A DNA stretch of 64,000 bases from Sacculina carcini (Eukaryota > Arthropoda > Thecostraca > Sacculinidae): assembly GCA_916048095.2 (NCBI GenBank), contig OU696582.1, forward strand, positions 8,226,270-8,290,269, written 5' to 3'. The position numbers and the translations under genes were made by a program. This document shows, in pieces, positions 1-64,000 of the stretch (its first letter is position 1; every line of letters starts with the position of its first letter). The notes beneath the pieces were generated by a model. It did not search any database, was not told the origin of the DNA, and was given only the letters and a program-made list of their open reading frames with translations.

Positions 1-177
1 GTGTCATGCATTCTGGGGAGGTGGCCCTCTCTAATACGTCTTCCGTCCTTGTGGCGCCATAGCGTGGAGAGGGTCGGTTCTGCGGTGGCAGCGAGCTGCA
101 CGGGACACACCTGTGTGTGTTCATAAGCTTGAGCTTCTACCCGTGTAGCAGCTGTCACTTGAGGTATTTAACCTTTC
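1..177 (+). repeat. SINE body copy, left-truncated by the window edge
   Basis: This stretch matches, in inverted orientation, the non-MITE parts of 5035-5573, from the 'gtgtcatgcattctgggg' end to the run near 'ttaacctt'. The copy here lacks the MITE that interrupts the other copy, so it shows the empty insertion site (near 110-117). The tRNA-like head would lie off the left edge. Confidence 0.6.
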
Positions 178-300
178 CCTCGGTAATTAATTTCTGTCTG
201 TACAAATCTAGATGTTTTGCATTTTTTTGCGTCGCTGAACGTTTGCCATTATAGTTGGATTTGAAGCCGGATTTTTGTGTTGTGCTCAGTTACGTAGTCT

Positions 301-636
301 ATTAGTGTCGAGGCTCGGGGGATGACAGCCATCATGCATTAGTGTTCAAAGTTGACTCAGTTGGTCAATTTCATGAGATCCTCAACTATTTTATGCCTAG
401 TCAATTACAACACATACACCTCAATGAAAAGTATATTTTTTCACATACTTGTAATTTTTTACGTTTTTCCTGTATTGTTATTTTCTGCTATGCTGGTTTT
501 GAAGATAATATACCCTCAAATGAACTGAACTCAGCATAATTATCGGGGGGTATAATTGCATATTCATACCCCCCAGCCAATTTGTCGGGGGGTATGGGGG
601 TAATATACCCCCATACCCCCAGGATCTACGCCCATG
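301..636 (-). mobile_element. hAT-like MITE, copy A
   Basis: This is the same family as 5106-5450, in the opposite orientation. It shares the block with ATAATATACCC, GAACTGAACTCAGCA and GGGGGGTATAATTGCATAT. The right end CTACGCCCATG is preserved; the left inverted end is missing or too diverged to see. A second inverted repeat of G/C-runs lies at about 582-620. I see no coding capacity; the short ORF here is not credible. Confidence 0.6.
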
Positions 637-659
637 TTTGTGCTCAAATCGTCACTGTA

Positions 660-833
660 TTTCGACCACACACACACACACACACACAAATTGGCGATGG
701 AATGGACAAACGGTGTTTTCACAGCAGGAATATCACAATTGTCCATTGAAACGGTATCGTATATGACCAAATATTATAAGAAAACATTACAACATTTTCA
801 ACATCAACACACACACACACACACAAGCACACA
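660..833. repeat. (CA)n microsatellites
   Basis: Two (CA)n runs, near 667-689 and 808-831, are separated by non-repetitive sequence with no recognisable gene. Confidence 0.8.
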
Positions 834-902
834 CATTACATTACATTAGGTAGATATTTATATAGCGCCCTACACCTAGAGGGTCTCTAGGGCGCTGCAC
901 AC
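834..902 (-). repeat. Retroposon 3' tail with stem-loop and (TAATG)n end
   Basis: Read on the minus strand this is a stem AGCGCCCTA / TAGGGCGCT (864-872 and 888-896), a loop containing GAGACCCTC, an AT-rich linker, and a (TAATG)n tail at 834-849. The same design recurs at 63695-63759 with different stem bases. It resembles the 3' tail of a LINE or a SINE that depends on one. The rest of the element is not recognisable. Confidence 0.5.
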
Positions 903-1195
903 GCGCACACACACAGAAACACACACACACACACACACACAGAAACACACACACACACACAGAAACACACACACAGAAACACACACACAGACACATAGCC
1001 ACACGCACACAGAAAGTGAAAGGTATAGAAAGAAGAGAGATATTTTACACCATATAATCATCACTAATATAGACACACACACACACACTAAAACATGCAT
1101 ACACAAATTTATACACATATACACACTAAACGTGCACACACACACTAAATGTGTACACATACATACACACACACACATACACACATGGATTGTGC
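903..1195. repeat. CA-rich microsatellite tract
   Basis: Long (CA)n runs are interrupted by GAAA and TAAA units. The minus-strand reading of Cys/Val repeats is a microsatellite artefact, not a protein. Confidence 0.85.
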
Positions 1196-1220
1196 AGGTC
1201 ACGGAATCACCACGAGCTTA

Positions 1221-7030
<5,810 letters not shown>

Positions 7031-7036
7031 CTGCAA

Positions 7037-7756
7037 TCACGCACATACACATACAATTATACACATACACACATACATACACATACACACATACATACAC
7101 ATACACAAACACACACAAACACATACACATAAATCCACACATACACAAGCACACACAAACACACACACACACACACACATACACACACGCACACAAAAAA
7201 ACACGCACACACAAACACACACATACACGCACAAACACACACACACACACACACACATACACACATACAAACACATACACAAACATACACACACACACAA
7301 ACACACACATGCACACACACATACACGCACAAGCACACACATACATACACACATACATACACACAAACACACATATACACATACATACACACATACATAC
7401 ACAAACATACACACACATACACAAGCACACACAAACACACACAAACACACACACACGCACACACATAAATACACACATACACACACGCACACAAACACAC
7501 ACGCACACACAAACACACACAAACACAAACACATACATACACACACATACACAATCACACACAAACACACACACAAACACACACATAGACAAACACATAC
7601 ATACACACACATATACAATCACACACAAACACACACACAAACACACACATAGACAAACACATACATACACATACACACACATACATACATACACACATAC
7701 ACAATCACACACAAACACACACACATAGACACATACATACACACACACACACATAT
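7037..7756. repeat. 720-bp CA-rich microsatellite block
   Basis: Dense (CA)n with ACATACAT, ACGCAC and ACAAAC units, in part repeated as longer blocks (for example near 7530-7710). Six-frame His/Thr or Cys/Val readings are artefacts. On the Skeletor-like transcript it is UG-rich and ends about 10 bases before the exon 1 acceptor. Confidence 0.95.
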
Positions 7757-7918
7757 TGCTAATCAATGAGTCTTTAAGTTATATTTGTCTTTGTTGATGA
7801 TAATATTCAATAAAACATTAAATTATCAAACAAATGAAAAATGTATTAAAAATATTTCACTGTGAAAATAGGTTGTCATGAAAATATACATAAATATTCC
7901 GCAGAGTGAAAATTATGA

Positions 7919-8134
7919 ATTTGTATGTGTATGTGTGTGTGTGTGCGCCAGTGTGTGTGTTCTTATCAATGCTAATTCAGATCAAATTAGAATATAATTA
8001 TAGGTTAAATAAAATAAAACTAAAATATATAGAAGAATTATTGTAAAACTAATAATAAAATAAATATTATATTAATAAAGCATGCATTGGTGCTTGTATC
8101 TGTTGAACCGATTTTTTTTCTCGAAAATTAACAT
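7919..8134 (-). repeat. 213-bp repeat, right arm of the inverted pair
   Basis: Inverted partner of 3666-3878, ending at CTCGAAAATTAACAT. The preceding 7757-7918 is AT-rich with nothing recognised. Confidence 0.75.
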
Positions 8135-8961
8135 CTTATTGTGTGACGTCGGATTCGGCGACCAATCAAATCGCTCCACATTCTCTCGCCGCGTTGGTCG
8201 CTGCTGCGCTGAAATAACCTCACACTGCTATTGTCGTGACGTTTCGTTATAGTGAGGTTTAGTGCTGCGATTTCTAGTGTCGCTCTTGTTGGTGTGTTTC
8301 TATATTGTGTTCCAATTCAGCGTGTTGTGTGGATGGTAAAATGTGGTGGATTTTATTGCTTGGTTATAGGCAGGTTCACTGATGTTTGTCTCTTATCGTT
8401 TCCAACCCGGTTTCGATGTATACTTAAACGAAATTATTACTGTTTAATACTGTTATTTGTTTTTCTCGCTTTAGCCGCCTCCTATCTGTTTTCTAATTCA
8501 TACGGCTCTGAGTATATCGAATTACTGTGGAAACTTCGTTGTAGATCGGGGCATGTTTAGACCGGTTCGTTTGCGCAAATCTGACGGACTCCAGTAATTT
8601 TGACCGTTGTGATTGTTAAATTACAACTTTACCTCGGGTTAATGGGAATTTCACATTGTTTATTATTTATGGACAGTTTTTCTTTCGTGGTTATTTTTCT
8701 TCTCGGTATTTCTTTGCTACAAAATTTCAAACAATCGGACCAACTGAAAGTTTTTCATCTTTTTTTTTGTGTATTTTGCCAGATTCAAATTCGACACGAA
8801 CACCAAAACAGTACTCAATATCAGTAAACCACAGCAAATTTATAACTAATTGTTAAACTAAATTAAACTACTTGGTAATTGTTTATGTTTTTTCATCTCA
8901 CACATTAATGTCAAAACAATTATCTTCATACATTTACTCACATACGTATATACTTTGTGTT
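8135..8961. other. Unassigned region, CpG-richer at its left end
   Basis: From 8140 to 8290 the text is richer in CpG, with a CCAATCAAATC box and a short inverted repeat AACCTCAC / GTGAGGTT (about 8216-8250). It could be a promoter or the 5' end of an element. The plus-strand frame at 8252-8560 begins with a non-ATG codon and shows no domain. I support no gene here. Confidence 0.3.
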
Positions 8962-9074
8962 TTATTATTATTAAAACCAATGTACAAATGGTGAAATATG
9001 GAAGACAGGCAGTGAACGTTATATAAATTACACATGACTGCAATCTCCATGCATCTTGATCATCAACAAACAGA
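8962..9074 (-). repeat. Dispersed repeat with (AAT)n end, copy 2
   Basis: Inverted copy of 5766-5895, with ATTATTATTA at its left end and CATCAACAAACA at its right end. Confidence 0.65.
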
Positions 9075-9106
9075 CACACAGAGATAAGAGAGCAATAACA
9101 CCAGAA

Positions 9107-9165
9107 AATTAGTGTTTCAGAGGCGCTGTGTGTCAGAGGTTGGCGGTTCGAATCCTGCTTAAGTT
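9107..9165 (+). pseudogene. tRNA-like fragment with B box
   Basis: GGTTCGAATCC at 9145-9155 is a good Pol III B box. The upstream part does not fold into a clean cloverleaf, so this is at most a degraded tRNA-derived sequence. It sits beside the 8962-9074 repeat as the tRNA-like head does at 5650-5721. Confidence 0.35.
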
Positions 9166-9415
9166 CCGTTCATTAGTATTTTCTTCAATATGCTAATTCC
9201 GTCGAGTTGATTCGATTTTCCCGTGTGTGTGTCTTTTTCAATTTCATCTTCTATCTTGTGGTTTTCTAGTTGTTCTATTTTTATCCTATCAGTAATATTA
9301 GTTTCGGTAGGTTATAATGTTCTAATTTTTGCTGTCATTTCCTCGTGCGTTGTCGTCTTATGCGCTTCTCATTTGCGATCTCTTATTTCTCGATTTCTCG
9401 ATTTCTTATTTCTAT

Positions 9416-9650
9416 CACACAATTACACCATTACACAGTTACACCATTACACAATTACACCATCACACAATTACACCATCACACAATTTCACCATCACAA
9501 TTTCACCACCACACAATTACACCATCACACAATTACACCATCACATAATGACACCATCACCACATTACACCATCACCACATTACACCGTTGCACTACTGC
9601 ACCAATACACCATTACACTACTGTATTATTACACCATTACACCGTTGTTT
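9416..9650. repeat. Minisatellite of ACACCATTACACAATT-type units
   Basis: About 15 imperfect units of roughly 12 to 16 bp (ACACAATT, ACACCATT, ACACCATC). All three plus frames stay open because of the repeat; none is a gene. Confidence 0.85.
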
Positions 9651-9708
9651 TTCTCTTCTTTATATCGTTTATCAGTCACCACACGCCTCCGTTCTCCATT
9701 TACGCACA

Positions 9709-9905
9709 AACACACACATAAACACACACAGTGATACATACACTCACATATACACACACACACACATACACACACACACATACATACACACACCTACATA
9801 CACACACCTACATATACACACACATACACTCGCATACACATATACACACACACTCACATACATACACCCACACACACACACACACACACACAGTGACACA
9901 CACAC
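9709..9905. repeat. CA-rich microsatellite
   Basis: (CA)n with ACATACAC and ACACTC units, ending about 60 bases left of the array border. Confidence 0.9.
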
Positions 9906-9966
9906 TTGTATCCGGTTTGCACCTGTCTTTATTTGATTTGAATTATCCGTATGTGTATGTGTGTGA

Positions 9967-11447
9967 ATCCAGCGTGGCGACAAGTTCAACTTGTTGAGCA
10001 CAGCACACACGTCAAAATATGAGTTGTTAGCCGCTTCTCCCATCTTGTCACTGAACCAGTTGGTAATGCGGTCAATAGACCGTCCATCTACGGACCGTCT
10101 ATTTCTAGACAGAGGTCTATGTCGATTTGTGGCCGCTTCCACTGTAGAACATGTCACATTGTATTTTCCTTCCTGTGTTCCAAGCTCCAATCGTGCGTGA
10201 ATATAACCACCTTCTCTAGAACACAATTGGCCGTAATTTCTTACTTTCTCCCAAAATGTTCGATCAAAAGGAGCGGCCACGCAACCACAGGAAACAGCAC
10301 ATTCCCATTCCCGAAGTGTTGCCCAATTGGTGCAACCTTCACTCGATGGTTCAATCAACATCAAGGATCGATAATCCGCCGCAAACGTGAAAGTCGACCT
10401 ACAATCACCTCTGATTGCCACATTGCGACAATCCCAGTCCGTGTTGTCGGACATGGGATCGATCCGCCAATGTCCAGTTGCATTACAGTTCCGAATGCAC
10501 ATTGCCGACAAAGCAAAAACCAGTCCGATTTTCTGAACAAGAGTGATTCTGTTGTGCCTAATCCTGGCACGCTCAAAAGAATCCCGCTGGTTTTTCCTCA
10601 TTGCCCAAGGACGAGTGATGTCAAACTCAGCGAATCTGGCTACTCGTCGTCGCACCGGGGCGGGTTTTCGCTCGATCTCATCATGTTTGAGTTCCAAGCT
10701 ACATTCTGGTTGTTGTACGTCTTTCCAAGGTGCCCAGGTCGAAACGAATCTGTGCTCCTTCTTGACTTTTGGTTTAAGCAGTTGGCGTACTGCTTCCCTA
10801 GCCACTCCGATGTCTTGACCATGTATCCAATCCTTGCCGGACACTGCAATCGGCTTGGGTAGACGAGGATCTTTCACAATCCCAGCCTCTTGAGCGTTCC
10901 AAGTAGCGGCATCAAGAACTTTTCCAACAACTCTTTTAGCCGCCATCATGCGTACCTTATGGTATCGCTTTTTGGGCATACTGAACAATTTCCGGACGTC
11001 CATCCATTCTGGCAATCCTGCCAGCCACCAAAAACCGGCTTTTTCTTGCAGGTTTTCCTTGCTGCGTTCTTTTTCCAATCGATCGATCTTATGCTGAGCC
11101 AACATAGATTGATGTTTGCGGGCCTTCCGAACCTTCTCCTTCTTCTTTCTTTCTTTTCCCGAATCCAAGGTTTTCCATTTCAAGCCGGCAACATACTTAG
11201 GCTTGGCTGATTTCCTGTCGGTGTATTTGAAAGACCGACAGATTGACTGGTTCAGATTGATAAGGAAGCAGGTTCCTACCGCATTCCAGTACCACGCATC
11301 CCAGTCGCGATCGACTTCGACGGCTGGTTCAAACTGCATACCTTCAGGAGTGTCACGTGTGGACAGACCGAAGCTCTTTGCAGCTGCAAAAGATTGTCTC
11401 AGTTTTTTGTCCTGAGCTAGACGCACTTTATCTCCTCCGTTTTTCAT
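9967..11447 (-). pseudogene. Virus-like structural ORF, copy 0, 3'-truncated
   Basis: Begins at the ATG at 11447 and keeps residues 1 to about 494 of the 650-codon ORF. It stops just before the first membrane hairpin, where the sequence changes to GT repeat at about 9967. The frame stays open through microsatellite as far as 9744, but that part is foreign. See 16213-18165 for the domains. Confidence 0.75.
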
Positions 11448-11547
11448 TGTTGTATTCTTAATACGCGATCGAAAAGGGAGGAGATAAAGTGCGTCTAGCT
11501 CAGGACAAAAAACTGAGACAATCTTTTGCAGCTGCAAAGAGCTTCGG
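11368..11547. repeat. 71-bp perfect inverted repeat with 38-bp loop, unit 1
   Basis: The left arm 11368-11438 and right arm 11477-11547 are exact reverse complements. The left arm is codons of the virus-like ORF just after its start; the right arm is an inverted copy of them joined to the gag leader. The loop 11439-11476 carries the minus-strand ATG (11447-11445) and a small inner hairpin GTATT-CTT-AATAC. The loop ends TTTTTC / GAAAA can pair too, extending the stem. Confidence 0.97.
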
Positions 11548-11768
11548 AAAGTTCAAACTTTGGCTGCTGTCGACTCGTCTTCGTACACTTTCTGGACAGC
11601 TTCATCGGGAAGACATGAGTTGAATTTTTCGTTTTTTCATTTGAATTTGATTGAATTATGTTATGTATTTTGATTGTTATATTTTCTATCGGTGTGCCCA
11701 AGGCTAGCTTAGTCATATAACCACGCGCTACATCGTTTTTTGTGAATTGTTCCACTTTACGCTTAAGT
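11548..11768 (+). other. Leader upstream of gag-pol, unit 1
   Basis: 221 bp between the right inverted arm and the gag-pol ATG; AT-rich in the middle. No LTR end, tRNA primer-binding site or convincing TATA box could be recognised. Repeated unchanged, apart from one T to C near 47655, in all full units. Confidence 0.5.
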
Positions 11769-14700
11769 ATGGCTGAACCAGATGAATCCAAGGGGTCAGA
11801 TGAGGATCATTTGATTGAGATTAGGTCCCAAGTATGTGGGTCGGAATGTCCAAGTGTAGCCTCGAGTAATGCGCGTTTGGAGAGACTTGCGAAGATCGCC
11901 AGAATAAGAACCGAAAGAGAATATAAACGTAGAGAGTATGAGAAATTGATTGAGATTCAGCGACAGAATATGGAACTAGAGGACTTGCGCTGTGAGAAAG
12001 AGATGCAGGCTACTATGGCTGAATTACAGGTGTTAGAGTCTGTCGAGGAGCCCAAGCCGGATATACCAATGAATATACCGCTAGGATCTCCGCAGTGTGA
12101 TGGTTCCAGTAAAGTGTTAAAGCCGGAAATCGTTGGTGACATTCCCTTGAGATCCGGTGAGATACTGAAGCAAAGTTCTCCCTCTCCAAACAATGATTCA
12201 CGTGGGGATGCTGTAGCGAGCTCTCTTCACCGACTTGCTGATTTGCTTTCAGAACGACACAGTAGAGTGTCTCTTCCTCCTCCGGAGCCAGATGTATTCC
12301 ATGGAGACAGGCTTCAATTTCCGCTATGGTTGCGGTCATTTGAGTCTTGTGTTGAGTCACAGGTGAGTGGTGCTGATTGCCTGTATTATCTGCAGAAATA
12401 TACAGAAGGAGAAGCAAAGGAAATTATCAGAGGGTTTTTAACCGTGAGGACTGGTGAGTCGTTCAGACGAGCGAAGGCACTCCTCGTAGAGAGATATGGT
12501 GATGAAGCGACCACATTTGATGCATTCAGGGAGAAACTGTACAAGTGGCCTGTTATTGATGAGCATGATGGTAGAGCTATAGCGAGGTTCTCTGATTTTT
12601 TGCAGTATTGTCTCAGCTTGTCGGAAGCAGTTCCCGCGCTTGGCTATCTTGATGATCCGAGAGAAAGCCAGCGGCTGCTGAGAAAGCTGCCAGACTCTAT
12701 CGTGCAGAAGTGGGCATTAGAAGTGGACAGTTGGAGAGCCGGAAAACGGTCTTCAGTGTTTATGTATCCACCGTTTCATGTTTTTTGTGAATTCATTCAG
12801 AAAGAGGCACGCCTGGCATGTGACCCAATAACGTCGTTGCAAGCTGTAAAGAGGACACCGCAGGAACGGTCGGAAAGAAATAGACGAGGTCATGTGAGTC
12901 TGTTTACTCAAGCTGATGGTGAACATGAGTTATCGTTCAAATCAAGCGATTTATGTTGTGTCTGTTGCGGAAGTCATGAGACTATATCTTGTCCTGGTCT
13001 TCTCAAAATGAATGTTAAGGAACGGCAGCGTATTGTGATGGAAAAGAGACTGTGTTTTATATGTCTAAAAGGAGGACACGTTTTCAGTAAATGCCCATCA
13101 CAGTATAAATGCAGTGTGTGCAGTGGTCCGCATGCCCATATATTACATCAGGACAGCAGTGAGTTTAAGTGTCCTTGTTGTGACCAGCGACATTACATTT
13201 TGCGTTGTCCACGCTTCAAGTCGCTGTCTATCAAGGAACGTTGGAATCTCGTGAAGTCGGAGGGTCTATGTGCCATCTGCTTTAAACGTGATCATATAGG
13301 CAGTAATTGCACGAGGAAATATTCTTGTACCGTTGACGGCTGTGGAAAGGCACATAGCAGTTTTCTACATTTACCTATGAATCGTGAAACTAATGTCAAA
13401 TCCAGAACCAGTCATTTCACATGTAGTCAGGGTCAAAAACTGGCGCTGCCCATTGTCCCTGTGAGGGTCAGATGTCCCGGATCTGACAATCATGTTGATA
13501 CTTATGCACTCCTTGACTCAGGTTCAAATTCATCTTACTGTACCGAAACCCTTTTCCAAGACGTTTGTGCCGAAGGAAAATCTCGTGCAATTGAGTTGAC
13601 GACTATAACCCAGAGGAAGATGATAATTGAGTCGAAATCGACAAAGCTGGTTCTATCAGACGTGAAGGATACAAACTGTTCTCTCATTTCAGAGGTCACG
13701 GTGAGGCCGTCGTTAAATATTGATCTCTCAGGTTTAGCCTGCGATATCGAGGTTAACAAGTGGCGACATTTGAGTGATATTAGTATTCCGAAACTGGACG
13801 TTGGACAAGTACACCTTTTGATTGGTCAAGATTGTTCCGATCTGTTTATACCTACAGAAATTCGAAGAGGGAGGCCAGGTGAGCCGTATGCAATGAAGAC
13901 TCCTCTCGGATGGGCCATCCATGGTCCTGTAGATGCTGGAATTACTATGAGATCATCGTATTTTGTTCATGGTGGGCATGTTTCGAACAACTTGGCTCGT
14001 ATGTGGGATCTGGAAGATGCGCACTGCGAAAAGACCGGAATGTCCCAGGACGATATGAAGGTGATGGAGTTGTGGAGCAAAAATATAGCATTGGATGGTG
14101 TCCACTACACTTTGAATATTCCATTCAAGGCCGGCAGCCTTTGTTTGCCAGATAATCGTACACTGGCAGTGACCCGCTTGCAGTCGCTAAAGAAGCGTCT
14201 GATCAAGGACCACACATTCAAAGATAGTTATTCCAAGGAAATACAGAAGCTAACTGAAAAGGGTTATGCCGAAGAAGTGCCAATTAGTGATTTGAATCGA
14301 TCAGACGGCAAGGTTTGGTACTTGCCTCATCATTCGGTGGTAAATCCTAGAAAACCGGGTAAGATGCGTGTCGTTTTTGATTGTGCGGCCAAGTACAAGG
14401 GGGTGTCTCTGAATGACTGTGTACATCAGGGTCCTGAGTTGTCTAACAAGTTGATTGGTGTCTTATTGCGATTCCGACAAGGTCCGATCGCGTTCGTAGC
14501 TGATATTGAAGCAATGTTCCATCAAGTTAAAGTCAATTTGAAAGACCGAGATGTGTTGAGGTTTTTGTGGTTCGAAGGCGACGATACCAATGGAGAGTTG
14601 AAAGAATACCGGATGACGTCACACCTATTCGGAGGGAATTGGAGCCCTAGCTGTGCGGCCTACGCACTTCAAGAAGTAGCTCGCGAGTTTGTTAGTGAAT

Positions 14701-16292
14701 ATCCCCCCAGTGTACTAAGCACTATTTTGAGAAATTTCTATGTCGATGATTGCTTAAAGACAGAGAAGTCTGCGTATGCGGCTGTTGAGGTGGCCAAGCA
14801 GCTCATGAAAATACTGTCGTTTCGAGGATTCAAGCTCACAAAGTTTGTCTCTAATTCTGCTGAATTTATGAAAGGTATACCAGAAGAGAGACGGGGAAGT
14901 TGTTATCAATCGCTTAATGTGAGTTTAGAGAAACTCTCGGTACAACGAGCCCTCGGTATGCTTTGGGATGTCGAACTGGACGTTTTCAAATTTGACGTTC
15001 AAATTCAAGAGAAGCCGTACACCAAAAGAGGACTACTTAGCACTTTGAGTACTGTATACGACCCTCTCGGATTTGTCAGTCCCTTTGTGCTGCCAGCAAG
15101 AAGGATGTTTCAGGAACTGTGTCGTCTGGATGTAGGTTGGGATAGCCAATTACCAGAGGACATAATGGAGCAATGGTTGAAGTGGACGAATGATTTTACT
15201 GTTGTTGCCTCCTACAGAGTGCCCAGGTGTGTTAATGCAAGTGATGAGCCTGCAGTAACTTACCAGCTTCACCACTTTTGTGACGCGTCAGAATACGGTT
15301 ACGGTGCCGTTTCGTATATACGTACCGAACATGATGCACACGTTTGTTCTGTCAGGCTGGTTTTGGCCAAGGCCAGGCTGGCACCAATAAAGGGTGCAAC
15401 TATCCCGCGCCTAGAACTGGCTGGTGCAGTCGAGGCAGTCCGATTGGACAATTGTTTAAGATCAGAACTCGATGTTCCTCTTCGTGAATCTGTTTTCTGG
15501 ACGGATAGCACCATTGTACTGTGGTATTTACAGAACAGCGAGAAACGTTTTCAGACATATGTGGCAAATCGAGTAGCCAAGATCTCGGAGAACACGGTGC
15601 AAACTCAATGGAATTACGTCCCCAGTTGCGAGAATCCAGCAGATGATGCCTCTAGAGGACTCACAGCGACAGAGCTTTTAAATAACAGCAGGTGGTTAAA
15701 TGGACCGTCATTTCTGCATTCAACGAGTGATAAGTGGCCGAGACAACCTGCACTGAAATGCGCAGAGCTGTCATGCATTGTGGAAACAAGAAGAGATCCT
15801 GTTGTGTATGCAATCAAGACAGAAGAAGATCATACTGGCAAGTTATTAACCCATTTTTCTTCTTGGCACCGAATGAAAAGAGCTATAGCCTGGATGCTAA
15901 GATTTCGAGCCTTTCTGCGTAAGAAACCTTTTAGTCATGGCTTTTTGTCAGTAGATGAACTAAAAAACTCCGAGAAATGGATTGTTATTTACGCCCAGAA
16001 GTCTTTGAATTCGGATGAAACAAGTATATTGGAGCGATTAGATCCGATGTTGTCAAATCGTGGAGTACTTGTTGTAGGAGGCAGGACTCAGGCCGCGAAG
16101 ATCGAAGATCATGCGAAGCATCAGATAATCTTGCCTGGAGATCACCATGTGTCAAAATGCATACTATATGAAATACATAATCTATTTGGACATTGTGGCT
16201 CAGAGAGAACGCTTACAGAGAGCAGAAAATTGTCTCTTCCATTGGTTTCCAGTCGGGTTCAACGCCTGAAAACTGCACGAGACCATTGTTGA
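11769..16292 (+). CDS. BEL/Pao gag-pol polyprotein, copy 1, integrase-truncated
   Basis: 1,507 codons from ATG at 11769; an open stretch before it starts only with GTG. In order: a charged, probably coiled-coil N-terminus (about 35-90); a DUF1759-type gag core (about 170-330, with FHGDRLQFPLWLRSFE); Cys/His knuckles of CX2CX4HX4C type at about 428 and 501, each preceded by a second Cys-rich finger; an aspartic protease DSG at 583; reverse transcriptase with ADIEAMF (D912) and YVDD (991-994); RNase H with CDAS (D1172), WTDS (D1246) and PADDAS (1292); and the start of the integrase H2C2 finger (HNLFGH, 1470-1475). The order and A17-type protease/RT identify Pao/BEL. The last 20 or so residues are antisense virus-like sequence. 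The integrase core and C-terminal region are missing, so the copy is not autonomous. Unique change: Lys instead of Glu in QLMKIL near 14808. Confidence 0.93.
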   Translation: MAEPDESKGSDEDHLIEIRSQVCGSECPSVASSNARLERLAKIARIRTEREYKRREYEKLIEIQRQNMELEDLRCEKEMQATMAELQVLESVEEPKPDIPMNIPLGSPQCDGSSKVLKPEIVGDIPLRSGEILKQSSPSPNNDSRGDAVASSLHRLADLLSERHSRVSLPPPEPDVFHGDRLQFPLWLRSFESCVESQVSGADCLYYLQKYTEGEAKEIIRGFLTVRTGESFRRAKALLVERYGDEATTFDAFREKLYKWPVIDEHDGRAIARFSDFLQYCLSLSEAVPALGYLDDPRESQRLLRKLPDSIVQKWALEVDSWRAGKRSSVFMYPPFHVFCEFIQKEARLACDPITSLQAVKRTPQERSERNRRGHVSLFTQADGEHELSFKSSDLCCVCCGSHETISCPGLLKMNVKERQRIVMEKRLCFICLKGGHVFSKCPSQYKCSVCSGPHAHILHQDSSEFKCPCCDQRHYILRCPRFKSLSIKERWNLVKSEGLCAICFKRDHIGSNCTRKYSCTVDGCGKAHSSFLHLPMNRETNVKSRTSHFTCSQGQKLALPIVPVRVRCPGSDNHVDTYALLDSGSNSSYCTETLFQDVCAEGKSRAIELTTITQRKMIIESKSTKLVLSDVKDTNCSLISEVTVRPSLNIDLSGLACDIEVNKWRHLSDISIPKLDVGQVHLLIGQDCSDLFIPTEIRRGRPGEPYAMKTPLGWAIHGPVDAGITMRSSYFVHGGHVSNNLARMWDLEDAHCEKTGMSQDDMKVMELWSKNIALDGVHYTLNIPFKAGSLCLPDNRTLAVTRLQSLKKRLIKDHTFKDSYSKEIQKLTEKGYAEEVPISDLNRSDGKVWYLPHHSVVNPRKPGKMRVVFDCAAKYKGVSLNDCVHQGPELSNKLIGVLLRFRQGPIAFVADIEAMFHQVKVNLKDRDVLRFLWFEGDDTNGELKEYRMTSHLFGGNWSPSCAAYALQEVAREFVSEYPPSVLSTILRNFYVDDCLKTEKSAYAAVEVAKQLMKILSFRGFKLTKFVSNSAEFMKGIPEERRGSCYQSLNVSLEKLSVQRALGMLWDVELDVFKFDVQIQEKPYTKRGLLSTLSTVYDPLGFVSPFVLPARRMFQELCRLDVGWDSQLPEDIMEQWLKWTNDFTVVASYRVPRCVNASDEPAVTYQLHHFCDASEYGYGAVSYIRTEHDAHVCSVRLVLAKARLAPIKGATIPRLELAGAVEAVRLDNCLRSELDVPLRESVFWTDSTIVLWYLQNSEKRFQTYVANRVAKISENTVQTQWNYVPSCENPADDASRGLTATELLNNSRWLNGPSFLHSTSDKWPRQPALKCAELSCIVETRRDPVVYAIKTEEDHTGKLLTHFSSWHRMKRAIAWMLRFRAFLRKKPFSHGFLSVDELKNSEKWIVIYAQKSLNSDETSILERLDPMLSNRGVLVVGGRTQAAKIEDHAKHQIILPGDHHVSKCILYEIHNLFGHCGSERTLTESRKLSLPLVSSRVQRLKTARDHC

Positions 16293-18165
16293 TTTGCAAT
16301 GCAACGTTTGGTTTAAGTTCTACAGAAAAAGCACTGGCGGGCGCCGCTGCATGCATAACCAACAACACAACCAACATAACAGCGGCTGGGACTGGACCAG
16401 CAACAACAAACAAAAACAAGAAAATGCAAATTAGGGCCACGGTTCTAATCCGGCCCGTAAAATAATCTACCCCTTCCTTCAAATCTTTCAACCACTCGTT
16501 CGGTTCGTCCGTCTCAAGGTGGGCCTCAGCCACAAAACGCGGCAATCGAGCAGTGCTTCCATCCATAGGTCGAAGTGCGGAAGTGCACGTAGGACCCATC
16601 GCAATCAAACAAACTAAAATGATACCTGCTCCTTTAACGGGACCCACAACGGGCACGACAAATATCGCTCCAGTAAAAAAGACAATCCAGCGTGGCGACA
16701 AGTTCAACTTGTTGAGCACAGCACACACGTCAAAATATGAGTTGTTAGCCGCTTCTCCCATCTTGTCACTGAACCAGTTGGTAATGCGGTCAATAGACCG
16801 TCCATCTACGGACCGTCTATTTCTAGACAGAGGTCTATGTCGATTTGTGGCCGCTTCCACTGTAGAACATGTCACATTGTATTTTCCTTCCTGTGTTCCA
16901 AGCTCCAATCGTGCGTGAATATAACCACCTTCTCTAGAACACAATTGGCCGTAATTTCTTACTTTCTCCCAAAATGTTCGATCAAAAGGAGCGGCCACGC
17001 AACCACAGGAAACAGCACATTCCCATTCCCGAAGTGTTGCCCAATTGGTGCAACCTTCACTCGATGGTTCAATCAACATCAAGGATCGATAATCCGCCGC
17101 AAACGTGAAAGTCGACCTACAATCACCTCTGATTGCCACATTGCGACAATCCCAGTCCGTGTTGTCGGACATGGGATCGATCCGCCAATGTCCAGTTGCA
17201 TTACAGTTCCGAATGCACATTGCCGACAAAGCAAAAACCAGTCCGATTTTCTGAACAAGAGTGATTCTGTTGTGCCTAATCCTGGCACGCTCAAAAGAAT
17301 CCCGCTGGTTTTTCCTCATTGCCCAAGGACGAGTGATGTCAAACTCAGCGAATCTGGCTACTCGTCGTCGCACCGGGGCGGGTTTTCGCTCGATCTCATC
17401 ATGTTTGAGTTCCAAGCTACATTCTGGTTGTTGTACGTCTTTCCAAGGTGCCCAGGTCGAAACGAATCTGTGCTCCTTCTTGACTTTTGGTTTAAGCAGT
17501 TGGCGTACTGCTTCCCTAGCCACTCCGATGTCTTGACCATGTATCCAATCCTTGCCGGACACTGCAATCGGCTTGGGTAGACGAGGATCTTTCACAATCC
17601 CAGCCTCTTGAGCGTTCCAAGTAGCGGCATCAAGAACTTTTCCAACAACTCTTTTAGCCGCCATCATGCGTACCTTATGGTATCGCTTTTTGGGCATACT
17701 GAACAATTTCCGGACGTCCATCCATTCTGGCAATCCTGCCAGCCACCAAAAACCGGCTTTTTCTTGCAGGTTTTCCTTGCTGCGTTCTTTTTCCAATCGA
17801 TCGATCTTATGCTGAGCCAACATAGATTGATGTTTGCGGGCCTTCCGAACCTTCTCCTTCTTCTTTCTTTCTTTTCCCGAATCCAAGGTTTTCCATTTCA
17901 AGCCGGCAACATACTTAGGCTTGGCTGATTTCCTGTCGGTGTATTTGAAAGACCGACAGATTGACTGGTTCAGATTGATAAGGAAGCAGGTTCCTACCGC
18001 ATTCCAGTACCACGCATCCCAGTCGCGATCGACTTCGACGGCTGGTTCAAACTGCATACCTTCAGGAGTGTCACGTGTGGACAGACCGAAGCTCTTTGCA
18101 GCTGCAAAAGATTGTCTCAGTTTTTTGTCCTGAGCTAGACGCACTTTATCTCCTCCGTTTTTCAT
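16213..18165 (-). CDS. Flavivirus-like structural polyprotein fragment, copy 1
   Basis: 650 codons from ATG at 18165; upstream open sequence has no ATG. Residues 1-301 are very basic (KERKKKEKVRKARK at 99-112; RRR near 266) and Trp-rich, capsid-like but about three times longer than a flavivirus capsid. A hydrophobic signal/anchor follows (302-320). The ectodomain has eight Cys (340, 349, 372, 383, 387, 389, 409, 433) and NAT/NVT glycosylation sites. RNRR at 448-451 is a furin-type site. Two membrane hairpins come next (about 493-528 and 575-608), then PASA/FS, a possible signalase site at 612, and about 30 further residues before the joint with antisense pol. The C, pr, M order suggests a flavi-like RNA virus inserted as DNA; another enveloped virus is possible. 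No envelope fusion protein or replicase is present. Its 3' end overlaps gag-pol by 80 bp. Confidence 0.55.
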   Translation of the reverse strand: MKNGGDKVRLAQDKKLRQSFAAAKSFGLSTRDTPEGMQFEPAVEVDRDWDAWYWNAVGTCFLINLNQSICRSFKYTDRKSAKPKYVAGLKWKTLDSGKERKKKEKVRKARKHQSMLAQHKIDRLEKERSKENLQEKAGFWWLAGLPEWMDVRKLFSMPKKRYHKVRMMAAKRVVGKVLDAATWNAQEAGIVKDPRLPKPIAVSGKDWIHGQDIGVAREAVRQLLKPKVKKEHRFVSTWAPWKDVQQPECSLELKHDEIERKPAPVRRRVARFAEFDITRPWAMRKNQRDSFERARIRHNRITLVQKIGLVFALSAMCIRNCNATGHWRIDPMSDNTDWDCRNVAIRGDCRSTFTFAADYRSLMLIEPSSEGCTNWATLREWECAVSCGCVAAPFDRTFWEKVRNYGQLCSREGGYIHARLELGTQEGKYNVTCSTVEAATNRHRPLSRNRRSVDGRSIDRITNWFSDKMGEAANNSYFDVCAVLNKLNLSPRWIVFFTGAIFVVPVVGPVKGAGIILVCLIAMGPTCTSALRPMDGSTARLPRFVAEAHLETDEPNEWLKDLKEGVDYFTGRIRTVALICIFLFLFVVAGPVPAAVMLVVLLVMHAAAPASAFSVELKPNVALQINNGLVQFSGVEPDWKPMEETIFCSL

Positions 18166-18265
18166 TGTTGTATTCTTAATACGCGATCGAAAAGGGAGGA
18201 GATAAAGTGCGTCTAGCTCAGGACAAAAAACTGAGACAATCTTTTGCAGCTGCAAAGAGCTTCGG
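18086..18265. repeat. 71-bp inverted repeat, unit 2
   Basis: Identical in arms and loop to 11368-11547. Virus-like copy 1 starts in its loop at 18165. Confidence 0.97.
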
Positions 18266-18486
18266 AAAGTTCAAACTTTGGCTGCTGTCGACTCGTCTTC
18301 GTACACTTTCTGGACAGCTTCATCGGGAAGACATGAGTTGAATTTTTCGTTTTTTCATTTGAATTTGATTGAATTATGTTATGTATTTTGATTGTTATAT
18401 TTTCTATCGGTGTGCCCAAGGCTAGCTTAGTCATATAACCACGCGCTACATCGTTTTTTGTGAATTGTTCCACTTTACGCTTAAGT

Positions 18487-21400
18487 ATGGCTGAACCAGA
18501 TGAATCCAAGGGGTCAGATGAGGATCATTTGATTGAGATTAGGTCCCAAGTATGTGGGTCGGAATGTCCAAGTGTAGCCTCGAGTAATGCGCGTTTGGAG
18601 AGACTTGCGAAGATCGCCAGAATAAGAACCGAAAGAGAATATAAACGTAGAGAGTATGAGAAATTGATTGAGATTCAGCGACAGAATATGGAACTAGAGG
18701 ACTTGCGCTGTGAGAAAGAGATGCAGGCTACTATGGCTGAATTACAGGTGTTAGAGTCTGTCGAGGAGCCCAAGCCGGATATACCAATGAATATACCGCT
18801 AGGATCTCCGCAGTGTGATGGTTCCAGTAAAGTGTTAAAGCCGGAAATTGTTGGTGACATTCCCTTGAGATCCGGTGAGATACTGAAGCAAAGTTCTCCC
18901 TCTCCAAACAATGATTCACGTGGGGATGCTGTAGCGAGCTCTCTTCACCGACTTGCTGATTTGCTTTCAGAACGACACAGTAGAGTGTCTCTTCCTCCTC
19001 CGGAGCCAGATGTATTCCATGGAGACAGGCTTCAATTTCCGCTATGGTTGCGGTCATTTGAGTCTTGTGTTGAGTCACAGGTGAGTGGTGCTGATTGCCT
19101 GTATTATCTGCAGAAATATACAGAAGGAGAAGCAAAGGAAATTATCAGAGGGTTTTTAACCGTGAGGACTGGTGAGTCGTTCAGACGAGCGAAGGCACTC
19201 CTCGTAGAGAGATATGGTGATGAAGCGACCACATTTGATGCATTCAGGGAGAAACTGTACAAGTGGCCTGTTATTGATGAGCATGATGGTAGAGCTATAG
19301 CGAGGTTCTCTGATTTTTTGCAGTATTGTCTCAGCTTGTCGGAAGCAGTTCCCGCGCTTGGCTATCTTGATGATCCGAGAGAAAGCCAGCGGCTGCTGAG
19401 AAAGCTGCCAGACTCTATCGTGCAGAAGTGGGCATTAGAAGTGGACAGTTGGAGAGCCGGAAAACGGTCTTCAGTGTTTATGTATCCACCGTTTCATGTT
19501 TTTTGTGAATTCATTCAGAAAGAGGCACGCCTGGCATGTGACCCAATAACGTCGTTGCAAGCTGTAAAGAGGACACCGCAGGAACGGTCGGAAAGAAATA
19601 GACGAGGTCATGTGAGTCTGTTTACTCAAGCTGATGGTGAACATGAGTTATCGTTCAAATCAAGCGATTTATGTTGTGTCTGTTGCGGAAGTCATGAGAC
19701 TATATCTTGTCCTGGTCTTCTCAAAATGAATGTTAAGGAACGGCAGCGTATTGTGATGGAAAAGAGACTGTGTTTTATATGTCTAAAAGGAGGACACGTT
19801 TTCAGTAAATGCCCATCACAGTATAAATGCAGTGTGTGCAGTGGTCCGCATGCCCATATATTACATCAGGACAGCAGTGAGTTTAAGTGTCCTTGTTGTG
19901 ACCAGCGACATTACATTTTGCGTTGTCCACGCTTCAAGTCGCTGTCTATCAAGGAACGTTGGAATCTCGTGAAGTCGGAGGGTCTATGTGCCATCTGCTT
20001 TAAACGTGATCATATAGGCAGTAATTGCACGAGGAAATATTCTTGTACCGTTGACGGCTGTGGAAAGGCACATAGCAGATTTCTACATTTACCTATGAAT
20101 CGTGAAACTAATGTCAAATCCAGAACCAGTCATTTCACATGTAGTCAGGGTCAAAAACTGGCGCTGCCCATTGTCCCTGTGAGGGTCAGATGTCCCGGAT
20201 CTGACAATCATGTTGATACTTATGCACTCCTTGACTCAGGTTCAAATTCATCTTACTGTACCGAAACCCTTTTCCAAGACGTTTGTGCCGAAGGAAAATC
20301 TCGTGCAATTGAGTTGACGACTATAACCCAGAGGAAGATGATAATTGAGTCGAAATCGACAAAGCTGGTTCTATCAGACGTGAATGATACAAACTGTTCT
20401 CTCATTTCAGAGGTCACGGTGAGGCCGTCGTTAAATATTGATCTCTCAGGTTTAGCCTGCGATATCGAGGTTAACAAGTGGCGACATTTGAGTGATATTA
20501 GTATTCCGAAACTGGACGTTGGACAAGTACACCTTTTGATTGGTCAAGATTGTTCCGATCTGTTTATACCTACAGAAATTCGAAGAGGGAGGCCAGGTGA
20601 GCCGTATGCAATGAAGACTCCTCTCGGATGGGCCATCCATGGTCCTGTAGATGCTGGAATTACTATGAGATCATCGTATTTTGTTCATGGTGGGCATGTT
20701 TCGAACAACTTGGCTCGTATGTGGGATCTGGAAGATGCGCACTGCGAAAAGACCGGAATGTCCCAGGACGATATGAAGGTGATGGAGTTGTGGAGCAAAA
20801 ATATAGCATTGGATGGTGTCCACTACACTTTGAATATTCCATTCAAGGCCGGCAGCCTTTGTTTGCCAGATAATCGTACACTGGCAGTGACCCGCTTGCA
20901 GTCGCTAAAGAAGCGTCTGATCAAGGACCACACATTCAAAGATAGTTATTCCAAGGAAATACAGAAGCTAACTGAAAAGGGTTATGCCGAAGAAGTGCCA
21001 ATTAGTGATTTGAATCGATCAGACGGCAAGGTTTGGTACTTGCCTCATCATTCGGTGGTAAATCCTAGAAAACCGGGTAAGATGCGTGTCGTTTTTGATT
21101 GTGCGGCCAAGTACAAGGGGGTGTCTCTGAATGACTGTGTACATCAGGGTCCTGAGTTGTCTAACAAGTTGATTGGTGTCTTATTGCGATTCCGACAAGG
21201 TCCGATCGCGTTCGTAGCTGATATTGAAGCAATGTTCCATCAAGTTAAAGTCAATTTGAAAGACCGAGATGTGTTGAGGTTTTTGTGGTTCGAAGGCGAC
21301 GATACCAATGGAGAGTTGAAAGAATACCGGATGACGTCACACCTATTCGGAGGGAATTGGAGCCCTAGCTGTGCGGCCTACGCACTTCAAGAAGTAGCTC

Positions 21401-23010
21401 GCGAGTTTGTTAGTGAATATCCCCCCAGTGTACTAAGCACTATTTTGAGAAATTTCTATGTCGATGATTGCTTAAAGACAGAGAAGTCTGCGTATGCGGC
21501 TGTTGAGGTGGCCAAGCAGCTCATGGAAATACTGTCGTTTCGAGGATTCAAGCTCACAAAGTTTGTCTCTAATTCTGCTGAATTTATGAAAGGTATACCA
21601 GAAGAGAGACGGGGAAGTTGTTATCAATCGCTTAATGTGAGTTTAGAGAAACTCTCGGTACAACGAGCCCTCGGTATGCTTTGGGATGTCGAACTGGACG
21701 TTTTCAAATTTGACGTTCAAATTCAAGAGAAGCCGTACACCAAAAGAGGACTACTTAGCACTTTGAGTACTGTATACGACCCTCTCGGATTTGTCAGTCC
21801 CTTTGTGCTGCCAGCAAGAAGGATGTTTCAGGAACTGTGTCGTCTGGATGTAGGTTGGGATAGCCAATTACCAGAGGACATAATGGAGCAATGGTTGAAG
21901 TGGACGAATGATTTTACTGTTGTTGCCTCCTACAGAGTGCCCAGGTGTGTTAATGCAAGTGATGAGCCTGCAGTAACTTACCAGCTTCACCACTTTTGTG
22001 ACGCGTCAGAATACGGTTACGGTGCCGTTTCGTATATACGTACCGAACATGATGCACACGTTTGTTCTGTCAGGCTGGTTTTGGCCAAGGCCAGGCTGGC
22101 ACCAATAAAGGGTGCAACTATCCCGCGCCTAGAACTGGCTGGTGCAGTCGAGGCAGTCCGATTGGACAATTGTTTAAGATCAGAACTCGATGTTCCTCTT
22201 CGTGAATCTGTTTTCTGGACGGATAGCACCATTGTACTGTGGTATTTACAGAACAGCGAGAAACGTTTTCAGACATATGTGGCAAATCGAGTAGCCAAGA
22301 TCTCGGAGAACACGGTGCAAACTCAATGGAATTACGTCCCCAGTTGCGAGAATCCAGCAGATGATGCCTCTAGAGGACTCACAGCGACAGAGCTTTTAAA
22401 TAACAGCAGGTGGTTAAATGGACCGTCATTTCTGCATTCAACGAGTGATAAGTGGCCGAGACAACCTGCACTGAAATGCGCAGAGCTGTCATGCATTGTG
22501 GAAACAAGAAGAGATCCTGTTGTGTATGCAATCAAGACAGAAGAAGATCATACTGGCAAGTTATTAACCCATTTTTCTTCTTGGCACCGAATGAAAAGAG
22601 CTATAGCCTGGATGCTAAGATTTCGAGCCTTTCTGCGTAAGAAACCTTTTAGTCATGGCTTTTTGTCAGTAGATGAACTAAAAAACTCCGAGAAATGGAT
22701 TGTTATTTACGCCCAGAAGTCTTTGAATTCGGATGAAACAAGTATATTGGAGCGATTAGATCCGATGTTGTCAAATCGTGGAGTACTTGTTGTAGGAGGC
22801 AGGACTCAGGCCGCGAAGATCGAAGATCATGCGAAGCATCAGATAATCTTGCCTGGAGATCACCATGTGTCAAAATGCATACTATATGAAATACATAATC
22901 TATTTGGACATTGTGGCTCAGAGAGAACGCTTACAGAGAGCAGAAAATTGTCTCTTCCATTGGTTTCCAGTCGGGTTCAACGCCTGAAAACTGCACGAGA
23001 CCATTGTTGA
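18487..23010 (+). CDS. BEL/Pao gag-pol, copy 2
   Basis: Complete frame, same domains and same truncated integrase as copy 1. Two private changes: Ser to Arg after the last knuckle (KAHSR, about 20078) and Lys to Asn downstream of the protease site (SDVND, about 20395). Catalytic motifs are unchanged. Confidence 0.93.
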   Translation: MAEPDESKGSDEDHLIEIRSQVCGSECPSVASSNARLERLAKIARIRTEREYKRREYEKLIEIQRQNMELEDLRCEKEMQATMAELQVLESVEEPKPDIPMNIPLGSPQCDGSSKVLKPEIVGDIPLRSGEILKQSSPSPNNDSRGDAVASSLHRLADLLSERHSRVSLPPPEPDVFHGDRLQFPLWLRSFESCVESQVSGADCLYYLQKYTEGEAKEIIRGFLTVRTGESFRRAKALLVERYGDEATTFDAFREKLYKWPVIDEHDGRAIARFSDFLQYCLSLSEAVPALGYLDDPRESQRLLRKLPDSIVQKWALEVDSWRAGKRSSVFMYPPFHVFCEFIQKEARLACDPITSLQAVKRTPQERSERNRRGHVSLFTQADGEHELSFKSSDLCCVCCGSHETISCPGLLKMNVKERQRIVMEKRLCFICLKGGHVFSKCPSQYKCSVCSGPHAHILHQDSSEFKCPCCDQRHYILRCPRFKSLSIKERWNLVKSEGLCAICFKRDHIGSNCTRKYSCTVDGCGKAHSRFLHLPMNRETNVKSRTSHFTCSQGQKLALPIVPVRVRCPGSDNHVDTYALLDSGSNSSYCTETLFQDVCAEGKSRAIELTTITQRKMIIESKSTKLVLSDVNDTNCSLISEVTVRPSLNIDLSGLACDIEVNKWRHLSDISIPKLDVGQVHLLIGQDCSDLFIPTEIRRGRPGEPYAMKTPLGWAIHGPVDAGITMRSSYFVHGGHVSNNLARMWDLEDAHCEKTGMSQDDMKVMELWSKNIALDGVHYTLNIPFKAGSLCLPDNRTLAVTRLQSLKKRLIKDHTFKDSYSKEIQKLTEKGYAEEVPISDLNRSDGKVWYLPHHSVVNPRKPGKMRVVFDCAAKYKGVSLNDCVHQGPELSNKLIGVLLRFRQGPIAFVADIEAMFHQVKVNLKDRDVLRFLWFEGDDTNGELKEYRMTSHLFGGNWSPSCAAYALQEVAREFVSEYPPSVLSTILRNFYVDDCLKTEKSAYAAVEVAKQLMEILSFRGFKLTKFVSNSAEFMKGIPEERRGSCYQSLNVSLEKLSVQRALGMLWDVELDVFKFDVQIQEKPYTKRGLLSTLSTVYDPLGFVSPFVLPARRMFQELCRLDVGWDSQLPEDIMEQWLKWTNDFTVVASYRVPRCVNASDEPAVTYQLHHFCDASEYGYGAVSYIRTEHDAHVCSVRLVLAKARLAPIKGATIPRLELAGAVEAVRLDNCLRSELDVPLRESVFWTDSTIVLWYLQNSEKRFQTYVANRVAKISENTVQTQWNYVPSCENPADDASRGLTATELLNNSRWLNGPSFLHSTSDKWPRQPALKCAELSCIVETRRDPVVYAIKTEEDHTGKLLTHFSSWHRMKRAIAWMLRFRAFLRKKPFSHGFLSVDELKNSEKWIVIYAQKSLNSDETSILERLDPMLSNRGVLVVGGRTQAAKIEDHAKHQIILPGDHHVSKCILYEIHNLFGHCGSERTLTESRKLSLPLVSSRVQRLKTARDHC

Positions 23011-24883
23011 TTTGCAATGCAACGTTTGGTTTAAGTTCTACAGAAAAAGCACTGGCGGGCGCCGCTGCATGCATAACCAACAACACAACCAACATAACAG
23101 CGGCTGGGACTGGACCAGCAACAACAAACAAAAACAAGAAAATGCAAATTAGGGCCACGGTTCTAATCCGGCCCGTAAAATAATCTACCCCTTCCTTCAA
23201 ATCTTTCAACCACTCGTTCGGTTCGTCCGTCTCAAGGTGGGCCTCAGCCACAAAACGCGGCAATCGAGCAGTGCTTCCATCCATAGGTCGAAGTGCGGAA
23301 GTGCACGTAGGACCCATCGCAATCAAACAAACTAAAATGATACCTGCTCCTTTAACGGGACCCACAACGGGCACGACAAATATCGCTCCAGTAAAAAAGA
23401 CAATCCAGCGTGGCGACAAGTTCAACTTGTTGAGCACAGCACACACGTCAAAATATGAGTTGTTAGCCGCTTCTCCCATCTTGTCACTGAACCAGTTGGT
23501 AATGCGGTCAATAGACCGTCCATCTACGGACCGTCTATTTCTAGACAGAGGTCTATGTCGATTTGTGGCCGCTTCCACTGTAGAACATGTCACATTGTAT
23601 TTTCCTTCCTGTGTTCCAAGCTCCAATCGTGCGTGAATATAACCACCTTCTCTAGAACACAATTGGCCGTAATTTCTTACTTTCTCCCAAAATGTTCGAT
23701 CAAAAGGAGCGGCCACGCAACCACAGGAAACAGCACATTCCCATTCCCGAAGTGTTGCCCAATTGGTGCAACCTTCACTCGATGGTTCAATCAACATCAA
23801 GGATCGATAATCCGCCGCAAACGTGAAAGTCGACCTACAATCACCTCTGATTGCCACATTGCGACAATCCCAGTCCGTGTTGTCGGACATGGGATCGATC
23901 CGCCAATGTCCAGTTGCATTACAGTTCCGAATGCACATTGCCGACAAAGCAAAAACCAGTCCGATTTTCTGAACAAGAGTGATTCTGTTGTGCCTAATCC
24001 TGGCACGCTCAAAAGAATCCCGCTGGTTTTTCCTCATTGCCCAAGGACGAGTGATGTCAAACTCAGCGAATCTGGCTACTCGTCGTCGCACCGGGGCGGG
24101 TTTTCGCTCGATCTCATCATGTTTGAGTTCCAAGCTACATTCTGGTTGTTGTACGTCTTTCCAAGGTGCCCAGGTCGAAACGAATCTGTGCTCCTTCTTG
24201 ACTTTTGGTTTAAGCAGTTGGCGTACTGCTTCCCTAGCCACTCCGATGTCTTGACCATGTATCCAATCCTTGCCGGACACTGCAATCGGCTTGGGTAGAC
24301 GAGGATCTTTCACAATCCCAGCCTCTTGAGCGTTCCAAGTAGCGGCATCAAGAACTTTTCCAACAACTCTTTTAGCCGCCATCATGCGTACCTTATGGTA
24401 TCGCTTTTTGGGCATACTGAACAATTTCCGGACGTCCATCCATTCTGGCAATCCTGCCAGCCACCAAAAACCGGCTTTTTCTTGCAGGTTTTCCTTGCTG
24501 CGTTCTTTTTCCAATCGATCGATCTTATGCTGAGCCAACATAGATTGATGTTTGCGGGCCTTCCGAACCTTCTCCTTCTTCTTTCTTTCTTTTCCCGAAT
24601 CCAAGGTTTTCCATTTCAAGCCGGCAACATACTTAGGCTTGGCTGATTTCCTGTCGGTGTATTTGAAAGACCGACAGATTGACTGGTTCAGATTGATAAG
24701 GAAGCAGGTTCCTACCGCATTCCAGTACCACGCATCCCAGTCGCGATCGACTTCGACGGCTGGTTCAAACTGCATACCTTCAGGAGTGTCACGTGTGGAC
24801 AGACCGAAGCTCTTTGCAGCTGCAAAAGATTGTCTCAGTTTTTTGTCCTGAGCTAGACGCACTTTATCTCCTCCGTTTTTCAT
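22931..24883 (-). CDS. Flavivirus-like structural fragment, copy 2
   Basis: Same 650-codon frame and domains as copy 1; no amino-acid difference seen. Start ATG at 24883 in the hairpin loop of the next unit. Confidence 0.55.
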   Translation of the reverse strand: MKNGGDKVRLAQDKKLRQSFAAAKSFGLSTRDTPEGMQFEPAVEVDRDWDAWYWNAVGTCFLINLNQSICRSFKYTDRKSAKPKYVAGLKWKTLDSGKERKKKEKVRKARKHQSMLAQHKIDRLEKERSKENLQEKAGFWWLAGLPEWMDVRKLFSMPKKRYHKVRMMAAKRVVGKVLDAATWNAQEAGIVKDPRLPKPIAVSGKDWIHGQDIGVAREAVRQLLKPKVKKEHRFVSTWAPWKDVQQPECSLELKHDEIERKPAPVRRRVARFAEFDITRPWAMRKNQRDSFERARIRHNRITLVQKIGLVFALSAMCIRNCNATGHWRIDPMSDNTDWDCRNVAIRGDCRSTFTFAADYRSLMLIEPSSEGCTNWATLREWECAVSCGCVAAPFDRTFWEKVRNYGQLCSREGGYIHARLELGTQEGKYNVTCSTVEAATNRHRPLSRNRRSVDGRSIDRITNWFSDKMGEAANNSYFDVCAVLNKLNLSPRWIVFFTGAIFVVPVVGPVKGAGIILVCLIAMGPTCTSALRPMDGSTARLPRFVAEAHLETDEPNEWLKDLKEGVDYFTGRIRTVALICIFLFLFVVAGPVPAAVMLVVLLVMHAAAPASAFSVELKPNVALQINNGLVQFSGVEPDWKPMEETIFCSL

Positions 24884-24983
24884 TGTTGTATTCTTAATAC
24901 GCGATCGAAAAGGGAGGAGATAAAGTGCGTCTAGCTCAGGACAAAAAACTGAGACAATCTTTTGCAGCTGCAAAGAGCTTCGG
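24804..24983. repeat. 71-bp inverted repeat, unit 3
   Basis: Same arms and loop as 11368-11547. Confidence 0.97.
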
Positions 24984-25204
24984 AAAGTTCAAACTTTGGC
25001 TGCTGTCGACTCGTCTTCGTACACTTTCTGGACAGCTTCATCGGGAAGACATGAGTTGAATTTTTCGTTTTTTCATTTGAATTTGATTGAATTATGTTAT
25101 GTATTTTGATTGTTATATTTTCTATCGGTGTGCCCAAGGCTAGCTTAGTCATATAACCACGCGCTACATCGTTTTTTGTGAATTGTTCCACTTTACGCTT
25201 AAGT

Positions 25205-28200
25205 ATGGCTGAACCAGATGAATCCAAGGGGTCAGATGAGGATCATTCGATTGAGATTAGGTCCCAAGTATGTGGGTCGGAATGTCCAAGTGTAGCCTCG
25301 AGTAATGCGCGTTTGGAGAGACTTGCGAAGATCGCCAGAATAAGAACCGAAAGAGAATATAAACGTAGAGAGTATGAGAAATTGATTGAGATTCAGCGAC
25401 AGAATATGGAACTAGAGGACTTGCGCTGTGAGAAAGAGATGCAGGCTACTATGGCTGAATTACAGGTGTTAGAGTCTGTCGAGGAGCCCAAGCCGGATAT
25501 ACCAATGAATATACCGCTAGGATCTCCGCAGTGTGATGGTTCCAGTAAAGTGTTAAAGCCGGAAATTGTTGGTGACATTCCCTTGAGATCCGGTGAGATA
25601 CTGAAGCAAAGTTCTCCCTCTCCAAACAATGATTCACGTGGGGATGCTGTAGCGAGCTCTCTTCACCGACTTGCTGATTTGCTTTCAGAACGACACAGTA
25701 GAGTGTCTCTTCCTCCTCCGGAGCCAGATGTATTCCATGGAGACAGGCTTCAATTTCCGCTATGGTTGCGGTCATTTGAGTCTTGTGTTGAGTCACAGGT
25801 GAGTGGTGCTGATTGCCTGTATTATCTGCAGAAATATACAGAAGGAGAAGCAAAGGAAATTATCAGAGGGTTTTTAACCGTGAGGACTGGTGAGTCGTTC
25901 AGACGAGCGAAGGCACTCCTCGTAGAGAGATATGGTGATGAAGCGACCACATTTGATGCATTCAGGGAGAAACTGTACAAGTGGCCTGTTATTGATGAGC
26001 ATGATGGTAGAGCTATAGCGAGGTTCTCTGATTTTTTGCAGTATTGTCTCAGCTTGTCGGAAGCAGTTCCCGCGCTTGGCTATCTTGATGATCCGAGAGA
26101 AAGCCAGCGGCTGCTGAGAAAGCTGCCAGACTCTATCGTGCAGAAGTGGGCATTAGAAGTGGACAGTTGGAGAGCCGGAAAACGGTCTTCAGTGTTTATG
26201 TATCCACCGTTTCATGTTTTTTGTGAATTCATTCAGAAAGAGGCACGCCTGGCATGTGACCCAATAACGTCGTTGCAAGCTGTAAAGAGGACACCGCAGG
26301 AACGGTCGGAAAGAAATAGACGAGGTCATGTGAGTCTGTTTACTCAAGCTGATGGTGAACATGAGTTATCGTTCAAATCAAGCGATTTATGTTGTGTCTG
26401 TTGCGGAAGTCATGAGACTATATCTTGTCCTGGTCTTCTCAAAATGAATGTTAAGGAACGGCAGCGTATTGTGATGGAAAAGAGACTGTGTTTTATATGT
26501 CTAAAAGGAGGACACGTTTTCAGTAAATGCCCATCACAGTATAAATGCAGTGTGTGCAGTGGTCCGCATGCCCATATATTACATCAGGACAGCAGTGAGT
26601 TTAAGTGTCCTTGTTGTGACCAGCGACATTACATTTTGCGTTGTCCACGCTTCAAGTCGCTGTCTATCAAGGAACGTTGGAATCTCGTGAAGTCGGAGGG
26701 TCTATGTGCCATCTGCTTTAAACGTGATCATATAGGCAGTAATTGCACGAGGAAATATTCTTGTACCGTTGACGGCTGTGGAAAGGCACATAGCAGTTTT
26801 CTACATTTACCTATGAATCGTGAAACTAATGTCAAATCCAGAACCAGTCATTTCACATGTAGTCAGGGTCAAAAACTGGCGCTGCCCATTGTCCCTGTGA
26901 GGGTCAGATGTCCCGGATCTGACAATCATGTTGATACTTATGCACTCCTTGACTCAGGTTCAAATTCATCTTACTGTACCGAAACCCTTTTCCAAGACGT
27001 TTGTGCCGAAGGAAAATCTCGTGCAATTGAGTTGACGACTATAACCCAGAGGAAGATGATAATTGAGTCGAAATCGACAAAGCTGGTTCTATCAGACGTG
27101 AAGGATACAAACTGTTCTCTCATTTCAGAGGTCACGGTGAGGCCGTCGTTAAATATTGATCTCTCAGGTTTAGCCTGCGATATCGAGGTTAACAAGTGGC
27201 GACATTTGAGTGATATTAGTATTCCGAAACTGGACGTTGGACAAGTACACCTTTTGATTGGTCAAGATTGTTCCGATCTGTTTATACCTACAGAAATTCG
27301 AAGAGGGAGGCCAGGTGAGCCGTATGCAATGAAGACTCCTCTCGGATGGGCCATCCATGGTCCTGTAGATGCTGGAATTACTATGAGATCATCGTATTTT
27401 GTTCATGGTGGGCATGTTTCGAACAACTTGGCTCGTATGTGGGATCTGGAAGATGCGCACTGCGAAAAGACCGGAATGTCCCAGGACGATATGAAGGTGA
27501 TGGAGTTGTGGAGCAAAAATATAGCATTGGATGGTGTCCACTACACTTTGAATATTCCATTCAAGGCCGGCAGCCTTTGTTTGCCAGATAATCGTACACT
27601 GGCAGTGACCCGCTTGCAGTCGCTAAAGAAGCGTCTGATCAAGGACCACACATTCAAAGATAGTTATTCCAAGGAAATACAGAAGCTAACTGAAAAGGGT
27701 TATGCCGAAGAAGTGCCAATTAGTGATTTGAATCGATCAGACGGCAAGGTTTGGTACTTGCCTCATCATTCGGTGGTAAATCCTAGAAAACCGGGTAAGA
27801 TGCGTGTCGTTTTTGATTGTGCGGCCAAGTACAAGGGGGTGTCTCTGAATGACTGTGTACATCAGGGTCCTGAGTTGTCTAACAAGTTGATTGGTGTCTT
27901 ATTGCGATTCCGACAAGGTCCGATCGCGTTCGTAGCTGATATTGAAGCAATGTTCCATCAAGTTAAAGTCAATTTGAAAGACCGAGATGTGTTGAGGTTT
28001 TTGTGGTTCGAAGGCGACGATACCAATGGAGAGTTGAAAGAATACCGGATGACGTCACACCTATTCGGAGGGAATTGGAGCCCTAGCTGTGCGGCCTACG
28101 CACTTCAAGAAGTAGCTCGCGAGTTTGTTAGTGAATATCCCCCCAGTGTACTAAGCACTATTTTGAGAAATTTCTATGTCGATGATTGCTTAAAGACAGA

Positions 28201-29728
28201 GAAGTCTGCGTATGCGGCTGTTGAGGTGGCCAAGCAGCTCATGGAAATACTGTCGTTTCGAGGATTCAAGCTCACAAAGTTTGTCTCTAATTCTGCTGAA
28301 TTTATGAAAGGTATACCAGAAGAGAGACGGGGAAGTTGTTATCAATCGCTTAATGTGAGTTTAGAGAAACTCTCGGTACAACGAGCCCTCGGTATGCTTT
28401 GGGATGTCGAACTGGACGTTTTCAAATTTGACGTTCAAATTCAAGAGAAGCCGTACACCAAAAGAGGACTACTTAGCACTTTGAGTACTGTATACGACCC
28501 TCTCGGATTTGTCAGTCCCTTTGTGCTGCCAGCAAGAAGGATGTTTCAGGAACTGTGTCGTCTGGATGTAGGTTGGGATAGCCAATTACCAGAGGACATA
28601 ATGGAGCAATGGTTGAAGTGGACGAATGATTTTACTGTTGTTGCCTCCTACAGAGTGCCCAGGTGTGTTAATGCAAGTGATGAGCCTGCAGTAACTTACC
28701 AGCTTCACCACTTTTGTGACGCGTCAGAATACGGTTACGGTGCCGTTTCGTATATACGTACCGAACATGATGCACACGTTTGTTCTGTCAGGCTGGTTTT
28801 GGCCAAGGCCAGGCTGGCACCAATAAAGGGTGCAACTATCCCGCGCCTAGAACTGGCTGGTGCAGTCGAGGCAGTCCGATTGGACAATTGTTTAAGATCA
28901 GAACTCGATGTTCCTCTTCGTGAATCTGTTTTCTGGACGGATAGCACCATTGTACTGTGGTATTTACAGAACAGCGAGAAACGTTTTCAGACATATGTGG
29001 CAAATCGAGTAGCCAAGATCTCGGAGAACACGGTGCAAACTCAATGGAATTACGTCCCCAGTTGCGAGAATCCAGCAGATGATGCCTCTAGAGGACTCAC
29101 AGCGACAGAGCTTTTAAATAACAGCAGGTGGTTAAATGGACCGTCATTTCTGCATTCAACGAGTGATAAGTGGCCGAGACAACCTGCACTGAAATGCGCA
29201 GAGCTGTCATGCATTGTGGAAACAAGAAGAGATCCTGTTGTGTATGCAATCAAGACAGAAGAAGATCATACTGGCAAGTTATTAACCCATTTTTCTTCTT
29301 GGCACCGAATGAAAAGAGCTATAGCCTGGATGCTAAGATTTCGAGCCTTTCTGCGTAAGAAACCTTTTAGTCATGGCTTTTTGTCAGTAGATGAACTAAA
29401 AAACTCCGAGAAATGGATTGTTATTTACGCCCAGAAGTCTTTGAATTCGGATGAAACAAGTATATTGGAGCGATTAGATCCGATGTTGTCAAATCGTGGA
29501 GTACTTGTTGTAGGAGGCAGGACTCAGGCCGCGAAGATCGAAGATCATGCGAAGCATCAGATAATCTTGCCTGGAGATCACCATGTGTCAAAATGCATAC
29601 TATATGAAATACATAATCTATTTGGACATTGTGGCTCAGAGAGAACGCTTACAGAGAGCAGAAAATTGTCTCTTCCATTGGTTTCCAGTCGGGTTCAACG
29701 CCTGAAAACTGCACGAGACCATTGTTGA
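25205..29728 (+). CDS. BEL/Pao gag-pol, copy 3
   Basis: Complete frame as in copy 1. Private change Leu to Ser near the N-terminus (EDHSIEI, about 25249). It has Glu in QLMEIL, as in all copies except copy 1. Confidence 0.93.
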   Translation: MAEPDESKGSDEDHSIEIRSQVCGSECPSVASSNARLERLAKIARIRTEREYKRREYEKLIEIQRQNMELEDLRCEKEMQATMAELQVLESVEEPKPDIPMNIPLGSPQCDGSSKVLKPEIVGDIPLRSGEILKQSSPSPNNDSRGDAVASSLHRLADLLSERHSRVSLPPPEPDVFHGDRLQFPLWLRSFESCVESQVSGADCLYYLQKYTEGEAKEIIRGFLTVRTGESFRRAKALLVERYGDEATTFDAFREKLYKWPVIDEHDGRAIARFSDFLQYCLSLSEAVPALGYLDDPRESQRLLRKLPDSIVQKWALEVDSWRAGKRSSVFMYPPFHVFCEFIQKEARLACDPITSLQAVKRTPQERSERNRRGHVSLFTQADGEHELSFKSSDLCCVCCGSHETISCPGLLKMNVKERQRIVMEKRLCFICLKGGHVFSKCPSQYKCSVCSGPHAHILHQDSSEFKCPCCDQRHYILRCPRFKSLSIKERWNLVKSEGLCAICFKRDHIGSNCTRKYSCTVDGCGKAHSSFLHLPMNRETNVKSRTSHFTCSQGQKLALPIVPVRVRCPGSDNHVDTYALLDSGSNSSYCTETLFQDVCAEGKSRAIELTTITQRKMIIESKSTKLVLSDVKDTNCSLISEVTVRPSLNIDLSGLACDIEVNKWRHLSDISIPKLDVGQVHLLIGQDCSDLFIPTEIRRGRPGEPYAMKTPLGWAIHGPVDAGITMRSSYFVHGGHVSNNLARMWDLEDAHCEKTGMSQDDMKVMELWSKNIALDGVHYTLNIPFKAGSLCLPDNRTLAVTRLQSLKKRLIKDHTFKDSYSKEIQKLTEKGYAEEVPISDLNRSDGKVWYLPHHSVVNPRKPGKMRVVFDCAAKYKGVSLNDCVHQGPELSNKLIGVLLRFRQGPIAFVADIEAMFHQVKVNLKDRDVLRFLWFEGDDTNGELKEYRMTSHLFGGNWSPSCAAYALQEVAREFVSEYPPSVLSTILRNFYVDDCLKTEKSAYAAVEVAKQLMEILSFRGFKLTKFVSNSAEFMKGIPEERRGSCYQSLNVSLEKLSVQRALGMLWDVELDVFKFDVQIQEKPYTKRGLLSTLSTVYDPLGFVSPFVLPARRMFQELCRLDVGWDSQLPEDIMEQWLKWTNDFTVVASYRVPRCVNASDEPAVTYQLHHFCDASEYGYGAVSYIRTEHDAHVCSVRLVLAKARLAPIKGATIPRLELAGAVEAVRLDNCLRSELDVPLRESVFWTDSTIVLWYLQNSEKRFQTYVANRVAKISENTVQTQWNYVPSCENPADDASRGLTATELLNNSRWLNGPSFLHSTSDKWPRQPALKCAELSCIVETRRDPVVYAIKTEEDHTGKLLTHFSSWHRMKRAIAWMLRFRAFLRKKPFSHGFLSVDELKNSEKWIVIYAQKSLNSDETSILERLDPMLSNRGVLVVGGRTQAAKIEDHAKHQIILPGDHHVSKCILYEIHNLFGHCGSERTLTESRKLSLPLVSSRVQRLKTARDHC

Positions 29729-31601
29729 TTTGCAATGCAACGTTTGGTTTAAGTTCTACAGAAAAAGCACTGGCGGGCGCCGCTGCATGCATAACCAACA
29801 ACACAACCAACATAACAGCGGCTGGGACTGGACCAGCAACAACAAACAAAAACAAGAAAATGCAAATTAGGGCCACGGTTCTAATCCGGCCCGTAAAATA
29901 ATCTACCCCTTCCTTCAAATCTTTCAACCACTCGTTCGGTTCGTCCGTCTCAAGGTGGGCCTCAGCCACAAAACGCGGCAATCGAGCAGTGCTTCCATCC
30001 ATAGGTCGAAGTGCGGAAGTGCACGTAGGACCCATCGCAATCAAACAAACTAAAATGATACCTGCTCCTTTAACGGGACCCACAACGGGCACGACAAATA
30101 TCGCTCCAGTAAAAAAGACAATCCAGCGTGGCGACAAGTTCAACTTGTTGAGCACAGCACACACGTCAAAATATGAGTTGTTAGCCGCTTCTCCCATCTT
30201 GTCACTGAACCAGTTGGTAATGCGGTCAATAGACCGTCCATCTACGGACCGTCTATTTCTAGACAGAGGTCTATGTCGATTTGTGGCCGCTTCCACTGTA
30301 GAACATGTCACATTGTATTTTCCTTCCTGTGTTCCAAGCTCCAATCGTGCGTGAATATAACCACCTTCTCTAGAACACAATTGGCCGTAATTTCTTACTT
30401 TCTCCCAAAATGTTCGATCAAAAGGAGCGGCCACGCAACCACAGGAAACAGCACATTCCCATTCCCGAAGTGTTGCCCAATTGGTGCAACCTTCACTCGA
30501 TGGTTCAATCAACATCAAGGATCGATAATCCGCCGCAAACGTGAAAGTCGACCTACAATCACCTCTGATTGCCACATTGCGACAATCCCAGTCCGTGTTG
30601 TCGGACATGGGATCGATCCGCCAATGTCCAGTTGCATTACAGTTCCGAATGCACATTGCCGACAAAGCAAAAACCAGTCCGATTTTCTGAACAAGAGTGA
30701 TTCTGTTGTGCCTAATCCTGGCACGCTCAAAAGAATCCCGCTGGTTTTTCCTCATTGCCCAAGGACGAGTGATGTCAAACTCAGCGAATCTGGCTACTCG
30801 TCGTCGCACCGGGGCGGGTTTTCGCTCGATCTCATCATGTTTGAGTTCCAAGCTACATTCTGGTTGTTGTACGTCTTTCCAAGGTGCCCAGGTCGAAACG
30901 AATCTGTGCTCCTTCTTGACTTTTGGTTTAAGCAGTTGGCGTACTGCTTCCCTAGCCACTCCGATGTCTTGACCATGTATCCAATCCTTGCCGGACACTG
31001 CAATCGGCTTGGGTAGACGAGGATCTTTCACAATCCCAGCCTCTTGAGCGTTCCAAGTAGCGGCATCAAGAACTTTTCCAACAACTCTTTTAGCCGCCAT
31101 CATGCGTACCTTATGGTATCGCTTTTTGGGCATACTGAACAATTTCCGGACGTCCATCCATTCTGGCAATCCTGCCAGCCACCAAAAACCGGCTTTTTCT
31201 TGCAGGTTTTCCTTGCTGCGTTCTTTTTCCAATCGATCGATCTTATGCTGAGCCAACATAGATTGATGTTTGCGGGCCTTCCGAACCTTCTCCTTCTTCT
31301 TTCTTTCTTTTCCCGAATCCAAGGTTTTCCATTTCAAGCCGGCAACATACTTAGGCTTGGCTGATTTCCTGTCGGTGTATTTGAAAGACCGACAGATTGA
31401 CTGGTTCAGATTGATAAGGAAGCAGGTTCCTACCGCATTCCAGTACCACGCATCCCAGTCGCGATCGACTTCGACGGCTGGTTCAAACTGCATACCTTCA
31501 GGAGTGTCACGTGTGGACAGACCGAAGCTCTTTGCAGCTGCAAAAGATTGTCTCAGTTTTTTGTCCTGAGCTAGACGCACTTTATCTCCTCCGTTTTTCA
31601 T
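29649..31601 (-). CDS. Flavivirus-like structural fragment, copy 3
   Basis: Intact 650-codon frame from ATG at 31601, with no amino-acid difference seen from copy 1. Confidence 0.55.
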   Translation of the reverse strand: MKNGGDKVRLAQDKKLRQSFAAAKSFGLSTRDTPEGMQFEPAVEVDRDWDAWYWNAVGTCFLINLNQSICRSFKYTDRKSAKPKYVAGLKWKTLDSGKERKKKEKVRKARKHQSMLAQHKIDRLEKERSKENLQEKAGFWWLAGLPEWMDVRKLFSMPKKRYHKVRMMAAKRVVGKVLDAATWNAQEAGIVKDPRLPKPIAVSGKDWIHGQDIGVAREAVRQLLKPKVKKEHRFVSTWAPWKDVQQPECSLELKHDEIERKPAPVRRRVARFAEFDITRPWAMRKNQRDSFERARIRHNRITLVQKIGLVFALSAMCIRNCNATGHWRIDPMSDNTDWDCRNVAIRGDCRSTFTFAADYRSLMLIEPSSEGCTNWATLREWECAVSCGCVAAPFDRTFWEKVRNYGQLCSREGGYIHARLELGTQEGKYNVTCSTVEAATNRHRPLSRNRRSVDGRSIDRITNWFSDKMGEAANNSYFDVCAVLNKLNLSPRWIVFFTGAIFVVPVVGPVKGAGIILVCLIAMGPTCTSALRPMDGSTARLPRFVAEAHLETDEPNEWLKDLKEGVDYFTGRIRTVALICIFLFLFVVAGPVPAAVMLVVLLVMHAAAPASAFSVELKPNVALQINNGLVQFSGVEPDWKPMEETIFCSL

Positions 31602-31701
31602 TGTTGTATTCTTAATACGCGATCGAAAAGGGAGGAGATAAAGTGCGTCTAGCTCAGGACAAAAAACTGAGACAATCTTTTGCAGCTGCAAAGAGCTTCG
31701 G
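31522..31701. repeat. 71-bp inverted repeat, unit 4
   Basis: Same arms and loop as 11368-11547. Confidence 0.97.
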
Positions 31702-31922
31702 AAAGTTCAAACTTTGGCTGCTGTCGACTCGTCTTCGTACACTTTCTGGACAGCTTCATCGGGAAGACATGAGTTGAATTTTTCGTTTTTTCATTTGAAT
31801 TTGATTGAATTATGTTATGTATTTTGATTGTTATATTTTCTATCGGTGTGCCCAAGGCTAGCTTAGTCATATAACCACGCGCTACATCGTTTTTTGTGAA
31901 TTGTTCCACTTTACGCTTAAGT

Positions 31923-34900
31923 ATGGCTGAACCAGATGAATCCAAGGGGTCAGATGAGGATCATTTGATTGAGATTAGGTCCCAAGTATGTGGGTCGGAA
32001 TGTCCAAGTGTAGCCTCGAGTAATGCGCGTTTGGAGAGACTTGCGAAGATCGCCAGAATAAGAACCGAAAGAGAATATAAACGTAGAGAGTATGAGAAAT
32101 TGATTGAGATTCAGCGACAGAATATGGAACTAGAGGACTTGCGCTGTGAGAAAGAGATGCAGGCTACTATGGCTGAATTACAGGTGTTAGAGTCTGTCGA
32201 GGAGCCCAAGCCGGATATACCAATGAATATACCGCTAGGATCTCCGCAGTGTGATGGTTCCAGTAAAGTGTTAAAGCCGGAAATTGTTGGTGACATTCCC
32301 TTGAGATCCGGTGAGATACTGAAGCAAAGTTCTCCCTCTCCAAACAATGATTCACGTGGGGATGCTGTAGCGAGCTCTCTTCACCGACTTGCTGATTTGC
32401 TTTCAGAACGACACAGTAGAGTGTCTCTTCCTCCTCCGGAGCCAGATGTATTCCATGGAGACAGGCTTCAATTTCCGCTATGGTTGCGGTCATTTGAGTC
32501 TTGTGTTGAGTCACAGGTGAGTGGTGCTGATTGCCTGTATTATCTGCAGAAATATACAGAAGGAGAAGCAAAGGAAATTATCAGAGGGTTTTTAACCGTG
32601 AGGACTGGTGAGTCGTTCAGACGAGCGAAGGCACTCCTCGTAGAGAGATATGGTGATGAAGCGACCACATTTGATGCATTCAGGGAGAAACTGTACAAGT
32701 GGCCTGTTATTGATGAGCATGATGGTAGAGCTATAGCGAGGTTCTCTGATTTTTTGCAGTATTGTCTCAGCTTGTCGGAAGCAGTTCCCGCGCTTGGCTA
32801 TCTTGATGATCCGAGAGAAAGCCAGCGGCTGCTGAGAAAGCTGCCAGACTCTATCGTGCAGAAGTGGGCATTAGAAGTGGACAGTTGGAGAGCCGGAAAA
32901 CGGTCTTCAGTGTTTATGTATCCACCGTTTCATGTTTTTTGTGAATTCATTCAGAAAGAGGCACGCCTGGCATGTGACCCAATAACGTCGTTGCAAGCTG
33001 TAAAGAGGACACCGCAGGAACGGTCGGAAAGAAATAGACGAGGTCATGTGAGTCTGTTTACTCAAGCTGATGGTGAACATGAGTTATCGTTCAAATCAAG
33101 CGATTTATGTTGTGTCTGTTGCGGAAGTCATGAGACTATATCTTGTCCTGGTCTTCTCAAAATGAATGTTAAGGAACGGCAGCGTATTGTGATGGAAAAG
33201 AGACTGTGTTTTATATGTCTAAAAGGAGGACATGTTTTCAGTAAATGCCCATCACAGTATAAATGCAGTGTGTGCAGTGGTCCGCATGCCCATATATTAC
33301 ATCAGGACAGCAGTGAGTTTAAGTGTCCTTGTTGTGACCAGCGACATTACATTTTGCGTTGTCCACGCTTCAAGTCGCTGTCTATCAAGGAACGTTGGAA
33401 TCTCGTGAAGTCGGAGGGTCTATGTGCCATCTGCTTTAAACGTGATCATATAGGCAGTAATTGCACGAGGAAATATTCTTGTACCGTTGACGGCTGTGGA
33501 AAGGCACATAGCAGTTTTCTACATTTACCTATGAATCGTGAAACTAATGTCAAATCCAGAACCAGTCATTTCACATGTAGTCAGGGTCAAAAACTGGCGC
33601 TGCCCATTGTCCCTGTGAGGGTCAGATGTCCCGGATCTGACAATCATGTTGATACTTATGCACTCCTTGACTCAGGTTCAAATTCATCTTACTGTACCGA
33701 AACCCTTTTCCAAGACGTTTGTGCCGAAGGAAAATCTCGTGCAATTGAGTTGACGACTATAACCCAGAGGAAGATGATAATTGAGTCGAAATCGACAAAG
33801 CTGGTTCTATCAGACGTGAAGGATACAAACTGTTCTCTCATTTCAGAGGTCACGGTGAGGCCGTCGTTAAATATTGATCTCTCAGGTTTAGCCTGCGATA
33901 TCGAGGTTAACAAGTGGCGACATTTGAGTGATATTAGTATTCCGAAACTGGACGTTGGACAAGTACACCTTTTGATTGGTCAAGATTGTTCCGATCTGTT
34001 TATACCTACAGAAATTCGAAGAGGGAGGCCAGGTGAGCCGTATGCAATGAAGACTCCTCTCGGATGGGCCATCCATGGTCCTGTAGATGCTGGAATTACT
34101 ATGAGATCATCGTATTTTGTTCATGGTGGGCATGTTTCGAACAACTTGGCTCGTATGTGGGATCTGGAAGATGCGCACTGCGAAAAGACCGGAATGTCCC
34201 AGGACGATATGAAGGTGATGGAGTTGTGGAGCAAAAATATAGCATTGGATGGTGTCCACTACACTTTGAATATTCCATTCAAGGCCGGCAGCCTTTGTTT
34301 GCCAGATAATCGTACACTGGCAGTGACCCGCTTGCAGTCGCTAAAGAAGCGTCTGATCAAGGACCACACATTCAAAGATAGTTATTCCAAGGAAATACAG
34401 AAGCTAACTGAAAAGGGTTATGCCGAAGAAGTGCCAATTAGTGATTTGAATCGATCAGACGGCAAGGTTTGGTACTTGCCTCATCATTCGGTGGTAAATC
34501 CTAGAAAACCGGGTAAGATGCGTGTCGTTTTTGATTGTGCGGCCAAGTACAAGGGGGTGTCTCTGAATGACTGTGTACATCAGGGTCCTGAGTTGTCTAA
34601 CAAGTTGATTGGTGTCTTATTGCGATTCCGACAAGGTCCGATCGCGTTCGTAGCTGATATTGAAGCAATGTTCCATCAAGTTAAAGTCAATTTGAAAGAC
34701 CGAGATGTGTTGAGGTTTTTGTGGTTCGAAGGCGACGATACCAATGGAGAGTTGAAAGAATACCGGATGACGTCACACCTATTCGGAGGGAATTGGAGCC
34801 CTAGCTGTGCGGCCTACGCACTTCAAGAAGTAGCTCGCGAGTTTGTTAGTGAATATCCCCCCAGTGTACTAAGCACTATTTTGAGAAATTTCTATGTCGA

Positions 34901-36446
34901 TGATTGCTTAAAGACAGAGAAGTCTGCGTATGCGGCTGTTGAGGTGGCCAAGCAGCTCATGGAAATACTGTCGTTTCGAGGATTCAAGCTCACAAAGTTT
35001 GTCTCTAATTCTGCTGAATTTATGAAAGGTATACCAGAAGAGAGACGGGGAAGTTGTTATCAATCGCTTAATGTGAGTTTAGAGAAACTCTCGGTACAAC
35101 GAGCCCTCGGTATGCTTTGGGATGTCGAACTGGACGTTTTCAAATTTGACGTTCAAATTCAAGAGAAGCCGTACACCAAAAGAGGACTACTTAGCACTTT
35201 GAGTACTGTATACGACCCTCTCGGATTTGTCAGTCCCTTTGTGCTGCCAGCAAGAAGGATGTTTCAGGAACTGTGTCGTCTGGATGTAGGTTGGGATAGC
35301 CAATTACCAGAGGACATAATGGAGCAATGGTTGAAGTGGACGAATGATTTTACTGTTGTTGCCTCCTACAGAGTGCCCAGGTGTGTTAATGCAAGTGATG
35401 AGCCTGCAGTAACTTACCAGCTTCACCACTTTTGTGACGCGTCAGAATACGGTTACGGTGCCGTTTCGTATATACGTACCGAACATGATGCACACGTTTG
35501 TTCTGTCAGGCTGGTTTTGGCCAAGGCCAGGCTGGCACCAATAAAGGGTGCAACTATCCCGCGCCTAGAACTGGCTGGTGCAGTCGAGGCAGTCCGATTG
35601 GACAATTGTTTAAGATCAGAACTCGATGTTCCTCTTCGTGAATCTGTTTTCTGGACGGATAGCACCATTGTACTGTGGTATTTACAGAACAGCGAGAAAC
35701 GTTTTCAGACATATGTGGCAAATCGAGTAGCCAAGATCTCGGAGAACACGGTGCAAACTCAATGGAATTACGTCCCCAGTTGCGAGAATCCAGCAGATGA
35801 TGCCTCTAGAGGACTCACAGCGACAGAGCTTTTAAATAACAGCAGGTGGTTAAATGGACCGTCATTTCTGCATTCAACGAGTGATAAGTGGCCGAGACAA
35901 CCTGCACTGAAATGCGCAGAGCTGTCATGCATTGTGGAAACAAGAAGAGATCCTGTTGTGTATGCAATCAAGACAGAAGAAGATCATACTGGCAAGTTAT
36001 TAACCCATTTTTCTTCTTGGCACCGAATGAAAAGAGCTATAGCCTGGATGCTAAGATTTCGAGCCTTTCTGCGTAAGAAACCTTTTAGTCATGGCTTTTT
36101 GTCAGTAGATGAACTAAAAAACTCCGAGAAATGGATTGTTATTTACGCCCAGAAGTCTTTGAATTCGGATGAAACAAGTATATTGGAGCGATTAGATCCG
36201 ATGTTGTCAAATCGTGGAGTACTTGTTGTAGGAGGCAGGACTCAGGCCGCGAAGATCGAAGATCATGCGAAGCATCAGATAATCTTGCCTGGAGATCACC
36301 ATGTGTCAAAATGCATACTATATGAAATACATAATCTATTTGGACATTGTGGCTCAGAGAGAACGCTTACAGAGAGCAGAAAATTGTCTCTTCCATTGGT
36401 TTCCAGTCGGGTTCAACGCCTGAAAACTGCACGAGACCATTGTTGA
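31923..36446 (+). CDS. BEL/Pao gag-pol, copy 4
   Basis: Complete frame. Protein equals the array consensus. One silent difference in the first CCHC knuckle (CAC to CAT, about 33230). Confidence 0.93.
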   Translation: MAEPDESKGSDEDHLIEIRSQVCGSECPSVASSNARLERLAKIARIRTEREYKRREYEKLIEIQRQNMELEDLRCEKEMQATMAELQVLESVEEPKPDIPMNIPLGSPQCDGSSKVLKPEIVGDIPLRSGEILKQSSPSPNNDSRGDAVASSLHRLADLLSERHSRVSLPPPEPDVFHGDRLQFPLWLRSFESCVESQVSGADCLYYLQKYTEGEAKEIIRGFLTVRTGESFRRAKALLVERYGDEATTFDAFREKLYKWPVIDEHDGRAIARFSDFLQYCLSLSEAVPALGYLDDPRESQRLLRKLPDSIVQKWALEVDSWRAGKRSSVFMYPPFHVFCEFIQKEARLACDPITSLQAVKRTPQERSERNRRGHVSLFTQADGEHELSFKSSDLCCVCCGSHETISCPGLLKMNVKERQRIVMEKRLCFICLKGGHVFSKCPSQYKCSVCSGPHAHILHQDSSEFKCPCCDQRHYILRCPRFKSLSIKERWNLVKSEGLCAICFKRDHIGSNCTRKYSCTVDGCGKAHSSFLHLPMNRETNVKSRTSHFTCSQGQKLALPIVPVRVRCPGSDNHVDTYALLDSGSNSSYCTETLFQDVCAEGKSRAIELTTITQRKMIIESKSTKLVLSDVKDTNCSLISEVTVRPSLNIDLSGLACDIEVNKWRHLSDISIPKLDVGQVHLLIGQDCSDLFIPTEIRRGRPGEPYAMKTPLGWAIHGPVDAGITMRSSYFVHGGHVSNNLARMWDLEDAHCEKTGMSQDDMKVMELWSKNIALDGVHYTLNIPFKAGSLCLPDNRTLAVTRLQSLKKRLIKDHTFKDSYSKEIQKLTEKGYAEEVPISDLNRSDGKVWYLPHHSVVNPRKPGKMRVVFDCAAKYKGVSLNDCVHQGPELSNKLIGVLLRFRQGPIAFVADIEAMFHQVKVNLKDRDVLRFLWFEGDDTNGELKEYRMTSHLFGGNWSPSCAAYALQEVAREFVSEYPPSVLSTILRNFYVDDCLKTEKSAYAAVEVAKQLMEILSFRGFKLTKFVSNSAEFMKGIPEERRGSCYQSLNVSLEKLSVQRALGMLWDVELDVFKFDVQIQEKPYTKRGLLSTLSTVYDPLGFVSPFVLPARRMFQELCRLDVGWDSQLPEDIMEQWLKWTNDFTVVASYRVPRCVNASDEPAVTYQLHHFCDASEYGYGAVSYIRTEHDAHVCSVRLVLAKARLAPIKGATIPRLELAGAVEAVRLDNCLRSELDVPLRESVFWTDSTIVLWYLQNSEKRFQTYVANRVAKISENTVQTQWNYVPSCENPADDASRGLTATELLNNSRWLNGPSFLHSTSDKWPRQPALKCAELSCIVETRRDPVVYAIKTEEDHTGKLLTHFSSWHRMKRAIAWMLRFRAFLRKKPFSHGFLSVDELKNSEKWIVIYAQKSLNSDETSILERLDPMLSNRGVLVVGGRTQAAKIEDHAKHQIILPGDHHVSKCILYEIHNLFGHCGSERTLTESRKLSLPLVSSRVQRLKTARDHC

Positions 36447-38319
36447 TTTGCAATGCAACGTTTGGTTTAAGTTCTACAGAAAAAGCACTGGCGGGCGCCG
36501 CTGCATGCATAACCAACAACACAACCAACATAACAGCGGCTGGGACTGGACCAGCAACAACAAACAAAAACAAGAAAATGCAAATTAGGGCCACGGTTCT
36601 AATCCGGCCCGTAAAATAATCTACCCCTTCCTTCAAATCTTTCAACCACTCGTTCGGTTCGTCCGTCTCAAGGTGGGCCTCAGCCACAAAACGCGGCAAT
36701 CGAGCAGTGCTTCCATCCATAGGTCGAAGTGCGGAAGTGCACGTAGGACCCATCGCAATCAAACAAACTAAAATGATACCTGCTCCTTTAACGGGACCCA
36801 CAACGGGCACGACAAATATCGCTCCAGTAAAAAAGACAATCCAGCGTGGCGACAAGTTCAACTTGTTGAGCACAGCACACACGTCAAAATATGAGTTGTT
36901 AGCCGCTTCTCCCATCTTGTCACTGAACCAGTTGGTAATGCGGTCAATAGACCGTCCATCTACGGACCGTCTATTTCTAGACAGAGGTCTATGTCGATTT
37001 GTGGCCGCTTCCACTGTAGAACATGTCACATTGTATTTTCCTTCCTGTGTTCCAAGCTCCAATCGTGCGTGAATATAACCACCTTCTCTAGAACACAATT
37101 GGCCGTAATTTCTTACTTTCTCCCAAAATGTTCGATCAAAAGGAGCGGCCACGCAACCACAGGAAACAGCACATTCCCATTCCCGAAGTGTTGCCCAATT
37201 GGTGCAACCTTCACTCGATGGTTCAATCAACATCAAGGATCGATAATCCGCCGCAAACGTGAAAGTCGACCTACAATCACCTCTGATTGCCACATTGCGA
37301 CAATCCCAGTCCGTGTTGTCGGACATGGGATCGATCCGCCAATGTCCAGTTGCATTACAGTTCCGAATGCACATTGCCGACAAAGCAAAAACCAGTCCGA
37401 TTTTCTGAACAAGAGTGATTCTGTTGTGCCTAATCCTGGCACGCTCAAAAGAATCCCGCTGGTTTTTCCTCATTGCCCAAGGACGAGTGATGTCAAACTC
37501 AGCGAATCTGGCTACTCGTCGTCGCACCGGGGCGGGTTTTCGCTCGATCTCATCATGTTTGAGTTCCAAGCTACATTCTGGTTGTTGTACGTCTTTCCAA
37601 GGTGCCCAGGTCGAAACGAATCTGTGCTCCTTCTTGACTTTTGGTTTAAGCAGTTGGCGTACTGCTTCCCTAGCCACTCCGATGTCTTGACCATGTATCC
37701 AATCCTTGCCGGACACTGCAATCGGCTTGGGTAGACGAGGATCTTTCACAATCCCAGCCTCTTGAGCGTTCCAAGTAGCGGCATCAAGAACTTTTCCAAC
37801 AACTCTTTTAGCCGCCATCATGCGTACCTTATGGTATCGCTTTTTGGGCATACTGAACAATTTCCGGACGTCCATCCATTCTGGCAATCCTGCCAGCCAC
37901 CAAAAACCGGCTTTTTCTTGCAGGTTTTCCTTGCTGCGTTCTTTTTCCAATCGATCGATCTTATGCTGAGCCAACATAGATTGATGTTTGCGGGCCTTCC
38001 GAACCTTCTCCTTCTTCTTTCTTTCTTTTCCCGAATCCAAGGTTTTCCATTTCAAGCCGGCAACATACTTAGGCTTGGCTGATTTCCTGTCGGTGTATTT
38101 GAAAGACCGACAGATTGACTGGTTCAGATTGATAAGGAAGCAGGTTCCTACCGCATTCCAGTACCACGCATCCCAGTCGCGATCGACTTCGACGGCTGGT
38201 TCAAACTGCATACCTTCAGGAGTGTCACGTGTGGACAGACCGAAGCTCTTTGCAGCTGCAAAAGATTGTCTCAGTTTTTTGTCCTGAGCTAGACGCACTT
38301 TATCTCCTCCGTTTTTCAT
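36367..38319 (-). CDS. Flavivirus-like structural fragment, copy 4
   Basis: Intact 650-codon frame from ATG at 38319, consensus protein. Confidence 0.55.
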   Translation of the reverse strand: MKNGGDKVRLAQDKKLRQSFAAAKSFGLSTRDTPEGMQFEPAVEVDRDWDAWYWNAVGTCFLINLNQSICRSFKYTDRKSAKPKYVAGLKWKTLDSGKERKKKEKVRKARKHQSMLAQHKIDRLEKERSKENLQEKAGFWWLAGLPEWMDVRKLFSMPKKRYHKVRMMAAKRVVGKVLDAATWNAQEAGIVKDPRLPKPIAVSGKDWIHGQDIGVAREAVRQLLKPKVKKEHRFVSTWAPWKDVQQPECSLELKHDEIERKPAPVRRRVARFAEFDITRPWAMRKNQRDSFERARIRHNRITLVQKIGLVFALSAMCIRNCNATGHWRIDPMSDNTDWDCRNVAIRGDCRSTFTFAADYRSLMLIEPSSEGCTNWATLREWECAVSCGCVAAPFDRTFWEKVRNYGQLCSREGGYIHARLELGTQEGKYNVTCSTVEAATNRHRPLSRNRRSVDGRSIDRITNWFSDKMGEAANNSYFDVCAVLNKLNLSPRWIVFFTGAIFVVPVVGPVKGAGIILVCLIAMGPTCTSALRPMDGSTARLPRFVAEAHLETDEPNEWLKDLKEGVDYFTGRIRTVALICIFLFLFVVAGPVPAAVMLVVLLVMHAAAPASAFSVELKPNVALQINNGLVQFSGVEPDWKPMEETIFCSL

Positions 38320-38419
38320 TGTTGTATTCTTAATACGCGATCGAAAAGGGAGGAGATAAAGTGCGTCTAGCTCAGGACAAAAAACTGAGACAATCTTTTG
38401 CAGCTGCAAAGAGCTTCGG
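38240..38419. repeat. 71-bp inverted repeat, unit 5
   Basis: Same arms and loop as 11368-11547. Confidence 0.97.
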
Positions 38420-38640
38420 AAAGTTCAAACTTTGGCTGCTGTCGACTCGTCTTCGTACACTTTCTGGACAGCTTCATCGGGAAGACATGAGTTGAATTTT
38501 TCGTTTTTTCATTTGAATTTGATTGAATTATGTTATGTATTTTGATTGTTATATTTTCTATCGGTGTGCCCAAGGCTAGCTTAGTCATATAACCACGCGC
38601 TACATCGTTTTTTGTGAATTGTTCCACTTTACGCTTAAGT

Positions 38641-41600
38641 ATGGCTGAACCAGATGAATCCAAGGGGTCAGATGAGGATCATTTGATTGAGATTAGGTCC
38701 CAAGTATGTGGGTCGGAATGTCCAAGTGTAGCCTCGAGTAATGCGCGTTTGGAGAGACTTGCGAAGATCGCCAGAATAAGAACCGAAAGAGAATATAAAC
38801 GTAGAGAGTATGAGAAATTGATTGAGATTCAGCGACAGAATATGGAACTAGAGGACTTGCGCTGTGAGAAAGAGATGCAGGCTACTATGGCTGAATTACA
38901 GGTGTTAGAGTCTGTCGAGGAGCCCAAGCCGGATATACCAATGAATATACCGCTAGGATCTCCGCAGTGTGATGGTTCCAGTAAAGTGTTAAAGCCGGAA
39001 ATTGTTGGTGACATTCCCTTGAGATCCGGTGAGATACTGAAGCAAAGTTCTCCCTCTCCAAACAATGATTCACGTGGGGATGCTGTAGCGAGCTCTCTTC
39101 ACCGACTTGCTGATTTGCTTTCAGAACGACACAGTAGAGTGTCTCTTCCTCCTCCGGAGCCAGATGTATTCCATGGAGACAGGCTTCAATTTCCGCTATG
39201 GTTGCGGTCATTTGAGTCTTGTGTTGAGTCACAGGTGAGTGGTGCTGATTGCCTGTATTATCTGCAGAAATATACAGAAGGAGAAGCAAAGGAAATTATC
39301 AGAGGGTTTTTAACCGTGAGGACTGGTGAGTCGTTCAGACGAGCGAAGGCACTCCTCGTAGAGAGATATGGTGATGAAGCGACCACATTTGATGCATTCA
39401 GGGAGAAACTGTACAAGTGGCCTGTTATTGATGAGCATGATGGTAGAGCTATAGCGAGGTTCTCTGATTTTTTGCAGTATTGTCTCAGCTTGTCGGAAGC
39501 AGTTCCCGCGCTTGGCTATCTTGATGATCCGAGAGAAAGCCAGCGGCTGCTGAGAAAGCTGCCAGACTCTATCGTGCAGAAGTGGGCATTAGAAGTGGAC
39601 AGTTGGAGAGCCGGAAAACGGTCTTCAGTGTTTATGTATCCACCGTTTCATGTTTTTTGTGAATTCATTCAGAAAGAGGCACGCCTGGCATGTGACCCAA
39701 TAACGTCGTTGCAAGCTGTAAAGAGGACACCGCAGGAACGGTCGGAAAGAAATAGACGAGGTCATGTGAGTCTGTTTACTCAAGCTGATGGTGAACATGA
39801 GTTATCGTTCAAATCAAGCGATTTATGTTGTGTCTGTTGCGGAAGTCATGAGACTATATCTTGTCCTGGTCTTCTCAAAATGAATGTTAAGGAACGGCAG
39901 CGTATTGTGATGGAAAAGAGACTGTGTTTTATATGTCTAAAAGGAGGACACGTTTTCAGTAAATGCCCATCACAGTATAAATGCAGTGTGTGCAGTGGTC
40001 CGCATGCCCATATATTACATCAGGACAGCAGTGAGTTTAAGTGTCCTTGTTGTGACCAGCGACATTACATTTTGCGTTGTCCACGCTTCAAGTCGCTGTC
40101 TATCAAGGAACGTTGGAATCTCGTGAAGTCGGAGGGTCTATGTGCCATCTGCTTTAAACGTGATCATATAGGCAGTAATTGCACGAGGAAATATTCTTGT
40201 ACCGTTGACGGCTGTGGAAAGGCACATAGCAGTTTTCTACATTTACCTATGAATCGTGAAACTAATGTCAAATCCAGAACCAGTCATTTCACATGTAGTC
40301 AGGGTCAAAAACTGGCGCTGCCCATTGTCCCTGTGAGGGTCAGATGTCCCGGATCTGACAATCATGTTGATACTTATGCACTCCTTGACTCAGGTTCAAA
40401 TTCATCTTACTGTACCGAAACCCTTTTCCAAGACGTTTGTGCCGAAGGAAAATCTCGTGCAATTGAGTTGACGACTATAACCCAGAGGAAGATGATAATT
40501 GAGTCGAAATCGACAAAGCTGGTTCTATCAGACGTGAAGGATACAAACTGTTCTCTCATTTCAGAGGTCACGGTGAGGCCGTCGTTAAATATTGATCTCT
40601 CAGGTTTAGCCTGCGATATCGAGGTTAACAAGTGGCGACATTTGAGTGATATTAGTATTCCGAAACTGGACGTTGGACAAGTACACCTTTTGATTGGTCA
40701 AGATTGTTCCGATCTGTTTATACCTACAGAAATTCGAAGAGGGAGGCCAGGTGAGCCGTATGCAATGAAGACTCCTCTCGGATGGGCCATCCATGGTCCT
40801 GTAGATGCTGGAATTACTATGAGATCATCGTATTTTGTTCATGGTGGGCATGTTTCGAACAACTTGGCTCGTATGTGGGATCTGGAAGATGCGCACTGCG
40901 AAAAGACCGGAATGTCCCAGGACGATATGAAGGTGATGGAGTTGTGGAGCAAAAATATAGCATTGGATGGTGTCCACTACACTTTGAATATTCCATTCAA
41001 GGCCGGCAGCCTTTGTTTGCCAGATAATCGTACACTGGCAGTGACCCGCTTGCAGTCGCTAAAGAAGCGTCTGATCAAGGACCACACATTCAAAGATAGT
41101 TATTCCAAGGAAATACAGAAGCTAACTGAAAAGGGTTATGCCGAAGAAGTGCCAATTAGTGATTTGAATCGATCAGACGGCAAGGTTTGGTACTTGCCTC
41201 ATCATTCGGTGGTAAATCCTAGAAAACCGGGTAAGATGCGTGTCGTTTTTGATTGTGCGGCCAAGTACAAGGGGGTGTCTCTGAATGACTGTGTACATCA
41301 GGGTCCTGAGTTGTCTAACAAGTTGATTGGTGTCTTATTGCGATTCCGACAAGGTCCGATCGCGTTCGTAGCTGATATTGAAGCAATGTTCCATCAAGTT
41401 AAAGTCAATTTGAAAGACCGAGATGTGTTGAGGTTTTTGTGGTTCGAAGGCGACGATACCAATGGAGAGTTGAAAGAATACCGGATGACGTCACACCTAT
41501 TCGGAGGGAATTGGAGCCCTAGCTGTGCGGCCTACGCACTTCAAGAAGTAGCTCGCGAGTTTGTTAGTGAATATCCCCCCAGTGTACTAAGCACTATTTT

Positions 41601-43164
41601 GAGAAATTTCTATGTCGATGATTGCTTAAAGACAGAGAAGTCTGCGTATGCGGCTGTTGAGGTGGCCAAGCAGCTCATGGAAATACTGTCGTTTCGAGGA
41701 TTCAAGCTCACAAAGTTTGTCTCTAATTCTGCTGAATTTATGAAAGGTATACCAGAAGAGAGACGGGGAAGTTGTTATCAATCGCTTAATGTGAGTTTAG
41801 AGAAACTCTCGGTACAACGAGCCCTCGGTATGCTTTGGGATGTCGAACTGGACGTTTTCAAATTTGACGTTCAAATTCAAGAGAAGCCGTACACCAAAAG
41901 AGGACTACTTAGCACTTTGAGTACTGTATACGACCCTCTCGGATTTGTCAGTCCCTTTGTGCTGCCAGCAAGAAGGATGTTTCAGGAACTGTGTCGTCTG
42001 GATGTAGGTTGGGATAGCCAATTACCAGAGGACATAATGGAGCAATGGTTGAAGTGGACGAATGATTTTACTGTTGTTGCCTCCTACAGAGTGCCCAGGT
42101 GTGTTAATGCAAGTGATGAGCCTGCAGTAACTTACCAGCTTCACCACTTTTGTGACGCGTCAGAATACGGTTACGGTGCCGTTTCGTATATACGTACCGA
42201 ACATGATGCACACGTTTGTTCTGTCAGGCTGGTTTTGGCCAAGGCCAGGCTGGCACCAATAAAGGGTGCAACTATCCCGCGCCTAGAACTGGCTGGTGCA
42301 GTCGAGGCAGTCCGATTGGACAATTGTTTAAGATCAGAACTCGATGTTCCTCTTCGTGAATCTGTTTTCTGGACGGATAGCACCATTGTACTGTGGTATT
42401 TACAGAACAGCGAGAAACGTTTTCAGACATATGTGGCAAATCGAGTAGCCAAGATCTCGGAGAACACGGTGCAAACTCAATGGAATTACGTCCCCAGTTG
42501 CGAGAATCCAGCAGATGATGCCTCTAGAGGACTCACAGCGACAGAGCTTTTAAATAACAGCAGGTGGTTAAATGGACCGTCATTTCTGCATTCAACGAGT
42601 GATAAGTGGCCGAGACAACCTGCACTGAAATGCGCAGAGCTGTCATGCATTGTGGAAACAAGAAGAGATCCTGTTGTGTATGCAATCAAGACAGAAGAAG
42701 ATCATACTGGCAAGTTATTAACCCATTTTTCTTCTTGGCACCGAATGAAAAGAGCTATAGCCTGGATGCTAAGATTTCGAGCCTTTCTGCGTAAGAAACC
42801 TTTTAGTCATGGCTTTTTGTCAGTAGATGAACTAAAAAACTCCGAGAAATGGATTGTTATTTACGCCCAGAAGTCTTTGAATTCGGATGAAACAAGTATA
42901 TTGGAGCGATTAGATCCGATGTTGTCAAATCGTGGAGTACTTGTTGTAGGAGGCAGGACTCAGGCCGCGAAGATCGAAGATCATGCGAAGCATCAGATAA
43001 TCTTGCCTGGAGATCACCATGTGTCAAAATGCATACTATATGAAATACATAATCTATTTGGACATTGTGGCTCAGAGAGAACGCTTACAGAGAGCAGAAA
43101 ATTGTCTCTTCCATTGGTTTCCAGTCGGGTTCAACGCCTGAAAACTGCACGAGACCATTGTTGA
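38641..43164 (+). CDS. BEL/Pao gag-pol, copy 5
   Basis: Complete frame with the consensus protein. It is the last intact gag-pol in the array; the next unit is a mini-unit. Confidence 0.93.
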   Translation: MAEPDESKGSDEDHLIEIRSQVCGSECPSVASSNARLERLAKIARIRTEREYKRREYEKLIEIQRQNMELEDLRCEKEMQATMAELQVLESVEEPKPDIPMNIPLGSPQCDGSSKVLKPEIVGDIPLRSGEILKQSSPSPNNDSRGDAVASSLHRLADLLSERHSRVSLPPPEPDVFHGDRLQFPLWLRSFESCVESQVSGADCLYYLQKYTEGEAKEIIRGFLTVRTGESFRRAKALLVERYGDEATTFDAFREKLYKWPVIDEHDGRAIARFSDFLQYCLSLSEAVPALGYLDDPRESQRLLRKLPDSIVQKWALEVDSWRAGKRSSVFMYPPFHVFCEFIQKEARLACDPITSLQAVKRTPQERSERNRRGHVSLFTQADGEHELSFKSSDLCCVCCGSHETISCPGLLKMNVKERQRIVMEKRLCFICLKGGHVFSKCPSQYKCSVCSGPHAHILHQDSSEFKCPCCDQRHYILRCPRFKSLSIKERWNLVKSEGLCAICFKRDHIGSNCTRKYSCTVDGCGKAHSSFLHLPMNRETNVKSRTSHFTCSQGQKLALPIVPVRVRCPGSDNHVDTYALLDSGSNSSYCTETLFQDVCAEGKSRAIELTTITQRKMIIESKSTKLVLSDVKDTNCSLISEVTVRPSLNIDLSGLACDIEVNKWRHLSDISIPKLDVGQVHLLIGQDCSDLFIPTEIRRGRPGEPYAMKTPLGWAIHGPVDAGITMRSSYFVHGGHVSNNLARMWDLEDAHCEKTGMSQDDMKVMELWSKNIALDGVHYTLNIPFKAGSLCLPDNRTLAVTRLQSLKKRLIKDHTFKDSYSKEIQKLTEKGYAEEVPISDLNRSDGKVWYLPHHSVVNPRKPGKMRVVFDCAAKYKGVSLNDCVHQGPELSNKLIGVLLRFRQGPIAFVADIEAMFHQVKVNLKDRDVLRFLWFEGDDTNGELKEYRMTSHLFGGNWSPSCAAYALQEVAREFVSEYPPSVLSTILRNFYVDDCLKTEKSAYAAVEVAKQLMEILSFRGFKLTKFVSNSAEFMKGIPEERRGSCYQSLNVSLEKLSVQRALGMLWDVELDVFKFDVQIQEKPYTKRGLLSTLSTVYDPLGFVSPFVLPARRMFQELCRLDVGWDSQLPEDIMEQWLKWTNDFTVVASYRVPRCVNASDEPAVTYQLHHFCDASEYGYGAVSYIRTEHDAHVCSVRLVLAKARLAPIKGATIPRLELAGAVEAVRLDNCLRSELDVPLRESVFWTDSTIVLWYLQNSEKRFQTYVANRVAKISENTVQTQWNYVPSCENPADDASRGLTATELLNNSRWLNGPSFLHSTSDKWPRQPALKCAELSCIVETRRDPVVYAIKTEEDHTGKLLTHFSSWHRMKRAIAWMLRFRAFLRKKPFSHGFLSVDELKNSEKWIVIYAQKSLNSDETSILERLDPMLSNRGVLVVGGRTQAAKIEDHAKHQIILPGDHHVSKCILYEIHNLFGHCGSERTLTESRKLSLPLVSSRVQRLKTARDHC

Positions 43165-45037
43165 TTTGCAATGCAACGTTTGGTTTAAGTTCTACAGAAA
43201 AAGCACTGGCGGGCGCCGCTGCATGCATAACCAACAACACAACCAACATAACAGCGGCTGGGACTGGACCAGCAACAACAAACAAAAACAAGAAAATGCA
43301 AATTAGGGCCACGGTTCTAATCCGGCCCGTAAAATAATCTACCCCTTCCTTCAAATCTTTCAACCACTCGTTCGGTTCGTCCGTCTCAAGGTGGGCCTCA
43401 GCCACAAAACGCGGCAATCGAGCAGTGCTTCCATCCATAGGTCGAAGTGCGGAAGTGCACGTAGGACCCATCGCAATCAAACAAACTAAAATGATACCTG
43501 CTCCTTTAACGGGACCCACAACGGGCACGACAAATATCGCTCCAGTAAAAAAGACAATCCAGCGTGGCGACAAGTTCAACTTGTTGAGCACAGCACACAC
43601 GTCAAAATATGAGTTGTTAGCCGCTTCTCCCATCTTGTCACTGAACCAGTTGGTAATGCGGTCAATAGACCGTCCATCTACGGACCGTCTATTTCTAGAC
43701 AGAGGTCTATGTCGATTTGTGGCCGCTTCCACTGTAGAACATGTCACATTGTATTTTCCTTCCTGTGTTCCAAGCTCCAATCGTGCGTGAATATAACCAC
43801 CTTCTCTAGAACACAATTGGCCGTAATTTCTTACTTTCTCCCAAAATGTTCGATCAAAAGGAGCGGCCACGCAACCACAGGAAACAGCACATTCCCATTC
43901 CCGAAGTGTTGCCCAATTGGTGCAACCTTCACTCGATGGTTCAATCAACATCAAGGATCGATAATCCGCCGCAAACGTGAAAGTCGACCTACAATCACCT
44001 CTGATTGCCACATTGCGACAATCCCAGTCCGTGTTGTCGGACATGGGATCGATCCGCCAATGTCCAGTTGCATTACAGTTCCGAATGCACATTGCCGACA
44101 AAGCAAAAACCAGTCCGATTTTCTGAACAAGAGTGATTCTGTTGTGCCTAATCCTGGCACGCTCAAAAGAATCCCGCTGGTTTTTCCTCATTGCCCAAGG
44201 ACGAGTGATGTCAAACTCAGCGAATCTGGCTACTCGTCGTCGCACCGGGGCGGGTTTTCGCTCGATCTCATCATGTTTGAGTTCCAAGCTACATTCTGGT
44301 TGTTGTACGTCTTTCCAAGGTGCCCAGGTCGAAACGAATCTGTGCTCCTTCTTGACTTTTGGTTTAAGCAGTTGGCGTACTGCTTCCCTAGCCACTCCGA
44401 TGTCTTGACCATGTATCCAATCCTTGCCGGACACTGCAATCGGCTTGGGTAGACGAGGATCTTTCACAATCCCAGCCTCTTGAGCGTTCCAAGTAGCGGC
44501 ATCAAGAACTTTTCCAACAACTCTTTTAGCCGCCATCATGCGTACCTTATGGTATCGCTTTTTGGGCATACTGAACAATTTCCGGACGTCCATCCATTCT
44601 GGCAATCCTGCCAGCCACCAAAAACCGGCTTTTTCTTGCAGGTTTTCCTTGCTGCGTTCTTTTTCCAATCGATCGATCTTATGCTGAGCCAACATAGATT
44701 GATGTTTGCGGGCCTTCCGAACCTTCTCCTTCTTCTTTCTTTCTTTTCCCGAATCCAAGGTTTTCCATTTCAAGCCGGCAACATACTTAGGCTTGGCTGA
44801 TTTCCTGTCGGTGTATTTGAAAGACCGACAGATTGACTGGTTCAGATTGATAAGGAAGCAGGTTCCTACCGCATTCCAGTACCACGCATCCCAGTCGCGA
44901 TCGACTTCGACGGCTGGTTCAAACTGCATACCTTCAGGAGTGTCACGTGTGGACAGACCGAAGCTCTTTGCAGCTGCAAAAGATTGTCTCAGTTTTTTGT
45001 CCTGAGCTAGACGCACTTTATCTCCTCCGTTTTTCAT
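43085..45037 (-). CDS. Flavivirus-like structural fragment, copy 5, beside a deletion joint
   Basis: Intact 650-codon frame from ATG at 45037. Upstream the hairpin is broken: only the left arm (44958-45028) and loop remain, joined at 45066 through a 9-base filler to a pol fragment. Extra upstream in-frame ATG codons now exist in antisense pol and filler (for example near 45073), so a longer N-terminus is possible. Confidence 0.55.
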   Translation of the reverse strand: MKNGGDKVRLAQDKKLRQSFAAAKSFGLSTRDTPEGMQFEPAVEVDRDWDAWYWNAVGTCFLINLNQSICRSFKYTDRKSAKPKYVAGLKWKTLDSGKERKKKEKVRKARKHQSMLAQHKIDRLEKERSKENLQEKAGFWWLAGLPEWMDVRKLFSMPKKRYHKVRMMAAKRVVGKVLDAATWNAQEAGIVKDPRLPKPIAVSGKDWIHGQDIGVAREAVRQLLKPKVKKEHRFVSTWAPWKDVQQPECSLELKHDEIERKPAPVRRRVARFAEFDITRPWAMRKNQRDSFERARIRHNRITLVQKIGLVFALSAMCIRNCNATGHWRIDPMSDNTDWDCRNVAIRGDCRSTFTFAADYRSLMLIEPSSEGCTNWATLREWECAVSCGCVAAPFDRTFWEKVRNYGQLCSREGGYIHARLELGTQEGKYNVTCSTVEAATNRHRPLSRNRRSVDGRSIDRITNWFSDKMGEAANNSYFDVCAVLNKLNLSPRWIVFFTGAIFVVPVVGPVKGAGIILVCLIAMGPTCTSALRPMDGSTARLPRFVAEAHLETDEPNEWLKDLKEGVDYFTGRIRTVALICIFLFLFVVAGPVPAAVMLVVLLVMHAAAPASAFSVELKPNVALQINNGLVQFSGVEPDWKPMEETIFCSL

Positions 45038-45066
45038 TGTTGTATTCTTAATACGCGATCGAAAAG

Positions 45067-45075
45067 CATGCATCG
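45067..45075. other. Nine-base filler at the mini-unit joint
   Basis: CATGCATCG lies between the end of the hairpin loop (45066) and pol sequence (45076). Its CATGCAT repeats the same seven bases found 15 bases downstream in pol, so it looks templated. The same filler recurs at the other three mini-unit joints, just before 54231, 57257 and 59695. Confidence 0.85.
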
Positions 45076-45602
45076 AGCTGTCATGCATTGTGGAAACAAG
45101 AAGAGATCCTGTTGTGTATGCAATCAAGACAGAAGAAGATCATACTGGCAAGTTATTAACCCATTTTTCTTCTTGGCACCGAATGAAAAGAGCTATAGCC
45201 TGGATGCTAAGATTTCGAGCCTTTCTGCGTAAGAAACCTTTTAGTCATGGCTTTTTGTCAGTAGATGAACTAAAAAACTCCGAGAAATGGATTGTTATTT
45301 ACGCCCAGAAGTCTTTGAATTCGGATGAAACAAGTATATTGGAGCGATTAGATCCGATGTTGTCAAATCGTGGAGTACTTGTTGTAGGAGGCAGGACTCA
45401 GGCCGCGAAGATCGAAGATCATGCGAAGCATCAGATAATCTTGCCTGGAGATCACCATGTGTCAAAATGCATACTATATGAAATACATAATCTATTTGGA
45501 CATTGTGGCTCAGAGAGAACGCTTACAGAGAGCAGAAAATTGTCTCTTCCATTGGTTTCCAGTCGGGTTCAACGCCTGAAAACTGCACGAGACCATTGTT
45601 GA
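45076..45602 (+). pseudogene. pol 3' remnant of mini-unit 1
   Basis: Keeps only the last 170 or so codons of gag-pol: the link after RNase H and the first half of the integrase H2C2 finger, then the antisense tail and stop. It has no ATG at the start (frame opens with GTG at 45090) and no gag, protease, RT or RNase H. It arose by loss of the equivalent of 11477-15765, which also removes the right hairpin arm. Confidence 0.9.
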
Positions 45603-47475
45603 TTTGCAATGCAACGTTTGGTTTAAGTTCTACAGAAAAAGCACTGGCGGGCGCCGCTGCATGCATAACCAACAACACAACCAACATAACAGCGGCTGGG
45701 ACTGGACCAGCAACAACAAACAAAAACAAGAAAATGCAAATTAGGGCCACGGTTCTAATCCGGCCCGTAAAATAATCTACCCCTTCCTTCAAATCTTTCA
45801 ACCACTCGTTCGGTTCGTCCGTCTCAAGGTGGGCCTCAGCCACAAAACGCGGCAATCGAGCAGTGCTTCCATCCATAGGTCGAAGTGCGGAAGTGCACGT
45901 AGGACCCATCGCAATCAAACAAACTAAAATGATACCTGCTCCTTTAACGGGACCCACAACGGGCACGACAAATATCGCTCCAGTAAAAAAGACAATCCAG
46001 CGTGGCGACAAGTTCAACTTGTTGAGCACAGCACACACGTCAAAATATGAGTTGTTAGCCGCTTCTCCCATCTTGTCACTGAACCAGTTGGTAATGCGGT
46101 CAATAGACCGTCCATCTACGGACCGTCTATTTCTAGACAGAGGTCTATGTCGATTTGTGGCCGCTTCCACTGTAGAACATGTCACATTGTATTTTCCTTC
46201 CTGTGTTCCAAGCTCCAATCGTGCGTGAATATAACCACCTTCTCTAGAACACAATTGGCCGTAATTTCTTACTTTCTCCCAAAATGTTCGATCAAAAGGA
46301 GCGGCCACGCAACCACAGGAAACAGCACATTCCCATTCCCGAAGTGTTGCCCAATTGGTGCAACCTTCACTCGATGGTTCAATCAACATCAAGGATCGAT
46401 AATCCGCCGCAAACGTGAAAGTCGACCTACAATCACCTCTGATTGCCACATTGCGACAATCCCAGTCCGTGTTGTCGGACATGGGATCGATCCGCCAATG
46501 TCCAGTTGCATTACAGTTCCGAATGCACATTGCCGACAAAGCAAAAACCAGTCCGATTTTCTGAACAAGAGTGATTCTGTTGTGCCTAATCCTGGCACGC
46601 TCAAAAGAATCCCGCTGGTTTTTCCTCATTGCCCAAGGACGAGTGATGTCAAACTCAGCGAATCTGGCTACTCGTCGTCGCACCGGGGCGGGTTTTCGCT
46701 CGATCTCATCATGTTTGAGTTCCAAGCTACATTCTGGTTGTTGTACGTCTTTCCAAGGTGCCCAGGTCGAAACGAATCTGTGCTCCTTCTTGACTTTTGG
46801 TTTAAGCAGTTGACGTACTGCTTCCCTAGCCACTCCGATGTCTTGACCATGTATCCAATCCTTGCCGGACACTGCAATCGGCTTGGGTAGACGAGGATCT
46901 TTCACAATCCCAGCCTCTTGAGCGTTCCAAGTAGCGGCATCAAGAACTTTTCCAACAACTCTTTTAGCCGCCATCATGCGTACCTTATGGTATCGCTTTT
47001 TGGGCATACTGAACAATTTCCGGACGTCCATCCATTCTGGCAATCCTGCCAGCCACCAAAAACCGGCTTTTTCTTGCAGGTTTTCCTTGCTGCGTTCTTT
47101 TTCCAATCGATCGATCTTATGCTGAGCCAACATAGATTGATGTTTGCGGGCCTTCCGAACCTTCTCCTTCTTCTTTCTTTCTTTTCCCGAATCCAAGGTT
47201 TTCCATTTCAAGCCGGCAACATACTTAGGCTTGGCTGATTTCCTGTCGGTGTATTTGAAAGACCGACAGATTGACTGGTTCAGATTGATAAGGAAGCAGG
47301 TTCCTACCGCATTCCAGTACCACGCATCCCAGTCGCGATCGACTTCGACGGCTGGTTCAAACTGCATACCTTCAGGAGTGTCACGTGTGGACAGACCGAA
47401 GCTCTTTGCAGCTGCAAAAGATTGTCTCAGTTTTTTGTCCTGAGCTAGACGCACTTTATCTCCTCCGTTTTTCAT
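45523..47475 (-). CDS. Flavivirus-like structural fragment, copy 6
   Basis: Intact 650-codon frame from ATG at 47475. It has a silent G to A (plus strand, about 46812) shared with all copies to its right and absent from all to its left. Confidence 0.55.
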   Translation of the reverse strand: MKNGGDKVRLAQDKKLRQSFAAAKSFGLSTRDTPEGMQFEPAVEVDRDWDAWYWNAVGTCFLINLNQSICRSFKYTDRKSAKPKYVAGLKWKTLDSGKERKKKEKVRKARKHQSMLAQHKIDRLEKERSKENLQEKAGFWWLAGLPEWMDVRKLFSMPKKRYHKVRMMAAKRVVGKVLDAATWNAQEAGIVKDPRLPKPIAVSGKDWIHGQDIGVAREAVRQLLKPKVKKEHRFVSTWAPWKDVQQPECSLELKHDEIERKPAPVRRRVARFAEFDITRPWAMRKNQRDSFERARIRHNRITLVQKIGLVFALSAMCIRNCNATGHWRIDPMSDNTDWDCRNVAIRGDCRSTFTFAADYRSLMLIEPSSEGCTNWATLREWECAVSCGCVAAPFDRTFWEKVRNYGQLCSREGGYIHARLELGTQEGKYNVTCSTVEAATNRHRPLSRNRRSVDGRSIDRITNWFSDKMGEAANNSYFDVCAVLNKLNLSPRWIVFFTGAIFVVPVVGPVKGAGIILVCLIAMGPTCTSALRPMDGSTARLPRFVAEAHLETDEPNEWLKDLKEGVDYFTGRIRTVALICIFLFLFVVAGPVPAAVMLVVLLVMHAAAPASAFSVELKPNVALQINNGLVQFSGVEPDWKPMEETIFCSL

Positions 47476-47575
47476 TGTTGTATTCTTAATACGCGATCGA
47501 AAAGGGAGGAGATAAAGTGCGTCTAGCTCAGGACAAAAAACTGAGACAATCTTTTGCAGCTGCAAAGAGCTTCGG
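47396..47575. repeat. 71-bp inverted repeat, unit 6
   Basis: Same arms and loop as 11368-11547; the last complete hairpin of the array. Confidence 0.97.
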
Positions 47576-47796
47576 AAAGTTCAAACTTTGGCTGCTGTCG
47601 ACTCGTCTTCGTACACTTTCTGGACAGCTTCATCGGGAAGACATGAGTTGAATTCTTCGTTTTTTCATTTGAATTTGATTGAATTATGTTATGTATTTTG
47701 ATTGTTATATTTTCTATCGGTGTGCCCAAGGCTAGCTTAGTCATATAACCACGCGCTACATCGTTTTTTGTGAATTGTTCCACTTTACGCTTAAGT

Positions 47797-50700
47797 ATGG
47801 CTGAACCAGATGAATCCAAGGGGTCAGATGAGGATCATTTGATTGAGATTAGGTCCCAAGTATGTGGGTCGGAATGTCCAAGTGTAGCCTCGAGTAATGC
47901 GCGTTTGGAGAGACTTGCGAAGATCGCCAGAATAAGAACCGAAAGAGAATATAAACGTAGAGAGTATGAGAAATTGATTGAGATTCAGCGACAGAATATG
48001 GAACTAGAGGACTTGCGCTGTGAGAAAGAGATGCAGGCTACTATGGCTGAATTACAGGTGTTAGAGTCTGTCGAGGAGCCCAAGCCGGATATACCAATGA
48101 ATATACCGCTAGGATCTCCGCAGTGTGATGGTTCCAGTAAAGTGTTAAAGCCGGAAATTGTTGGTGACATTCCCTTGAGATCCGGTGAGATACTGAAGCA
48201 AAGTTCTCCCTCTCCAAACAATGATTCACGTGGGGATGCTGTAGCGAGCTCTCTTCACCGACTTGCTGATTTGCTTTCAGAACGACACAGTAGAGTGTCT
48301 CTTCCTCCTCCGGAGCCAGATGTATTCCATGGAGACAGGCTTCAATTTCCGCTATGGTTGCGGTCATTTGAGTCTTGTGTTGAGTCACAGGTGAGTGGTG
48401 CTGATTGCCTGTATTATCTGCAGAAATATACAGAAGGAGAAGCAAAGGAAATTATCAGAGGGTTTTTAACCGTGAGGACTGGTGAGTCGTTCAGACGAGC
48501 GAAGGCACTCCTCGTAGAGAGATATGGTGATGAAGCGACCACATTTGATGCATTCAGGGAGAAACTGTACAAGTGGCCTGTTATTGATGAGCATGATGGT
48601 AGAGCTATAGCGAGGTTCTCTGATTTTTTGCAGTATTGTCTCAGCTTGTCGGAAGCAGTTCCCGCGCTTGGCTATCTTGATGATCCGAGAGAAAGCCAGC
48701 GGCTGCTGAGAAAGCTGCCAGACTCTATCGTGCAGAAGTGGGCATTAGAAGTGGACAGTTGGAGAGCCGGAAAACGGTCTTCAGTGTTTATGTATCCACC
48801 GTTTCATGTTTTTGTGAATTCATTCAGAAAGAGGCACGCCTGGCATGTGACCCAATAACGTCGTTGCAAGCTGTAAAGAGGACACCGCAGGAACGGTCGG
48901 AAAGAAATAGACGAGGTCATGTGAGTCTGTTTACTCAAGCTGATGGTGAACATGAGTTATCGTTCAAATCAAGCGATTTATGTTGTGTCTGTTGCGGAAG
49001 TCATGAGACTATATCTTGTCCTGGTCTTCTCAAAATGAATGTTAAGGAACGGCAGCGTATTGTGATGGAAAAGAGACTGTGTTTTATATGTCTAAAAGGA
49101 GGACACGTTTTCAGTAAGTGCCCATCACAGTATAAATGCAGTGTGTGCAGTGGTCCGCATGCCCATATATTACATCAGGACAGCAGTGAGTTTAAGTGTC
49201 CTTGTTGTGACCAGCGACATTACATTTTGCGTTGTCCACGCTTCAAGTCGCTGTCTATCAAGGAACGTTGGAATCTCGTGAAGTCGGAGGGTCTATGTGC
49301 CATCTGCTTTAAACGTGATCATATAGGCAGTAATTGCACGAGGAAATATTATTGTACCGTTGACGGCTGTGGAAAGGCACATAGCAGTTTTCTACATTTA
49401 CCTATGAATCGTGAAACTAATGTCAAATCCAGAACCAGTCATTTCACATGTAGTCAGGGTCAAAAACTGGCGCTGCCCATTGTCCCTGTGAGGGTCAGAT
49501 GTCCCGGATCTGACAATCATGTTGATACTTATGCACTCCTTGACTCAGGTTCAAATTCATCTTACTGTACCGAAACCCTTTTCCAAGACGTTTGTGCCGA
49601 AGGAAAATCTCGTGCAATTGAGTTGACGACTATAACCCAGAGGAAGATGATAATTGAGTCGAAATCGACAAAGCTGGTTCTATCAGACGTGAAGGATACA
49701 AACTGTTCTCTCATTTCAGAGGTCACGGTGAGGCCGTCGTTAAATATTGATCTCTCAGGTTTAGCCTGCGATATCGAGGTTAACAAGTGGCGACATTTGA
49801 GTGATATTAGTATTCCGAAACTGGACGTTGGACAAGTACACCTTTTGATTGGTCAAGATTGTTCCGATCTGTTTATACCTACAGAAATTCGAAGAGGGAG
49901 GCCAGGTGAGCCGTATGCAATGAAGACTCCTCTCGGATGGGCCATCCATGGTCCTGTAGATGCTGGAATTACTATGAGATCATCGTATTTTGTTCATGGT
50001 GGGCATGTTTCGAACAACTTGGCTCGTATGTGGGATCTGGAAGATGCGCACTGCGAAAAGACCGGAATGTCCCAGGACGATATGAAGGTGATGGAGTTGT
50101 GGAGCAAAAATATAGCATTGGATGGTGTCCACTACACTTTGAATATTCCATTCAAGGCCGGCAGCCTTTGTTTGCCAGATAATCGTACACTGGCAGTGAC
50201 CCGCTTGCAGTCGCTAAAGAAGCGTCTGATCAAGGACCACACATTCAAAGATAGTTATTCCAAGGAAATACAGAAGCTAACTGAAAAGGGTTATGCCGAA
50301 GAAGTGCCAATTAGTGATTTGAATCGATCAGACGGCAAGGTTTGGTACTTGCCTCATCATTCGGTGGTAAATCCTAGAAAACCGGGTAAGATGCGTGTCG
50401 TTTTTGATTGTGCGGCCAAGTACAAGGGGGTGTCTCTGAATGACTGTGTACATCAGGGTCCTGAGTTGTCTAACAAGTTGATTGGTGTCTTATTGCGATT
50501 CCGACAAGGTCCGATCGCGTTCGTAGCTGATATTGAAGCAATGTTCCATCAAGTTAAAGTCAATTTGAAAGACCGAGATGTGTTGAGGTTTTTGTGGTTC
50601 GAAGGCGACGATACCAATGGAGAGTTGAAAGAATACCGGATGACGTCACACCTATTCGGAGGGAATTGGAGCCCTAGCTGTGCGGCCTACGCACTTCAAG

Positions 50701-52319
50701 AAGTAGCTCGCGAGTTTGTTAGTGAATATCCCCCCAGTGTACTAAGCACTATTTTGAGAAATTTCTATGTCGATGATTGCTTAAAGACAGAGAAGTCTGC
50801 GTATGCGGCTGTTGAGGTGGCCAAGCAGCTCATGGAAATACTGTCGTTTCGAGGATTCAAGCTCACAAAGTTTGTCTCTAATTCTGCTGAATTTATGAAA
50901 GGTATACCAGAAGAGAGACGGGGAAGTTGTTATCAATCGCTTAATGTGAGTTTAGAGAAACTCTCGGTACAACGAGCCCTCGGTATGCTTTGGGATGTCG
51001 AACTGGACGTTTTCAAATTTGACGTTCAAATTCAAGAGAAGCCGTACACCAAAAGAGGACTACTTAGCACTTTGAGTACTGTATACGACCCTCTCGGATT
51101 TGTCAGTCCCTTTGTGCTGCCAGCAAGAAGGATGTTTCAGGAACTGTGTCGTCTGGATGTAGGTTGGGATAGCCAATTACCAGAGGACATAATGGAGCAA
51201 TGGTTGAAGTGGACGAATGATTTTACTGTTGTTGCCTCCTACAGAGTGCCCAGGTGTGTTAATGCAAGTGATGAGCCTGCAGTAACTTACCAGCTTCACC
51301 ACTTTTGTGACGCGTCAGAATACGGTTACGGTGCCGTTTCGTATATACGTACCGAACATGATGCACACGTTTGTTCTGTCAGGCTGGTTTTGGCCAAGGC
51401 CAGGCTGGCACCAATAAAGGGTGCAACTATCCCGCGCCTAGAACTGGCTGGTGCAGTCGAGGCAGTCCGATTGGACAATTGTTTAAGATCAGAACTCGAT
51501 GTTCCTCTTCGTGAATCTGTTTTCTGGACGGATAGCACCATTGTACTGTGGTATTTACAGAACAGCGAGAAACGTTTTCAGACATATGTGGCAAATCGAG
51601 TAGCCAAGATCTCGGAGAACACGGTGCAAACTCAATGGAATTACGTCCCCAGTTGCGAGAATCCAGCAGATGATGCCTCTAGAGGACTCACAGCGACAGA
51701 GCTTTTAAATAACAGCAGGTGGTTAAATGGACCGTCATTTCTGCATTCAACGAGTGATAAGTGGCCGAGACAACCTGCACTGAAATGCGCAGAGCTGTCA
51801 TGCATTGTGGAAACAAGAAGAGATCCTGTTGTGTATGCAATCAAGACAGAAGAAGATCATACTGGCAAGTTATTAACCCATTTTTCTTCTTGGCACCGAA
51901 TGAAAAGAGCTATAGCCTGGATGCTAAGATTTCGAGCCTTTCTGCGTAAGAAACCTTTTAGTCATGGCTTTTTGTCAGTAGATGAACTAAAAAACTCCGA
52001 GAAATGGATTGTTATTTACGCCCAGAAGTCTTTGAATTCGGATGAAACAAGTATATTGGAGCGATTAGATCCGATGTTGTCAAATCGTGGAGTACTTGTT
52101 GTAGGAGGCAGGACTCAGGCCGCGAAGATCGAAGATCATGCGAAGCATCAGATAATCTTGCCTGGAGATCACCATGTGTCAAAATGCATACTATATGAAA
52201 TACATAATCTATTTGGACATTGTGGCTCAGAGAGAACGCTTACAGAGAGCAGAAAATTGTCTCTTCCATTGGTTTCCAGTCGGGTTCAACGCCTGAAAAC
52301 TGCACGAGACCATTGTTGA
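47797..52319 (+). pseudogene. BEL/Pao gag-pol, copy 6, one-base frameshift
   Basis: ATG at 47797, same domains as copy 1, but the T-run at 48809-48813 has five T instead of six. The gag frame therefore ends at 48858, and the knuckles, protease, RT and RNase H continue in another frame to 52319. The break falls just after the DUF1759-type core. Also a Ser to Tyr change (RKYYC, about 49350). A homopolymer sequencing error would give the same picture. Confidence 0.85.
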
Positions 52320-54192
52320 TTTGCAATGCAACGTTTGGTTTAAGTTCTACAGAAAAAGCACTGGCGGGCGCCGCTGCATGCATAACCAACAACACAACCA
52401 ACATAACAGCGGCTGGGACTGGACCAGCAACAACAAACAAAAACAAGAAAATGCAAATTAGGGCCACGGTTCTAATCCGGCCCGTAAAATAATCTACCCC
52501 TTCCTTCAAATCTTTCAACCACTCGTTCGGTTCGTCCGTCTCAAGGTGGGCCTCAGCCACAAAACGCGGCAATCGAGCAGTGCTTCCATCCATAGGTCGA
52601 AGTGCGGAAGTGCACGTAGGACCCATCGCAATCAAACAAACTAAAATGATACCTGCTCCTTTAACGGGACCCACAACGGGCACGACAAATATCGCTCCAG
52701 TAAAAAAGACAATCCAGCGTGGCGACAAGTTCAACTTGTTGAGCACAGCACACACGTCAAAATATGAGTTGTTAGCCGCTTCTCCCATCTTGTCACTGAA
52801 CCAGTTGGTAATGCGGTCAATAGACCGTCCATCTACGGACCGTCTATTTCTAGACAGAGGTCTATGTCGATTTGTGGCCGCTTCCACTGTAGAACATGTC
52901 ACATTGTATTTTCCTTCCTGTGTTCCAAGCTCCAATCGTGCGTGAATATAACCACCTTCTCTAGAACACAATTGGCCGTAATTTCTTACTTTCTCCCAAA
53001 ATGTTCGATCAAAAGGAGCGGCCACGCAACCACAGGAAACAGCACATTCCCATTCCCGAAGTGTTGCCCAATTGGTGCAACCTTCACTCGATGGTTCAAT
53101 CAACATCAAGGATCGATAATCCGCCGCAAACGTGAAAGTCGACCTACAATCACCTCTGATTGCCACATTGCGACAATCCCAGTCCGTGTTGTCGGACATG
53201 GGATCGATCCGCCAATGTCCAGTTGCATTACAGTTCCGAATGCACATTGCCGACAAAGCAAAAACCAGTCCGATTTTCTGAACAAGAGTGATTCTGTTGT
53301 GCCTAATCCTGGCACGCTCAAAAGAATCCCGCTGGTTTTTCCTCATTGCCCAAGGACGAGTGATGTCAAACTCAGCGAATCTGGCTACTCGTCGTCGCAC
53401 CGGGGCGGGTTTTCGCTCGATCTCATCATGTTTGAGTTCCAAGCTACATTCTGGTTGTTGTACGTCTTTCCAAGGTGCCCAGGTCGAAACGAATCTGTGC
53501 TCCTTCTTGACTTTTGGTTTAAGCAGTTGACGTACTGCTTCCCTAGCCACTCCGATGTCTTGACCATGTATCCAATCCTTGCCGGACACTGCAATCGGCT
53601 TGGGTAGACGAGGATCTTTCACAATCCCAGCCTCTTGAGCGTTCCAAGTAGCGGCATCAAGAACTTTTCCAACAACTCTTTTAGCCGCCATCATGCGTAC
53701 CTTATGGTATCGCTTTTTGGGCATACTGAACAATTTCCGGACGTCCATCCATTCTGGCAATCCTGCCAGCCACCAAAAACCGGCTTTTTCTTGCAGGTTT
53801 TCCTTGCTGCGTTCTTTTTCCAATCGATCGATCTTATGCTGAGCCAACATAGATTGATGTTTGCGGGCCTTCCGAACCTTCTCCTTCTTCTTTCTTTCTT
53901 TTCCCGAATCCAAGGTTTTCCATTTCAAGCCGGCAACATACTTAGGCTTGGCTGATTTCCTGTCGGTGTATTTGAAAGACCGACAGATTGACTGGTTCAG
54001 ATTGATAAGGAAGCAGGTTCCTACCGCATTCCAGTACCACGCATCCCAGTCGCGATCGACTTCGACGGCTGGTTCAAACTGCATACCTTCAGGAGTGTCA
54101 CGTGTGGACAGACCGAAGCTCTTTGCAGCTGCAAAAGATTGTCTCAGTTTTTTGTCCTGAGCTAGACGCACTTTATCTCCTCCGTTTTTCAT
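52240..54192 (-). CDS. Flavivirus-like structural fragment, copy 7
   Basis: Intact 650-codon frame from ATG at 54192. Its 5' side is a mini-unit joint like that at 45067-45075, so it has only one hairpin arm. Confidence 0.55.
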   Translation of the reverse strand: MKNGGDKVRLAQDKKLRQSFAAAKSFGLSTRDTPEGMQFEPAVEVDRDWDAWYWNAVGTCFLINLNQSICRSFKYTDRKSAKPKYVAGLKWKTLDSGKERKKKEKVRKARKHQSMLAQHKIDRLEKERSKENLQEKAGFWWLAGLPEWMDVRKLFSMPKKRYHKVRMMAAKRVVGKVLDAATWNAQEAGIVKDPRLPKPIAVSGKDWIHGQDIGVAREAVRQLLKPKVKKEHRFVSTWAPWKDVQQPECSLELKHDEIERKPAPVRRRVARFAEFDITRPWAMRKNQRDSFERARIRHNRITLVQKIGLVFALSAMCIRNCNATGHWRIDPMSDNTDWDCRNVAIRGDCRSTFTFAADYRSLMLIEPSSEGCTNWATLREWECAVSCGCVAAPFDRTFWEKVRNYGQLCSREGGYIHARLELGTQEGKYNVTCSTVEAATNRHRPLSRNRRSVDGRSIDRITNWFSDKMGEAANNSYFDVCAVLNKLNLSPRWIVFFTGAIFVVPVVGPVKGAGIILVCLIAMGPTCTSALRPMDGSTARLPRFVAEAHLETDEPNEWLKDLKEGVDYFTGRIRTVALICIFLFLFVVAGPVPAAVMLVVLLVMHAAAPASAFSVELKPNVALQINNGLVQFSGVEPDWKPMEETIFCSL

Positions 54193-54230
54193 TGTTGTAT
54201 TCTTAATACGCGATCGAAAAGCATGCATCG

Positions 54231-54757
54231 AGCTGTCATGCATTGTGGAAACAAGAAGAGATCCTGTTGTGTATGCAATCAAGACAGAAGAAGATCATAC
54301 TGGCAAGTTATTAACCCATTTTTCTTCTTGGCACCGAATGAAAAGAGCTATAGCCTGGATGCTAAGATTTCGAGCCTTTCTGCGTAAGAAACCTTTTAGT
54401 CATGGCTTTTTGTCAGTAGATGAACTAAAAAACTCCGAGAAATGGATTGTTATTTACGCCCAGAAGTCTTTGAATTCGGATGAAACAAGTATATTGGAGC
54501 GATTAGATCCGATGTTGTCAAATCGTGGAGTACTTGTTGTAGGAGGCAGGACTCAGGCCGCGAAGATCGAAGATCATGCGAAGCATCAGATAATCTTGCC
54601 TGGAGATCACCATGTGTCAAAATGCATACTATATGAAATACATAATCTATTTGGACATTGTGGCTCAGAGAGAACGCTTACAGAGAGCAGAAAATTGTCT
54701 CTTCCATTGGTTTCCAGTCGGGTTCAACGCCTGAAAACTGCACGAGACCATTGTTGA
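54231..54757 (+). pseudogene. pol 3' remnant of mini-unit 2
   Basis: Same extent and joints as 45076-45602. The frame opens with GTG at 54245. Confidence 0.9.
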
Positions 54758-57218
54758 TTTGCAATGCAACGTTTGGTTTAAGTTCTACAGAAAAAGCACT
54801 GGCGGGCGCCGCTGCATGCATAACCAACAACACAACCAACATAACAGCGGCTGGGACTGGACCAGCAACAACAAACAAAAACAAGAAAATGCAAATTAGG
54901 GCCACGGTTCTAATCCGGCCCGTAAAATAATCTACCCCTTCCTTCAAATCTTTCAACCACTCGTTCGGTTCGTCCGTCTCAAGGTGGGCCTCAGCCACAA
55001 AACGCGGCAATCGAGCAGTGCTTCCATCCATAGGTCGAAGTGCGGAAGTGCACGTAGGACCCATCGCAATCAAACAAACTAAAATGATACCTGCTCCTTT
55101 AACGGGACCCACAACGGGCACGACAAATATCGCTCCAGTAAAAAAGACAATCCAGCGTGGCGACAAGTTCAACTTGTTGAGCACAGCACACACGTCAAAA
55201 TATGAGTTGTTAGCCGCTTCTCCCATCTTGTCACTGAACCAGTTGTTAATGCGGTCAATAGACCGTCCATCTACGGACCGTCTATTTCTAGACAGAGGTC
55301 TATGTCGATTTGTGGCCGCTTCCACTGTAGAACATGTCACATTGTATTTTCCTTCCTGTGTTCCAAGCTCCAATCGTGCGTGAATATAACCACCTTCTCT
55401 AGAACACAATTGGCCGTAATTTCTTACTTTCTCCCAAAATGTTCGATCAAAAGGAGCGGCCACGCAAAACAAGAAAATGCAAATTAGGGCCACGGTTCTA
55501 ATCCGGCCCGTAAAATAATCTACCCCTTCCTTCAAATCTTTCAACCACTCGTTCGGTTCGTCCGTCTCAAGGTGGGCCTCAGCCACAAAACGCGGCAATC
55601 GAGCAGTGCTTCCATCCATAGGTCGAAGTGCGGAAGTGCACGTAGGACCCATCGCAATCAAACAAACTAAAATGATACCTGCTCCTTTAACGGGACCCAC
55701 AACGGGCACGACAAATATCGCTCCAGTAAAAAAGACAATCCAGCGTGGCGACAAGTTCAACTTGTTGAGCACAGCACACACGTCAAAATATGAGTTGTTA
55801 GCCGCTTCTCCCATCTTGTCACTGAACCAGTTGGTAATGCGGTCAATAGACCGTCCATCTACGGACCGTCTATTTCTAGACAGAGGTCTATGTCGATTTG
55901 TGGCCGCTTCCACTGTAGAACATGTCACATTGTATTTTCCTTCCTGTGTTCCAAGCTCCAATCGTGCGTGAATATAACCACCTTCTCTAGAACACAATTG
56001 GCCGTAATTTCTTACTTTCTCCCAAAATGTTCGATCAAAAGGAGCGGCCACGCAACCACAGGAAACAGCACATTCCCATTCCCGAAGTGTTGCCCAATTG
56101 GTGCAACCTTCACTCGATGGTTCAATCAACATCAAGGATCGATAATCCGCCGCAAACGTGAAAGTCGACCTACAATCACCTCTGATTGCCACATTGCGAC
56201 AATCCCAGTCCGTGTTGTCGGACATGGGATCGATCCGCCAATGTCCAGTTGCATTACAGTTCCGAATGCACATTGCCGACAAAGCAAAAACCAGTCCGAT
56301 TTTCTGAACAAGAGTGATTCTGTTGTGCCTAATCCTGGCACGCTCAAAAGAATCCCGCTGGTTTTTCCTCATTGCCCAAGGACGAGTGATGTCAAACTCA
56401 GCGAATCTGGCTACTCGTCGTCGCACCGGGGCGGGTTTTCGCTCGATCTCATCATGTTTGAGTTCCAAGCTACATTCTGGTTGTTGTACGTCTTTCCAAG
56501 GTGCCCAGGTCGAAACGAATCTGTGCTCCTTCTTGACTTTTGGTTTAAGCAGTTGACGTACTGCTTCCCTAGCCACTCCGATGTCTTGACCATGTATCCA
56601 ATCCTTGCCGGACACTGCAATCGGCTTGGGTAGACGAGGATCTTTCACAATCCCAGCCTCTTGAGCGTTCCAAGTAGCGGCATCAAGAACTTTTCCAACA
56701 ACTCTTTTAGCCGCCATCATGCGTACCTTATGGTATCGCTTTTTGGGCATACTGAACAATTTCCGGACGTCCATCCATTCTGGCAATCCTGCCAGCCACC
56801 AAAAACCGGCTTTTTCTTGCAGGTTTTCCTTGCTGCGTTCTTTTTCCAATCGATCGATCTTATGCTGAGCCAACATAGATTGATGTTTGCGGGCCTTCCG
56901 AACCTTCTCCTTCTTCTTTCTTTCTTTTCCCGAATCCAAGGTTTTCCATTTCAAGCCGGCAACATACTTAGGCTTGGCTGATTTCCTGTCGGTGTATTTG
57001 AAAGACCGACAGATTGACTGGTTCAGATTGATAAGGAAGCAGGTTCCTACCGCATTCCAGTACCACGCATCCCAGTCGCGATCGACTTCGACGGCTGGTT
57101 CAAACTGCATACCTTCAGGAGTGTCACGTGTGGACAGACCGAAGCTCTTTGCAGCTGCAAAAGATTGTCTCAGTTTTTTGTCCTGAGCTAGACGCACTTT
57201 ATCTCCTCCGTTTTTCAT
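54678..57218 (-). CDS. Flavivirus-like structural fragment, copy 8, internal duplication
   Basis: 846 codons from ATG at 57218. A 588-bp segment is duplicated in frame, so the end of the Cys-rich ectodomain (from CVAAPF), the RNRR site and both membrane hairpins (to the second anchor, ICIFLF) occur twice before the usual C-terminus. One repeat has Thr to Asn (RINNW) near 55244. The second ectodomain piece lacks its N-terminal Cys residues. Confidence 0.55.
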   Translation of the reverse strand: MKNGGDKVRLAQDKKLRQSFAAAKSFGLSTRDTPEGMQFEPAVEVDRDWDAWYWNAVGTCFLINLNQSICRSFKYTDRKSAKPKYVAGLKWKTLDSGKERKKKEKVRKARKHQSMLAQHKIDRLEKERSKENLQEKAGFWWLAGLPEWMDVRKLFSMPKKRYHKVRMMAAKRVVGKVLDAATWNAQEAGIVKDPRLPKPIAVSGKDWIHGQDIGVAREAVRQLLKPKVKKEHRFVSTWAPWKDVQQPECSLELKHDEIERKPAPVRRRVARFAEFDITRPWAMRKNQRDSFERARIRHNRITLVQKIGLVFALSAMCIRNCNATGHWRIDPMSDNTDWDCRNVAIRGDCRSTFTFAADYRSLMLIEPSSEGCTNWATLREWECAVSCGCVAAPFDRTFWEKVRNYGQLCSREGGYIHARLELGTQEGKYNVTCSTVEAATNRHRPLSRNRRSVDGRSIDRITNWFSDKMGEAANNSYFDVCAVLNKLNLSPRWIVFFTGAIFVVPVVGPVKGAGIILVCLIAMGPTCTSALRPMDGSTARLPRFVAEAHLETDEPNEWLKDLKEGVDYFTGRIRTVALICIFLFCVAAPFDRTFWEKVRNYGQLCSREGGYIHARLELGTQEGKYNVTCSTVEAATNRHRPLSRNRRSVDGRSIDRINNWFSDKMGEAANNSYFDVCAVLNKLNLSPRWIVFFTGAIFVVPVVGPVKGAGIILVCLIAMGPTCTSALRPMDGSTARLPRFVAEAHLETDEPNEWLKDLKEGVDYFTGRIRTVALICIFLFLFVVAGPVPAAVMLVVLLVMHAAAPASAFSVELKPNVALQINNGLVQFSGVEPDWKPMEETIFCSL
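54881..56056. repeat. 588-bp direct tandem duplication, first occurrence
   Basis: 54881-55468 and 55469-56056 are near-identical. The joint lies in CGCAAAACAAG, where the two partners share a few bases (CAA), which suggests microhomology. Confidence 0.95.
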
Positions 57219-57256
57219 TGTTGTATTCTTAATACGCGATCGAAAAGCATGCATCG

Positions 57257-57783
57257 AGCTGTCATGCATTGTGGAAACAAGAAGAGATCCTGTTGTGTAT
57301 GCAATCAAGACAGAAGAAGATCATACTGGCAAGTTATTAACCCATTTTTCTTCTTGGCACCGAATGAAAAGAGCTATAGCCTGGATGCTAAGATTTCGAG
57401 CCTTTCTGCGTAAGAAACCTTTTAGTCATGGCTTTTTGTCAGTAGATGAACTAAATAACTCCGAGAAATGGATTGTTATTTACGCCCAGAAGTCTTTGAA
57501 TTCGGATGAAACAAGTATATTGGAGCGATTAGATCCGATGTTGTCAAATCGTGGAGTACTTGTTGTAGGAGGCAGGACTCAGGCCGCGAAGATCGAAGAT
57601 CATGCGAAGCATCAGATAATCTTGCCTGGAGATCACCATGTGTCAAAATGCATACTATATGAAATACATAATCTATTTGGACATTGTGGCTCAGAGAGAA
57701 CGCTTACAGAGAGCAGAAAATTGTCTCTTCCATTGGTTTCCAGTCGGGTTCAACGCCTGAAAACTGCACGAGACCATTGTTGA
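57257..57783 (+). pseudogene. pol 3' remnant of mini-unit 3
   Basis: As 45076-45602, with a private Lys to Asn change (ELNNSEKW, about 57455). Confidence 0.9.
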
Positions 57784-59656
57784 TTTGCAATGCAACGTTT
57801 GGTTTAAGTTCTACAGAAAAAGCACTGGCGGGCGCCGCTGCATGCATAACCAACAACACAACCAACATAACAGCGGCTGGGACTGGACCAGCAACAACAA
57901 ACAAAAACAAGAAAATGCAAATTAGGGCCACGGTTCTAATCCGGCCCGTAAAATAATCTACCCCTTCCTTCAAATCTTTCAACCACTCGTTCGGTTCGTC
58001 CGTCTCAAGGTGGGCCTCAGCCACAAAACGCGGCAATCGAGCAGTGCTTCCATCCATAGGTCGAAGTGCGGAAGTGCACGTAGGACCCATCGCAATCAAA
58101 CAAACTAAAATGATACCTGCTCCTTTAACGGGACCCACAACGGGCACGACAAATATCGCTCCAGTAAAAAAGACAATCCAGCGTGGCGACAAGTTCAACT
58201 TGTTGAGCACAGCACACACGTCAAAATATGAGTTGTTAGCCGCTTCTCCCATCTTGTCACTGAACCAGTTGGTAATGCGGTCAATAGACCGTCCATCTAC
58301 TGACCGTCTATTTCTAGACAGAGGTCTATGTCGATTTGTGGCCGCTTCCACTGTAGAACATGTCACATTGTATTTTCCTTCCTGTGTTCCAAGCTCCAAT
58401 CGTGCGTGAATATAACCACCTTCTCTAGAACACAATTGGCCGTAATTTCTTACTTTCTCCCAAAATGTTCGATCAAAAGGAGCGGCCACGCAACCACAGG
58501 AAACAGCACATTCCCATTCCCGAAGTGTTGCCCAATTGGTGCAACCTTCACTCGATGGTTCAATCAACATCAAGGATCGATAATCCGCCGCAAACGTGAA
58601 AGTCGACCTACAATCACCTCTGATTGCCACATTGCGACAATCCCAGTCCGTGTTGTCGGACATGGGATCGATCCGCCAATGTCCAGTTGCATTACAGTTC
58701 CGAATGCACATTGCCGACAAAGCAAAAACCAGTCCGATTTTCTGAACAAGAGTGATTCTGTTGTGCCTAATCCTGGCACGCTCAAAAGAATCCCGCTGGT
58801 TTTTCCTCATTGCCCAAGGACGAGTGATGTCAAACTCAGCGAATCTGGCTACTCGTCGTCGCACCGGGGCGGGTTTTCGCTCGATCTCATCATGTTTGAG
58901 TTCCAAGCTACATTCTGGTTGTTGTACGTCTTTCCAAGGTGCCCAGGTCGAAACGAATCTGTGCTCCTTCTTGACTTTTGGTTTAAGCAGTTGACGTACT
59001 GCTTCCCTAGCCACTCCGATGTCTTGACCATGTATCCAATCCTTGCCGGACACTGCAATCGGCTTGGATAGACGAGGATCTTTCACAATCCCAGCCTCTT
59101 GAGCGTTCCAAGTAGCGGCATCAAGAACTTTTCCAACAACTCTTTTAGCCGCCATCATGCGTACCTTATGGTATCGCTTTTTGGGCATACTGAACAATTT
59201 CCGGACGTCCATCCATTCTGGCAATCCTGCCAGCCACCAAAAACCGGCTTTTTCTTGCAGGTTTTCCTTGCTGCGTTCTTTTTCCAATCGATCGATCTTA
59301 TGCTGAGCCAACATAGATTGATGTTTGCGGGCCTTCCGAACCTTCTCCTTCTTCTTTCTTTCTTTTCCCGAATCCAAGGTTTTCCATTTCAAGCCGGCAA
59401 CATACTTAGGCTTGGCTGATTTCCTGTCGGTGTATTTGAAAGACCGACAGATTGACTGGTTCAGATTGATAAGGAAGCAGGTTCCTACCGCATTCCAGTA
59501 CCACGCATCCCAGTCGCGATCGACTTCGACGGCTGGTTCAAACTGCATACCTTCAGGAGTGTCACGTGTGGACAGACCGAAGCTCTTTGCAGCTGCAAAA
59601 GATTGTCTCAGTTTTTTGTCCTGAGCTAGACGCACTTTATCTCCTCCGTTTTTCAT
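57704..59656 (-). CDS. Flavivirus-like structural fragment, copy 9
   Basis: 650 codons from ATG at 59656, without the 588-bp duplication. It has Pro to Ser (PRLSKP, about 59069), shared only with copy 10, and a private silent change near 58301. Confidence 0.55.
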   Translation of the reverse strand: MKNGGDKVRLAQDKKLRQSFAAAKSFGLSTRDTPEGMQFEPAVEVDRDWDAWYWNAVGTCFLINLNQSICRSFKYTDRKSAKPKYVAGLKWKTLDSGKERKKKEKVRKARKHQSMLAQHKIDRLEKERSKENLQEKAGFWWLAGLPEWMDVRKLFSMPKKRYHKVRMMAAKRVVGKVLDAATWNAQEAGIVKDPRLSKPIAVSGKDWIHGQDIGVAREAVRQLLKPKVKKEHRFVSTWAPWKDVQQPECSLELKHDEIERKPAPVRRRVARFAEFDITRPWAMRKNQRDSFERARIRHNRITLVQKIGLVFALSAMCIRNCNATGHWRIDPMSDNTDWDCRNVAIRGDCRSTFTFAADYRSLMLIEPSSEGCTNWATLREWECAVSCGCVAAPFDRTFWEKVRNYGQLCSREGGYIHARLELGTQEGKYNVTCSTVEAATNRHRPLSRNRRSVDGRSIDRITNWFSDKMGEAANNSYFDVCAVLNKLNLSPRWIVFFTGAIFVVPVVGPVKGAGIILVCLIAMGPTCTSALRPMDGSTARLPRFVAEAHLETDEPNEWLKDLKEGVDYFTGRIRTVALICIFLFLFVVAGPVPAAVMLVVLLVMHAAAPASAFSVELKPNVALQINNGLVQFSGVEPDWKPMEETIFCSL

Positions 59657-59694
59657 TGTTGTATTCTTAATACGCGATCGAAAAGCATGCATCG

Positions 59695-60221
59695 AGCTGT
59701 CATGCATTGTGGAAACAAGAAGAGATCCTGTTGTGTATGCAATCAAGACAGAAGAAGATCATACTGGCAAGTTATTAACCCATTTTTCTTCTTGGCACCG
59801 AATGAAAAGAGCTATAGCCTGGATGCTAAGATTTCGAGCCTTTCTGCGTAAGAAACCTTTTAGTCATGGCTTTTTGTCAGTAGATGAACTAAAAAACTCC
59901 GAGAAATGGATTGTTATTTACGCCCAGAAGTCTTTGAATTCGGATGAAACAAGTATATTGGAGCGATTAGATCCGATGTTGTCAAATCGTGGAGTACTTG
60001 TTGTAGGAGGCAGGACTCAGGCCGCGAAGATCGAAGATCATGCGAAGCATCAGATAATCTTGCCTGGAGATCACCATGTGTCAAAATGCATACTATATGA
60101 AATACATAATCTATTTGGACATTGTGGCTCAGAGAGAACGCTTACAGAGAGCAGAAAATTGTCTCTTCCATTGGTTTCCAGTCGGGTTCAACGCCTGAAA
60201 ACTGCACGAGACCATTGTTGA
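59695..60221 (+). pseudogene. pol 3' remnant of mini-unit 4
   Basis: Same as 45076-45602, with no protein change. It is the last pol sequence before the gap. Confidence 0.9.
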
Positions 60222-62679
60222 TTTGCAATGCAACGTTTGGTTTAAGTTCTACAGAAAAAGCACTGGCGGGCGCCGCTGCATGCATAACCAACAACACAAC
60301 CAACATAACAGCGGCTGGGACTGGACCAGCAACAACAAACAAAAACAAGAAAATGCAAATTAGGGCCACGGTTCTAATCCGGCCCGTAAAATAATCTACC
60401 CCTTCCTTCAAATCTTTCAACCACTCGTTCGGTTCGTCCGTCTCAAGGTGGGCCTCAGCCACAAAACGCGGCAATCGAGCAGTGCTTCCATCCATAGGTC
60501 GAAGTGCGGAAGTGCACGTAGGACCCATCGCAATCAAACAAACTAAAATGATACCTGCTCCTTTAACGGGACCCACAACGGGCACGACAAATATCGCTCC
60601 AGTAAAAAAGACAATCCAGCGTGGCGACAAGTTCAACTTGTTGAGCACAGCACACACGTCAAAATATGAGTTGTTAGCCGCTTCTCCCATCTTGTCACTG
60701 AACCAGTTGGTAATGCGGTCAATAGACCGTCCATCTACGGACCGTCTATTTCTAGACAGAGGTCTATGTCGATTTGTGGCCGCTTCCACTGTAGAACATG
60801 TCACATTGTATTTTCCTTCCTGTGTTCCAAGCTCCAATCGTGCGTGAATATAACCACCTTCTCTAGAACACAATTGGCCGTAATTTCTTACTTTCTCCCA
60901 AAATGTTCGATCAAAAGGAGCGGCCACGCAAAACAAGAAAATGCAAATTAGGGCCACGGTTCTAATCCGGCCCGTAAAATAATCTACCCCTTCCTTCAAA
61001 TCTTTCAACCACTCGTTCGGTTCGTCCGTCTCAAGGTGGGCCTCAGCCACAAAACGCGGCAATCGAGCAGTGCTTCCATCCATAGGTCGAAGTGCGGAAG
61101 TGCACGTAGGACCCATCGCAATCAAACAAACTAAAATGATACCTGCTCCTTTAACGGGACCCACAACGGGCACGACAAATATCGCTCCAGTAAAAAAGAC
61201 AATCCAGCGTGGCGACAAGTTCAACTTGTTGAGCACAGCACACACGTCAAAATATGAGTTGTTAGCCGCTTCTCCCATCTTGTCACTGAACCAGTTGGTA
61301 ATGCGGTCAATAGACCGTCCATCTACGGACCGTCTATTTCTAGACAGAGGTCTATGTCGATTTGTGGCCGCTTCCACTGTAGAACATGTCACATTGTATT
61401 TTCCTTCCTGTGTTCCAAGCTCCAATCGTGCGTGAATATAACCACCTTCTCTAGAACACAATTGGCCGTAATTTCTTACTTTCTCCCAAAATGTTCGATC
61501 AAAAGGAGCGGCCACGCAACCACAGGAAACAGCACATTCCCATTCCCGAAGTGTTGCCCAATTGGTGCAACCTTCACTCGATGGTTCAATCAACATCAAG
61601 GATCGATAATCCGCCGCAAACGTGAAAGTCGACCTACAATCACCTCTGATTGCCACATTGCGACAATCCCAGTCCGTGTTGTCGGACATGGGATCGATCC
61701 GCCAATGTCCAGTTGCATTACAGTTCCGAATGCACATTGCCGACAAAGCAAAAACCAGTCCGATTTTCTGAACAAGAGTGATTCTGTTGTGCCTAATCCT
61801 GGCACGCTCAAAAGAATCCCGCTGGTTTTTTCCTCATTGCCCAAGGACGAGTGATGTCAAACTCAGCGAATCTGGCTACTCGTCGTCGCACCGGGGCGGG
61901 TTTTCGCTCGATCTCATCATGTTTGAGTTCCAAGCTACATTCTGGTTGTTGTACGTCTTTCCAAGGTGCCCAGGTCGAAACGAATCTGTGCTCCTTCTTG
62001 ACTTTTGGTTTAAGCAGTTGACGTACTGCTTCCCTAGCCACTCCGATGTCTTGACCATGTATCCAATCCTTGCCGGACACTGCAATCGGCTTGGATAGAC
62101 GAGGATCTTTCACAATCCCAGCCTCTTGAGCGTTCCAAGTAGCGGCATCAAGAACTTTTCCAACAACTCTTTTAGCCGCCATCATGCGTACCTTATGGTA
62201 TCGCTTTTTGGGCATACTGAACAATTTCCGGACGTCCATCCATTCTGGCAATCCTGCCAGCCACCAAAAACCGGCTTTTTCTTGCAGGTTTTCCTTGCTG
62301 CGTTCTTTTTCCAATCGATCGATCTTATGCTGAGCCAACATAGATTGATGTTTGCGGGCCTTCCGAACCTTCTCCTTCTTCTTTCTTTCTTTTCCCGAAT
62401 CCAAGGTTTTCCATTTCAAGCCGGCAACATACTTAGGCTTGGCTGATTTCCTGTCGGTGTATTTGAAAGACCGACAGATTGACTGGTTCAGATTGATAAG
62501 GAAGCAGGTTCCTACCGCATTCCAGTACCACGCATCCCAGTCGCGATCGACTTCGACGGCTGGTTCAAACTGCATACCTTCAGGAGTGTCACGTGTGGAC
62601 AGACCGAAGCTCTTTGCAGCTGCAAAAGATTGTCTCAGTTTTTTGTCCTGAGCTAGACGCACTTTATCTCCTCCGTTTT
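60142..62679 (-). pseudogene. Flavivirus-like structural fragment, copy 10, frameshifted and gap-truncated
   Basis: Carries the same 588-bp duplication as copy 8 and the PRLSKP change of copy 9. The T-run at 61826-61831 has six T instead of five, which breaks the frame between the capsid-like part and the signal/anchor. The first codons, including the ATG, are in the N gap. Confidence 0.6.
60345..61520. repeat. 588-bp direct tandem duplication, second occurrence
   Basis: 60345-60932 and 60933-61520, with exactly the same joint as at 55469, 5,464 bp further on. Confidence 0.95.
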
Positions 62680-63179
62680 NNNNNNNNNNNNNNNNNNNNN
62701 NNNNNNNNNNNNNNNNNNNNNNNNNNNNNNNNNNNNNNNNNNNNNNNNNNNNNNNNNNNNNNNNNNNNNNNNNNNNNNNNNNNNNNNNNNNNNNNNNNNN
62801 NNNNNNNNNNNNNNNNNNNNNNNNNNNNNNNNNNNNNNNNNNNNNNNNNNNNNNNNNNNNNNNNNNNNNNNNNNNNNNNNNNNNNNNNNNNNNNNNNNNN
62901 NNNNNNNNNNNNNNNNNNNNNNNNNNNNNNNNNNNNNNNNNNNNNNNNNNNNNNNNNNNNNNNNNNNNNNNNNNNNNNNNNNNNNNNNNNNNNNNNNNNN
63001 NNNNNNNNNNNNNNNNNNNNNNNNNNNNNNNNNNNNNNNNNNNNNNNNNNNNNNNNNNNNNNNNNNNNNNNNNNNNNNNNNNNNNNNNNNNNNNNNNNNN
63101 NNNNNNNNNNNNNNNNNNNNNNNNNNNNNNNNNNNNNNNNNNNNNNNNNNNNNNNNNNNNNNNNNNNNNNNNNNNNNNN
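62680..63179. other. Assembly gap of 500 N
   Basis: Exactly 500 N, a round figure that suggests a scaffolding convention and not a measured length. The true array length and right border are therefore unknown. Confidence 0.98.
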
Positions 63180-63184
63180 TATCC

Positions 63185-63250
<66 letters not shown>
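63180..63250. repeat. (GT)n tract matching the left array border
   Basis: Starts TATCCGTATGTGTGTG and ends GTGTGTGATTCGG. The left border of the array has TTATCCGTATGTGTATG and ends GTGTGTGA. Both flanks thus show the same locus. Confidence 0.85.
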
Positions 63251-63310
63251 TTCGGTTAATATTGTTTGCACGTGGCCCGATTTATCGAGCCGTTGATCGA
63301 CCGCTTACAC

Positions 63311-63313
63311 TCA

Positions 63314-63362
<49 letters not shown>
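63311..63362. repeat. (CA)n microsatellite
   Basis: Near-pure CA run. The sequence on both sides has no recognisable gene. Confidence 0.95.
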
Positions 63363-63369
<7 letters not shown>

Positions 63370-63481
63370 TATACATCGAGGGAAAACCTTCCTTGTGTGT
63401 GTGTGTGTACGATCGTTTTGTGTTTGTTCAATGATTTGTCTCAAATTCGCCACAAGTGTCTACAACATCTCTTATTTCCAT

Positions 63482-63512
63482 CTGTGTGTGTGTGTATATG
63501 TGTGTGTATATA

Positions 63513-63543
<31 letters not shown>

Positions 63544-63694
63544 TATGTACTTGTCTATATGTCTGTTTTGTGTGTGTGTATGGGTGTGTGTATGTAGGTG
63601 AGTGTGTGTGTTCGTGATTGTGTATGTGTATGACTCTTGTGCTTGTGTGTGTGTGTGTGTATGTTGTGTGTGTGTGTGAGTGTGTGTGTGTGTG
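63482..63694. repeat. GT-rich microsatellite
   Basis: TG runs with TATATG and TATG interruptions; no gene. Confidence 0.85.
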
Positions 63695-63759
63695 AGCGCT
63701 TTTGAGACCCTCGGGTGAAAAGCGCGATATATATGTCTTAATGTAATGTAATGTAATGT
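63695..63759 (+). repeat. Retroposon 3' tail with stem-loop and (TAATG)n end
   Basis: Stem GCGCTTTT / AAAAGCGC (63696-63703 and 63718-63725), loop GAGACCCTCGGGTG, then GATATATATGTCT and a (TAATG)n tail. Same design as 834-902. The body of the element is replaced by GT repeat. Confidence 0.5.
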
Positions 63760-64000
63760 GTGTGTGTGTGTGTGTTGCTTATAATATGTGTGCTTGATGT
63801 TGCAGATTATTGCAGATTATTGCAGTAGCTGAGCGGTCGGTGGACCATTGTTGTGTCCTATCAACCATCCTAGTCTAGTCCAGTCCCTTACTATCAACAC
63901 TCACACACGCACGCGAGCTCGTCTGTCTGTCTGTCTGTCTGTCCGTGTGTGTTGTGCACGCGCTGCCGGTGAGCAGCGGCCGTGCTGGTGGTGTAAGTGG
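63760..64000. other. Unassigned right end
   Basis: Holds a GCAGATTATT tandem duplication (about 63803-63823), a TAGCTGAGCGGT string that resembles a tRNA A box but has no B box, and a (CTGT)n run at about 63920-63941. No exon can be supported. Confidence 0.4.

What the first reader, a model, noticed from the sequence alone, without database searches (positions are those of the whole stretch)
9967..62679. Tandem array of a retrotransposon and RNA-virus-like chimera
Each unit joins a BEL/Pao gag-pol to an antisense block with the layout of a flavi-type structural polyprotein. More than 50 kb is built from this one chimera, with almost no divergence. Endogenous viral elements next to LTR retrotransposons are known, but a homogeneous tandem satellite of one chimera is unusual, and the virus-like part appears to be of a little-known group.
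Basis: partly seen in the sequence, partly recalled or inferred. Interest (0 to 1): 0.9.

Follow-up and report, generated by a model that had tools for sequence, protein, structure and literature searches.

The report
Young tandem array of virus-retrotransposon chimeras
A chromosome, probably of an arthropod, carries over 50,000 bases of nearly identical repeats, most of them fusing part of a recently active host retrotransposon to a backwards DNA copy of what looks like an unknown RNA virus, a likely recent fossil of one virus-to-DNA copying accident that then multiplied.

Summary
The array is in the sequence: 52,714 bp (9966-62679), ten units after a truncated first copy, the last cut by a 500-N scaffold gap. 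It is less uniform than reported: six full 6.7-kb units (F), two 2.4-kb (S), two 3.0-kb (D); S and D lack gag and most of pol.

The host half is an LTR-less piece of a BEL/Pao family with 18 full-query matches of 98-100% outside the window. It runs from the LTR/internal boundary to a break in the integrase zinc finger.

The other half is 1,965 bp of foreign sequence, antisense, with a 645-codon open frame and no other DNA match found in the genome. Its first 38 nt form the loop of a 71-bp perfect inverted repeat, as a self-primed (snap-back) cDNA end would. The layout resembles flavivirus C-prM, but no homologue was found, so "flavi-type" is unproven.

Best reading: a chimeric cDNA made by BEL reverse transcriptase switching templates, inserted in a TG microsatellite upstream of a SERCA gene and amplified in tandem, recently. 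Length beyond the gap, read depth and function are untested.

The parts
9966..62679 (.). whole tandem array, cut at right by the 500-N gap
   Evidence: self-comparison, unit table, N run
9966..11476 (.). truncated first copy (last 1511 bp of an F unit, foreign part only); left edge abuts a host TG microsatellite
   Evidence: 100% to unit positions 5208-6718; flank
11477..45066 (.). five consecutive full units (F, 6718 bp each)
45067..47504 (.). S unit (2438 bp): foreign nt 1 + 8-nt filler CATGCATC + pol from 15765-equivalent
47505..54221 (.). sixth full unit (6717 bp), 1-nt deletion, gag-pol frame stops at codon 363
54222..57247 (.). D unit (3026 bp): S unit with 588-bp internal duplication
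57248..59685 (.). second S unit
59686..62679 (.). second D unit, cut by the gap inside the palindrome loop (18161-equivalent)
18195..18265 (+). snap-back copy: sense copy of foreign nt 39-109, 71 bp, identical in six of six F units (example unit)
   Evidence: RNA fold of 18080-18275 -151.7 kcal/mol, z -24.5
18157..18194 (-). 38-nt loop = first 38 nt of the foreign sequence; nt 1 at 18194
18268..22947 (+). BEL/Pao piece of one F unit, from the LTR/internal boundary to the integrase zinc-finger region
18460..23010 (+). gag-pol open frame of that unit (1516 aa), last 63 nt run into the foreign part
   Evidence: domains (neighbouring unit)
16230..18194 (-). foreign RNA-virus-like cDNA, 1965 bp
16231..18165 (-). 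645 codons of the foreign frame from ATG: basic part of about 300 aa, hydrophobic stretch (signal, by eye), Cys-rich part of about 125 aa, RNRR site, two-TM module (79 aa), second two-TM module (82 aa), start of next protein
   Evidence: module borders by eye
62680..63179 (.). 500-N scaffold gap
63180..63191 (+). TATCCGTATGTG, first bases after the gap; the same 12-mer starts at 9944, 22 nt before the array: marks the target site

Best explanation
The unit is a chimeric cDNA. During reverse transcription of a BEL RNA, the enzyme switched from BEL template (break at 16229, in the integrase) to the plus strand of a co-packaged RNA, copied it antisense for 1965 nt to an end (nt 1), folded back on a hairpin there and copied 71 nt of its own product, then jumped, with 2-3 extra A, to the end of the BEL internal region at the LTR boundary. 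The product was an LTR-less DNA with BEL on both sides of the foreign segment, able to close into a 6.7-kb circle by recombination between BEL parts. It entered the germ line at a TG microsatellite and became a head-to-tail array by rolling-circle-type or unequal-exchange amplification. S units arose by loss of 4288 bp starting exactly at the hairpin loop base, sealed with 8 nt of filler; D units by a later 588-bp duplication. Shown: junctions, inverted repeat, unit order, donor family, no second locus found by DNA search. Inferred: template switching, circle, order of events, RNA-virus origin. Unknown: function.
For: Donor BEL family: 18 matches outside the window cover all 500 query residues at 98-100%, 12 in open frames of 1847-1850 aa; 3 of 5 examined LTR pairs are 100% identical over 457-487 bp. 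The BEL part starts within 1 nt of the LTR boundary in 5 of 5 copies compared at that end and stops at base 16229 against 13 of 14 loci; the match of the 14th ends earlier. Snap-back: 71-bp perfect arms, 38-nt loop that itself folds; its last bases (AAAAG) resemble the sense bases they stand in for (AAAAC). No other DNA match of the foreign part found in 264 Mb; open frame. Youth: at 2 of 4680 positions do the five consecutive F units all differ from every BEL locus covering it (19809: 18 loci, from at most 14 copies; 18914: 5 loci). The foreign frame is open in 6 of 6 F units, 2 of 2 S units, the part tested of 1 of 2 D units, and the first copy. Variants and types are shared among neighbours. 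[quoted passage not shown] template switching proposed (PMC5497376, passages).
Against: No homologue of the foreign protein, so virus origin is indirect; GC by codon position is only mildly uneven (0.53, 0.44, 0.47) and the hydropathy scan did not flag the presumed signal. Circle stage not observed. No primer-binding site was identified (20 tRNA genes of the 51 matches listed compared, none complementary over 8 nt), so the meaning of the exact LTR-boundary junction is unsettled. A 29-nt leader is short for a flavivirid (recalled). Right edge and read support missing. A protein-level search for diverged relatives in the host genome did not complete.
Confidence: 0.68

Rival explanations
1. The chimera is a functional retroelement: BEL carrying a captured viral structural gene, like the Pao elements with chuvirus glycoprotein.
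For: BEL/Pao elements are known to capture viral glycoproteins (PMC7642597, abstract and passages); both frames are open.
Against: No LTR, no integrase core, foreign gene antisense and ending before an envelope protein, and no dispersed copy of the foreign part found in the genome.
Confidence: 0.03
2. The foreign stretch is not viral but a transcript from a parasite, symbiont or contaminant, or of a host gene missing from the assembly, captured by the same reverse-transcription route (this can overlap with the route of the best explanation).
For: No viral homologue was found in any search.
Against: 645 codons without a stop from nt 30, basic part followed by a hydrophobic stretch, furin-type site and two-TM modules; TpA 0.47 against 0.66 (BEL) and 0.86 (flanks). 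Composition is only supportive, since open frames themselves lack TA.
Confidence: 0.13
3. The array is over-expanded or misassembled: one or few copies, or an unintegrated circle, joined to the left flank by the assembler (this can overlap with the best explanation of the unit).
For: Contig ends inside the array at a 500-N gap; the next contig starts with the 12-mer found 22 nt before the array, as an empty allele would; the contig end lies in a palindrome loop.
Against: Units are not copies of one read: SNPs, 1-nt gaps, S and D types with local sharing of variants. The left flank has DOMON-gene exons, so it is host DNA.
Confidence: 0.12
4. The chimera formed by DNA recombination: a single-copy viral insertion near a BEL copy was rearranged, inverted and amplified without any reverse-transcription template switch.
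For: Inverted repeats and fillers also arise in break repair; S units look like end joining.
Against: The joins coincide with the natural LTR boundary and with the end of the foreign sequence; no solo foreign insertion was found.
Confidence: 0.14

Closest known systems
LTR-retrotransposon/RNA-virus hybrid vDNA in Aedes cells (PMC6797480; passages read)
   Same: RNA-virus sequence joined to LTR-retrotransposon sequence, circular DNA preparations, and an integrated CFAV/Ty3 example
   Different: in the passages seen: hybrid reads and an insertion beside LTR and gag; here an LTR-less chimera with resolved junctions, snap-back end and tandem amplification
Non-retroviral integrated RNA virus sequences in mosquitoes (PMC5497376; passages read)
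   Same: viral pieces next to Pao/Bel and Ty3 elements; AeBunya1 embedded in a full-length Pao-Bel
   Different: the word 'tandem' does not occur in that main text; here one chimera and its deletion forms make 52.7 kb
Anakin Pao elements with chuvirus glycoprotein (PMC7642597; abstract and passages read)
   Same: BEL/Pao partner and viral structural protein
   Different: glycoprotein inside LTR-bounded, replicated elements; here antisense, no LTR, one locus found
Circular viral DNA (cvDNA) of insects (review PMC8659333; passages read; primary paper not held)
   Same: reverse-transcribed RNA-virus DNA, linear or circular, homologous to defective viral genomes
   Different: found in infected cells; here chromosomal and repeated
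Flavivirus C-prM structural region (recalled)
   Same: order basic protein, signal, Cys-rich segment, furin site, short stem, two TM helices
   Different: basic part about 300 aa rather than about 100, second two-TM module, no detectable sequence similarity

Membership tests
BEL/Pao LTR retrotransposon (the host part) | Pao-type Peptidase_A17, RT and DUF1759-type gag | tested here: met
   Peptidase_A17 E 8.2e-45 and 8.4e-30, DUF1759 7.2e-10; RVT_1 6.1e-5 but below its curated cut-off
BEL/Pao LTR retrotransposon (the host part) | two LTRs and complete integrase in the array unit | tested here: not met
   unit starts at the LTR boundary and ends in the H2C2 region; the LTRs lie in the genomic relatives
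Endogenous non-retroviral RNA virus element | homology to a known RNA virus | tested here: not met
   no credible hit; these collections do not hold all RNA viruses
Endogenous non-retroviral RNA virus element | integrated in host DNA and absent as a normal host gene | tested here: inconclusive
   left flank is host DNA in the same contig; no other DNA match found; no reads seen
Flavivirus-type structural polyprotein | C - signal - pr - furin site - M with two TM - E order | tested here: inconclusive
   order seen by hydropathy, motif and eye (the signal was not flagged by the scan); only about 30 residues after the second TM module, envelope protein not testable
Flavivirus-type structural polyprotein | sequence or fold similarity to flavivirid proteins | tested here: not met
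   no sequence hit; fold could not be judged, pLDDT 42.3 and 46.1
Circular vDNA / cvDNA | viral cDNA joined to retrotransposon sequence | tested here: met
   junctions, assuming the foreign part is viral
Circular vDNA / cvDNA | existence as an extrachromosomal circle | not testable with these tools
   no reads or circle libraries
Satellite DNA | long homogeneous tandem array | tested here: inconclusive
   52.7 kb, three unit types, single locus, right edge lost in the gap

The most novel reading that the evidence does not exclude
The array is a germ-line concatemer of a circular virus-retrotransposon DNA that now acts as an antiviral small-RNA locus: transcripts in the BEL direction are antisense to the virus and carry a 71-bp perfect hairpin of the viral 5' end, a ready Dicer or piRNA substrate, so a single copying accident may have given a heritable, copy-number-amplified immune memory against a still unknown virus group.
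Probability: 0.15. Interest if true: 0.88.

Novelty: new variant of a known kind. Interest (0 to 1): 0.68.

Why it matters
How RNA viruses without a reverse transcriptase enter animal genomes is often inferred from old, decayed insertions. Here donor family, foreign segment and joins are almost unmutated, so the likely copying route (jump in integrase, run to an RNA end, snap-back, re-entry at the LTR boundary) can be read base by base. The amplification suggests that such a chimera can seed a tandem array, and the perfect hairpin makes a small-RNA role directly testable. The foreign part may also mark an undescribed virus group.

Tried and rejected
Rejected: a mobile BEL with captured envelope (no LTR, no integrase core, antisense, one locus found). 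Rejected as evidence: single-sequence AlphaFold models, so no fold search was run; Rfam microRNA matches at the hairpin (E down to 7e-12, all below gathering score), explained by the perfect stem; Pfam matches of the two foreign pieces at E 0.017-0.16, below the curated cut-offs. Led nowhere: primer-binding site by pattern (4 of its 78 places, three on C35 and one on C36, checked, no tRNA) and by 20 tRNA genes; the 3455-aa open frame listed at C3, which is a 5'-truncated BEL copy next to a stretch of about 3.1 kb open in all six frames, presumably a tandem repeat. The similarity between the two two-TM modules is weak: 17 of 2000 half-wise shuffles score as high. Literature searches listed no title or abstract that reports such a tandem chimera; two searches listed only 20 of 1,726 and 12 of 42 papers, and only open-licence papers are covered.
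Full report
What is there. The window is G000:C16:8226270-8290269 of an unnamed 264-Mb genome in 43 contigs. Self-comparison shows head-to-tail copies from 9966 to 62679, where a 500-N gap starts. Cutting after each foreign-end motif gives: a 1511-bp truncated copy; five F units of 6718 bp; S (2438); F (6717); D (3026); S (2438); D (2994, cut by the gap). Against the F unit at 11477 the other five have 4, 3, 3, 2 and 6 substitutions and the last one also a 1-nt gap; one variant is shared by S, F, D, S, D on the right and absent from the first copy and the five F units on the left. That local sharing fits unequal exchange or local duplication and is not what plain copying of one read would give.

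Host part. Pfam finds DUF1759 gag, a sub-cut-off RVT_1 and Pao Peptidase_A17. A protein search of the genome with a 500-residue RT/protease piece listed 89 matches (a lower bound, by the tool's note), 6 of them in the array; 18 outside the window cover all 500 residues at 98-100%, 12 of them in open frames of 1847-1850 aa. In five copies that I examined as separate 5' and 3' pieces, 3 of 5 LTR pairs are identical over 457-487 bp; the other two match at 96.2% over 498 and 93.2% over 366. The LTR runs TGTAACG...CGTTACA and two copies show 5-bp target duplications, by my reading, where the 3' LTR end motif was found in 4 of 5. The unit's BEL part begins within one base of the LTR/internal boundary in 5 of 5 comparisons, and leaves BEL after base 16229 in the 13 of 14 loci whose match reaches so far. 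Over 4680 positions only two differences separate all five consecutive F units from every BEL locus covering them (18 loci, from at most 14 copies, and 5 loci). So the BEL donor was close to present-day family members.

Foreign part. Bases 16230-18194 read antisense. DNA searches of the own genome with its two halves list only places inside this array (22 and 13 matches). The frame has no stop in 645 codons from ATG at nt 30; the other two sense frames have 23 and 39 stops; 0 of 1000 shuffles match. From P0001: basic N-terminal part (70 K+R, 37 D+E in 304 residues), a hydrophobic stretch near residues 334-352 taken by eye as a signal (the hydropathy scan did not flag it), eight Cys at 370-463, RNRR at 478, hydrophobic pairs near 519-561 and 602-640 (the scan flags 519-561 and 615-633). 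GC by codon position is 0.53, 0.44, 0.47, a weak periodicity. TpA observed/expected is 0.47 against 0.66 in BEL and 0.86 in both flanks, the right one only 821 bp; open frames lower TpA too, so this is only supportive. No relative was found in the protein collection (7997 candidates scored, limit E 0.001; 2549 candidates, limit 5; 7520 candidates, limit 1), in viral contigs, PDB sequences (best E 0.31), Pfam or Rfam. AlphaFold gave pLDDT 42.3 and 46.1. Hence: probably an RNA virus, flavi-like layout, family unknown.

The joins. nt 1 of the foreign sequence is at 18194. Directly after it come 71 bases identical to foreign nt 39-109 in sense orientation, in 6 of 6 F units; the loop is 38 nt. The single strand folds at -151.7 kcal/mol against a mean of -47.4 for 200 shuffles, and the loop closes on itself, which would place the cDNA end beside foreign nt 34-38 for self-priming. 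The last loop bases are AAAAG where the foreign sense strand has AAAAC at nt 34-38, that is a kept terminal mismatch, as expected of a self-primed end (my reading). After foreign nt 109 come AAA, the last A possibly the LTR's final base, then the BEL internal region. S units leave at the same base, nt 1, add CATGCATC and enter pol at 15765-equivalent. Because that base is also the base of the hairpin, S can be an independent ligation of the cDNA end or, more simply, a 4288-bp deletion starting at a hairpin cut; I cannot decide. D joins 17000 to 16413 (588-bp duplication).

Site. The left flank carries a DOMON exon (E 3.3e-6, score below the curated cut-off) and an At5g54830-like exon (5.2e-7, above it). 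After the gap the next contig has a SERCA exon (PDB match E 3.7e-24), with the likely first exon near L079 position 830 by eye. The contig after the gap begins TATCCGTATGTG(TG)n; that 12-mer occurs twice in the window, here and 22 nt before the array. So the gap lies at the target: either a duplicated target or an empty haplotype picked up by the assembler. TTAGG x5 is abundant (9866 forward and 10488 reverse overlapping hits; reversed control 5 and 0) and TTAGGG x4 is absent, which suggests an arthropod (recalled rule); the species was not identified.

How it works. The reverse-transcription route and later amplification are given in Best explanation; junctions and copy order are shown, the rest inferred. 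What the array does now is unknown. If transcribed in BEL direction it would yield antisense foreign RNA and a perfect hairpin, a plausible small-RNA source; the unit has no LTR to drive it, and no expression or small-RNA data were available.

Comparison. Hybrid LTR-retrotransposon/virus DNA in Aedes cells (PMC6797480, passages), Pao/Bel-associated integrations and proposed template switching (PMC5497376, passages), Pao elements with captured chuvirus glycoprotein (PMC7642597, abstract and passages) and cvDNA (PMC8659333, passages) are the nearest kinds. The mouse IAP-LCMV recombination paper is recalled and was not held. New here, within the searches named in Tried and rejected, is the chromosomal tandem amplification of one LTR-less chimera with a snap-back end.

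Against the first version I removed an RNase H claim that one search does not bear out, gave the BEL counts as loci, and added the unflagged signal and the partial paper listings. None of these changes the odds. The rivals on non-viral origin and on assembly can overlap with the best explanation, so the odds do not add to one.

Noticed in passing
window 5650-5721 (-): A tRNA match above Rfam's gathering score (48.5 bits) in the left flank; whether it is a gene or a tRNA-derived short repeat was not examined.
   Followed up: no
window 301-595, 2257-2561, 5129-5447; 3665-3881 and 7915-8134: Short repeats, partly inverted, 83-96% identical, in the left flank.
   Followed up: no
window 898-9905 and 63188-63694: Many long CA/TG microsatellites around the array and in the right flank.
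   Followed up: partly
G000 C1 4.3-10.9 Mb (only the first places are listed): Interstitial TTAGG blocks inside contigs; about 20,000 overlapping hits in the whole genome.
   Followed up: no
G000:C35 3.35-4.45 Mb: 17 of 78 places of the 12-mer CAAAGTTTGAAC cluster on C35, three at 2615-base spacing, suggesting another tandem repeat; no tRNA at the three C35 places checked.
   Followed up: partly
L081 1-3100 (G000:C3:11903300-11906400): About 3.1 kb open in all six frames, presumably a tandem repeat, directly before a 5'-truncated BEL copy.
   Followed up: partly
window 62679: The contig ends inside the 38-nt palindrome loop of the last unit, which may be why assembly broke there.
   Followed up: no
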